In this document: piece by piece, positions 1 to 35,459 of the stretch | Layout of the letters: each line of letters begins with the position of its first letter | Position numbering within the stretch: position 1 is the first letter of the stretch | Virus record (IMG/VR): IMGVR_UViG_3300046002_003208 | Span: 1-35,459 of that record | Origin: a virus | Strand: one strand, 5' to 3' | Length of the DNA stretch: 35,459 nt | Notes under the pieces: generated by a model | What the model was told of the DNA's origin: nothing | Databases searched by the model: none | The model's input: only the letters and a program-made list of their open reading frames with translations | Program-made: the position numbers and the translations under genes

Positions 1-655
1 GGAATATAAAATACCTTTAGAAGACTACGAACTTGAAGCAGCAACTCCAAAACAGAAAGAAGAATATGTAGATTGGCGTTTAGATAATAATTTTGAATTA
101 GGATACTACGAATTTAAAGCAGCAACAGAACAGCAAAAGACAAAATATATAAGTAGTAAGATTGATAAATATAGTGTATTACAAAATTACGAATTTGAGG
201 AAGCAACACAAGAACAAAAAGAAAAATATATAGATAGTAGAGTTGGAAGCTATAAACTTAGACAATTTGAATTTGAAGCAGCAACTCAAAAACAGAAAGA
301 TGAATATATAGATTGGAGAATTGAAAGAGAAGATTTTATAAGCGACTATGAATTCGAAGGAGCAAGTCAAAAACAAAAAGAAGATTATATAGATTGGATA
401 TTAAATAGAGGATATTATATGCGTGACCTTTACTTTAAAGCAGCAACTCAAAAACAGAAAGAAGAATATATAGATTGGAAAATAAAAAACGATAAGAGCA
501 TAGAAAAATACGAATTTGAGGAAGCAACACAAGAACAAAAAGAAAAACGTATTGATAAACTACTAAAGGCTTATTGGAAGTTCTTCCAAGACTATGAACT
601 AGAAGCAGCGACTCCTGAACAAAAAGAAAGATATAAAGAATATGCTAAAGATTAA
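1..655 (+). CDS. 27-residue tandem-repeat protein (5' end outside window)
   Basis: The reading frame is open from the left edge (first full codon at base 2) to a TAA at 653-655, giving 217 visible residues. The ATG at 419 lies inside a repeat and is not the start. Eight units of about 27 residues begin at visible residues 9, 36, 63, 89, 116, 143, 170 and 198. The consensus is roughly YEFEAATxxQKExYIDWRI followed by a variable 7-9 residue linker. Each unit is Glu/Lys/Gln-rich and looks helical (an 'AATPEQK' helix cap, then an amphipathic 'YIDW' stretch), so an alpha-solenoid or rod is plausible. I see no signal peptide or catalytic motif. It ends two bases before the next ATG, so it is probably co-transcribed with the small T4-like genes downstream. 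I do not recognise a named family. The function is unknown; scaffold, fibre or protein-binding roles are guesses. Confidence 0.8.
   Translation, partial: EYKIPLEDYELEAATPKQKEEYVDWRLDNNFELGYYEFKAATEQQKTKYISSKIDKYSVLQNYEFEEATQEQKEKYIDSRVGSYKLRQFEFEAATQKQKDEYIDWRIEREDFISDYEFEGASQKQKEDYIDWILNRGYYMRDLYFKAATQKQKEEYIDWKIKNDKSIEKYEFEEATQEQKEKRIDKLLKAYWKFFQDYELEAATPEQKERYKEYAKD
26..655 (+). repeat. 81-bp tandem coding repeats (8 units)
   Basis: Units begin at about 26, 107, 188, 266, 347, 428, 509 and 593. The spacing is 81 bp except for one 78-bp and one 84-bp unit, so indels are always whole codons. The most conserved core encodes EAAT-x-x-QK and reads close to 'gaagcagcaactcaaaaac' in several units. 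The array continues to the window edge and may be longer upstream. The units are diverged, not identical, so this is an old array under protein-level selection. Confidence 0.85.
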
Positions 656-657
656 AC

Positions 658-1215
658 ATGATAAAACTAAAAAAACTTATAAAAGTATCGGATGGTTTAC
701 AGTACCACATAGATAATAAAATACCTATAATGGAAAATATTTATAGGTACTCATCTGATAAATTTTTAGAATTATTTGAAGAATGTCGTAAATTACATTT
801 CGAAAATAAAGTAAATTTTTGCGAAGATGACATCCATCTACTAGAAAACACAGATATCGGTAAGTATGGTATATACGAAGGAGAGAAAGTACCTTTAGAT
901 ATGCCATTACAAGAATCAGAATATCAAGGTAAAGATGTAGATTTAGGTAAACCTAAAAGAGGTGGAAGTAAAAAATTCTATGTATATGTCAGAGACCCTA
1001 AATCAGATAATATTAAAAAAGTATCGTTTGGTGCTAAAGATGGAGGAGGGAAACTATCTGTAAAATTAAATGACCCTAAAAGGAGGAAAGCATTTGCAGA
1101 TAGGCATAATTGCAGTGACAAAACAGATAGAACATCTTCAGGATATTGGGCGTGTAGAATAACAAGATATTGGAAATCTTTGGGGGGAGGAAGAAACTAT
1201 TCAGGATATTGGTAA
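658..1215 (+). CDS. Conserved T4-like phage protein with C-terminal RHNC/YWAC domain
   Basis: The protein has 185 residues. Residues 1-95 contain IPIMENIYRYSSDKF and DIGKYGIYEGEKVPLDMP. Residues 99-173 form the domain I recognise from many T4-like phages: KPKRGGSKKFYVYVRDP, a beta-rich KKVSFG segment, then RHNC (Cys152) and GYWACR (Cys166), ending RYWKSLG. The paired Cys and His suggest a small metal-binding or disulfide fold, but that is not established. In other T4-like phages, versions of this domain stand alone or are fused near structural genes. The role is unknown, possibly virion assembly. The ATG follows the upstream stop by two bases and no Shine-Dalgarno is visible. Confidence 0.8.
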   Translation: MIKLKKLIKVSDGLQYHIDNKIPIMENIYRYSSDKFLELFEECRKLHFENKVNFCEDDIHLLENTDIGKYGIYEGEKVPLDMPLQESEYQGKDVDLGKPKRGGSKKFYVYVRDPKSDNIKKVSFGAKDGGGKLSVKLNDPKRRKAFADRHNCSDKTDRTSSGYWACRITRYWKSLGGGRNYSGYW

Positions 1216-1224
1216 TATAAACAT

Positions 1225-1485
1225 ATGGTATACTCAGAAGATAAAGTATCTAACGTCACATACACAAGATTATTCTCAGAAAATATAGATGATTCAGAAC
1301 TTGTATGGCATAGGGATGCTGAGGATAGGTTATTGAAAGTATTAGACGGTGGAGATAATTGGTTAATACAATTAGATAATGAATTACCGAAGCCGATAGA
1401 CAACACTTATATAAAAAAAGATGTTTACCATAGATTACTAAAAGGTAATGGTTATGTATTATTGGAATTAACAAAATACGTCTAG
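1225..1485 (+). CDS. Small conserved T4-like phage protein, cupin-like
   Basis: The protein has 86 residues. It carries ELVWHRDAEDRLLKVLDG, then NWLIQLDNELPKPI, then YHRLLKGNGYVLLELTKYV. The pattern W-H-R-D-x-E-D-R, a short beta hairpin, Q-[LF]-D-N-E-[LM]-P, and finally HR-x-x-KG resembles a minimal single-domain cupin that I associate with T4-like marine phages. I assign no metal site or reaction. It sits between the RHNC-domain protein and the GIY-YIG gene with gaps of 9 and 18 bases, consistent with one transcript. The cupin assignment is an inference from pattern only; that the gene is real is much more certain. Confidence 0.7.
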   Translation: MVYSEDKVSNVTYTRLFSENIDDSELVWHRDAEDRLLKVLDGGDNWLIQLDNELPKPIDNTYIKKDVYHRLLKGNGYVLLELTKYV

Positions 1486-1503
1486 TAAAAATAATATAAA
1501 AAT

Positions 1504-1911
1504 ATGTGGATATTCGAGGGTAAAGAAATAAAAACGGTATCAGATATGCCGAATGAAGACGTATATGGATTTATATATGAAGTTACTCACACTCCTACAA
1601 ATAAAAAGTATATTGGTAAAAAGGTTATAAAATACCATAGGAAGTTACCACCATTAAAAGGAACAAAGAAAAAGAGATTAGTAGAAAAGGAATCAAATTG
1701 GATTAGCTATTACGGTTCTAATGATGTAATAAAAAATCTATTAAAAGAAAAAAAACATTCTGAATTTAAAAGAGAAATACTTATATTTGCCTATTCCAAA
1801 ATTGAATTGACATACTTGGAAACGAAGTATCAATTTATAAGAGAAGTTTTAGAGAAAGATAATTATCTGAACATTAACATATTAGGAAAGTTTTATAAAG
1901 GTCGAATATGA
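1504..1911 (+). CDS. GIY-YIG-type endonuclease (Seg-like, free-standing)
   Basis: The protein has 135 residues. It shows the GIY-YIG signature as GFIY (22-25) and YIG (36-38) separated by a turn, followed by a Lys/Arg-rich insertion, YYGSN (69-73) and a helix with Glu107 (TYLETKYQ) that would supply the catalytic acidic residue. This layout matches the 'putative endonuclease SegE-like' proteins common in T4-like phages. They cut DNA in a metal-dependent way and often behave as mobile or recombination-stimulating nucleases. There is no separate DNA-binding domain, so this is a bare catalytic module. Its stop overlaps the primase start (ATGA at 1908-1911), so translation is probably coupled. 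Homing activity is not shown by the sequence. Confidence 0.72.
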   Translation: MWIFEGKEIKTVSDMPNEDVYGFIYEVTHTPTNKKYIGKKVIKYHRKLPPLKGTKKKRLVEKESNWISYYGSNDVIKNLLKEKKHSEFKREILIFAYSKIELTYLETKYQFIREVLEKDNYLNINILGKFYKGRI

Positions 1912-2834
1912 GCAGTTACACCATGGAGCAAACAGAAAAGCTCCGAATAGTTAGTAAATATTTAGGTGATTATTCACCTAGGAGTTCTACGAATGTAGCA
2001 CTTGCATGTCCATTCTGCAATCATCACAAAAAGAAACTAGAGATTGAGTTAAGCAGTGGGCTATGGAATTGTTGGGTATGCAAGTCAAGTGGTAACACCC
2101 TAACTAAATTGTTACGTAAAGTATCTGCTGAAAGCAGCGATATTGCAAAGATTTCTAAATTAGAAAATACTAATGTTAGATTTGAGAAGAGCACTGATGA
2201 AAATGTAAGCTTACCTAGTAATTTTATTCCATTTGATAAATGTATTGATAATTTCTATACTAACAGATTACGAAATTATTTGAAATCGAGAAATGTATCA
2301 GATGATGATATCATAAAGTATAATATAGGATACGCAGAAGATAACACTACTGATAGCATAGTTATACCAAGTTATGATAGTTCTTTTAATTTAAACTATT
2401 ACATATCTAAAAATATAGTAACTAATAAGTATAACAATCCTAAATGCTCTAAAGATAAAGTATTTTTAGAATCTATAATAGATTGGAGTCATGATATAGT
2501 TATTGTGGAAGGTATTTTTGATGCGATTGCAGTAAAGAGAAATGCTATACCTTTATTTGGAAAATTTCTTAATGACAAGGTAAAGGAGAGGATTGTTAGT
2601 TCATCTTGCCAAAATTTTTATATAGCATTAGATGGTGGAGAATTAGATTCCATATTGAAAATAGCAAAATATGTTTTAGATGTTGGAAAGAATCCATACT
2701 TTGTTAATATGCCTGTAGGAGAAGACCCATCTTCATTAGGAACTAAAAATGTATGGGAATATATAAATAATAGCAATATAGTTACTGAAAATGATATTTA
2801 TAGATATAAACTGTTTTCAAAGATTAATATGTGA
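1908..2834 (+). CDS. DNA primase, T4 gp61/DnaG-like
   Basis: The protein has 308 residues; T4 gp61 is about 342. It synthesises RNA primers for lagging-strand replication together with a gp41-type helicase. The N-terminal zinc-binding module uses Cys34 and Cys37 (CPFC) and Cys55 and Cys58 (CWVC). A TOPRIM catalytic domain follows, with Glu201 in VEGIFDAIAV and an Asp motif at Asp242/Asp247 (ALDGGELDS) for metal binding. I see no helicase domain, so this is a separate subunit as in T4, not a T7-type fusion. The start is chosen because the ATG overlaps the upstream stop and precedes the zinc module by a normal distance. A replication gene directly upstream of fibre genes suggests a patchwork of early and late modules. 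Confidence 0.9.
   Translation: MSSYTMEQTEKLRIVSKYLGDYSPRSSTNVALACPFCNHHKKKLEIELSSGLWNCWVCKSSGNTLTKLLRKVSAESSDIAKISKLENTNVRFEKSTDENVSLPSNFIPFDKCIDNFYTNRLRNYLKSRNVSDDDIIKYNIGYAEDNTTDSIVIPSYDSSFNLNYYISKNIVTNKYNNPKCSKDKVFLESIIDWSHDIVIVEGIFDAIAVKRNAIPLFGKFLNDKVKERIVSSSCQNFYIALDGGELDSILKIAKYVLDVGKNPYFVNMPVGEDPSSLGTKNVWEYINNSNIVTENDIYRYKLFSKINM
2795..2802 (+). promoter_or_regulatory. TATTTATA box inside primase 3' end
   Basis: The octamer lies 60 bases before the fibre ATG at 2863, inside the last codons of the primase gene. It matches the box found before other operons and could start the fibre transcript, but a chance hit in A+T-rich coding DNA is equally possible. Confidence 0.25.
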
Positions 2835-2862
2835 AAACATATCAATATAAAATAAATATTAA

Positions 2863-5748
2863 ATGGGTTTAGAATCGTATGTAAAAAACGGTGCGAGATG
2901 GGATGGAGATACTTATTCATTAAAATACTTTAATGTATCAAGAAATTTCACGGTATTAAAAAAAGGTAAAAATACTATCACATTATCTCCTGACCCAATA
3001 ATAGTAGCAGGTTCTAGTATTTCTGTAGAGTTATTAGATAGGAGTGGTAAAAATATTCCTGTAGAATATACAAACCAAGTAACTTCAGGTGGCAGTATAA
3101 TATTACATATTGACATAAAAGATACTGTAACAAAAGGTACAGGAAAGCTAATAATATTAGGTAAGGCATCTAGGGATGTTGATACCTTAAGAGCACTAGA
3201 CCAATCAAGACAGAACTTAATATGGAGAGGATTGACTCAAATAAATACTGCTGTAGAGGAATTTAAGACACCTAATAATCCTGATGATATAGTATTCGAG
3301 AAAAATCCAAAAGATATATCTGTTAGAATAACGCCTATAGATATATCATATAGGGATAAGTCCACAGATAGACCTTCCACAAAATCAGGTACAGGAAAGC
3401 TAACATATTTTCCAATAATTCAGTCAAGTACAACATCTAATAATATTTTAAATAAACCATCAGTTATATCTAATATAAATAATACTTCAATATCAAAAGT
3501 AGAAGAGCAATCATCTGCAACGGGTATAAGTTCTAGTGTATCAACTGAAGGAAATCCTACAATAGTTAGCACGGTAGCCGAATTCATATCAGATATGGTT
3601 GGAGGAACTATAACAGCTACTCCAATAGTAATAGATAGAGTCCCACCTAATTTACAGTCTCAAATAGGTTCTGTTTCAGAATATGTAGGTAATATATTAG
3701 AAGTCGTAAACTCAACAACTATCGTTGTTGATAATTTATTTTTCCATAATATAACAAGTAATACAACTAAATTTGTTGTTGATTCATTTGTATCAGATAT
3801 ATATTCTATAAATTATAATAAAAATGTAAAGACATCCGAGGGTCAAAAAGTTACAGGATATGCTAAAATGTGTTTTGATAATGTAGCAACATCCAATGGA
3901 GTTATTGATAAGGTAAAAGTATCTGCAAAGCCTGTTGGTTCAATTGGAGCACCTATGTTTATAGGTGATTTTGATGTTATGCCTCCAAACAAGATGCAAG
4001 ATACGGGGAGTTATACATTTGACCCTAAATTAGGTATAGACTACAAAAGTGTGGGAGAAGTCACATCAAGTAATGACATCTCAAACTATTTTAATTACAA
4101 TGAATACAAAGTAAATACTAATGCAAATTCTAATTCATTTGATAACTATAACTTTGAATTAGCAAGTGGAGGATTATCAGTACCAAACCCCGTACAGAGT
4201 AGTACAAATGTAACAAATGCTATAAGTTTTGAATCACCATTAGCTGAATCAAATGTAACAGCATTATCAGTTAAAGACCAATTCTTAGGTTCAGCTAAGG
4301 CAGGAACTAAGTATAAGATATCATTGAATGCATTTTCAAAATATGATTCAACAAAGAAAAAACCAACTGCTCAGATATTCATAAACGGCCCATCAATCGA
4401 GGAGGGAGGTGACACATCCAACTCCTTCGGCACATTAATAGATACCCTAGAGGGTGGTAATGGAGAAAGACAAGATAATTTAGAATATTTCTTTACAGCG
4501 GCATCAGATTCTGATAAAATAAAGTTATCACTAGTATTGAATACAGGTATTTGGGATTTCTCAAGTATGAAAGTAGAACCGTCATCACCGTCAGGTAATT
4601 CTCCAAAGGAATTCTGTGTGATGATTCCATTAGATAATTTACCTGTAAATAAGATAGATGAAGAATATGTTTTTGTAGTTGACTTTATAGGTAAAAATGG
4701 TAATCCCACAAATTTAAATATAACTACACAAAGCATAACACTTAACAGTAATTCAACCTTAGATGAGAAATTACTTATAAATACAATAAATAGTAGTTCA
4801 ACTCTAAGAGGAGTAATTATTGGATTAGGCTCACAAGGAGTTCAAGGTGTGCAAGGATTTCAAGGATTTCAAGGTGTGCAAGGATTTCAAGGAAGGCAAG
4901 GAACACAAGGAGCTCAAGGAAATCAAGGAAATCAAGGAAATCAAGGTATAACAGGTTTACAGGGTACAGCAGGAGCTCAAGGAACAATGGGTCTACAAGG
5001 CACTGTAGGAACTCAAGGTGACCAAGGTATACAAGGTACAATTGGCACACAAGGATTCCAAGGAAGGCAGGGAACTCAAGGATTTCAAGGAACAACGGGT
5101 TTACAGGGTACAGCAGGAGCTCAAGGTAACCAAGGTACTCAAGGAACAATGGGTCTACAAGGCACTGTAGGAACTCAAGGTGACCAAGGTATACAAGGTA
5201 CAATTGGCACACAAGGATTCCAAGGATTCCAAGGATTCACAGGATTTGGATTACAAGGAATAATGGGAGCTCAAGGTAATCAAGGGCCTACAGGTTTACA
5301 AGGTACAACAGGAGCGCAGGGCTCAAGTACTGATGTAGACGTATCAGTAGCTAATTTAATAACTAGGTTAGGTCAAATTAATACATCATATACTGCGGGT
5401 AATGCAACAGGTGTAACAGCTACATTTTCAGGGAATATACAAACAAGTCAATTTGTAACTGCTGACAATTTTATAACTACTTCAGATAGGAGATTGAAAA
5501 GCAATATTAAAGAATTATCAGGAAGCTTGGAAGTGCTAAAGAAATTTAATTCATATAGTTACATAAAAAATGGATATAAAGATGCAGGATTTATCGCTCA
5601 AGAAGTATTAAATGCTATACCTTATGTAATATCAGAGAGAGAAGATGGTTATTTAACAATACGAGATAGAGCTATAATGGCATATTTGCATAGTGCTATA
5701 ATTGAACTTTCTAACAAGATAAATTGTATAGAAGAAAGATTAAAATAA
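2863..5748 (+). CDS. Long tail fibre: collagen-like shaft with C-terminal S74 chaperone
   Basis: The protein has 961 residues. Residues 1-655 are Ser/Thr/Asn-rich with beta character and no family I can name; they probably attach to the virion and form the proximal shaft. Residues about 656-821 are uninterrupted Gly-x-Gln/Gly-x-x triplets, a collagen-like triple helix that is almost free of proline. After a short beta region, residues about 874-961 form an intramolecular chaperone of the endosialidase type (peptidase S74): SDRRLKSNI at 874-882, then DAGFIAQEV and a terminal coiled coil. In this family the chaperone drives trimerisation and cuts itself off just before the Ser of the SDxRxK motif, here Ser874. 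The gene is followed one base later by the Thr-Pro protein. A role in host recognition is inferred. Confidence 0.88.
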   Translation: MGLESYVKNGARWDGDTYSLKYFNVSRNFTVLKKGKNTITLSPDPIIVAGSSISVELLDRSGKNIPVEYTNQVTSGGSIILHIDIKDTVTKGTGKLIILGKASRDVDTLRALDQSRQNLIWRGLTQINTAVEEFKTPNNPDDIVFEKNPKDISVRITPIDISYRDKSTDRPSTKSGTGKLTYFPIIQSSTTSNNILNKPSVISNINNTSISKVEEQSSATGISSSVSTEGNPTIVSTVAEFISDMVGGTITATPIVIDRVPPNLQSQIGSVSEYVGNILEVVNSTTIVVDNLFFHNITSNTTKFVVDSFVSDIYSINYNKNVKTSEGQKVTGYAKMCFDNVATSNGVIDKVKVSAKPVGSIGAPMFIGDFDVMPPNKMQDTGSYTFDPKLGIDYKSVGEVTSSNDISNYFNYNEYKVNTNANSNSFDNYNFELASGGLSVPNPVQSSTNVTNAISFESPLAESNVTALSVKDQFLGSAKAGTKYKISLNAFSKYDSTKKKPTAQIFINGPSIEEGGDTSNSFGTLIDTLEGGNGERQDNLEYFFTAASDSDKIKLSLVLNTGIWDFSSMKVEPSSPSGNSPKEFCVMIPLDNLPVNKIDEEYVFVVDFIGKNGNPTNLNITTQSITLNSNSTLDEKLLINTINSSSTLRGVIIGLGSQGVQGVQGFQGFQGVQGFQGRQGTQGAQGNQGNQGNQGITGLQGTAGAQGTMGLQGTVGTQGDQGIQGTIGTQGFQGRQGTQGFQGTTGLQGTAGAQGNQGTQGTMGLQGTVGTQGDQGIQGTIGTQGFQGFQGFTGFGLQGIMGAQGNQGPTGLQGTTGAQGSSTDVDVSVANLITRLGQINTSYTAGNATGVTATFSGNIQTSQFVTADNFITTSDRRLKSNIKELSGSLEVLKKFNSYSYIKNGYKDAGFIAQEVLNAIPYVISEREDGYLTIRDRAIMAYLHSAIIELSNKINCIEERLK
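4828..5325 (+). repeat. Collagen-like GXX coding repeat with internal duplication
   Basis: This is a run of 9-bp codon triplets of the type GG-N-x-x-x-CAA encoding Gly-x-Gln. Within it, 4976-5064 and 5138-5226 are identical over 89 bp and lie 162 bp apart (54 residues, 18 triplets). That indicates a recent in-frame duplication of part of the shaft. Confidence 0.9.
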
Positions 5749-5749
5749 T

Positions 5750-6619
5750 ATGACAGTTCCGATATCAGGTTCATTTAATATGTTTGATGTATTGAATCCT
5801 ACTTCTATAGCAGGAGCTATATACTCTCATGGTGGGTCTGTATCAGGTGTAGATAATTTTAATGGACTCATAGCACAATCTGTAGCTGCATATTTTGACC
5901 CAACATATGCAGGAACTATTACAAATCCTATAGTAGATGTATTTAATACAGAGCAGTTTAGAAATTATCCATTTGTAACGGCTACACCAACACCCACACC
6001 TACTGCTACACCAACACCGACACCTACGCCAACTCCATGTCCTTCATATGGAACATTCTTGGGAACATATCAATCATGTGTTGTTTATGATTTATATACA
6101 TATGCCGTGTATGCTAACGGCTCTTGTGGAACATATCAAGAAGTTATAGGTATTGAATACAATTCAATTGCTTGTGGATATCCTACGCCAACACCAACAC
6201 CTATACCAACGGCTACACCGACACCTATACCACCAACAGCTACGCCAACACCAACACCTATACCAACGGCTACACCGACACCTATACCACCAACAGCTAC
6301 GCCAACACCAACACCTATACCAACGGCTACACCGACACCTATACCACCAACAGCTACGCCAACACCAACACCTACACCAAGTTGTACTTGTTGGACTTTT
6401 GAGAACGTAGGTGCATCAGTTGGAAATGTGTCTTATGATGGATGTGGAATAGGTTCTACACAAACTAATGTAGATATAGGAGATACTATTTGTAAATGTG
6501 TAACCTATGGAAATACTCCATCTGTCAACAGTGGTACAATAGAAGTAAGTCCTACATCAATAAATTGTGATGGTGATTTTGACTGTATTGATTGTACAGG
6601 TGGTGGAGGTGGTTCTTAA
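5750..6619 (+). CDS. Thr-Pro-rich mucin-like surface protein with Cys-rich modules
   Basis: The protein has 289 residues. Residues 1-75 (MTVPISGSFNMFDV...) resemble the N-terminal modules of phage tail-associated proteins with a 'SG-x-[LF]-x-M' opening. A first (Thr-Pro)n run covers about 76-95. A module with four Cys follows (about 96-142, CPSYGTFLGTYQSC to ACGYP). Then come about 65 residues of Thr/Pro/Ile/Ala repeats, three of them exact 19-residue copies. A second Cys-rich module runs from CTCWTFENVG to DCIDC, and the protein ends in a Gly tail. There is no enzyme motif. Exposed Thr-Pro stretches are typical of extended, heavily O-glycosylated stalks. Directly downstream are three sugar-handling genes, which suggests this protein as a glycosylation target (inference). 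It is probably a virion tail or surface protein. Confidence 0.75.
   Translation: MTVPISGSFNMFDVLNPTSIAGAIYSHGGSVSGVDNFNGLIAQSVAAYFDPTYAGTITNPIVDVFNTEQFRNYPFVTATPTPTPTATPTPTPTPTPCPSYGTFLGTYQSCVVYDLYTYAVYANGSCGTYQEVIGIEYNSIACGYPTPTPTPIPTATPTPIPPTATPTPTPIPTATPTPIPPTATPTPTPIPTATPTPIPPTATPTPTPTPSCTCWTFENVGASVGNVSYDGCGIGSTQTNVDIGDTICKCVTYGNTPSVNSGTIEVSPTSINCDGDFDCIDCTGGGGGS
6184..6375 (+). repeat. 57-bp perfect tandem repeat in Thr-Pro linker
   Basis: Three identical 57-bp copies start at 6184, 6241 and 6298. A partial copy from 6355 diverges after about 20 bases. The period is 19 codons, so copy-number change keeps the frame. The absence of silent differences between copies points to recent expansion. 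Confidence 0.95.
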
Positions 6620-6638
6620 ATGTATGAATTAATTTATG

Positions 6639-6646
6639 TATATTTG
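6639..6646 (+). promoter_or_regulatory. TATATTTG, Bacteroidota-like -7 element
   Basis: The octamer fits the Bacteroidota -7 consensus TAnnTTTG exactly and overlaps TATTTGTA (6641-6648), one mismatch from the TATTTATA box seen elsewhere. It lies 16 bases before the ATG of the glycosyltransferase at 6663, in a 43-base gap after the Thr-Pro gene. I see no convincing -33 TTG element. It may start the sugar cassette. Confidence 0.35.
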
Positions 6647-6662
6647 TAAATAAAAAGTTTTA

Positions 6663-7919
6663 ATGAAAAGCGTACATTCTCCAAAAATATTTGTGCAGAT
6701 TGCAAGTTACCGAGATTTGCAATTAATACCTACAATAGATGATATGTTAGCTAAAGCTAAAAATCCTAATAATTTAATTTTTGGGATATGTTGGCAGCAT
6801 GGGGATGATGAAGACATATCATATTATGATAATAAAAAAAATTTTAGAATATCAAAACATCATTACTCTGAAAGTAAAGGATTGGGTTGGGCAAGAAATA
6901 TAACAAATGAACTTTATGATGGTGAATTATATACTTTACAGATAGATTCCCATCACAGATTTGTTAAAAATTGGGATTCAATATTACTAGAAGATTTTAA
7001 GGAAGCTTTAAATTATTCAGAAAATCCAATAATAACAACATACTGTACTCCATTCGACCCTAATACTGACGAAAGTGAGTATATAAAAATTCCATGTTTA
7101 ATGTCTCAATATGAATTCAGTAGTGATAAACTTCTGATGAGTATGCCTTGGTATATACAAGATTACGAAAGTAGACATAATATTATAAGAGCAAGAACTA
7201 TAAGTGGTCATTTTTATTTTACATATGGTAAATTTATAAAAGATGTTCCATATGACCCTGAAATATATTTTGGAGGGTATACTGAAGAAACTACATTAAG
7301 TTTAAGAGCTTTTACCAATGGTTATGATTTTTACAGTCCATATAGAATGATTATGTGGCACGAATATACAAGAAGTTATAGACCTAAACATTGGGAAGAC
7401 CATGGAGAAGTTTCACAAACAGAGTATACAAGTACTCAAAGAGATATGTTCTCAAGAAATAAAACAAGACAACTTTTTGGTCAAGAGGATTATGGTATAA
7501 CAATAGATGAAAAATATGGAATTGGAAAGCAGAGAACTTTAGAAGATTATGAAATTTACGGTGGATTCAAATTTAAAGAATGTTTAATACAAAGATATAC
7601 CTTAGATGTTAAAGAACCTCCAAATCCAATTTCTTGGGAAGAAGACTTCAAAAGTAAAGAGTATACCTTAGATTGCATATGGGATTTAGAATTCTTTAGA
7701 AATTTTAATTTTACTAAACCAAAATTTCTAACACTAGGTGTTCATTCAGATACAGAAGAATTATATAGAATAGATTTATTAGATGATACTTACATAAATT
7801 TAAAAACAAATTTTTATGAAGTTACTATGAATGGTATTAAAGAACCTAAAAAAATAGTAATGTATTTATATGATGAAGATTTAGGTTGGAGTGAAAGATA
7901 TGAAAAATTATTTGTATGA
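6663..7919 (+). CDS. GT60-type (Skp1 GlcNAc-transferase-like) glycosyltransferase
   Basis: The protein has 418 residues. The N-terminal domain carries the signature I associate with Pfam 'GlcNAc' (PF11397, CAZy GT60): IFVQIASYRD (9-18), FGICWQ (40-45), GLGWARN (73-79), and the DxD-like metal-binding DSHHRF (95-100). The characterised eukaryotic member adds GlcNAc to a hydroxyproline of Skp1. Residues 200-290 continue the catalytic fold (GGYTEETTLSLRAFTNGYD). About 110 C-terminal residues form an extra beta-rich module that I do not recognise. The gene follows the Thr-Pro protein by 43 bases and its stop overlaps the next glycosyltransferase (ATGA at 7916-7919). Donor and acceptor cannot be read from the sequence. 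The family call is firm; the hydroxyproline target is inference. Confidence 0.82.
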   Translation: MKSVHSPKIFVQIASYRDLQLIPTIDDMLAKAKNPNNLIFGICWQHGDDEDISYYDNKKNFRISKHHYSESKGLGWARNITNELYDGELYTLQIDSHHRFVKNWDSILLEDFKEALNYSENPIITTYCTPFDPNTDESEYIKIPCLMSQYEFSSDKLLMSMPWYIQDYESRHNIIRARTISGHFYFTYGKFIKDVPYDPEIYFGGYTEETTLSLRAFTNGYDFYSPYRMIMWHEYTRSYRPKHWEDHGEVSQTEYTSTQRDMFSRNKTRQLFGQEDYGITIDEKYGIGKQRTLEDYEIYGGFKFKECLIQRYTLDVKEPPNPISWEEDFKSKEYTLDCIWDLEFFRNFNFTKPKFLTLGVHSDTEELYRIDLLDDTYINLKTNFYEVTMNGIKEPKKIVMYLYDEDLGWSERYEKLFV

Positions 7920-9100
7920 GAATAGCATTCATTACTATAGGTAACAGTCGTAGAAGTAACTATGTTAATGGTTATACTATGAGATATGGAGGAGGTAGTT
8001 GTTCAGGTACTGATACAAGTGTTATATTAATTGCTGAATATTTAAGTAAATTTGGAAATCAGATAGTAGTTGCTACTGATGATTTAGAACCTGAATTAAA
8101 AGATGAATATAGAAAATCAGAAATAAATTATGATTATGGATATCATTATAATGGAGTATCTTATACTAATTTAAATTTTGATGGTATATCAAATAAAAAA
8201 TTTGATATACTAATTAGTATGCTTTGGTTTGAGAATTATGATTTATTACCAATATCTGTTAGTAATTCTTTGATATATTGGTCACATATGCAATGGATAT
8301 ATGGTATTGATAGTATAGTGAACTATGTAAAAAAACATAATCTAAATTTAGGTATTGTACATATATCTGATTGGGAGAAAAAAATGACAGGAAATGTATC
8401 GAGAACCATACAAGAAAATTTGGGGGAAGAATCTGTAAAAATAGAAACAATACCTAATCCGATAATGGATGAAATGATAGATGAGGTACTAAAAGAAAAA
8501 CCTATTAAAAAACCCCGTAAATTTATATTCCATGCATCTTGGGCAAGAGGAGGAGACATAGCTTACTCAGCCATTGATAAACTTACTTATGAAGATAAGG
8601 AATTTCATGCATTTGATTACTTGATAACAATACCTAGTAATGATGCAAAATTCTTTTATAAACATGATGGAGTAGACAAAAAAACATTATTTAAGCACTT
8701 AGCTGAGAGTGAATATTTCATATATCCACTGTATACACCATATCAAGATGTTCATAAAGATACGTTCTCATGTGTAGTCGCTGAAGCTATAGCTCTAGGT
8801 GTAACAGTAATTACATACCCTTTAGGAGCATTGTATGACAATTATAAAGACTATTGTCAATGGTTACAACTTCCTGTAGGTTTTGATTTAGAAACTGTAC
8901 AAAATGAACCATTAACTAAAGATTTAGATGGTAAGTTTAAAATAGATGAAAATATTGTACATATGATTCATTATTTAGAACAGAATCCACAAGTTAAAAA
9001 TCTTGTTAAAGATAATGGTTATAATTATATTACTTCAAAATATAAATTAGAAACTATAGGAAATATGTGGTTAAATTATATTAGAAATTTTAATAAATAA
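7916..9100 (+). CDS. Glycosyltransferase, GT4/group 1-like
   Basis: The protein has 394 residues with a GT-B appearance. The N-terminal half begins MRIAFITIGN and has a Gly-rich loop (RYGGGSCSGTDTS, 23-35) that replaces the usual GG of group 1 enzymes. The C-terminal Rossmann half contains KFIFHASWARGGD (202-214) and KDTFSCVVAEAIALGVTVIT (281-300). Asp282 and Glu290 have E-x7-E-like spacing, with Asp in place of the first Glu, as in nucleotide-sugar-binding retaining transferases. Overlap with the GT60-type gene and a one-base gap to glf suggest coordinated synthesis of one glycan. Transfer of galactofuranose is possible because glf is next to it, but the sugar cannot be assigned. Confidence 0.75.
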   Translation: MRIAFITIGNSRRSNYVNGYTMRYGGGSCSGTDTSVILIAEYLSKFGNQIVVATDDLEPELKDEYRKSEINYDYGYHYNGVSYTNLNFDGISNKKFDILISMLWFENYDLLPISVSNSLIYWSHMQWIYGIDSIVNYVKKHNLNLGIVHISDWEKKMTGNVSRTIQENLGEESVKIETIPNPIMDEMIDEVLKEKPIKKPRKFIFHASWARGGDIAYSAIDKLTYEDKEFHAFDYLITIPSNDAKFFYKHDGVDKKTLFKHLAESEYFIYPLYTPYQDVHKDTFSCVVAEAIALGVTVITYPLGALYDNYKDYCQWLQLPVGFDLETVQNEPLTKDLDGKFKIDENIVHMIHYLEQNPQVKNLVKDNGYNYITSKYKLETIGNMWLNYIRNFNK

Positions 9101-9101
9101 T

Positions 9102-10181
9102 ATGATAGATTATCTAATAGTAGGCTCAGGATTTTACGGTTCTATATGTGCATACGAGCTAAATAAAAAAGGTTACAAAGTACGTGTAATAGATAAGAGA
9201 AGTCATATAGGCGGGAATTGCTATACATCAAATAGAGATGGTGTGCATGTTCATGAATACGGCCCTCACATATTCCATACCTCAAACAAAAAAGTTTGGG
9301 AATGGATAAATCAATTCGTTGAATTTAATAACTTTACACTAAGACCTGTAGCATCTTACAAGAATGAAATATATTCATTACCTTTTAATATGTGGACTTT
9401 TACAAAATTTTGGGGAGATGCTTCACCAAGCATAGTAAAAGAGGTTATTAGAATACAATCAAAGCACATAGATAATCCAACAAATTTAGAAGAACAAGCT
9501 ATCAAACTAGTAGGAACGGATGTATACGAAGCATTAATAAAAGGATATACTGAAAAGCAGTGGAGAAAGAAAGCTACAGAATTACCTAAAGAAATAATAG
9601 AAAGATTACCTGTAAGATTTACATATGACAACAATTATTTTAATGACATATATCAAGGCATACCTATAGGAGGATACACTCAAATTTTTGAAAAATTGTT
9701 AGAAAATATAGATGTTATCCTAAATACTGATTATTTTAATTCAGAATTACCTCCGCATAAAAATGTGATATATACAGGTGCTATTGATAAATTTTTTGAT
9801 TATAAGTATGGATTATTAGAGTATAAAACAACTAAATTTCAGCATACTCAAGTACATCTTGCAGATTTTCAAGGAACAGCAATGATAAACTATACAGATG
9901 TAGATATACCTTACACAAGAATTATAGAACATAATCATTTCGATTATAAAAAAATAGATTCTACATGGATAACTCATGAGTTTCCAATAGAGTACACGGA
10001 GATATCCGAACCTTTATATCCTGTAAATGATGTTGAAAATACTGAAAAATATAAAAAGTATAAAAGTTTGGCAGATGAACTTCCAAATGTTCATTTTGGC
10101 GGGAGATTAGCTGAGTATAAATACTATGATATGCATAATATAATTGAAAATGCTTTAAGTTATATAAATAGTAAATTTTAA
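9102..10181 (+). CDS. glf: UDP-galactopyranose mutase
   Basis: The protein has 359 residues, a little shorter than typical bacterial Glf (about 365-385). It is an FAD-dependent enzyme converting UDP-galactopyranose to UDP-galactofuranose (EC 5.4.99.9). The N-terminal dinucleotide fold is GSGFYG (8-13), followed by RVIDKRSHIGGNCYT and VHEYGPHIFHTSNKKVW, the classic Glf substrate/FAD region. Later come YTEKQW, RLPVRFTYDNNYFND with YQGIPIGGYT, and a C-terminal FGGRLAEYKYYDM closing the FAD site. The conserved arginines of the active site (RLPVR, GGRL) are present. It would supply UDP-Galf to a transferase, most simply one of the two encoded just upstream. Galf is common in bacterial surface glycans. 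Confidence 0.95.
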   Translation: MIDYLIVGSGFYGSICAYELNKKGYKVRVIDKRSHIGGNCYTSNRDGVHVHEYGPHIFHTSNKKVWEWINQFVEFNNFTLRPVASYKNEIYSLPFNMWTFTKFWGDASPSIVKEVIRIQSKHIDNPTNLEEQAIKLVGTDVYEALIKGYTEKQWRKKATELPKEIIERLPVRFTYDNNYFNDIYQGIPIGGYTQIFEKLLENIDVILNTDYFNSELPPHKNVIYTGAIDKFFDYKYGLLEYKTTKFQHTQVHLADFQGTAMINYTDVDIPYTRIIEHNHFDYKKIDSTWITHEFPIEYTEISEPLYPVNDVENTEKYKKYKSLADELPNVHFGGRLAEYKYYDMHNIIENALSYINSKF

Positions 10182-10194
10182 TTTAATTCTGATA

Positions 10195-10202
10195 TATTTA
10201 TA
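10195..10202 (+). promoter_or_regulatory. TATTTATA promoter-like box before terminase operon
   Basis: The octamer is preceded by GATA and lies 15 bases before the ATG at 10218, in a 36-base gap after glf. The same box recurs before other operon-leading genes. If it is a -10/-7 type element, the transcript leader would be only a few bases long. Confidence 0.5.
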
Positions 10203-10217
10203 GTAAAAATATATATT

Positions 10218-11009
10218 ATGAACATTAATAGAACAAGATTAACAGAAGCTGATTATTTAGAAAAAATTGGATATTTTATAGACAAACATATAAAATCAGG
10301 AAATAAAACAACTCCTGCCATATCAGATTTAATGGCATATGTTCAAAAAAGAATAGCTAGTCATAAAGATATCGGAGCATCCAAGAGTAAAAAAGTTATC
10401 CAAAAAGGATATGATGATACTAAACTTAATGAATTAGAAGCAAAAACTAAAGCAGAAAAGACAAAGTTTGTTGATAAACTTTCTACATTTATAGCTAAGA
10501 TGATAGCACCTACACTAGAGGATGAAACACTTTCGAATGAAGAAAAGAAAGATAAGATTGAGAAAGATATTAGAGGTGAAAAGTGGGTTGATTATCTTCC
10601 TGCTGATGTAGAAAATGAGCTGCGCTTTAGTAAATATGATTATATGTTTGAATCTAAGCGTAAAGTATCAAATAAAGATTTAAAACAATTATTAGAATTT
10701 ATACAAGAGGCTGAGAAATCAGAAAAGTTAAAATCAGAAAAACCAAAATCAGAAAAAGAACCTGAAAGTCCCAAAAAACCTGAAAGTCCTAAACAGGAGA
10801 AAAATTCTGAAGAAGAAGTATCACCTAGTAAATCAATATCATCTCTATTGAAATCTTCGGGATTTTCAAATTTTGTACAAGACGCTTCTAGGATGAGCTC
10901 ACGAAGAGATAAGGCAGAGGCTTATATTCAGATGTTGTCTGCTTTACCTAGCATATCGGATGCATTTATTCGTAAAGCAATTATAAATAAATTTAAAACA
11001 AGAGAATAA
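10218..11009 (+). CDS. Unrecognised Lys/Glu-rich protein upstream of terminase
   Basis: The protein has 263 residues. I do not recognise it. Residues 1-160 are helical and strongly charged (MNINRTRLTEADYLEKIGYF; later ETLSNEEKKDKIEKDIRGEK). Residues about 170-205 are a low-complexity Ser/Glu/Lys/Pro linker with repeated SEKPKSEK and ESPKKPESPK. The C-terminal 60 residues (SISSLLKSSGFSNFVQDASR ... AFIRKAIINKFKTRE) look like a compact helical domain. It is first in the run leading to the large terminase and lies behind a TATTTATA box. A small terminase or packaging-accessory role is possible from position, but the residues do not show it. Confidence 0.7.
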   Translation: MNINRTRLTEADYLEKIGYFIDKHIKSGNKTTPAISDLMAYVQKRIASHKDIGASKSKKVIQKGYDDTKLNELEAKTKAEKTKFVDKLSTFIAKMIAPTLEDETLSNEEKKDKIEKDIRGEKWVDYLPADVENELRFSKYDYMFESKRKVSNKDLKQLLEFIQEAEKSEKLKSEKPKSEKEPESPKKPESPKQEKNSEEEVSPSKSISSLLKSSGFSNFVQDASRMSSRRDKAEAYIQMLSALPSISDAFIRKAIINKFKTRE

Positions 11010-11015
11010 TAAATT

Positions 11016-11651
11016 ATGTCGAAGTTACAAAACATAAAAGCTGTAAGACAATTATTAGCGGGAGAGCATAAAATGCAGACTCGAACTATTGTTGGATATG
11101 AAAAAGCCAAAGATAGTAATATAAGAAACGTTGGTGAAATTTGGGAAGAAGTTTTACCAAATGGAGCTGTAGTTGAATGGGAGCAGAAAAAAGGGTATAG
11201 AGTGAAGAGACGGAAGAATTTAAAATCTCTATACCATTTAAAAGAAGAATTAGAATCTTATGACAAATGTTATGATGATTGCGAGAAACTAAAGACAAAA
11301 ATATATACTAGGTATGATAAACAATCTTGCATGTCTCACAACATGTGTTTAGATTGTTTGACAAGATTCGAAACATATCTAAAAGCAGATGGTAAATTTG
11401 AAGAATACGAAAAAAGGAAAAATTATGAATCTATAGTATCATTTTTTAAAGATGCTGAAAAAGAAAAAGAAATCATAAAATCCTCGTTAGATGCAATAGA
11501 GTATGTAGAAGAGGATGGTAGCAGAGAAATTTGGAATTTTCAAAATAAGAAAAGCTTTTTAGAAAAGATAGATAATGATTTTGAAAAATTAAAAGAAGAT
11601 ATGTTTGAGCCATATAAGGAATTCAGTAAGGAACAAAACTTAAATAACTAA
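11016..11651 (+). CDS. Conserved T4-like phage protein with Cys cluster
   Basis: The protein has 211 residues. The N terminus (KAVRQLLAGEHKMQTRTIVGYEK ... NVGEIWEEVLPNG) and the central Cys cluster (CYDDC; then CMSHNMCLDC near 109-118) followed by LTRFETYLKADGKFEEYEKR match a protein I know from many T4-like phages. Those proteins pair a CPxC-type half with a CxDC half to make a zinc ribbon. Here the first half is CYDDC, so the ribbon may be altered. The C-terminal 80 residues are helical and acidic. The function is unknown. It lies between an unrecognised charged protein and two membrane-associated proteins in the terminase operon, with gaps of 6 and 1 bases. Confidence 0.72.
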   Translation: MSKLQNIKAVRQLLAGEHKMQTRTIVGYEKAKDSNIRNVGEIWEEVLPNGAVVEWEQKKGYRVKRRKNLKSLYHLKEELESYDKCYDDCEKLKTKIYTRYDKQSCMSHNMCLDCLTRFETYLKADGKFEEYEKRKNYESIVSFFKDAEKEKEIIKSSLDAIEYVEEDGSREIWNFQNKKSFLEKIDNDFEKLKEDMFEPYKEFSKEQNLNN

Positions 11652-11652
11652 A

Positions 11653-11964
11653 ATGAACCAATATTTAAATTATTTGTATTATATAGTAATATCAGTAGTA
11701 TTGATATATGCTTATTATAAATTAAAAAAATATATAATTGAATATAGATTAAAAAAAAGTTTGGCAGAAGTAGAAAAAGTAGATAAACAAATAAATACAG
11801 AGGAAGAGAACATACTTAATAAAATAGAAGACAAAAAGAATAATATAAAAAATATTAAAGAAAAGATTAAAAAAATTGAAAATAATAGAGATAGTATAGT
11901 TAATGAAAATAAAACAATAGAAACTGATATAAAAAAAATATCTAAGAAATTAAAAAATTTATAA
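11653..11964 (+). CDS. Small membrane-anchored coiled-coil protein
   Basis: The protein has 103 residues. One N-terminal hydrophobic segment (YLYYIVISVVLIYAYY, about 7-22) is followed by KLKK and a long Lys/Glu/Asn-rich coiled coil to the C terminus (VEKVDKQINTEEENIL ... IKKISKKLKNL). This single anchor with a coiled-coil ectodomain is the architecture of an inner-membrane spanin, though no sequence family is recognised. The positive residues after the segment make the orientation ambiguous. Its stop codon directly abuts the ATG of the next gene, which also has membrane segments, so the two are probably co-translated and may act as a pair at the envelope. Confidence 0.65.
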   Translation: MNQYLNYLYYIVISVVLIYAYYKLKKYIIEYRLKKSLAEVEKVDKQINTEEENILNKIEDKKNNIKNIKEKIKKIENNRDSIVNENKTIETDIKKISKKLKNL

Positions 11965-12369
11965 ATGAAAAATACATTAACTATATTATTTCTATTAGTA
12001 AATACCGCATTGATATCTCAAGTAGATGTTGATACGGTATTTACTCAGAACCAAGTCATAAGAATATATAATTATATAGATTCATTAGAAACTACAAATA
12101 CAAAACTAAATAAAAATCTACAATTAAATAATATACTAGTACAGCAGTATAAAGATGAAAGTTTTAATTATCAAGAATTACTGAGTATAAATGATAAACT
12201 CATAAAATTAAAAGACGATAGATTAGACAATATGCAAAAAAGTATACAAGCATATGAAAATTATATAAAAGCAGATAAGAAAAATTTTATTGAAAAGCCT
12301 GTTGTTTGGTTTTTCATAGGAGTTATAAGTGCATATACATCCTATAGAATTGTGGCAAATATAAAATAG
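11965..12369 (+). CDS. Secreted/membrane protein: signal-like N terminus, coiled coil, C-terminal TM
   Basis: The protein has 134 residues. It begins MKNTLTILFLLVNTALISQV, a signal-peptide-like start that has no lipobox Cys. A helical coiled-coil region follows (SLETTNTKLNKNLQLNNILV ... LKDDRLDNMQKSIQAYENYI). A C-terminal hydrophobic segment (VVWFFIGVISAYTSYRIVA, about 113-131) ends with NIK. The product would span the periplasm with the C terminus in the inner membrane. That resembles a unimolecular spanin except for the missing lipobox. It abuts both neighbours with no intergenic base. A lysis or envelope role is inferred from topology only. Confidence 0.62.
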   Translation: MKNTLTILFLLVNTALISQVDVDTVFTQNQVIRIYNYIDSLETTNTKLNKNLQLNNILVQQYKDESFNYQELLSINDKLIKLKDDRLDNMQKSIQAYENYIKADKKNFIEKPVVWFFIGVISAYTSYRIVANIK

Positions 12370-13953
12370 ATGCAAGAGGAGGTAAAGGCAAAAAAAACAT
12401 TAAAGGAAATTATAGAGGATGAGTACAGAAAATGTTCGGTAGACCCTACTCACTTCATGAAGAAATACTGTGTAATACAGCATCCTAAGAAAGGTAAAGT
12501 TAATTTTAAACTATTCTCATTCCAAGAGCAATGTCTATTTGATTTTGAAGAGAATAGATTTGTTGTTGTTAATAAAGGAAGGCAGTTAGGATTATCCACA
12601 CTTACAGCGGGATATATCCTTTATAAAATGACTTTTAATTCTGATTTTAACGTATTGGTTATTGCAACAAAACAAGAAGTTGCAAAAAACCTTGTTACTA
12701 AAGTTAGAGTCATGTATGAAAACTTACCTTCATGGCTGAAAGCTTCATCTATAGAAGATAATAAGCTAAGTTTAAGACTAAAAAACGGTTCACAAGTTAA
12801 AGCAGTTGCAGCATCAGTAGATGCAGGTCGTTCTGAGGCATTGTCGTTACTTGTAATAGACGAAGCAGCTCATATTGATACTATAGATGATATATGGACA
12901 GCAGCACAATCTACGCTATCTACAGGGGGTGGAGCAATACTTATATCATCTCCAAATGGAACGGGCAATTTATTTCATAAAAAGTGGACTATAGCACAAC
13001 AAGGGAAGGAATTTTTCCCAATAAGATTACCATGGTATGTACATCCTGATAGAGACCAATCTTGGAGGGATGAACAGGATAATTTACTCGGCCCGAAAAT
13101 GGCTGCACAAGAAAATGATTGTGACTTTATAACTTCAGGGCATACGGTTATAGACGGGCCTATCATAGAATGGTATAGAACAACATACGCTCAAGAACCC
13201 ATAGAAAAGAGAGGTTTCGATGCTAATTATTGGATATGGGAGTATCCTTCATATCAAAAATCATATATAATATCTGCTGACGTTGCTCGTGGTGACGGAG
13301 AAGATGAGAGTGCATTTGTAGTAATCGATGTAGAAACTGTTACACAGGTTGCCGAGTATAAAGGTGCTATAAGTACTAAGGATTTCGGTAATATGTTGGT
13401 ATCTGTAGCTTCCGAATGGAATAACGCATTATTGATTATAGATAACAATGGAATTGGATGGGATACTGTTCAAGTTGCATTAGATAGAGGATATACTAAT
13501 TTGTTTTATCATTATAAGAATGACCCGTATGTAGATATTTCTAAACATTTAGTTGGTTCATATGATTTGCAGGATAAGAGTAAAATGACACCCGGTGTTT
13601 CGATAAACATGAAAACAAGACCTGTAATGATATCTAAACTAGAAACATACTTCAGAGAAAAATCTCCGATATGTAGAAGCGTTAGGTCTTTAGATGAGTT
13701 TAACACATTTATATGGAAAAGTGGTCGGGCTGAAGCTCAAAGAGGATATCACGATGATTTAACAATGTGTTGGGCAATGGCATTTTGGGTAAGAGACACA
13801 GCAATGAAATTAAAACAGCAAGGTATTGAGATTCAAAGAGCTACCTTAGATAATTTTAAAAAATCATTTTATTCAAGCAATAGTAGTGACCATAAAAATT
13901 GGACTCAAGAGTTACCGAATAAGGAATCAGATTCATTAAAATGGTTATTATAA
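12370..13953 (+). CDS. Terminase large subunit, T4 gp17-like
   Basis: The protein has 527 residues (T4 gp17 is 610). It is the ATP-driven packaging motor and headful nuclease. ATPase domain: Walker A-type KGRQLGLST (69-77), in which the P-loop Lys lies at the start instead of in GKT; Walker B LLVIDEAAH (160-168, Asp164-Glu165); coupling motif SSPNGTG (193-199). Nuclease domain: acidic Asp304 in ISADVARGDGEDES, Asp358 in LLIIDNNGIGWD and Asp462-Asp463 in GYHDDLTMCWAMAFWV, matching the RNase H-like triad of the family. It starts immediately after the preceding stop. The portal gene follows 22 bases downstream with a palindrome across the junction. The sheath and tube genes that separate gp17 and gp20 in T4 are absent here. 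Confidence 0.95.
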   Translation: MQEEVKAKKTLKEIIEDEYRKCSVDPTHFMKKYCVIQHPKKGKVNFKLFSFQEQCLFDFEENRFVVVNKGRQLGLSTLTAGYILYKMTFNSDFNVLVIATKQEVAKNLVTKVRVMYENLPSWLKASSIEDNKLSLRLKNGSQVKAVAASVDAGRSEALSLLVIDEAAHIDTIDDIWTAAQSTLSTGGGAILISSPNGTGNLFHKKWTIAQQGKEFFPIRLPWYVHPDRDQSWRDEQDNLLGPKMAAQENDCDFITSGHTVIDGPIIEWYRTTYAQEPIEKRGFDANYWIWEYPSYQKSYIISADVARGDGEDESAFVVIDVETVTQVAEYKGAISTKDFGNMLVSVASEWNNALLIIDNNGIGWDTVQVALDRGYTNLFYHYKNDPYVDISKHLVGSYDLQDKSKMTPGVSINMKTRPVMISKLETYFREKSPICRSVRSLDEFNTFIWKSGRAEAQRGYHDDLTMCWAMAFWVRDTAMKLKQQGIEIQRATLDNFKKSFYSSNSSDHKNWTQELPNKESDSLKWLL

Positions 13954-13957
13954 CCAT
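13941..13957 (+). promoter_or_regulatory. 17-base perfect palindrome at terminase-portal junction
   Basis: ATGGTTAT-T-ATAACCAT is an exact inverted repeat centred on 13949 and covers the terminase stop codon (13951-13953). As RNA, a loop of at least 3 bases would leave about 7 pairs. No U-tract follows, so it does not look like a terminator. It could be an RNA-processing or protein-binding site. Confidence 0.45.
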
Positions 13958-13974
13958 ATATAAAAAGTAAAAGT

Positions 13975-15801
13975 ATGGCAGAAGAATCATTTAGGTCTAG
14001 GTTATCAAAACTATTTTCTACTAAAGTAGTAGTTAGGAGAACAGGCAAGAATAGGATAAAGGTTTATGATACTTCTCAGTTACAGTCTGTAGGAACTAGA
14101 GATAGTGCGTATAGAGGTAGGTATACAGGAGTTCATACTTATAAATCACATGGGTATTACACTCCTAATGCTTCTACAAACTTCTTTGCCACAAAGCTAG
14201 AATTATATAGGGACTATGAAGCAATGGATGAAGACCCTATATTAGCATCAGCATTAGACATATATGCAGATGAATCTAGTATAAGGTCTGCTGATGGTTC
14301 TATATTAAAAATAAAAACTCAGAATGATAAAATAAAACAAATATTACATAATTTATTTTATGATATATTAAATATTGAATTTAATTTATGGCCTTGGATA
14401 CGGAATGCCTGTAAGTATGGAGATTTTTATTTAGCTTTAGATTTAGATGAAGAACTTGGAGTTGTGAATGTAATTCCGATGTCTTCATATGACGTGCAAA
14501 GGTTGGAAGGATTGGAAGCACAACAAGCAGGACTTAAATCAGATATGCAAACTAGATTTGACAAAGGTGGGATGGCTGAATATAATCCCTATGATGTTAG
14601 ATTTAAATATGAACCATTAACAAATAGAAATCCATTTTTAAAAGATGAGTATGAATATTATGAGATAGCTCATTTTAGATTACTTTCAGATACTAATTTC
14701 TTACCATACGGTAGGTCAATGTTAGAGGCTGCTAGGAAAGAATATAAAAGACTTTCTTTGATGGAAGATGCAATGATGATTCATAGAATTATGAGAGCAC
14801 CTCAAAGACGAGTTTATAAGATAGCTGTAGGTAATTTGAGTCCTAATGAAATTGACCAATACATGCAGAAAATTATGGATGACACTAAAAAGACTCCATA
14901 TATAGATGAAAAAACAGGTCAGTACAATTTGAAGTTTAATTTGCAAAATATGTTGGAAGATGTCTACATTCCTGTTAGAGGAGGAGATAATCAGACAGAA
15001 ATTGAGACTTTAGATGGAATGAGTAATGATGGTTTTATAGAAGACGTTGATTACATTAAGCAGAAAATGATGGCTGCTTTAAAGATACCTAGAGCATTCT
15101 TAGGATACGATGAAAATTTGGAGGGAAAAGCCGTATTAGCAGCAGAAGATGTAAGATTTGCAAGAACAATTGAAAGAATTCAAAGTATATTTGAATCTGA
15201 ATTATATAAAATAGCAGTAATACATTTATTTTTACAAGGATATACTGATTCATCTTTAATTGATTTTGAATTAAGTTTAAATAATCCATCTATAGTTTAT
15301 GAAAGACAGAGAGTAGAAATACTAAATGAGAAGATTACATTAGCAAATGCAATGAAAGACTCTAAATTAGTATCAAGAAAATATATATATGAAAATGTAT
15401 TGAATCTAAGTAGGGACGAATGGGTTGCCGAGGAAGAATTATTATTGAAAGACCAAGCTACAGCTTGGAGAATGGAGCAGATAGCTAGTGAAGGTAATGA
15501 CCCTAGACAATCAGGAGAGGTTAAAGGAACTCCACACACAATAGCTCAAATGCATGTATCAAAAGAACCTGTTGAAAGTGATGGTGGTGAGTTTGGAGAG
15601 ATGGGTGGTAGACCTAAATCAAATAAAAAGTTTGGAACTGACAGAGATAAATCTAATGGAAGAGACCCTTTAGGATATCAAAGAGTTATGTCAGATACAG
15701 GTTTTTCAACGAAAGGAGAAGGAGTAGACAGAGCAAAATTGTTGAAGCAATTGGAAGATAGTTTTGGAAAGAAAAGTTTAAATGAAATGTTAGATTCATA
15801 A
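13975..15801 (+). CDS. Portal vertex protein, T4 gp20-like
   Basis: The protein has 608 residues; T4 gp20 is 524. It forms the dodecameric ring at the unique head vertex that initiates head assembly and serves as DNA channel and terminase dock. Family features are LYRDYEAMDEDPILASALDI followed by YADESS (about 78-103), the wing/stem region YGDFYLALD and VIPMSSYDVQR, FLPYGRSMLEAARKEYKRL, the RAPQRRVYKIAVGNL strand, and FIEDVDYIKQKMMAALKIPR with FLGYDE near 370-385. The last 90 residues are a polar, Gly/Lys/Asp-rich low-complexity tail and account for much of the extra length. It lies between terminase and head-cluster genes as expected for gp20. Confidence 0.94.
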   Translation: MAEESFRSRLSKLFSTKVVVRRTGKNRIKVYDTSQLQSVGTRDSAYRGRYTGVHTYKSHGYYTPNASTNFFATKLELYRDYEAMDEDPILASALDIYADESSIRSADGSILKIKTQNDKIKQILHNLFYDILNIEFNLWPWIRNACKYGDFYLALDLDEELGVVNVIPMSSYDVQRLEGLEAQQAGLKSDMQTRFDKGGMAEYNPYDVRFKYEPLTNRNPFLKDEYEYYEIAHFRLLSDTNFLPYGRSMLEAARKEYKRLSLMEDAMMIHRIMRAPQRRVYKIAVGNLSPNEIDQYMQKIMDDTKKTPYIDEKTGQYNLKFNLQNMLEDVYIPVRGGDNQTEIETLDGMSNDGFIEDVDYIKQKMMAALKIPRAFLGYDENLEGKAVLAAEDVRFARTIERIQSIFESELYKIAVIHLFLQGYTDSSLIDFELSLNNPSIVYERQRVEILNEKITLANAMKDSKLVSRKYIYENVLNLSRDEWVAEEELLLKDQATAWRMEQIASEGNDPRQSGEVKGTPHTIAQMHVSKEPVESDGGEFGEMGGRPKSNKKFGTDRDKSNGRDPLGYQRVMSDTGFSTKGEGVDRAKLLKQLEDSFGKKSLNEMLDS

Positions 15802-15806
15802 TTGTA

Positions 15807-15814
15807 TATTTATA
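15807..15814 (+). promoter_or_regulatory. TATTTATA promoter-like box
   Basis: The box is preceded by TGTA (TGTATATTTATA) and lies 18 bases before the ATG at 15833, in the 31-base gap after the portal gene. It would allow the head-cluster genes to be transcribed separately from terminase and portal. Confidence 0.5.
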
Positions 15815-15832
15815 ATAAATAATTAAGATATA

Positions 15833-16669
15833 ATGTCGAAGATTTTTAAACATAAAAAAATAAAGAATACAGGACTTCTATACGAATTGCTGATTAGACA
15901 AATGACAAGTGATGTTTTACAAGGTAAGAATCCACTCAGTATAAAATTTGTCAAGAAATATTTCAATGATGACTCACCATTGAAATCAGAACTTAATTTA
16001 TATAATACGTTATATAATTACAAGGATAAAAATCCTGAATTTGCTTTAAAAATGGTGGATGCTGTTATAAAAGAACACTCTCAAATAAACTCCCCAACAT
16101 TAGAGAAGAGTAAATACAATCTTGTTAAAGATATTAATAAAAGCTTTAACAAAGATATATTTATGAAAACTCAGATAGATAACTACAAAATATATGCTTC
16201 CATATATAATTTATTTGAGCATAGGGAATCAGATAATCCTTCGTTATATTTAAAAAATAAGCTATATATAGTAAATCATATAACTAGTAATAATACGGAC
16301 AGTACAAGTGATAAGCAAGAATTCATGGAATCTGTAGACCCTGAATTAAAATCATTGACATTTAAGTTACTTACTGAAAAATTCAATAATAAGTGGAGTT
16401 CTAACTTAGATGAAAATCAAAAAGAAATACTAAGGCATTTTATATTTAATTCCGTTGATAGTGAGAAAACAACAATATTTATCACGGAACATATAGATAA
16501 TATAGAGTCTAAACTAAAATCTAAATTAGTAAATATAGAAGATACAGTATTAGACATAAAAGTAAAAGAAATATTAAGTATACTGCCAAAGTTAAAAAAT
16601 TCAAGTTTTATTACGGAGAGTCATTATCTTTCTATGATAAGATATTATGAATTATTAAGAGAATTATAA
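15833..16669 (+). CDS. Conserved T4-like head-cluster protein (unknown function)
   Basis: The protein has 278 residues. It opens KNTGLLYELLIRQMTSDVLQGK, a motif I associate with a protein found between the portal and the prohead protease in T4-like phages outside the enterobacterial group. It then has KSELNLYNTLYN, KYNLVKDINKSFNKDIF and NYKIYASIYNLFEH. It is almost entirely helical and charged, with no catalytic motif. Its place in the gp20-gp21 interval, where T4 has the small prohead core proteins gp67 and gp68, makes a core or assembly role reasonable, but no homology to those is visible. It sits behind a TATTTATA box and is followed after 14 bases by another head-cluster gene. Confidence 0.75.
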   Translation: MSKIFKHKKIKNTGLLYELLIRQMTSDVLQGKNPLSIKFVKKYFNDDSPLKSELNLYNTLYNYKDKNPEFALKMVDAVIKEHSQINSPTLEKSKYNLVKDINKSFNKDIFMKTQIDNYKIYASIYNLFEHRESDNPSLYLKNKLYIVNHITSNNTDSTSDKQEFMESVDPELKSLTFKLLTEKFNNKWSSNLDENQKEILRHFIFNSVDSEKTTIFITEHIDNIESKLKSKLVNIEDTVLDIKVKEILSILPKLKNSSFITESHYLSMIRYYELLREL

Positions 16670-16683
16670 ATACATAGAATATT

Positions 16684-17163
16684 ATGAAGTTAGATAAAAT
16701 ATATGATGATATAGAAGAAGAGTTATCAAATATATCTCAGCAATTGGAAGAGGAGAATGTAACGGCAAATGTGGCAGGTTATCAAACGCCTAATGCATTT
16801 ATGAAAAAACCTGCAAGAAAGTCTGATGAAACTAAGAAAAATTCAAATTTAAAAAATTCTGTAGGAAAACAAGTAAAAAAATCTTATAAGAATACAATAC
16901 CTTATAAAAAATCATTATCTGAAATAACATATTACGATTATAAAAATGATGATTCAAATACAAACAAAGAGAAGTTAAACAAATGTTTTATAGATATAGA
17001 TAAAAATTTGGAAGATGTTAAAAAAATAATAGATAATAATTTAAAATTAAAAAAAGATTTCCAACTAGATGGTCAGTTTTGGCAAAACAGTTCTAAAAAA
17101 TTCTATTCTATAAATTCAAAAATTGTATATATACAAAACAAACTTCAAGAATTGTTTAATTAA
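16684..17163 (+). CDS. Head-cluster protein with ANVAGYQTPNAF motif
   Basis: The protein has 159 residues. It starts MKLDKIYDDIEEELSNISQQ, an amphipathic helix, and then carries TANVAGYQTPNAFMKK at about 27-42, a short motif that recurs in small proteins upstream of the protease in T4-like phages. The middle is a Lys/Ser-rich disordered segment (KKPARKSDETKKNSNLKN). The C-terminal half is helical (LNKCFIDIDKNLEDVKKIID ... IVYIQNKLQELFN). It is probably a prohead core or assembly protein by position; the biochemical role is unknown. The stop lies 10 bases before the start I prefer for the protease. Confidence 0.72.
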   Translation: MKLDKIYDDIEEELSNISQQLEEENVTANVAGYQTPNAFMKKPARKSDETKKNSNLKNSVGKQVKKSYKNTIPYKKSLSEITYYDYKNDDSNTNKEKLNKCFIDIDKNLEDVKKIIDNNLKLKKDFQLDGQFWQNSSKKFYSINSKIVYIQNKLQELFN

Positions 17164-17173
17164 ACATAAAGAT

Positions 17174-17827
17174 ATGACATCTAACAAATCATTACTTATA
17201 GAATATAATAAATTTACTCCAAACGTAGATTCAATAAATGAAGCTATAAAATATAATAGACCAATCAGGGTTACAGGAGTATTACAAAGAGCAGGAGCTA
17301 AGAATCAAAATGGTAGAGTATATCCAATGGATATATTAAAGAGAGAAGCAGATAAATATAATGAAGAGTTTGTAACTCAGAGAAGAGCTTTAGGTGAATG
17401 TGACCACCCTGATTCATCTGTAGTTAGTTTAGCCAATGCATCACATCATATAACAAAAATGTGGTGGAATGGTAATGATTTAATGGGAGATATAGAAATA
17501 CTACCTACACCGTCAGGTAATATTTTAAAAAATATACTAGCATCAGGAATTATAATTGGAATTAGTTCAAGAGGATTAGGTTCTATAAGGGAGGTATTTA
17601 CTGAAGATAAAGATAAATACTTGGAAGTTCAAAGTGATTTTGAATTAGTAGCATTTGATTTCGTATCGAATCCATCAACACATGGAGCATATATGTTTCC
17701 TGTAAATGAAGGTATTTCAAAAGATTCAATATTAAAAGAACAAAAATTTATAGAAAAGAATAAAAAAATAAATACGTTAATTTCCAATATTATATGCGAT
17801 ATACAAGGAGTTTGCAGTTGTAATTAA
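17174..17827 (+). CDS. Prohead core protease, T4 gp21-like
   Basis: The protein has 217 residues from the chosen ATG (T4 gp21 is 212). This serine protease digests the scaffold and trims capsid proteins during head maturation. It shows RPIRVTGVLQRAGAKNQNGR (29-48), catalytic His78 in RALGECDHPD, catalytic Ser at 131/132 in IIIGISSRGLGS, and FELVAFDFVSNPSTHGAYM (156-174). This is the peptidase U9/S78-type herpes-protease-like fold. An in-frame ATG at 17123 would add 17 residues overlapping the previous gene; I prefer 17174 because it follows that stop cleanly and gives the family length. It is followed by a 139-base non-coding region and then the scaffold, its expected substrate. Confidence 0.93.
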   Translation: MTSNKSLLIEYNKFTPNVDSINEAIKYNRPIRVTGVLQRAGAKNQNGRVYPMDILKREADKYNEEFVTQRRALGECDHPDSSVVSLANASHHITKMWWNGNDLMGDIEILPTPSGNILKNILASGIIIGISSRGLGSIREVFTEDKDKYLEVQSDFELVAFDFVSNPSTHGAYMFPVNEGISKDSILKEQKFIEKNKKINTLISNIICDIQGVCSCN

Positions 17828-17846
17828 AAAAAAATTAAAATATTGA

Positions 17847-17854
17847 TATTTATA
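17847..17854 (+). promoter_or_regulatory. TATTTATA box, first copy before scaffold
   Basis: It is preceded by TTGA. It lies 112 bases upstream of the scaffold ATG and 13 bases before the second copy. Confidence 0.4.
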
Positions 17855-17867
17855 TTAAATTGTATAC

Positions 17868-17875
17868 TATTTATA
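17868..17875 (+). promoter_or_regulatory. TATTTATA box, second copy before scaffold
   Basis: It is preceded by TGTATAC and embedded in a hairpin-capable inverted repeat. It lies 91 bases before the scaffold ATG, which implies a longer leader than for the other boxed genes. Confidence 0.45.
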
Positions 17876-17966
17876 ATAGTATATACTAAATATTAATATT
17901 TAGTTTAAAAAATAAACAAAGTATTATAAGGATTTCAATAATCTTTTTAGCAAAAAATAGAAACAA

Positions 17967-18899
17967 ATGCAAGATTTATTAAAAGAAGCAATTGCCGATG
18001 CGAAAGCGATTCGTCAAGTAGCTATTGAAAATGCAAAAGCAAGTTTAGCTGAAACATTTGCTCCAAAAATCAAAAGAATGGTTGCAGAGGAGATGAAAAG
18101 TGAAGAGGATGATAGTTTATATGAGGAAGATGAGTACACTGATGAGGATGATTCACTAGACGAAACTCTATTTGAGATGGAAGGTGAGGAAAAAGATGAT
18201 GAGATGATGGAAGGTGAGGATATGGAGGATGAGATGATGGAAGGTGAGGGTATGGAGGATGAGTATGATGGAGAAGATTCTGATGAATTAGATGAAATTC
18301 TAAGAGAATTAGATATGGAAGACGAAGACCCAATGATGGAAGAGGACGGTATGGAAGAGCCTGAGGCTGCACCTGCACCTAAAGAAGCTCCTGTCATGAA
18401 AGAACCATCTAAAAAATCTGACTTAGAAGAATTTATTAGAGAAATGCTATCAGAAATGGAAGGTTCTGAAGAAGAGGAAGAACCATCTGCTGACATGGAA
18501 GCAATGAAAGAAGAATTAGATTCTAAAGAAGAGGAATTACAAGAAGCTTATAGAACTGTTAGATTTTTGAAGAAAAAGATAAATGAGTCACTGTTAATCA
18601 ACTCGAAACTTTTATATTCAGGAAAATTGTTCAGAGCACATAATTTGGATGAAAGCCAAAAAGTATCAATTTTAGAAAGTTTTGATAGAGCAACGTCTAT
18701 TAGAGAAACAAAATTACTCTATGCATCACTTGCAACAACGTTGAACGAAATTAAATCAAAAGTTAATAGCAAGTCTATGCGTTTGAAGGAATCAAGAGCG
18801 TCAAAGTCAACATTAAATTCGACTAAACCGTCTCCTAGAATCCTTGAAGAAAACAAAATGGTAAGTCGTTTGCAACAACTTGCGGGAATTATTAAATAA
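17967..18899 (+). CDS. Prohead core scaffolding protein, T4 gp22-like
   Basis: The protein has 310 residues (T4 gp22 is 269). It is the internal scaffold that shapes the prohead and is later degraded by the gp21-type protease. The N-terminal helix is MQDLLKEAIADAKAIRQVAI. Residues about 44-135 are extremely acidic, with repeated DEMMEGED-type units. A Pro/Ala-rich hinge (EEPEAAPAPKEAPVMKEPSK) follows, then a coiled coil near 175-210 (EELDSKEEELQEAYRTVRFL). The basic helical C terminus ends in MVSRLQQLAGIIK. Low sequence conservation is normal for gp22; position between protease and capsid gene plus composition support the call. The DNA of the acidic region contains short direct repeats around 18193-18265. 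Confidence 0.85.
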   Translation: MQDLLKEAIADAKAIRQVAIENAKASLAETFAPKIKRMVAEEMKSEEDDSLYEEDEYTDEDDSLDETLFEMEGEEKDDEMMEGEDMEDEMMEGEGMEDEYDGEDSDELDEILRELDMEDEDPMMEEDGMEEPEAAPAPKEAPVMKEPSKKSDLEEFIREMLSEMEGSEEEEEPSADMEAMKEELDSKEEELQEAYRTVRFLKKKINESLLINSKLLYSGKLFRAHNLDESQKVSILESFDRATSIRETKLLYASLATTLNEIKSKVNSKSMRLKESRASKSTLNSTKPSPRILEENKMVSRLQQLAGIIK

Positions 18900-18918
18900 T
18901 TTTAAAAAAGAATAAATA

Positions 18919-20553
18919 ATGAATATTCAATCATTTCTACCTGTAGACTACAACCGTACCCGCAAAGCGGAGGTTGCGGGTCTTGTTAAGAAGTGGGAAA
19001 AAATTGGACTTTTAGAAGGTCTTTCTGACGAGAGACAAGAAAAATCCAATGTTGCTATCCTTTTAGAGAACCAAGCTAAACAATTGGTCGTAGAAGCGAA
19101 TAGAACAGGCACTAATTCCAATTCGGAAGAATGGGCAGGTGTAGCACTTCCACTAGTAAGACGTGTATTTACAGAAATTTCTGCTAAAGACTTCGTATCT
19201 GTACAGCCTATGAATTTACCAACGGGTTTGGTATTCTTCTTAGACTTTAAGTATGGAACAGCTCAAGGTGGATTCCAAACGAGTTCAGGAAGAACTTCAC
19301 AGGCAGACTCTGTCTTTGGTGTTACTGATGCTCGTAGAGGAACACCCGGCACAGGTGGTCTATACGGTGCAGGTCGTTTCTCCTACACTTCTAACGATGT
19401 AACTAAGTCATTGACAAGAAGTACAACTGTTACTACTAGTACTTACACAACTTCATCTATTTCAACAACAGCTGCTTGGAATTCTGCCTTGAATTATGAT
19501 TCGGTAGTATCTTCATCATTAGCATCTGCGGGTGTAACATTGAAAAAGGTAACTGTTGCTACAGGCTCTTTATCAGGACTTGATATTGAGGCAATTAGAG
19601 CATTTGCAATTAGTGGTAGTGGTATTACAACTTACTATCCTGCATTTACTAAACTTAATGCTTCAAACCAAATTGAGTTTATTATTAGAGGTACTGCTAC
19701 TAACGCTGTAGTAACTTATACTAAACAACCTACGTCAACAACTCGTGGTGATTTTGAAGCAGGTCAAGCATCTGCAACATTTGATGCACAGTTAGATATT
19801 CCTGAAATCAATTTAGAACTTCGTTCAGAGGAAATTACGGCTAAAACCCGTAAATTGAAAACTAAATGGAGTGATGAATTCGCACAAGACTTAAATGCAT
19901 ATCATTCATTAGATGCTGAGGCTGAATTGACTGCTATGCTTAGTGAGTATATTTCACACGAAATTGATTTAGAAATTCTTGATATGCTTATTAAGAATGC
20001 TCAAACTGTAGATTATTGGTCTGCAAAGAACAATGAAGTTTGGGACGGAGTTAAATTCGTACAACAATCAGCAGGTACGGGTGGATATTACAATTCACAA
20101 GGAGAGTGGTTTCAAACATTAGGAACTAAACTTCAGAAAGTATCCAACGAGATTCACCGTTTAGTATTGAAGGGTGGAGGAGCAAACTTTATGGTATGTT
20201 CTCCAACTGTATCTACTGTGTTGGAATCAATTCCGGGATATGCTGCTAATACTGATGGAACTAAAATGGAGTATGCCATGGGTGTACAAAAGATAGGTAC
20301 TATCAATAGTAGATACACTGTATACAAGAATCCGTATATGACTGAGAATACAATCCTTCTCGGATACAGAGGAAGTCAATTCTTGGAAACAGGTGCTGTA
20401 TATGCTCCATATATTCCAATTATGATGACTCCTACTGTTCTTGACCCTGAGAATTTCACACCAAGAAAAGGAATTCAAACAAGGTATGCCAAGAAAATGG
20501 TAAGACCTGAATTCTATGGTAAGATTTATGTAGGAGGTCTTGAGACCATCTAA
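18919..20553 (+). CDS. Major capsid protein, T4 gp23-like
   Basis: The protein has 544 residues (T4 gp23 is 521). It has an HK97-type fold and forms the hexamers of the head shell. The N-terminal part (LVKKWEKIGLLEGL ... KSNVAILLENQAKQLVVEAN) is the region normally removed by the protease. Then come WAGVALPLVRRVFTEISAKD and VSVQPMNLPTGLVFFLDFKYG, the family hallmark. Residues about 160-275 are a Ser/Thr-rich insertion-like domain. The C-terminal half has LRSEEITAKTRKLKTKWSDE, LHRL-type helix IHRLVLKGGGANFMVCSP, and IPIMMTPTVLDPENFTPRKG. Codon choice differs from neighbours: CGT Arg and GC-richer third positions are more frequent, as expected for a very highly expressed gene. It is followed by a strong terminator. 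Confidence 0.96.
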   Translation: MNIQSFLPVDYNRTRKAEVAGLVKKWEKIGLLEGLSDERQEKSNVAILLENQAKQLVVEANRTGTNSNSEEWAGVALPLVRRVFTEISAKDFVSVQPMNLPTGLVFFLDFKYGTAQGGFQTSSGRTSQADSVFGVTDARRGTPGTGGLYGAGRFSYTSNDVTKSLTRSTTVTTSTYTTSSISTTAAWNSALNYDSVVSSSLASAGVTLKKVTVATGSLSGLDIEAIRAFAISGSGITTYYPAFTKLNASNQIEFIIRGTATNAVVTYTKQPTSTTRGDFEAGQASATFDAQLDIPEINLELRSEEITAKTRKLKTKWSDEFAQDLNAYHSLDAEAELTAMLSEYISHEIDLEILDMLIKNAQTVDYWSAKNNEVWDGVKFVQQSAGTGGYYNSQGEWFQTLGTKLQKVSNEIHRLVLKGGGANFMVCSPTVSTVLESIPGYAANTDGTKMEYAMGVQKIGTINSRYTVYKNPYMTENTILLGYRGSQFLETGAVYAPYIPIMMTPTVLDPENFTPRKGIQTRYAKKMVRPEFYGKIYVGGLETI

Positions 20554-20575
20554 AAAATATTATAGATAATATTAC

Positions 20576-20608
20576 AAAGAGACTCTAATTTTTAGGGTCT
20601 CTTTTTTT
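20576..20608 (+). terminator. Rho-independent terminator after major capsid gene
   Basis: Bases 20576-20587 (AAAGAGACTCTA) pair with 20593-20604 over 12 pairs, including one G-U, around a 5-base loop (20588-20592). An uninterrupted T run follows (20602-20608). This is the clearest intrinsic terminator in the window and ends the scaffold-capsid transcript. Confidence 0.93.
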
Positions 20609-20617
20609 ATTTATGTA

Positions 20618-20625
20618 TATTTATA
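20618..20625 (+). promoter_or_regulatory. TATTTATA promoter-like box before phoH
   Basis: It is preceded by TGTA and placed 10 bases after the terminator T-tract and 23 bases before the phoH ATG. A promoter is needed here because the previous transcript ends, which supports the box as a real promoter element. Confidence 0.55.
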
Positions 20626-20648
20626 TATGAATACCAAACAATAAATAA

Positions 20649-21305
20649 ATGAGTGAAAACAAAGAGAAGAGGACACCGAAGTCAGATGTTAAATTTTCAA
20701 TCTCATTATCAGATGAGCAAAGAGTAGCAAAGGAGCAAATATTAAGACATCCCTACAGTTTTGTACTAGGAGAGGCAGGAAGTGGGAAAACTCTATTAAG
20801 CATACAGATAGCCTTAGATAAGTATTTTAAGAGAGAGGTCAATAAGATAATAATATCGAGACCTACGGTAGCTAATGAGAATAATGGTTTCTTGCCCGGC
20901 ACGATAGAGGAGAAAATGCAGCCATGGTTAATACCCATCATAGATAATTTAAGAAAAGTATATAATAAGAATGTAGTTATAGATAAAATGTTGGAAGAAA
21001 AGTCCATAGAAATAGTATCACTATCCCATTTTAGAGGTAGAACTTTTGACAATGCAGTTTGTATACTAGATGAATGTCAAAATTTAACTTCAGAGCAAAC
21101 AGCTATGTGTTTAGGGAGATTAGGTAAAGAAAGTCAAATGATATTCTGCGGAGATATGAAGCAGGTTGATTTAAAAAACTTATATGATAGCGGATTATCT
21201 AGGTTATCTAAATTAAAAAACAGTTCATACGTGTATATAGTAGAATTGGAAGAGAACCACAGGCATCCTGCATTAAAAGAAGTTTTAGGATTGTATTATT
21301 CATAA
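20649..21305 (+). CDS. phoH: PhoH-like P-loop ATPase
   Basis: The protein has 218 residues. Walker A is GEAGSGKT (41-48) and Walker B is CILDECQN (138-145). Between them are SRPTVANENNGFLPG and EEKMQPWLIPIIDNL, typical of PhoH, and the C-terminal sensor-like FCGDMKQVDL and ELEENHRHPALKEVL follow. PhoH-like proteins are very common in T4-like and marine phages. The family is related to superfamily 1 helicase cores and has been linked to RNA metabolism, but the phage role is unsettled. It is first after the capsid terminator, behind its own TATTTATA box, with an unrecognised small gene 14 bases downstream. Confidence 0.92.
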   Translation: MSENKEKRTPKSDVKFSISLSDEQRVAKEQILRHPYSFVLGEAGSGKTLLSIQIALDKYFKREVNKIIISRPTVANENNGFLPGTIEEKMQPWLIPIIDNLRKVYNKNVVIDKMLEEKSIEIVSLSHFRGRTFDNAVCILDECQNLTSEQTAMCLGRLGKESQMIFCGDMKQVDLKNLYDSGLSRLSKLKNSSYVYIVELEENHRHPALKEVLGLYYS

Positions 21306-21319
21306 AGTAAAATAGTAGT

Positions 21320-21676
21320 ATGAAAGTTTTTAAAATGCCTTGGAAGCAGCAGACAGTTAATTTAGAATCTGTAATTTTAGTTGAGAAGATGTCTTCTAAA
21401 AGTAGATTAGATTTAGAAGAAATAATTATTACAGATGATGATATTGAATGTATTAATTGGAAATCCAATTATAAATTAGTTGGATTATATGAAGTTTATG
21501 TGGATAAAGAATCTTATGAAAAAAGAGTTATTCCTATTGATATTGTAAAATATACTATTGAAAAATCTTGGGAAGATGTTCAATCAAAAGATATATCAGA
21601 CATACTTTTAGAAACTATGCATACCTATAAGTTAGATACTCAAGAATTTTCTAAAGGAGAAGTAGTTATATTATAG
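21320..21676 (+). CDS. Unrecognised 118-residue protein
   Basis: I do not recognise this protein. It opens MKVFKMPWKQQTVNLESVIL and then has an acidic centre (LDLEEIIITDDDIECINW). The segment YEVYVDKESYEKRVIPIDIV suggests an alternating beta fold, followed by a helix (SWEDVQSKDISDILLETMHT). There is no signal peptide, membrane segment or Cys cluster. It is downstream of phoH with 14 bases between and is separated from the following tail-type gene by a TATTTATA box, so it probably belongs to the phoH transcript. Confidence 0.65.
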   Translation: MKVFKMPWKQQTVNLESVILVEKMSSKSRLDLEEIIITDDDIECINWKSNYKLVGLYEVYVDKESYEKRVIPIDIVKYTIEKSWEDVQSKDISDILLETMHTYKLDTQEFSKGEVVIL

Positions 21677-21696
21677 AATAATATATAAAACTGTAC

Positions 21697-21704
21697 TATT
21701 TATA
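21697..21704 (+). promoter_or_regulatory. TATTTATA promoter-like box
   Basis: The context is CTGTAC-TATTTATA-TAAAAG. It lies 12 bases before the ATG at 21717, in a 40-base gap. It probably begins the run of tail-accessory genes. Confidence 0.5.
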
Positions 21705-21716
21705 TAAAAGAATAGT

Positions 21717-22115
21717 ATGGCAGCAGGTTTATATAATTTCATAATAGAACAAGGTACAACTGTAGATTTAAGAGTTGACTATAAAGACTCTAACGGAGTT
21801 CCATTTGACTTAACTAATTTCAGTGCAAGAATGCAGATACGAAATGCACCTAAAGGTTCAATAGTATATGCAAGACTTACATCGGCAATGACTCAATGTG
21901 GAACAGGACTTGATTTAACCCCTACTGTAGGCAATCTAACGTATCCAAAATCTTCAGGTAGTATAGGCATTAGTATAAGTGCTGCATCATCATCTGCGTT
22001 CTCATTTGACCAAGCTTACTATGATTTAGAAATAGTTAGTGGTAGTGGTGCTTGTGAAGTTGTTACAAGATTATTACAAGGAAAAGTAAAACTAAGTAAA
22101 GAGGTAACATTCTGA
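21717..22115 (+). CDS. Phage virion-associated protein (beta-sandwich, tail/baseplate type)
   Basis: The protein has 132 residues. It opens GLYNFIIEQGTTVDLRVDYK, then GVPFDLTNFSARMQIRNAP, a 'TVGNLTYPKSSGSIGISISA' segment and a closing AYYDLEIVSGSG plus RLLQGKVKLSKEVTF. This is the pattern of a small beta-sandwich protein widespread in T4-like and other phages ('DLTGYTARMQIR ... YDLELVSGSG ... RLLQGKVTVSPEVT'), normally found among tail or baseplate genes. The exact role is unknown. Its stop overlaps the next start by one base (TGATG), so the two are probably translated together. Confidence 0.75.
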   Translation: MAAGLYNFIIEQGTTVDLRVDYKDSNGVPFDLTNFSARMQIRNAPKGSIVYARLTSAMTQCGTGLDLTPTVGNLTYPKSSGSIGISISAASSSAFSFDQAYYDLEIVSGSGACEVVTRLLQGKVKLSKEVTF

Positions 22116-22645
22116 TGTCAAGGAGAATAGTAATAAACAATGACGATGAGAGAATAACACTGAATTCCCGAAGTTCACCTGAGATTGTTGTAGTAAGTAA
22201 GAATGAAACTAAGGTAGTTACAGTAAGTTCGGTAGGGCCGAGAGGGCCGAGAGGATTCCTCGGTGGAACATTATTTGGTCAAACGGGAAGTTTCTATACT
22301 ACTACTAATAATTTAAAGGTAACAGGTTCTTTATATGCTTCCCAATTTTTTGGAAGTGGGAATGGTCTATATAACATACCAACAACATCAATAATAAATT
22401 TTGATTCAGAAGTTTCAAAGTCAATGTTTCCGTATGTAGGAAAAGCTGAGATAACAGGTTCTGTACAAATATTAAGACCTAATATAATAGCAGGTTTAGA
22501 TTTTTTTATAATAAGGTCAGGTTCTTTTAATGCTCTTACAGTAACATCAAATGGAGTACTTAAATTAGGTGAGTTCAATGAATTACCACCACCTGTTGCA
22601 GGAGGATTAGCCTATAGTAAAGCAAATTTTTGGATAGGAGTATAA
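22115..22645 (+). CDS. Fibre-associated structural protein with short GPRGPRG segment
   Basis: The protein has 176 residues. The N-terminal 45 residues (MSRRIVINNDDERITLNSRS ... VVTVSSVGPRGPRG) end in a very short collagen-like GPRGPRG. A beta-repeat section with SG-rich strands follows (TNNLKVTGSLYASQFFGSGN, then AEITGSVQILRPNIIAG), like the 'GSLYA...FFGNGSGL' repeats in phage fibre and head-decoration proteins. It ends ELPPPVAGGLAYSKANFWIG, which resembles the final beta segment of fibre-tip proteins. It is co-translated with the upstream beta-sandwich protein. A structural tail role is inferred. Confidence 0.7.
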   Translation: MSRRIVINNDDERITLNSRSSPEIVVVSKNETKVVTVSSVGPRGPRGFLGGTLFGQTGSFYTTTNNLKVTGSLYASQFFGSGNGLYNIPTTSIINFDSEVSKSMFPYVGKAEITGSVQILRPNIIAGLDFFIIRSGSFNALTVTSNGVLKLGEFNELPPPVAGGLAYSKANFWIGV

Positions 22646-22671
22646 TAATGATTTTTTCTTAAATAAATATA

Positions 22672-22679
22672 TATTTATA
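22672..22679 (+). promoter_or_regulatory. TATTTATA promoter-like box
   Basis: The context is AATATA-TATTTATA-GTAAATA. It lies 22 bases before the ATG at 22702, in a 56-base gap that otherwise holds only an A-rich leader. Confidence 0.5.
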
Positions 22680-22701
22680 GTAAATATAAAACTACGTAAC
22701 A

Positions 22702-23634
22702 ATGGCTCAATGGAAAAAAGTATTAGTAAGTGGTTCTAATGCACATGTAACATCGATAACTTCTTCAGTACTAACTAATGATAACTTAGTCATTGCAGGA
22801 GTTGGTGGTAGATTAGAATCAAGTGGTCTTACATTTAATGGAACTAAACTTAATCTAACAGCAGCAACAGTAATATCAGGTTCTATTTTTTCAGGTTCAT
22901 TTGTAGGAAATGGTGCAGGATTAACAGGCTTAGTTTCTGCATTAACTATAGTAGATGAATTTGCAGGTTCGGGTACTGTATCACTAAAAACACAAAATCT
23001 AACTGTAACGGGAGGTGAAGGTATTGACACAGCAATGTCAGGACAGACACTAACCATTTCAGGTGAAAATTCATCATATACAAATAAAGGTGTAGCATCA
23101 TTTTCAAGTGGTAGTTTCTCGGTTAGTTCGGGACATGTTTCACTTGCTAATGCCACAACAGGAGCAGTATTAAGTATTCTAGGAACTGCTAATGAAGTTA
23201 CTGCATCAAGAACTAATGGTACGGTAACTATAGGATTACCTGACAATGTTATTGTTACAGGAGATTTAACTGTAGGAGGTGATTTAGCAGTAAGTGGAGA
23301 TTTAACTTATATTAACACAACTAATTTATTAGTTAAAGACCCATTTATACTAGTTAACTCAGGCTCAGTAAATACTGATTCGGGTATAGTATTTGGAGGT
23401 AGTACAGGTGTAGCAAATAGTGGTTCAGCATTATTTTGGGATGTTAGCTATAATACTAATGATGGTAGATTAGCTGTTGCAAATAATATATCTTGGAATA
23501 ATACAGGAAATCAAACACCAAGTTATTATGTGGCAGGTGTATTTGAAGGAACTGAAGCTAATGCTGCTACTGCTGAAGCTGACCATGTAGGTAATATAAG
23601 AGTAGAAAGTGGACAAATATATATTTACGTATAA
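22702..23634 (+). CDS. Fibre-like structural protein with WKKVLVSGSNA N terminus
   Basis: The protein has 310 residues. The N-terminal motif MAQWKKVLVSGSNAHV is nearly the same as that of the collagen-like fibre at 23994 (MPNWKKVIVSGSNAEL), suggesting a common virion-attachment segment. The body is Gly/Ser/Thr-rich beta repeats, including GSIFSGSFVGNGAGLTGL, DNVIVTGDLTVGGDLAVSGD (left-handed-helix-like spacing) and LLVKDPFILVNSGS. It ends in a compact region with IRVESGQIYIYV. There is no S74 chaperone or enzymatic motif. It is probably a tail-fibre or decoration protein, preceded by its own TATTTATA box. Confidence 0.75.
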   Translation: MAQWKKVLVSGSNAHVTSITSSVLTNDNLVIAGVGGRLESSGLTFNGTKLNLTAATVISGSIFSGSFVGNGAGLTGLVSALTIVDEFAGSGTVSLKTQNLTVTGGEGIDTAMSGQTLTISGENSSYTNKGVASFSSGSFSVSSGHVSLANATTGAVLSILGTANEVTASRTNGTVTIGLPDNVIVTGDLTVGGDLAVSGDLTYINTTNLLVKDPFILVNSGSVNTDSGIVFGGSTGVANSGSALFWDVSYNTNDGRLAVANNISWNNTGNQTPSYYVAGVFEGTEANAATAEADHVGNIRVESGQIYIYV

Positions 23635-23636
23635 AT

Positions 23637-23891
23637 TTGAAATTGTTAATAAATAAAATATTAAAAGTTTTGCCAACAGTTATTAAAAAAGGAATTGCAA
23701 GAAGTCTTTCTCCAACCTATACAGAAAGTGGGGAAGAAGTACAATCAAAAATAACATACACTCCTGAAGAATTACAATATGTAATAACAGTATTGGGAGA
23801 ACAAACATTTAAAATAAAAGATATAGAATTTATATATAATCTTATAATAAAATTACAAGAAGATTATATACAACAATCAAGTAAAAAATAG
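23637..23891 (+). CDS. Unrecognised 84-residue protein, TTG start
   Basis: I do not recognise this protein. No in-frame ATG exists near the 5' end; the frame is open from 23595 and TTG at 23637, two bases after the previous stop, is the best start. The N terminus is hydrophobic and basic (KLLINKILKVLPTVIKKGIA), resembling an amphipathic or membrane-associated helix. The rest (ITYTPEELQYVITVLGEQTF ... IYNLIIKLQEDYIQQ) is helical, like small tail-accessory proteins with a 'TPEELQFLL' motif. The position between fibre genes suggests an assembly accessory. Moderate doubt remains because of the start codon. Confidence 0.6.
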   Translation: MKLLINKILKVLPTVIKKGIARSLSPTYTESGEEVQSKITYTPEELQYVITVLGEQTFKIKDIEFIYNLIIKLQEDYIQQSSKK

Positions 23892-23924
23892 TGTTTTATA
23901 ATAATATATAGAATATTAAATAAA

Positions 23925-23982
23925 TTTATTATTGGCCCTATGGGGAAGTGGGCTTCGAATAGAAGTAACCAACCATAATAAA
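23925..23982 (+). ncRNA. Predicted structured RNA element between fibre genes
   Basis: This short GC-richer island lies in an A+T-rich 102-base gap. The outer stem pairs 23925-23932 plus 23934-23935 with 23973-23982 (10 pairs, T23933 bulged). Inside are two hairpins: 23936-23938 with 23950-23952 (CCC/GGG, 11-base loop), and 23953-23956 with 23962-23965 (CTTC/GAAG, loop GAATA). The layout resembles a small three-way junction ending 12 bases before the ATG at 23994. No U-tract follows, so termination is unlikely. It could be a cis-acting leader structure or processing site. I paired it by eye. Confidence 0.4.
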
Positions 23983-23993
23983 AAATATAAGAA

Positions 23994-25787
23994 ATGCCTA
24001 ATTGGAAAAAGGTGATAGTCAGTGGTTCTAATGCAGAACTAAACAAGTTAAATGTATCTACATCATTTACAGCAAGTGGTTTATTATACCCTACAGCAGA
24101 TGGAGTATTAGGACAAGTTTTAGGAACTGATGGTTTAGGTAAATTATCATTTAGTAATGTAACAGTATCTCAAGTAAACACTATAGCTGCATCTTTTACA
24201 GCTACCTCATCTATAACAGTACCTCATAATTTCAATTCTAAAAATGTAATAGTATCGGCTTATGATGCTTCTGATTTTTACTTTGTTCCCGAAACTATAA
24301 ATTTACTTGACAATAATAGAGTAAAATTAACATTCTCTAACCCATCTACAGGACATGTTGTAGTGGCTAAGGGAGGTCATATAGTTAGTGCAAGTATGCA
24401 GGGAAACCAAGGACTTGTAGGTGCACAAGGATTTCAAGGACTTAGAGGTTTCCAAGGATTTCAAGGTTTCCAAGGATTTCAAGGTATTCAAGGCCCTATA
24501 AGAGAAGTTAGCGAGGTATTCACAGTATCTGCATCTTTTTCCGCTACCTCATCTATAACAGTAACACACAATTTTAATTCTAAAAATGTTATAGTTTCTG
24601 TTTATGATGCTTCTGATTTTTACTTCGTACCTAATCAAATTAAATTACTAGACAATAATAGGGTAAAACTATCTTTTATTAGCCCATCAACAGGATATGT
24701 CGTTGTAGCAAAAGGAGGACATATTGTTAGTGGTAGTTTATATATAGCAGGCCCACAAGGTCTACAAGGCACTACAGGAATACAAGGAACACAGGGTACA
24801 CAGGGTACACAGGGTACACAGGGTACACAGGGTACACAGGGAAACCAAGGTATTCAAGGAACTAACGGAACAGTAGGTGTTAATGGAGCTCAAGGCAATC
24901 AAGGAACTCAAGGTAACCAAGGTGCTCAAGGAAACCAAGGTGCTCAAGGAACTCAAGGTAACCAAGGTGCTCAGGGTAACCAAGGTGCTCAAGGTATTCA
25001 AGGAACAGCAGGTACAAACGGAGCTCAAGGAAACCAAGGTGCTCAAGGTAACCAAGGTATTCAAGGTACAGTAGGTACTCAAGGTTTCCAAGGCAATCAA
25101 GGCCCTACAGGAATTCAAGGTACAGTAGGAACTCAAGGAGCAACAGGAGCAAGTGCAGGAATAACATCATACACAAACCCTGCTGATAATAGAGTATTAA
25201 CATCGGTATCATCAACAGCTATAAATGCAGAAGCAAATTTAACATTTGATGGAAGTACATTAGGTGTATCGGGGCTTACTTACACATCGAGATTACAGGT
25301 AGCTGGAAATGGGTCAGATGCAGGTTCTCAGTTATCTCTTTGGGCTGATGCAAATGGTAATACAGGTATAGCAGGATTTAACATTACTTTTAATACAGGT
25401 GGTAATAATGCAAGAACACAAAGTTTATTTATATCCAACACAGGAGCAGCTACTTTTAGTAGTACAGTTACTTGTACAACATTAACAGAAACTTCAACTA
25501 TAAGGATAAAAGAAAATGTAGAAGATATTGAAAATCCCTTAGAAATAGTTAAAAAGTTAAGAGGCATACAATACAACAAGATAGGAAACAATAACAAAGA
25601 AATAGGTGTTATAGCAGAAGAAGTATACGATATTTTACCACAGATTGTTAACTTGGACGATGAGAATCAACCATCTTCTGTGTCTTATGGTAGATTAACA
25701 GCATTATTAATAGAGGTTGTGAAAAAACAAGATGAGCAAATTGAAAATCTAACAAAAAGGATTGAGGAGTTAGAAAATAAATTATAA
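23994..25787 (+). CDS. Collagen-like tail fibre with duplicated beta domain and S74 chaperone
   Basis: The protein has 597 residues. The N-terminal attachment motif is PNWKKVIVSGSNA (2-14). A domain of about 67 residues occurs twice, at 67-133 and 181-248, sharing TSSITV, HNFNSKNVIVS, YDASDFYFVP and VVVAKGGHIVS. Short (about 136-168) and long (about 253-390) collagen-like Gly-x-Gln stretches follow each copy. The C-terminal S74-type chaperone begins near TSTIRIKENV (500-509), with IGVIAEEVYDILPQIV and a terminal coiled coil QIENLTKRIEELENKL. The self-cleavage motif reads ST-I-R-I-K instead of SDxRxK, so autocleavage may be altered. It is probably a trimeric receptor-binding or side fibre, paralogous in design to the 961-residue fibre upstream. 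Confidence 0.87.
   Translation: MPNWKKVIVSGSNAELNKLNVSTSFTASGLLYPTADGVLGQVLGTDGLGKLSFSNVTVSQVNTIAASFTATSSITVPHNFNSKNVIVSAYDASDFYFVPETINLLDNNRVKLTFSNPSTGHVVVAKGGHIVSASMQGNQGLVGAQGFQGLRGFQGFQGFQGFQGIQGPIREVSEVFTVSASFSATSSITVTHNFNSKNVIVSVYDASDFYFVPNQIKLLDNNRVKLSFISPSTGYVVVAKGGHIVSGSLYIAGPQGLQGTTGIQGTQGTQGTQGTQGTQGTQGNQGIQGTNGTVGVNGAQGNQGTQGNQGAQGNQGAQGTQGNQGAQGNQGAQGIQGTAGTNGAQGNQGAQGNQGIQGTVGTQGFQGNQGPTGIQGTVGTQGATGASAGITSYTNPADNRVLTSVSSTAINAEANLTFDGSTLGVSGLTYTSRLQVAGNGSDAGSQLSLWADANGNTGIAGFNITFNTGGNNARTQSLFISNTGAATFSSTVTCTTLTETSTIRIKENVEDIENPLEIVKKLRGIQYNKIGNNNKEIGVIAEEVYDILPQIVNLDDENQPSSVSYGRLTALLIEVVKKQDEQIENLTKRIEELENKL
24791..24841 (+). repeat. 9-bp microsatellite in fibre shaft
   Basis: Five perfect copies of ACAGGGTAC start at 24791, 24800, 24809, 24818 and 24827, followed by ACAGGG (836-841). 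Each unit encodes Gly-Thr-Gln. Slippage would change shaft length by three residues without breaking the frame. Confidence 0.93.
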
Positions 25788-25806
25788 ATAAACTAAATAA
25801 ACTAAA

Positions 25807-26049
25807 ATGAAAAAGTACTATCAAGTAGAGAATTATGGAAATGGGTTTATTACTCACCAAGAAAATGAAACGGCACATGTTGCAGGATATCCGGGCAATA
25901 TTTGGGTGACAGAAAACACAACATGGGCACAAAGAGTAAATGCTGTTGAAAAGACTAAAGCGGAGGCACAAGCTATTGTAGATGCTGCTGTCGAGGCAAG
26001 TTATGTCCCACCCAATAGCACAACACCTCCACCTATTGTTTTACCTTAA
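25807..26049 (+). CDS. Unrecognised 80-residue protein
   Basis: I do not recognise a family. It opens MKKYYQVENYGNGFITHQEN, then HVAGYPGNIWVTENTTWAQR, a helix VEKTKAEAQAIVDAAVEASY and a Pro-rich tail (NSTTPPPIVLP). The 'W-x-x-x-T-x-A-Q-x-x-x-D-A' helix is reminiscent of small proteins that follow fibre genes in phages, but that is only an impression. It lies 19 bases after the collagen-like fibre and 9 bases before the next gene, so it is part of the tail-accessory transcript. Confidence 0.62.
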   Translation: MKKYYQVENYGNGFITHQENETAHVAGYPGNIWVTENTTWAQRVNAVEKTKAEAQAIVDAAVEASYVPPNSTTPPPIVLP

Positions 26050-26058
26050 AAATTAAAT

Positions 26059-26742
26059 ATGAGTAAAGAGTTGCAGATTACGGAAGATTTACGAGAGATT
26101 GTAAATGTTTTAAATGAAGAAGATGCTAATACTATTTTATCATTAAAAGATGAGTTAGTTGATAATTGGCATAAGAAGCAGATTTTTAGAACAGAGACAG
26201 AAATGAGAGTCTCTGTTTTAAATGACGCTAAACACCCTACAAATGCTTCTAAATATTGGCAATCAGTCAGAGAGATGTCAGCACATTTTGATGCATTGAT
26301 GAATTTATCTTTTGATTTGAGAAAGAATACGGTAGAGAATTTAAGATATAATAGACAGATGGAAGAGTATACGGAAGACCCTAATGCTAATAGATTTGAC
26401 ATCATGGAACTTGAAATTGATATTGATAGAAATTTATATGATAGGTCATGTATGTTACAAGTAGCTAAAGATAGGGTTAGGGAATTAAGTTTATGGAGTA
26501 CAATTAAGAAAGAATTAGACGATAATTCTTTTGATGCAGAAAATGTAAACACTCACCAAGCAGAGTCTTTGCATAGGTATTTTGAGAATAGGGTTAAGTC
26601 TTTAAATGATTCATCTGCCCCGGGGGAAATCATCAATGCCATGGGCCCGTACCTATCCTTCAATCGATTAAAAACAGATGATGGTAAATTAAGAAATTTT
26701 TTGGGAGAAGTATCTGAAGACACTAAAAAGAAGTTAAACTAG
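26059..26742 (+). CDS. Conserved phage helical protein (unknown function)
   Basis: The protein has 227 residues and is nearly all helical. The section NWHKKQIFRTETEMRVSVLN, DAKHPTNASKYWQSVREM and the following long helix (LMNLSFDLRKNTVENLRYN) form a block I associate with a conserved T4-like marine phage protein of unknown function. The C-terminal part (HQAESLHRYFENRVKSLND ... GPYLSFNRLKTDDGKLRNFLG) is less familiar. There is no membrane segment or enzyme motif. It sits just before three oxygenase genes (4-base gap) and may share their transcript, but a functional tie is not shown. Confidence 0.68.
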   Translation: MSKELQITEDLREIVNVLNEEDANTILSLKDELVDNWHKKQIFRTETEMRVSVLNDAKHPTNASKYWQSVREMSAHFDALMNLSFDLRKNTVENLRYNRQMEEYTEDPNANRFDIMELEIDIDRNLYDRSCMLQVAKDRVRELSLWSTIKKELDDNSFDAENVNTHQAESLHRYFENRVKSLNDSSAPGEIINAMGPYLSFNRLKTDDGKLRNFLGEVSEDTKKKLN

Positions 26743-26746
26743 TTTT

Positions 26747-27331
26747 ATGACCAATTTCATTTATGCTAAAAAAAATGCTATATCAATTAATACATGTTAC
26801 AATCTGATAAAAGCATTTGAAGAATCTGATTTAAAACAAGCAGGAGTTCTATACGGCCCAAACGGAATATCCTCAGACAGCGACAAGAAATCCACAGACA
26901 TCACATTTGACCCATCGTTCCTAAAGAAAGAACCATGGGCAATGTTATTAGAAGAGGTAATCTCATCGGTTCAAAATGGAGCACTAGACTATTTGAATAG
27001 ACATTCCACAGCTATGACTAAAATGGATGCTATTGATTTGTACACTTATTTTAATATTCAGAAGTATGAACCTAACGAAGGATTCTTTGGATGGCATTGC
27101 GAAAGAGCAGGTAATAAACATTCAGATAGATTACTAGTTTGGATGATATATTTAAATGATTTAACGGACAGAGGAGAGACGGAGTTTTTTTATCAGCAGC
27201 ATTTTGAGACACCTGAGAGAGGAAAACTATTGATATGGCCCTCCGATTGGACTCACCTGCATAGAGGAGTTCCGTCTCCTACTCAAACAAAGTATATATT
27301 AACAGGTTGGTTTACCCATATAAAAAATTAA
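26747..27331 (+). CDS. 2-oxoglutarate/Fe(II) oxygenase, prolyl-4-hydroxylase-like
   Basis: The protein has 194 residues. The double-stranded beta-helix core holds iron ligands His117 and Glu119 (GWHCER), distal His172 (WTHLHRG) and Lys182, 10 residues after the distal His. That is the same His-to-Lys spacing as in prolyl 4-hydroxylases for 2-oxoglutarate binding. Supporting motifs are VWMIYLNDL, RGETEFFYQQ and KLLIWPSDW. The first carboxylate is Glu instead of the usual Asp. Such enzymes hydroxylate proline or other residues with O2 and 2-oxoglutarate. It is first of three oxygenases in a row. The substrate is unknown; the Thr-Pro-rich protein in this window is an attractive candidate (inference). 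Confidence 0.82.
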   Translation: MTNFIYAKKNAISINTCYNLIKAFEESDLKQAGVLYGPNGISSDSDKKSTDITFDPSFLKKEPWAMLLEEVISSVQNGALDYLNRHSTAMTKMDAIDLYTYFNIQKYEPNEGFFGWHCERAGNKHSDRLLVWMIYLNDLTDRGETEFFYQQHFETPERGKLLIWPSDWTHLHRGVPSPTQTKYILTGWFTHIKN

Positions 27332-27334
27332 GTT

Positions 27335-27931
27335 ATGGAGTTTAGTGTTCATCAAGAGAATTGGTTTTCCACTCCAATATGGGAATCCGAAATAAAGAAT
27401 ATAAACAATCAGGAAATTAAAGATTACTGTTTATATTTGAAAGACAATACTAAGGGAGTTAATATTTCGAATAGGGGAGGATGGCATAGCAGTGAGATAT
27501 TACTCCCAATGCCACAAGATTTGAGAAGTTTGTTTAGCAATCTTGAAGTATTTGTGAATGAGAATTGCTTTAAAGAAATGGGAGTACCTAATTTAAAGTT
27601 TGGTAATTTTTGGGTAAATATAAATACACCTAACTCCTACAACCTTGCACACGACCATCAAAATAGTATATTATCAGGAGTGTATTATGTTTCTGTACCT
27701 CACGACAATATGGGTGATTTAGTTTTGCATAGAGGAGATACAGCAGAGTATTTCTTAAAATCAGATGTAGAAAGAATTGGCACAAAAGCAAACTCTTTTG
27801 TAGCGGTAAAAAAACCTATAGAATCTGTCTTTTATATATTTCCATCATGGGTTAAGCATCATGTGGAATCGAATAATTCGCAAGGAGATAGAATATCAAT
27901 AGCATTTAATTTCATCGCAGAAAATAAATAA
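27335..27931 (+). CDS. Putative 2OG-Fe(II) oxygenase (TIGR02466-like), copy 1
   Basis: The protein has 198 residues. It belongs to the phage/cyanobacterial family opening '(F/Y)-x-T-P-[IL]' (here NWFSTPIWESEI). The centre has NFWVNINTP followed by NLAHDHQNSILSGVYYVSVP, with candidate iron ligands His106 and His108, or Asp107 by the HxD/HxH pattern. The distal His175 is in FPSWVKHHVESN, and Arg186 in DRISIAFN would hold 2-oxoglutarate. The reaction and substrate are uncharacterised for the family; hydroxylation is expected. It is separated from its neighbours by 3 and 4 bases, so it is co-transcribed with the P4H-like gene and the second family copy. Confidence 0.8.
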   Translation: MEFSVHQENWFSTPIWESEIKNINNQEIKDYCLYLKDNTKGVNISNRGGWHSSEILLPMPQDLRSLFSNLEVFVNENCFKEMGVPNLKFGNFWVNINTPNSYNLAHDHQNSILSGVYYVSVPHDNMGDLVLHRGDTAEYFLKSDVERIGTKANSFVAVKKPIESVFYIFPSWVKHHVESNNSQGDRISIAFNFIAENK

Positions 27932-27935
27932 AGTT

Positions 27936-28574
27936 ATGAACGCACAAGTTTATCCCATATTTCCAACACCTCTATATGTTGTAAATTATGATAAAGATTT
28001 AAAACATGTAATAGATTATTTTGACAGTTCAGAAATGCAAGATACTAAAGCAGGATATGGAATGATATCTACTAATAGTTACATTTTAGATAATCCTATA
28101 TGCAATGAATTAAATACATTTCTTATGTCATGTTTTGAAGATTTTGCAACAAACATTATGAGATATAGATTTAAAAAATTAGGATTTGCACAATCATGGT
28201 TAACATATAAGAATCCCAACCAAATTCATAAAGCACATACTCATCCAAATACATTATTAGCGGGAGTATTCTATTATGATGCACATGAGGATGATGCTGC
28301 TATATGTTTTTCAAAAGATGTTAAATCATTTAATAGGTCATACTTCGAACCATCTTTACATGACGATTATCAAAACCATGTATTTTCACAAGAAGAGATT
28401 TACTACATGCCAAAGAAAAATGATTTCCTCATATTTCCATCATGGTTAACACATGGTGTACCACCTAACAAAACAAACAGAGTGAGAAAAGCATTAGGAG
28501 TAAATGCCTTAACGAAAGGAACATTAGGAGATAAAGAAACCATATCTGAAATAATTTTTGGAAGATACGCATGA
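27936..28574 (+). CDS. Putative 2OG-Fe(II) oxygenase (TIGR02466-like), copy 2
   Basis: The protein has 212 residues and the same fold as the preceding gene: IFPTPLYVVNYDKD at the start, AQSWLTYKNP, candidate iron ligands His101 and His103 (KAHTHPNTLLAGVFYY), distal His173 (FLIFPSWLTHGVPPN) and Arg182/Arg184 for 2-oxoglutarate. The two copies are well diverged, so this is not a recent duplication and they may have different substrates. Its stop overlaps the sulfotransferase start (ATGA at 28571-28574), which argues that the oxygenases and sulfotransferase act in one pathway. The substrate is unknown. Confidence 0.8.
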   Translation: MNAQVYPIFPTPLYVVNYDKDLKHVIDYFDSSEMQDTKAGYGMISTNSYILDNPICNELNTFLMSCFEDFATNIMRYRFKKLGFAQSWLTYKNPNQIHKAHTHPNTLLAGVFYYDAHEDDAAICFSKDVKSFNRSYFEPSLHDDYQNHVFSQEEIYYMPKKNDFLIFPSWLTHGVPPNKTNRVRKALGVNALTKGTLGDKETISEIIFGRYA

Positions 28575-29389
28575 AACAGAAGATATTTTTTAATTCCACA
28601 TTACCAAGAAGTGGTAGTACCTTATTACAAAACATAATGGGACAAAATCCTGAATTCTTTGTAACACCGACATCAGGTCTAATTGATTTGATGTTAGGAG
28701 CAAGAATAGGATACAATCAAAACTATGAATCAAAGGCAGGTGATACAGAAATGTGGAGAGAAGGATTCTATAAATTTTGCGGGGAAGGAATAAAAGCATA
28801 TATAGCATCACAAACATCAAAACCATATTACTTAGATAAGAATAGAGTGTGGGGATTTTACTACAATTTATTAACGCATATTGTAGAAAAACCAAAAGTG
28901 TTATACATGGTTAGAGATTTACCATCTATCTTCGCATCTATGGAAAAGAAGTTTAGAATGAATCCTGACAAAGATGATGGTACTATGGATAATGTAAAGA
29001 TGAAAGGAACTACAACACATAAGAGAGTTGAATTATGGGCTCAATCACATCCTGTAGGTTATTCATTAGAAAAATTATATCAGACTTTGTTGGATGGTAC
29101 AGCTTCCAACTTTTTATTTATTAGATATGAAGATTTATGTAGTAATCCTGACAATGTAATGAAAAGCATCTATCAATATTTGGAGTTAGATGAATTTAAA
29201 CATGATTTCCAACATATAAGTCAAGTCACTACCGAAAATGATGCAATACATGGAATATATGGAGACCACATCATAAGAAATTCTCTTAAAATGTTGCCAA
29301 ATGATTCAAAAGAAATATTAGGAATGCATACGGTAGATTTGATTAAAGAGAATTATAAATGGTATTATGATTTCTTTGGGTATAAATAA
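28571..29389 (+). CDS. Sulfotransferase (PAPS-dependent)
   Basis: The protein has 272 residues. The 5'-phosphosulfate-binding loop is LPRSGSTLLQ (11-20). The 3'-phosphate-binding element is MVRDLPSIFASM with Arg115 and Ser119. Later come FLFIRYEDLCSNP and IYQYLELDEF, typical of the Sulfotransfer family. It transfers sulfate from PAPS to a hydroxyl or amine, commonly on a carbohydrate or tyrosine. No membrane anchor is present, so it acts in the cytosol of the infected cell and depends on host PAPS. Translation is coupled to the preceding oxygenase. The acceptor is not known; a phage-made glycan or hydroxylated protein would fit the context. Confidence 0.85.
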   Translation: MKQKIFFNSTLPRSGSTLLQNIMGQNPEFFVTPTSGLIDLMLGARIGYNQNYESKAGDTEMWREGFYKFCGEGIKAYIASQTSKPYYLDKNRVWGFYYNLLTHIVEKPKVLYMVRDLPSIFASMEKKFRMNPDKDDGTMDNVKMKGTTTHKRVELWAQSHPVGYSLEKLYQTLLDGTASNFLFIRYEDLCSNPDNVMKSIYQYLELDEFKHDFQHISQVTTENDAIHGIYGDHIIRNSLKMLPNDSKEILGMHTVDLIKENYKWYYDFFGYK

Positions 29390-29402
29390 AGTTGGGATAG
29401 GA

Positions 29403-29410
29403 TATTTATA
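29403..29410 (+). promoter_or_regulatory. TATTTATA promoter-like box before Kelch-like adhesins
   Basis: The context is GGATAGGA-TATTTATA-ATAAAAG. It is only 10 bases before the ATG at 29421, the shortest spacing seen. If it is a -7/-10 element, the mRNA would be almost leaderless. It probably drives the three paralogous adhesin genes. Confidence 0.5.
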
Positions 29411-29420
29411 ATAAAAGAAT

Positions 29421-30386
29421 ATGGCTAAATTACAGAGTAGTGAAATAGTAGGTGTTGCTAATAGACCTGCAACAATATGTTCAAATACGATGTGCATTTG
29501 GTTTGACACAACAAATTTAAAAACGGTTATTTCCTATTGTGGATATAGTGGAGCAGGTACTTGGTCAGTAGGGGGTGCACTGATAACGGCAAGAGGCAGA
29601 TTAGGTGGTGCAGGTACACAAAATGCAGGTATTGCTATGACGGGTTTTACAAATATAAATGTAACATGTACTGAAGAATACAATGGTGCTACATGGGCAG
29701 TAGGGGGTGCTGTTATAACTGCAAGAAACCACCCCGCAGGTGCAGGAACACAGAATGTTGGCGTTTTATTTGGTGGTTTTAATGGGGCTCATCTCTCATG
29801 TACTGAAGAATACGATGGTACATCTTGGTCAGCAGGAGGTGCAATGATAATAGCAACTCATCTACATATAGGTGCAGGTTCACAGAATGAGTCACTTTCA
29901 TCAGGAGGTTATGTAAACGGCCCTCAATTATGTACAGAAGAATATAATGGTACAAGTTGGTCAGTAGGGGGTGCATTAATTAACAATAGAAGTTATTCAG
30001 CAGGAGCAGGTACACAGAACTCAGGTTTAATTATTGGTGGTAGGATTGCAGGTAATGTTATGGTATCATGTACAGAAGAATATAATGGTACATCTTGGTC
30101 ATCAGGAGGGGGTTTAATAACTGCAAGACGTAGTATGGGTGGGTCAGGTTTGCAAAATGAAGCATTGTCAGCAGGTGGTTATACTGCGGGTGCAAGAATT
30201 GCATGTACCGAAGAATATAATGGTACATCTTGGTCAACTGCAAGTCCTGTTACAGTGGCTACTTGGTATGGCGCAGGAGCAGGTACACAAGGAGAAACTA
30301 TTGTTTTTGGTGGTTATGTGAGTTCGGTTGTAGCATGTACCCAAGAATACAATAAACCATTAGCAATAATAGATTCAACACAATAA
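29421..30386 (+). CDS. Kelch-like six-repeat propeller protein, paralogue 1
   Basis: The protein has 321 residues. The N-terminal 50 residues (AKLQSSEIVGVANRPATIC, then CIWFDTTNLK) are shared with the next two genes and probably attach to the virion. Six repeats of about 42-48 residues follow. Each has a Trp-x-x-GG strand, ITAR, GAGTQN, a GG and then CTEEYNGT, matching the Kelch spacing of GG, Tyr and Trp in a beta-propeller blade. The sixth blade is degenerate (WSTASPVTVATWYG) and the end is CTQEYNKPLAIIDSTQ. Nearly every blade carries one Cys. There is no signal peptide. It is probably a tail-tip or fibre adhesin. It is the most diverged of the three copies. Confidence 0.8.
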   Translation: MAKLQSSEIVGVANRPATICSNTMCIWFDTTNLKTVISYCGYSGAGTWSVGGALITARGRLGGAGTQNAGIAMTGFTNINVTCTEEYNGATWAVGGAVITARNHPAGAGTQNVGVLFGGFNGAHLSCTEEYDGTSWSAGGAMIIATHLHIGAGSQNESLSSGGYVNGPQLCTEEYNGTSWSVGGALINNRSYSAGAGTQNSGLIIGGRIAGNVMVSCTEEYNGTSWSSGGGLITARRSMGGSGLQNEALSAGGYTAGARIACTEEYNGTSWSTASPVTVATWYGAGAGTQGETIVFGGYVSSVVACTQEYNKPLAIIDSTQ

Positions 30387-30387
30387 T

Positions 30388-31341
30388 ATGGCAAAATTAC
30401 AAAGCACAGAGATAGTAGGTGTTGCAAATAGACCTGCAACAATATGTTCCAATAGTGTTTGTATTTGGTTTGATACAACTAATACTAAAATAGTTTATTC
30501 ATATTGTGGGTATAGCGGAGCAGGTGTCTGGTCAGCAGGGGGTGCAATGATAACTGCAAGATATGGTTTAGCAGGGGCGGGAACTCAAAATGAAGGACTT
30601 GCAGCAGGAGGTGTTACTGTAACATGCACAGAAGAATATAATGGTACGTCTTGGTCAGTAGGGGGTGCGTTGATAACAGCAAGGTATTATTTAGCAGGAG
30701 CAGGTACACAAAATACAGGACTTGTAGCAGGAGGTTATAATGGTGCAAGTCTTTCTTGTACAGAAGAGTATAATGGTACATCTTGGTCAGTAGGTGGGGC
30801 ATTGATAACTGCAAGATATTATTCAGCAGGAGCAGGTACACAAAATATAGGTCTTGTAGCGGCAGGTTATTCAAATGCAGCTTCAGTATGCACAGAAGAA
30901 TACAATGGCACATCATGGTCAGCAGGGGGTGCATTGATAACAGCGAGGGGTTATTTGAGCGGTGCAGGAACACAGAATGAAGGATTTGTTGCAGGAGGTT
31001 ATAGTCCTACAACATTATCATGCACAGAAGAATATAATGGTACGTCTTGGTCAGCAGGTGGTGCTTTAGCAACTGCAAGATATGGTTCAGCAGGAGCAGG
31101 TACACAAAATGAAGGACTCGTAGCAGGAGGTTACTCATCAGGAATTGGCAATCTTTCATGTACCGAAGAATACAATGGCACATCTTGGTCAGCAGGAGGG
31201 GTGTTGATAACAGCAAAGCACTATATGGCTGGAGCAGGTATACAAGGTGCAGGACTAATAGCGGGAGGTTATTCAAATGCAGCAGTAGCCTGCACCGAAG
31301 AATACAATAAAGCATTAGCAATAATAGACTGTATTAAATAG
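30388..31341 (+). CDS. Kelch-like six-repeat propeller protein, paralogue 2
   Basis: The protein has 317 residues and starts one base after the previous stop. The N-terminal module (AKLQSTEIVGVANRPATIC, CIWFDTTNTK, SYCGYSGAG) is nearly identical to paralogue 1. It has six very regular blades built on WSAGGALITARY, AGAGTQNEGL, AAGGYS and CTEEYNGTSWS. Their uniformity, stronger than in the other two copies, suggests recent homogenisation by gene conversion or a shared ancestor duplicated blade by blade. It ends CTEEYNKALAIIDCIK. The expected fold is a six-bladed propeller with Cys in each blade near the GG turn. The role is inferred as receptor binding. Confidence 0.82.
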   Translation: MAKLQSTEIVGVANRPATICSNSVCIWFDTTNTKIVYSYCGYSGAGVWSAGGAMITARYGLAGAGTQNEGLAAGGVTVTCTEEYNGTSWSVGGALITARYYLAGAGTQNTGLVAGGYNGASLSCTEEYNGTSWSVGGALITARYYSAGAGTQNIGLVAAGYSNAASVCTEEYNGTSWSAGGALITARGYLSGAGTQNEGFVAGGYSPTTLSCTEEYNGTSWSAGGALATARYGSAGAGTQNEGLVAGGYSSGIGNLSCTEEYNGTSWSAGGVLITAKHYMAGAGIQGAGLIAGGYSNAAVACTEEYNKALAIIDCIK

Positions 31342-31351
31342 AATATACAAT

Positions 31352-32326
31352 ATGGCAAAATTACAGAGTAGTGAAGTTGTTGGAGTTGCAAATAGACCTG
31401 CAACAATATGTGTAAATACGGTATGTTTATGGTTTGATACAACAAATTTAAGACCAATGGCATCTTATTGTAAAAGAAGTGGAGCGGGAGTTTGGTCAGC
31501 AGGGGGTGCATTGATAACTGCAAGATATGGTGTCGGTGCAGCAGGAACACAAAATGAAGGACTTGCTGCTGGTGGGTATGTAAATACTGCTGCAGGTGTT
31601 AGTTGTACAGAAGAATATAATGGCACAAGTTGGGCGGTAGGTGGTGCATTAATAGTGGGTAGAATTTATTTAATCGGTATTGGTTCTCAAAATAGTGGAC
31701 TTGTTGCGGGTTGTTATACGACAGGTGCATGTACTGAAGAATATAATGGTACATCTTGGTCAATTGGAGGTGTATTAATAACAGGCCGATATGGTATAGG
31801 TGGGGGTGGAACTCAAAACGAAGGATTAGCAATAGGCGGTGTTTCAACAACAAACTTAGCATGTACAGAAGAATATAATGGTATAAGTTGGTCAACAGGT
31901 GGCGCATTAGCAACAGCAAGAGGATGTACAGCAGGTGCAGGAAGTCAGAATAGCGGATTAGGGTTTGGTGGTCGTACTAATGCAGGTGTAAACGTAACAT
32001 GTACAGAAGAGTATAATGGAACATCATGGTCAGCAGGTGGTATATTGATAAATAGTCGTAGATTTGCTGCAGGATTTGGAACACAAAATGAAGCATTAAC
32101 TACAGGCGGAAATGCTGTAGGCAATTTATTAACATGCACTGAAGAATATAATGGTACAAGTTGGTCAACGGGTGGCTCATTAGCAACAGCAAGATATTTA
32201 GTTAGTGGAGGAGGCTCGCAAGGTTCGGGATTTATTGCTGGTGGATATGTTTCAGCAAATCCTGGAGTTGCTTGCACTGAAGAATACCTAAAATCATCAT
32301 ACACAATAGTAGATTGTATCTTATAA
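31352..32326 (+). CDS. Kelch-like six-repeat propeller protein, paralogue 3
   Basis: The protein has 324 residues, 10 bases after paralogue 2. It has the same N-terminal module (AKLQSSEVVGVANRPATIC, CLWFDTTNLR) but SYCKRSGAG in place of SYCGYSGAG. There are six blades with more varied loops: the GG of blade 2 is GC (VAGCYTTGACTEEYNG), and loops carry VNTAAGV, TTN, TNAGVNV, VGNLL and VSANPGV insertions. It ends CTEEYLKSSYTIVDCIL. Most variation falls in the loops between the GG and CTEEYN positions, as expected if that propeller face contacts a changing receptor. Glycosyltransferase genes follow. Confidence 0.8.
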   Translation: MAKLQSSEVVGVANRPATICVNTVCLWFDTTNLRPMASYCKRSGAGVWSAGGALITARYGVGAAGTQNEGLAAGGYVNTAAGVSCTEEYNGTSWAVGGALIVGRIYLIGIGSQNSGLVAGCYTTGACTEEYNGTSWSIGGVLITGRYGIGGGGTQNEGLAIGGVSTTNLACTEEYNGISWSTGGALATARGCTAGAGSQNSGLGFGGRTNAGVNVTCTEEYNGTSWSAGGILINSRRFAAGFGTQNEALTTGGNAVGNLLTCTEEYNGTSWSTGGSLATARYLVSGGGSQGSGFIAGGYVSANPGVACTEEYLKSSYTIVDCIL

Positions 32327-32347
32327 TAAACAAATAAAAGTTATAAT

Positions 32348-33223
32348 ATGAATAAATACATTGTTTGGCACATTCAAGGTGGGTTAGGAAAGAATGTTGC
32401 AGCAACAGGATTACCAAAGACAATAAAGGAAGTGTATAGTGACAGACAACTTATAATGGTTGTATCATATCCCGAAGTTTTCCTAAATAATCCATACGTT
32501 GACAGAGTATATCCATTAGGTAATTGCCCCTACTTTTACGAGGATTTTATAGAGAATAAGGATACCCTTGTTTTTAGGCATGAGCCGTATCATCAAACAG
32601 GACACATTTTAAAGCATAAGCATTTAATTAACAATTGGTGTGATTTACTTGGAATAGAATACAGCAATCAAACACCTCAATTATATCCAAATTACTCAGA
32701 GAAGATAAATGCGAAGAAATGGTTTAGAGATAAGCCTGTCGTAGTATTACAAACATCAGGTGGTGAATTAGAATCAAAAAATGTTTATTCATGGTGTAGA
32801 GATATGCCACAAGATATAGCACAGTTAATTGTAGATAAATATAAAGATTCATTTCATATATTTCATGTATCAAGGCAAGGAGGATATGTTTTAAATGATG
32901 TTGAAAGAATTGATACAAAGTTATCTAATATGGAATTATTTAGCATGTTAACTGTATCATCTAAGAGATTTTTAATTGACTCATCTTTGCAACATGCAGC
33001 GGTAGCCATTAATTTACCATCTGTTGTATTTTGGGTTGGGACATCTCCGCAAGTTTTTGGTTACGATATGCATACGAATATTGTGGCGAAGCAGATTAAT
33101 AATAAAAATCATTTAATTGGCTCTTACCTATTTGACTTTCAGTTTGATTATAATGTGCATGAATGTCCGTACAGTACCTTAGAAGAAATGTTTGATATAA
33201 ATGATGTAATTAATAAGATATAA
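32348..33223 (+). CDS. GT9-like (heptosyltransferase-fold) glycosyltransferase
   Basis: The protein has 291 residues with a GT-B-like layout. A Gly-rich N-terminal loop (HIQGGLGKNVAATGLPKTI, 8-26) is followed by LIMVVSYPEVFLNNPYVDRV and VYPLG. The C-terminal half has VVVLQTSGGE (131-140), FHIFHVSRQGG, and DSSLQHAAVAINLPSVVFWV with GTSP (211-234). That last block is the nucleotide-sugar-binding signature of ADP-heptose:LPS heptosyltransferase relatives. The family is GT9-like; the sugar is not identifiable. The next gene starts directly after its stop, so the pair probably acts together. Confidence 0.72.
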   Translation: MNKYIVWHIQGGLGKNVAATGLPKTIKEVYSDRQLIMVVSYPEVFLNNPYVDRVYPLGNCPYFYEDFIENKDTLVFRHEPYHQTGHILKHKHLINNWCDLLGIEYSNQTPQLYPNYSEKINAKKWFRDKPVVVLQTSGGELESKNVYSWCRDMPQDIAQLIVDKYKDSFHIFHVSRQGGYVLNDVERIDTKLSNMELFSMLTVSSKRFLIDSSLQHAAVAINLPSVVFWVGTSPQVFGYDMHTNIVAKQINNKNHLIGSYLFDFQFDYNVHECPYSTLEEMFDINDVINKI

Positions 33224-34141
33224 ATGAAATTTTGCATAGCTACATTGACTCATAGATATGAAGATAGAGATGTTTATTTAAGAAAGACTGTAGAAAGTTT
33301 TATAGATAATACAGAATTTGATGGCATGTTTGATTGGTACATTCATTGTAATGGTCAATATGATTTAATGGATGATGTCATTAAAGAGATGACTAGTAAA
33401 TATTGGGATAAGATTAATTTTTACTATTCCTCATCTCCTGATAACATGGGAGTAGGTGTTGGTATTAATTATCTGAATTCATTGGTTAGAGATTATGAGT
33501 ATGTTTTATTTTTGGAAGGAGATTGGATTTGTTTGCCCGGCGAAATTTCTGGTCATAATGATTGGTTACGAGATTGCCTTAATTACTTAGACGAAAACAA
33601 AAATATCAGTCAAGTGTTACTAAGAAGATACATAAGTGATTTGGATGATAGGCAGTATGGTTATGGATATTGGATAAGAGAAGATAATATAAAAAGTGTG
33701 GGGAAGTTAAAAAATACATACCTACATTTACATAAGAAAGAATATACCAACAATCCATACATAAGAAGAAACAATGATTTTTATGATAAGAACATATTAC
33801 CATTAAATGAATTTTATGATGAAAATGGATTACCTAATGAAATTAAAGGTTTATCCATGTGGGGACAAGCTGAGATACAAGCAGAGTCAAAAGGATATGA
33901 AATAGAATCATGTTATCTAGCATTTGGAAACATGGTACATTGTGAAGCATGGAATTATTATAAAGAGTATGATAAATTAATTGAGGAAGATATGACATGT
34001 AAAAAGTATTTAGATGTTGGTAAAGCAGGATGTAAATATGGATACTTCTTCCCCGCAAAAAAGTTCTGTGATGTATGTGACCATTCTAAAAACTTCATGG
34101 ATTTAGAAAGACACGAACAAGAATACGAAAGTAAATTATAA
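33224..34141 (+). CDS. GT2-like (GT-A) glycosyltransferase with Cys-rich tail
   Basis: The protein has 305 residues. The N-terminal GT-A fold reads FCIATLTHRYEDRDVYLRKT, then FDWYIHCNG, NMGVGVGINYL, and YVLFLEGDWICLPG with EGDW (98-101) as the DxD-like metal/nucleotide-sugar site. Residues 110-230 are a phage-type insertion with GYGYWIRE and EIKGLSMWGQAEIQAES. The C terminus contains KAGCKYGYFFPAKKFCDVCD, with several Cys that could bind zinc. It abuts the GT9-like gene and precedes an oxygenase by 4 bases. The product glycan and acceptor are unknown. Confidence 0.75.
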   Translation: MKFCIATLTHRYEDRDVYLRKTVESFIDNTEFDGMFDWYIHCNGQYDLMDDVIKEMTSKYWDKINFYYSSSPDNMGVGVGINYLNSLVRDYEYVLFLEGDWICLPGEISGHNDWLRDCLNYLDENKNISQVLLRRYISDLDDRQYGYGYWIREDNIKSVGKLKNTYLHLHKKEYTNNPYIRRNNDFYDKNILPLNEFYDENGLPNEIKGLSMWGQAEIQAESKGYEIESCYLAFGNMVHCEAWNYYKEYDKLIEEDMTCKKYLDVGKAGCKYGYFFPAKKFCDVCDHSKNFMDLERHEQEYESKL

Positions 34142-34145
34142 AGCT

Positions 34146-35075
34146 ATGACACATAAAAGTAATTTTGAGAATGTTTTTTGGCATATTGATAGTATGCAAT
34201 TAATTAGCAACGACTTATATGAAGTAAGTGGTTGGATTTTTAGTACAGAAGGAAGTGTTAAAAAAATAATTATAGGAGACGTAGAATATGCTAATCTCCA
34301 AAATGGATTGTACCCTAGAAAAGATGTTAAAGAAGTATATAATTATTTACCTAATGATTTAGTAGGTTGGACATTTACAGTATCTAAAGATGTTTTAAAA
34401 TCTCCTATAAATATTGTTTTAGATTCAGAATTGCAATATGAAAATATAGGTACTTTAGATTCTTGGCGTGTGTTTAATTCAGGTTTTAACTCTAATTCAA
34501 ATAAAAGTATTATTGTTATAGATAATTTTTATGACAATCCTGATTTAGTAAGAGATTACGCTTTGCATAATTTAAATTATTTAGAATCTGACTATCATAA
34601 AGGTAGGAGAAGTGACAAACCATTTATATTAAATGGTACATTAGAAAAGTTTGAAGAAATTTTGGGAAGACGTATCTACAATTGGAATCATCCCAACTAT
34701 GCTAATGGAAGATTTCAATACTGTACATCTACTGACCCTATAGTATATCATGTAGACTCTCAGAATTATGCTGCCATGGTTTACCTAACTCCTGACGCAC
34801 CATTACAAAGTGGAACTGCAACTTATAAAAGTATACATACAGGAAAAACAAAATTTGAAGAAGTAGTTGGAGAAGAGTATGAAACAACTTTTAGAGGAAG
34901 GAGTGATGAATTAAATTTCTATGATAAAACATCTTTTGAGATGGTAGATAATATTGCAAATGTATATAATAGATTAGTATTGTTTGATTCAAAAAATATA
35001 CATGCTGCTATAAACTACTTTGGTGACACTAAGGAAAATAGTAGATTTTTTCATTTATTCTTTTTTGATATATGA
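34146..35075 (+). CDS. DUF6445-type 2OG/Fe(II) oxygenase-like protein with extra N-terminal domain
   Basis: The protein has 309 residues. Residues 1-115 form a beta domain (LYEVSGWIFSTEGSVKKIII; LVGWTFTVSKDVLKSPINIV) resembling the 'V-x-G-W' Ig-like modules attached to sugar-active phage proteins. Residues 120-309 match the DUF6445 family as I remember it: VIDNFYDNPDLVRDYAL, KGRRSDKP, FQYCTSTDPIVYHVD, MVYLTPDAPLQSGT, NVYNRLVLFDSKNIHAA and NSRFFHLFFF. Candidate iron ligands are His202, Asp204 and His286, with Arg300 for 2-oxoglutarate. The activity is uncharacterised. Its stop overlaps the next glycosyltransferase start (ATGA at 35072-35075), tying oxygenase and glycosylation genes together again. 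Confidence 0.75.
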   Translation: MTHKSNFENVFWHIDSMQLISNDLYEVSGWIFSTEGSVKKIIIGDVEYANLQNGLYPRKDVKEVYNYLPNDLVGWTFTVSKDVLKSPINIVLDSELQYENIGTLDSWRVFNSGFNSNSNKSIIVIDNFYDNPDLVRDYALHNLNYLESDYHKGRRSDKPFILNGTLEKFEEILGRRIYNWNHPNYANGRFQYCTSTDPIVYHVDSQNYAAMVYLTPDAPLQSGTATYKSIHTGKTKFEEVVGEEYETTFRGRSDELNFYDKTSFEMVDNIANVYNRLVLFDSKNIHAAINYFGDTKENSRFFHLFFFDI

Positions 35076-35459
35076 AGATTAGATTTCATGTTATAACTAG
35101 ATGTACAAGACCTCAAAATCTTTTACAGATATATGATAGTTTCAATTACACTGAGAATAGTAAGTATTTTGTAATTTGGCATGTATTATTCGATACTTCA
35201 TCTTTGATTGATATTGATTCCAAATTGCTTTTAGATTTAGATAGGTTAAATGCTCACTTACATTTTATAGAAAGTGATGGTAGTGATTATCTATATCCTC
35301 AAATAAGTGAGGTTGTTAGTAATATTAATACGGGATGGGTTGTAATTATGGATGACGATAACATATGCTATCCTAATTATTTTGATATTCTTAATGATGA
35401 AATAAGAACTAACGTAAAGTCGGCTTATGTTTACGAACAAGAAGTCAATCTTTTCTTCT
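35072..35459 (+). CDS. GT2-like glycosyltransferase, truncated by window end
   Basis: The ATG at 35072 overlaps the previous stop and the frame is open for 129 codons to the window edge. The translation begins MKIRFHVITRCTRPQNLLQI, a GT-A start similar to GT2 enzymes ('VVI-T-R-[NC]-x-x-x-x-L-x-x-[ST]'). It has FVIWHVLFD, a run HLHFIESDGSDYLYPQISE, and WVVIMDDDNICYPNYFDIL with DDD at 94-96 as the metal-binding motif. The C-terminal part is missing. It is distinct from the upstream EGDW transferase. It extends the glycan cassette beyond this window. Confidence 0.75.
   Translation, partial: MKIRFHVITRCTRPQNLLQIYDSFNYTENSKYFVIWHVLFDTSSLIDIDSKLLLDLDRLNAHLHFIESDGSDYLYPQISEVVSNINTGWVVIMDDDNICYPNYFDILNDEIRTNVKSAYVYEQEVNLFF

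What the first reader, a model, noticed from the sequence alone, without database searches (positions are those of the whole stretch)
5750..29389. Possible phage-encoded hydroxyproline-linked glycosylation of a mucin-like virion protein
Seen: a (Thr-Pro)n protein (5750-6619) is followed directly by a GT60/PF11397-type transferase (6663-7919), a GT4-like enzyme and glf. The window also encodes a 2OG/Fe(II) oxygenase with prolyl-4-hydroxylase spacing (His172 to Lys182; 26747-27331) and a sulfotransferase. Known: the characterised GT60 enzyme adds GlcNAc to hydroxyproline of Skp1 after P4H action, and the glycan is then extended. Inferred: this phage carries the parts for an analogous two-step route acting on its own Thr-Pro stalk, with Galf and sulfate as possible extensions. 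I know of no described phage system of this kind. Weak points: hydroxylase and transferase are 19 kb apart, and the hydroxylase uses HxE instead of HxD.
Basis: partly seen in the sequence, partly recalled or inferred. Interest (0 to 1): 0.85.

Follow-up and report, generated by a model that had tools for sequence, protein, structure and literature searches.

The report
Phage mucin-like protein with its glycosyltransferase
This phage, like dozens of relatives, carries a threonine-proline-rich virion-type protein right beside an enzyme related to those that start sugar chains on mucins, so it probably builds a mucin-like sugar coat on part of its particle, with the sugars more likely on threonine than on hydroxyproline as first proposed.

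Summary
The genes are real. 5750-6619 is a Thr-Pro stalk protein, 6663-7919 a strong PF11397/GT60 member (E 1.6e-58), followed by a weak GT4-like enzyme and glf. 26747-27331 folds like prolyl hydroxylases. The link between them is not supported. Across 53 dereplicated viral GT60 loci, 26 have a TP-rich gene within 600 bp (about 7 expected), and GT60 is the commonest Pfam family beside TP-rich phage genes picked without regard to it. glf occurs in 21 of 32 GT60 records, but the hydroxylase family in only 3, including none of the 14 other records with an adjacent TP gene. None of 32 hydroxylase records carries GT60. GT60 enzymes include polypeptide alpha-GlcNAc-transferases that act directly on Thr of mucins and need no hydroxylase; the predicted structure's top 50 PDB matches are all polypeptide GalNAc-transferases. 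Best reading: a recurrent phage mucin-type O-glycosylation module (TP protein, GT60, GT4-like, other transferases, UDP-galactopyranose mutase), glycans probably Thr-linked and Galf-containing, like T. cruzi core 2 mucins. The oxygenase/sulfotransferase cassette is separate. No biochemistry exists; donor, acceptor residue and virion location are inferred. The fold search alone cannot tell Hyp- from Thr-specific GT60 enzymes.

The parts
5750..6619 (+). Mucin-like Thr-Pro-rich protein: N-terminal domain, TP linker, small Cys-containing domain, TP repeat tract, Cys-containing C-terminal domain; proposed acceptor
   Evidence: no Pfam hit; tract length varies between near-identical siblings
6183..6380 (+). 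57-bp tandem repeat, 3.5 copies (TPTPTPIPTATPTPIPPTA)
   Evidence: full 19-residue copies at protein residues 146, 165, 184
6663..7919 (+). GT60/PF11397 glycosyltransferase, polypeptide HexNAc-transferase fold; invariant D95-S96-H97, E208/E209, H233
7916..9100 (+). GT4-like glycosyltransferase, family F1, directly downstream of GT60 in 25 of 53 loci
9102..10181 (+). UDP-galactopyranose mutase (glf), supplies UDP-Galf; found in 21 of 32 GT60 records
2863..5748 (+). Upstream neighbour: collagen-like tail-fibre-type protein with S74 chaperone domain (supports virion context; not a proposed substrate)
26747..27331 (+). Prolyl-hydroxylase-like 2OG-Fe(II) oxygenase (HxE); judged a separate cassette
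27335..28574 (+). Two PF13759 2OG-Fe(II) oxygenases in the same separate cassette
28571..29389 (+). Sulfotransferase in the same separate cassette

Best explanation
5750-10181 is a phage-encoded mucin-type O-glycosylation module. The TP-rich protein is made in the host cytoplasm. The GT60 enzyme transfers a HexNAc (GlcNAc expected) from its UDP-sugar directly to Thr hydroxyls of the TP repeats. The GT4-like enzyme, with other transferases in relatives, extends the chain, and glf supplies UDP-Galf. The glycoprotein is mounted on the virion as a hydrated, extended stalk or adhesin. Shown here: gene identities, recurrent TP-GT60-GT4-glf linkage, conserved active-site residues, polypeptide-GalNAc-transferase fold. 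Inferred: donor sugar, Thr as acceptor, order of extension, virion location and benefit. The hydroxylase/sulfotransferase cassette is not a required part.
For: TP-rich gene within 600 bp of GT60 in 26 of 53 loci dereplicated at 90% identity (6.8 expected; highest of 20,000 draws 17), and 7 of 21 at 60% (1.7 expected). The TP proteins beside GT60 have several unrelated N-termini, so the tract itself is the common factor. Reverse test: among 122 neighbours of TP-rich phage genes picked only by their repeat, PF11397 is the commonest Pfam family (4). (TP)4 tracts lie in 22 of 32 GT60 records but in neither complete relative lacking GT60, Mel-JY01 and immuto. glf in 21 of 32. AF2 model pLDDT 93.4; top 50 PDB matches all polypeptide GalNAc-transferases, best E 3e-11. 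D95/H97/H233 are invariant and match in kind and approximate spacing the Mn ligands Asp224/His226/His359 of GalNAc-T2. GT60 pp-alpha-GlcNAcTs start mucin-type glycans on Thr/Ser in Dictyostelium and T. cruzi, and T. cruzi core 2 is beta-Galf on alpha-GlcNAc-Thr. Tract Thr is 26-46% of residues and usually at least equal to Pro.
Against: No biochemistry. 27 of 53 GT60 loci have no TP gene within 600 bp, and in 2 complete jumbo phages (XacN1, RAS14) GT60 is not beside one. TP-rich genes are common in environmental phages and most of the sampled ones have no GT60 next to them. Foldseek TM-scores are only about 0.5. No solved Hyp-specific GT60 (Gnt1) structure surfaced in the PDB searches, so the fold match cannot separate Hyp- from Thr-specific GT60 enzymes. 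Nothing shows directly that the TP protein is in the virion.
Confidence: 0.65

Rival explanations
1. One reading: the P4H-like enzyme hydroxylates prolines of the TP stalk and GT60 adds GlcNAc to hydroxyproline (Skp1/Gnt1-like), extended by Galf and sulfate.
For: All genes are in one 35-kb record. The oxygenase folds like prolyl hydroxylases (top hits PBCV-1 collagen prolyl hydroxylase, P. putida P4H, PHD2; algal P4H with a (Ser-Pro)5 peptide also listed). The stalk offers 45 prolines.
Against: PF13640 in 3 of 32 GT60 records and phrog_61 in 4 of 32, none of them among the 14 other TP-adjacent records of at least 50 kb. 0 of 32 hydroxylase records, some with 86-100% identical hydroxylase, carry GT60. 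In six related contigs the hydroxylase travels in a cassette with two other oxygenases and the sulfotransferase, without GT60. 429 phage records have this oxygenase and 3 have GT60, from non-overlapping phage groups.
Confidence: 0.08
2. GT60 and partners do not act on the TP protein but on another acceptor (other virion proteins, host surface glycan, or a host protein), and the TP gene is a neighbour by tail-region synteny.
For: Half of the GT60 loci have no adjacent TP gene. TP-rich genes are common in phage tail regions. Other glycan genes (GT25-like, GT11-like, carbamoyltransferase, HtrL_YibB) surround GT60.
Against: The background was drawn from genes of the same loci, so regional synteny is controlled. 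TP proteins with unrelated N-termini occupy the slot directly upstream of GT60. The closest folds are protein O-glycosyltransferases.
Confidence: 0.17
3. Both apply in this phage: GT60 modifies Thr directly, and the P4H-like enzyme independently hydroxylates prolines of the stalk or of other proteins.
For: The window has both, and the hydroxylase fold and most active-site residues are intact. Its own collagen-like fibres have no Pro in the Y position, so they are not classical collagen hydroxylase substrates.
Against: No linkage between the cassettes. The hydroxylase substrate is unknown and could be host EF-Tu or anything else.
Confidence: 0.1

Closest known systems
Mucin-type O-glycosylation started by GT60 polypeptide alpha-GlcNAc-transferases (Trypanosoma cruzi mucins, Dictyostelium; PMC3769586, PMC8724618, PMC3188802)
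   Same: Same enzyme family by Pfam, Thr-rich repeat acceptor candidate, Galf supply gene parallel to T. cruzi core 2 (beta-Galf on alpha-GlcNAc-Thr)
   Different: Phage-encoded, no Golgi, acceptor gene and transferase directly adjacent; activity not shown
Dictyostelium Skp1 hydroxyproline GlcNAc-transferase Gnt1 (GT60)
   Same: Same GT60/PF11397 family; cytoplasmic enzyme
   Different: No linked prolyl hydroxylase in most phages with GT60; acceptor candidate is a Thr-Pro repeat, not a single Hyp
Animal and Toxoplasma polypeptide GalNAc-transferases (GT27)
   Same: Fold, DxH...H metal motif, preference for Thr/Pro-rich mucin sequence (general knowledge)
   Different: About 12% identity, no ricin-type lectin domain detected in Pfam
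Mycobacteriophage virion glycosylation by phage glycosyltransferases (Freeman et al. 2023, cited in PMC12619734; the paper itself not readable here)
   Same: Phage-encoded transferases decorate virion proteins
   Different: There the glycans sit at C-termini of capsid and tail tube subunits; no GT60, TP-mucin or glf module described there as far as I know

Membership tests
GT60 / PF11397 | Significant match to the family profile | tested here: met
   E 1.6e-58, 199 bits against cut-off 21
GT60 / PF11397 | GT-A fold related to polypeptide GalNAc-transferases with metal motif | tested here: met
   AF2 pLDDT 93.4 and PDB top 50 all GalNAc-Ts; D95-S96-H97 and H233 invariant in 43 sequences
GT60 / PF11397 | Transfers GlcNAc from UDP-GlcNAc to a protein hydroxyl | not testable with these tools
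   needs enzyme assay
Mucin-type pp-alpha-HexNAc-transferase system | Thr/Ser-rich, Pro-containing repeat acceptor associated with the enzyme | tested here: met
   26 of 53 loci, reverse test 4 of 122 neighbours; acceptor role itself inferred
Skp1-type Hyp glycosylation (Gnt1) | Functional partnership with a prolyl 4-hydroxylase | tested here: not met
   3 of 32 GT60 records have PF13640; 0 of 32 hydroxylase records have GT60
Skp1-type Hyp glycosylation (Gnt1) | Acceptor residue is hydroxyproline | not testable with these tools
   needs peptide mass spectrometry
Prolyl 4-hydroxylase (2OG-Fe(II) oxygenase) | Fold closest to prolyl hydroxylases | tested here: met
   all listed PDB hits are prolyl hydroxylases, best E 2e-11
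Prolyl 4-hydroxylase (2OG-Fe(II) oxygenase) | HxD...H iron triad plus 2OG-binding Lys | tested here: not met
   Asp replaced by Glu in all 80 sequences; His and Lys present. Does not exclude activity
UDP-galactopyranose mutase | PF03275 GLF domain with FAD/NAD-binding N-terminus | tested here: met
   E 3.4e-73 plus NAD_binding_8
Phage virion glycoprotein | Glycan found on a structural protein of the particle | not testable with these tools
   needs virions; the window is from metagenomic data

The most novel reading that the evidence does not exclude
In this phage the stalk carries both modifications: GT60 glycosylates Thr, or hydroxyproline made by the phage's own HxE prolyl hydroxylase, and the glycan is extended with Galf and sulfate, giving a virus-encoded route like a plant cell-wall or Skp1 pathway.
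Probability: 0.07. Interest if true: 0.9.

Novelty: new variant of a known kind. Interest (0 to 1): 0.7.

Why it matters
If true, tailed phages of many environments encode a compact mucin-type O-glycosylation system, acceptor and initiating enzyme side by side, which has been described in eukaryotes but, as far as I found in the held open-access library, not in phages. It would explain what many Thr-Pro repeat proteins in environmental phages are for, give a two-gene system for making defined mucin-like glycoproteins in bacteria, and bear on the origin of GT60/GT27 enzymes, since the family also occurs in bacteria, some copies beside TP-rich proteins with secretion-type N-termini.

Tried and rejected
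Hyp-linked route: tested by two-way co-occurrence with PF13640, phrog_61 and PF13759 and rejected as the general mechanism. Collagen-like fibres as hydroxylase substrate: 0 Pro in the Y position in 111 triplets examined. Sequence-only PDB search of GT60: no relevant hit with single sequence or profile; only the fold search was informative. Literature searches for GT60 with bacteriophage (0 papers), PF11397 (1 algal genome), and phage mucin-like O-glycosylation gave no prior description. PHD2 D315E literature, to judge HxE activity, was not held. The Freeman 2023 paper was not held.

Full report
Observation. The window is a 35-kb IMG/VR fragment of a T4-like phage: Gp23-type capsid, T4-type portal and terminase, with the terminase nearest to Microcystis phage Mel-JY01 (53%) and Flavobacterium phages immuto (50%). 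Every gene named in the finding is present. 6663-7919 is a full PF11397 protein (E 1.6e-58) and also matches phrog_24687 (E 8e-83). 9102-10181 is UDP-galactopyranose mutase. 7916-9100 is only weakly GT4-like by Pfam (E 0.013) and PHROGs (E 1e-5). The TP protein has a 57-bp repeat, 3.5 copies at 99%, and its repeat number differs between near-identical siblings (protein lengths 270, 289, 323 and 395 aa in L004, window, L003, L005). The gene upstream of it, 2863-5748, is a collagen-like protein with an S74 chaperone domain, as in tail fibres.

Is the TP-GT60 pairing real? A scan of viral contigs with the GT60 protein gave 80 loci, 53 groups at 90% identity. In 26 of 53 a TP-rich ORF (at least 60% T+P in a 40-residue window) lies within 600 bp, in 24 of them upstream and on the same strand. 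Other large genes of the same loci give 6.8 on average and at most 17 in 20,000 draws. The excess holds at other thresholds and at 60% dereplication (7 of 21 against 1.7), although the tightest settings only equal or barely exceed the highest simulated value. The TP proteins in this slot start with several unrelated N-terminal sequences, so it is the TP tract that recurs. In reverse, 58 contigs chosen only for a Thr-Pro repeat pattern gave 122 neighbour proteins; PF11397 was the most frequent Pfam family among them (4), ahead of a phage fibre repeat (3). (TP)4-type DNA tracts are in 22 of 32 GT60-bearing records and in none of them with the pattern read backwards, while Mel-JY01 and immuto, which lack GT60, have none. 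TP tracts are not exclusive to GT60 phages: 9 of 32 hydroxylase records, eight of them one near-identical lineage, have them too.

What travels with it? Directly downstream of GT60, 25 of 53 loci have the same GT4-like family and 21 of 53 have glf within a few genes; between them lie one to three further transferases, GT25-like or GT11-like. Of 32 GT60 records (the window, 29 IMG/VR contigs of at least 50 kb and two isolate genomes), 21 carry glf. Sibling L003 has a GT25-like gene between GT4 and glf that the window lacks.

Is the hydroxylase part of it? The oxygenase is well founded as a prolyl-hydroxylase-like fold: AF2 pLDDT 92.9, and all listed PDB matches are prolyl hydroxylases. Its HxE motif, His170, His172 and Lys182 are conserved in essentially all 80 sequences. 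But PF13640 occurs in only 3 of 32 GT60 records (window, one 335-kb and one 91-kb record), and in none of the 14 other records with an adjacent TP gene; phrog_61 and PF13759 give 4 and 2. Conversely none of 32 records holding the window's hydroxylase or its relatives has PF11397 (the tool warns that nothing rang in its controls, but the same profile finds the gene in the window). In six related contigs examined the hydroxylase sits in a conserved block with two more oxygenases and the sulfotransferase and no GT60, and none of the window's terminase, portal or capsid genes was matched nearby. Such oxygenases are common in marine T4-like cyanophages: 429 phage records match by tblastn, and 14 of 16 cyanophages in PMC3037559 have numerous 2OG-Fe(II) oxygenases. 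The window's own collagen-like fibres have no Pro in the Y position, so they are not obvious substrates. The records are mostly fragments, so absence is not proof for any one of them; XacN1 and RAS14 are deposited as complete genomes and have no PF13640 match.

Mechanism. GT60 holds two activities: the Skp1 hydroxyproline enzyme and polypeptide alpha-GlcNAc-transferases that start mucin-type glycans on Thr/Ser (PMC8724618, PMC3188802). The AF2 model (pLDDT 93.4) matches polypeptide GalNAc-transferases in all 50 listed PDB hits (E 3e-11 to 3e-8, TM 0.44-0.53 normalised to query). Invariant D95, H97 and H233 correspond in order and approximate spacing to Mn ligands Asp224, His226 and His359 of GalNAc-T2; this is a motif comparison, not a superposition. 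In T. cruzi, alpha-GlcNAc-Thr is extended by beta-Galf in core 2 (PMC3769586), which is the closest known parallel to TP + GT60 + glf. The fold match cannot itself exclude a hydroxyproline acceptor, because Gnt1 is in the same family and no Gnt1 structure surfaced; the argument against Hyp rests on the missing hydroxylase. Thr is 26-46% and Pro 18-37% of tract residues across the TP proteins examined, with Thr at least equal to Pro in most.

Known and new. Fold search of viral models finds GT60-like proteins annotated as Glycosyltransferase (GlcNAc) in uncultured Caudovirales phages and in giant viruses, so phage GT60 genes are already in databases. Virion glycosylation by phage enzymes is known in mycobacteriophages (cited in PMC12619734). 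What I did not find described is the pairing of GT60 with Thr-Pro proteins and glf, as a phage mucin-type system. Literature coverage is limited to open-access papers.

Verdict. Observation confirmed; interpretation partly supported. A phage mucin-type O-glycosylation module is likely (0.65), with Thr rather than hydroxyproline as the probable acceptor. Interest 0.7 because the linkage is broad and directly testable with two genes, though the chemistry is entirely inferred.

Noticed in passing
L206, L211, L221, L265 (bacterial genomes): Bacterial GT60 genes beside TP-rich proteins whose N-termini look like Tat signal peptides (by eye), suggesting secreted bacterial mucin-like proteins with a dedicated transferase.
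   Followed up: partly
L231 1547-5155, L238 4381-7998 (Sphingomonas MAGs): GT60 directly after a large TP-containing protein that looks baseplate-like at its N-terminus, perhaps a contractile injection or prophage locus.
   Followed up: no
window 25807-29389: Block of two small genes, three 2OG-Fe(II) oxygenases and a sulfotransferase conserved as a unit in related viral contigs with different surroundings, often with the 29421-type repeat genes.
   Followed up: partly
window 29421-32326: Three tandem paralogues built of CTEEYNGTSWSAGGALITAR-type repeats (132-bp DNA repeat), no Pfam hit for the one tested (29421-30386); possibly propeller-like tail proteins.
   Followed up: no
window 4834-5246 and 24408-25138: Collagen-like Gly-X-Gln tracts with almost no proline in two S74-chaperone fibres.
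   Followed up: partly
L054, L066, L068, L075, L076 downstream of GT60; XacN1 L203 11409-13706: In more distant GT60 phages a carbamoyltransferase and/or an HtrL_YibB protein follows GT60, suggesting carbamoylated glycans.
   Followed up: no
window 2-655: Degenerate 81-bp repeats encoding a Lys/Glu-rich TQKQKEEYIDWR-type repeat protein at the window start.
   Followed up: no

What the first reader, a model, noticed from the sequence alone, without database searches (positions are those of the whole stretch)
29421..32326. Three tandem Kelch-like propeller paralogues with a shared anchor and varied blade loops
Three adjacent genes share a near-identical N-terminal module and six blades each. Variation is concentrated in the loop between GG and CTEEYN. 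Eighteen similar repeats of about 132 bp in 2.9 kb offer extensive homology for gene conversion or deletion. This looks like an adhesin set built for receptor diversification, or a hetero-oligomeric tip. One Cys per blade at an equivalent position is unusual for a cytoplasmically assembled phage protein.
Basis: partly seen in the sequence, partly recalled or inferred. Interest (0 to 1): 0.7.

Follow-up and report, generated by a model that had tools for sequence, protein, structure and literature searches.

The report
Phage Kelch-propeller adhesins with swappable propellers
Three neighbouring genes of an uncultivated T4-like phage each encode a six-bladed Kelch propeller on a conserved anchor; among close relatives the anchors and neighbouring genes stay the same while the propellers are almost wholly different, so these look like exchangeable host-recognition heads.

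Summary
Genes A (29421-30386), B (30388-31341) and C (31352-32326) encode 321-, 317- and 324-aa proteins, each with a 46-aa N-module and six 41-46-aa blades. The N-modules are similar (73-86% aa), not near-identical. AlphaFold (pLDDT 90) plus PDB sequence and fold searches show a six-bladed Kelch propeller. The array lies in the host-recognition region of a T4-like genome; relatives hold 1, 2, 3 or 5 copies between the same flanking genes, and related propellers occur fused to collagen/S74-chaperone fibres.

Main result: in the closest relatives, flanking genes (96-98% aa), N-modules and C-tails are conserved slot by slot (N-modules 18/18 on the right slot), but the blades between them are only 54-70% identical, hardly better between orthologues than paralogues, and diverged at silent sites (pS ~0.5 versus 0.1-0.25 next door). 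Variability concentrates in the A-B and C-D loops, on one face. In a downstream three-propeller ORF a recent exchange tract (99.5% over 1.9 kb) begins at a propeller boundary. I infer whole-propeller cassette replacement between conserved anchors; blade-by-blade conversion is at most rare. Virion location is inferred. New variant of a known kind.

The parts
29421..30386 (+). Kelch paralogue A, 321 aa: N-module, six blades, C-tail
   Evidence: PHROG_27227 E 2.5e-40
30388..31341 (+). Kelch paralogue B, 317 aa; starts 1 nt after the stop codon of A
   Evidence: AlphaFold pLDDT 90.1, pTM 0.83; Kelch folds in PDB; phmmer to PDB 9tsn 'Kelch protein' E 3.8e-10
31352..32326 (+). Kelch paralogue C, 324 aa
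   Evidence: PHROG_27227 E 4.8e-34
29421..29558 (+). N-module of A (46 codons): conserved anchor; ends where identity to relatives drops
   Evidence: 95-100% aa against slot A of G4/G5/G6
30388..30525 (+). N-module of B
   Evidence: 95-100% aa against slot B of G4/G5/G6
31352..31489 (+). N-module of C
   Evidence: 91-95% aa against slot C of G4/G5/G6
29559..30344 (+). Hypervariable propeller cassette of A (six blades)
   Evidence: 54-58% aa, pS 0.51-0.57 against G4/G5/G6
30526..31299 (+). Hypervariable propeller cassette of B (six blades)
   Evidence: 67-70% aa, pS 0.46-0.54
31490..32284 (+). Hypervariable propeller cassette of C (six blades)
   Evidence: 58-64% aa, pS 0.49-0.64
30345..30383 (+). 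C-tail of A (less conserved)
   Evidence: 69-92% aa
31300..31338 (+). C-tail of B (13 codons, ...NKALAIIDCIK): conserved slot by slot; predicted extra strand after the last blade strand
   Evidence: 85-92% aa, pS 0 against G4/G5/G6; strand 310-316
32285..32323 (+). C-tail of C
   Evidence: 92-100% aa, pS 0 against G4/G5/G6
29403..29410 (+). TATTTATA motif 18 nt before the start of A; candidate phage promoter for the array; none before B or C
   Evidence: present in the same place in seven relatives
28571..29389 (+). Flanking sulfotransferase-family gene (left border of the array in relatives)
   Evidence: Pfam Sulfotransfer_3 E 7.2e-16; 95-97% aa in G4/G5/G6/G7
32348..33223 (+). Flanking 291-aa gene (VWHIQGGLGKN; family unassigned, glycosyltransferase-like by eye), right border of the array
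   Evidence: no confident Pfam or PHROG family; 96-98% aa in G4/G5/G7
23994..25787 (+). Collagen/S74-chaperone tail fibre gene upstream (context)
   Evidence: Pfam Collagen E 1.5e-25, Peptidase_S74 E 2.2e-11

Best explanation
A, B and C are most likely tail- or fibre-associated adhesin subunits of a T4-like phage. Each is a small anchor, made of the N-module together with the C-tail, that carries one six-bladed Kelch propeller. The anchor fixes the protein in a given slot of the particle and evolves vertically. The propeller is the recognition head, with variable A-B and C-D loops on one face. Head diversity arises mainly by replacing the whole propeller cassette through recombination in the conserved sequence on either side of it, together with gain and loss of whole genes, rather than by blade shuffling or a programmed mutator. 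Shown here: fold (predicted with high confidence), synteny, conserved anchors with divergent blades, copy-number change, variable loops, and one exchange tract ending at a propeller boundary in a sister ORF. Inferred: virion location, receptor binding, and that the A/B/C cassettes changed by the same route.
For: Fold: pLDDT 90, pTM 0.83; Foldseek to Kelch domains at E 1e-16 with TM about 0.7; profile to PDB Kelch chains at E down to 6e-15. The blade starting with strands C-D at the N end is closed by strands A-B from the C end, so N-module and C-tail leave the propeller at the same blade (topology). Anchor against head: sulfotransferase 95-97% aa; N-modules pooled 95-98% aa with pS 0.14-0.19; C-tails of B and C with pS 0; blades pooled 60-64% aa with pS 0.50-0.59. 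The drop falls at nt 120-180 of each gene; tracts of at least 96% identity end at nt 137-159. N-modules pick the right slot in 18/18 comparisons among W, G4, G5 and G6, blades in 10/18. Pool-like heads: against distant G9 the flanks have pS 0.68 but blades still 0.50. Gene gain and loss: 1 copy in G7, 2 in G8, 3 in six genomes, 5 in G2 between the same neighbours. Direct exchange: in the three-propeller ORF, W and G4 are 74-83% identical over propeller 1, then 99.5% over 1887 nt from its last strand onward, the G4 form being supported by two further contigs. Loops: A-B loop pN/pS 1.05 and C-D tip 1.12; strand B 0.04. Virion: related propellers sit in ORFs with S74 chaperones, two of them also with collagen stalks; the locus lies between an S74 fibre and a neck/sheath/tube block, matching the host recognition cluster of T4-like pelagimyophages (PMC7029224). 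A Kelch protein of phage CBB is in the virion by mass spectrometry (PMC5259590).
Against: No donor of the A/B/C propellers was found: outside the identical contig the best relative is about 75% identical, so replacement there is inferred. A weak orthology signal remains in blades (10/18 where 6 are expected; B strongest). Blade-sized recent duplications exist in relatives (126 nt at 96.8% in G7's 12-blade ORF; 149 nt at 99.3% in L033), so blade-level change also occurs. No virion proteomics. PHROG_27227 is of unknown function and Pfam models do not recognise the window proteins. N-module residues 1-15 are predicted with low confidence. The W version of the three-propeller ORF rests on one metagenomic contig.
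Confidence: 0.6

Rival explanations
1. Blade-by-blade shuffling: gene conversion, duplication and deletion between the 132-bp repeats within and between the genes generates the diversity.
For: Recent blade-sized duplications in relatives (126 nt 96.8% in L083/L010; 149 nt 99.3% and 344 nt 97.4% in L033). One G2 paralogue has lost a blade (278 aa). Nearest blades often lie at a different position.
Against: Among 1770 pairs of 44-aa blades only two exact runs reach 40 nt (45 and 40); a column-Markov null gives a maximum of 34 on average and up to 48. Blades within a gene are about 72% identical, hardly more than between genomes at 70%. Silent sites are diverged. The other N-module genes nearly all have six blades.
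Confidence: 0.2
2. Rapid in-place divergence: diversifying selection on the blades with no replacement.
For: pN/pS about 1.05-1.12 in the A-B loop and C-D tip against 0.04-0.56 in strands.
Against: Silent sites in blades are also far more diverged (pS about 0.5) than in the N-module and C-tail of the same gene (0-0.2), which selection on amino acids alone does not give. Blade divergence does not grow with genome divergence.
Confidence: 0.1
3. The three proteins are not virion adhesins but intracellular proteins (host takeover, anti-defence or scaffold) that happen to lie in the late region.
For: No trimerisation or stalk motif is obvious in A/B/C; neighbours include enzymes (2OG-FeII oxygenase, sulfotransferase); Kelch proteins of poxviruses act inside cells (prior knowledge).
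Against: Fusions of related propellers to collagen stalks and S74 chaperones, position beside fibre, neck and sheath genes, high variability of one loop face, virion Kelch precedent (PMC5259590).
Confidence: 0.15
4. Metagenome assembly artefact: chimeric joins inside repeats create the apparent anchor/head discordance.
For: Repeats are prone to mis-assembly; the W three-propeller ORF comes from one contig.
Against: The window and an IMG/VR contig agree to 2 mismatches in 13 kb; G2 and G3 agree (1 difference in about 10 kb) and eight contigs agree exactly through A-C; the G4-type large ORF occurs in three contigs. Blades are too divergent (about 70%) for short-read assemblers to merge easily.
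Confidence: 0.03

Closest known systems
Mosaic phage tail fibres and adhesins with conserved N-terminal attachment part and variable receptor-binding tip; host recognition cluster of T4-like marine phages (PMC7029224); metaviromic islands (PMC3909814)
   Same: Conserved anchor with hypervariable distal part, in the tail-fibre region of a T4-like genome, among sugar-modifying genes
   Different: The variable part is a single Kelch propeller conserved at both ends (N-module and C-tail), carried by one to five tandem paralogues, each slot with its own anchor; neither paper mentions Kelch
Kelch proteins of jumbo phages (CBB_550/552/554, PMC5259590; PhiPA3, Noxifer and Phabio 'virion structural protein' hits)
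   Same: Kelch fold in large contractile-tailed phages; CBB_552 detected in the virion; clustered copies
   Different: Remote in sequence (11-18% in the fold matches); no evidence seen for a shared swappable anchor
Beta-propeller receptor-binding proteins: phi11 Gp45 five-bladed platform, PRD1 P2, PhiKZ gp131C (PMC4901313)
   Same: Propeller as probable receptor-binding domain of a phage
   Different: Other propeller types and blade numbers; phi11 has a triple-helical stem and C-terminal tower domains
Diversity-generating retroelements and the major tropism determinant (prior knowledge)
   Same: Diversified adhesin face on a stable scaffold
   Different: No reverse transcriptase in 14 records searched (incomplete genomes); no variation inside clones; silent sites also diverged
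Eukaryotic and designed Kelch propellers (NS1-BP, KLHL12, Keap1; SAKe6 designs)
   Same: Six-bladed Kelch fold
   Different: Variable face here is A-B/C-D; to my knowledge Keap1 binds its peptide with the opposite loops (B-C/D-A)

Membership tests
Kelch-repeat six-bladed beta-propeller | Repeats of about 44-56 aa with GG, a conserved Tyr about a dozen residues on and a Trp a few residues later | tested here: met
   GG...TEEYNGTSW in all but a few blades
Kelch-repeat six-bladed beta-propeller | Sequence similarity to known Kelch domains | tested here: met
   phmmer to 9tsn E 3.8e-10; profile to KLHL12, KLHL17, Keap1 and others, E 1e-14 to 1e-7. Pfam Kelch models miss the window proteins
Kelch-repeat six-bladed beta-propeller | Six four-stranded blades in a closed ring | tested here: met
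   AlphaFold pLDDT 90 with the expected strand order and Foldseek TM about 0.7; prediction only
PHROG_27227 | Profile match | tested here: met
   E 2.5e-40, 3.8e-44, 4.8e-34; function unknown
Phage receptor-binding protein / tail adhesin | Present in the virion | not testable with these tools
   Only context: S74/collagen fusions of related propellers and the fibre/neck/sheath neighbourhood
Phage receptor-binding protein / tail adhesin | Binds a host surface receptor and determines host range | not testable with these tools
   Variable loops on one face are suggestive only
Phage receptor-binding protein / tail adhesin | Conserved attachment part with variable distal part among relatives | tested here: met
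Diversity-generating retroelement target | Reverse transcriptase encoded nearby | tested here: not met
   No RVT_1 in 14 records, although these are fragments
Diversity-generating retroelement target | Amino-acid change far above silent change in a defined variable repeat | tested here: not met
   pS about 0.5 across blades
Programmed phase or antigenic variation by repeat recombination | Different arrangements within one clone | tested here: not met
   Eight contigs identical through A-C; consensus assemblies could hide minor variants

The most novel reading that the evidence does not exclude
A natural propeller-exchange display system: T4-like phages keep a few slot-specific split anchors (N-module plus C-tail) and rotate whole Kelch propellers from a very large shared pool through them, singly (A/B/C) or as beads in a fused three-propeller fibre, so that each phage shows several different recognition heads at once on one conserved scaffold.
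Probability: 0.35. Interest if true: 0.7.

Novelty: new variant of a known kind. Interest (0 to 1): 0.5.

Why it matters
It gives a clean natural example of modular receptor-head exchange in an uncultivated phage group: anchor, swap points and variable face can all be read from sequence. If the heads bind host surface glycans or proteins, copy number and head type per genome become a readable proxy for host range in metagenomes, and the propeller is a ready case for studying how a repeat fold tolerates large loop diversity. I found no report of it in the open papers searched, though only open-licence papers are held.

Tried and rejected
(1) DGR: no RVT_1 in 14 records. (2) Clonal variation: eight contigs identical in A-C, so no visible phase variation. 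(3) Recent blade-to-blade conversion: exact-run test against a column-Markov null shows no clear excess. (4) Cultured relatives: tblastn of 50,697 phage records gives only one weak hit, 25% identity in a Paenibacillus phage, so no isolate is at hand. (5) Host: the genome-contig scan gave eight MAG contigs from unrelated taxa (Flavobacteriaceae, Nitrosotalea, Methanothrix, SAR324, Actinomycetes), possibly binned viral contigs; no host is claimed. (6) Five-blade paralogue of G2 (L005:9968-10801): model inconclusive (best pLDDT 72, the other four 35-40). (7) Disulfide or metal ring from the blade Cys: model coordinates are not given by the tools, so geometry was not measured; considered unlikely because the site also takes N, S, A, V and I. 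(8) N-module on other heads: no clear non-Kelch ORF with this module in the fetched loci; the single hit (L154) is itself Kelch-like. (9) Paper searches for Kelch arrays in phage returned only CBB and a single mention in cyanophage P-HM2.
Full report
OBSERVATION. The window is an IMG/VR virus record of 35,459 bases with T4-like head genes (terminase, portal and Gp23 capsid). Three ORFs lie head to tail at 29421-30386, 30388-31341 and 31352-32326, 1 and 10 nt apart. Each has a 46-aa N-module and six blades, 18 in all; blades are 41-46 aa, and 18 of 18 carry a Cys just before T(E/Q)EY. The N-modules are 73-86% identical in protein and 72-81% in DNA, so 'near-identical' is too strong. The repeats are real (paralogue E-values near 1e-120).

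WIDER ANATOMY. A second contig (IMGVR 3300046028_003758) is identical to the window over 22388-35449 except for 2 bases. It continues into a 1083-aa ORF of three propellers (L088:16601-19849), in which the second propeller, at least, is preceded by its own N-module-like stretch (CMWYDKTNNMPM), then another one-propeller ORF, then neck-adaptor, sheath and tube genes. Upstream of A-C lie a collagen/S74 fibre (23994-25787), a 2OG-FeII oxygenase and a sulfotransferase-family gene. This is the position of the host recognition cluster in T4-like marine phages (PMC7029224). Related propellers in other contigs sit on many different N-termini, often in multiples of about six blades; four such ORFs tested carry an S74 chaperone and two of these also collagen repeats.

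FOLD. AlphaFold2 with 41 sequences gives pLDDT 90.1 and pTM 0.83 for B. Foldseek finds Kelch domains (NS1-BP, KLHL17, KLHL12, Keap1 and designed SAKe6 proteins) at E about 1e-16 to 1e-15, and in viral proteins Kelch and 'virion structural' proteins of large phages. A profile finds Kelch chains in the PDB by sequence alone, while Pfam's Kelch models miss the window proteins. The strand order shows that the first chain segment supplies strands C-D of one blade and the last segment its strands A-B. The N-module hairpin and the extra C-terminal strand (310-316) therefore leave the ring at the same place. I infer that they form one split anchor; this would explain why both ends, and not the middle, are conserved slot by slot.

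ANCHOR VERSUS HEAD. Relatives were fetched by B, by the sulfotransferase and by the right-hand neighbour. Genomes are named W (window), G4, G5, G6, G7, G8, G9, G14 and G2. In W against G4 and G5 the adjacent flanking genes are 96-98% identical in protein. N-modules pooled are 95-98% with pS 0.14-0.19, and the C-tails of B and C have no silent change. The blades between them are 62-64% identical with pS 0.50-0.51; against G6 the blades are 60% with pS 0.59. Identity per 60 nt falls from 0.95-1.0 to about 0.55-0.85 near nt 120-180 of each gene and recovers in the next gene. Among W, G4, G5 and G6 the N-module of each slot finds its own slot in 18 of 18 comparisons; the blade regions do so in 10 of 18, where 6 are expected by chance. 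Against the distant G9 the flanks are at pS 0.68 but the blades still at 0.50: blade divergence does not follow genome divergence, as expected if heads come from a common pool. A caveat is that biased codon use in Gly/Ala/Thr-rich blades could lower their silent saturation level.

COPY NUMBER. Between the same flanking genes there is one Kelch gene in G7, two in G8, three in W, G4, G5, G6, G9 and G14, and five in G2. In G2 two neighbouring N-modules are 96% identical in DNA while their blades are 70%.

A DIRECT EXCHANGE. In the three-propeller ORF, W and G4 share the N-terminal part (0.95-0.98 falling to about 0.89), differ over propeller 1 (0.74-0.83), and from its last strand (about nt 1363) to the end are 99.5% identical over 1887 nt. 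The surrounding genomes are 82-95% identical. The G4 form is seen in three contigs. This is a recent exchange whose edge lies at a propeller boundary. Only one contig gives the W form.

BLADE-LEVEL CHANGE. Blades of these genes show no clear sign of recent mutual conversion (longest exact runs 45 and 40 nt among 1770 pairs; null maximum averages 34, reaching 48). Blade-sized near-identical duplications do exist in relatives (L083/L010 and L033), and one G2 gene has five blades. Blade-level events occur but do not look like the main source of diversity here.

VARIABLE FACE. Across 60 blades of 44 aa the most variable columns are 13-14 (C-D loop tip, mean 3.4 bits) and 30-36 (A-B loop, 2.6 bits), with pN/pS 1.12 and 1.05; strand B is nearly fixed (pN/pS 0.04) and the other parts lie between 0.4 and 0.8. 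In a four-stranded meander the A-B and C-D loops are on the same face.

EXPRESSION. TATTTATA stands 18 nt before A and in the same region in seven relatives, but not before B or C. In the window, 7 of 12 copies on the + strand lie within 60 nt upstream of a gene start, a zone covering 6% of the sequence. It may be a promoter element of this phage shared with structural genes.

CYSTEINE.

MECHANISM AND VERDICT. The evidence favours a slot-specific anchor with an exchangeable Kelch head. Shown: fold, conserved ends with divergent middle, copy-number change, one exchange edge at a propeller boundary, variable loops. Inferred: virion location, receptor binding, and cassette replacement as the route for A/B/C. 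Against alternatives: no reverse transcriptase in 14 (partial) records, no variation in eight identical contigs. It works like mosaic tail-fibre adhesins; membership in receptor-binding proteins cannot be tested here. A Kelch protein in the virion of phage CBB (PMC5259590) and propeller-type receptor-binding proteins (PMC4901313) are precedents. I class it as a new variant of a known kind.

Noticed in passing
window 29403, 10195, 15807, 20618, 21697, 22672 (+ strand TATTTATA): TATTTATA lies 18-31 nt upstream of several gene starts (7 of 12 copies within 60 nt upstream of a start); candidate phage promoter element. Its reverse complement, TATAAATA, is the T4 late-promoter motif as I recall it, so orientation needs care.
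   Followed up: partly
L099:4150-7737 versus L100:2980-6927: In otherwise identical clonal contigs a collagen-like repeat fibre carrying a Kelch domain and an S74 chaperone differs by 360 nt (1196 versus 1316 aa), either a real repeat-length change or an assembly effect.
   Followed up: no
L005:9968-10801 (G2, fifth paralogue): A 278-aa paralogue with five blades instead of six, with slot-C N-module and C-tail; its structure prediction was inconclusive.
   Followed up: partly
L107:9799-11106 (G7): An ORF with the MRID...QLSGSLF anchor of the three-propeller protein but a collagen stalk and no Kelch propeller: the same anchor with a different head.
   Followed up: partly
L033:3552-8222: Internal repeats of 344 nt (97.4%) and 149 nt (99.3%) inside a 1557-aa Kelch ORF: recent internal duplication.
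   Followed up: no
window 26747-28574: Three adjacent ORFs that look like 2OG-Fe(II) oxygenases (only 27936-28574 tested by profile), kept in order beside the Kelch array in the relatives; target unknown.
   Followed up: no
all blades, residue before TEEY: Strong preference for Cys (82% in this family, 68% in other fetched Kelch ORFs) at an equivalent blade position; reason unknown.
   Followed up: partly
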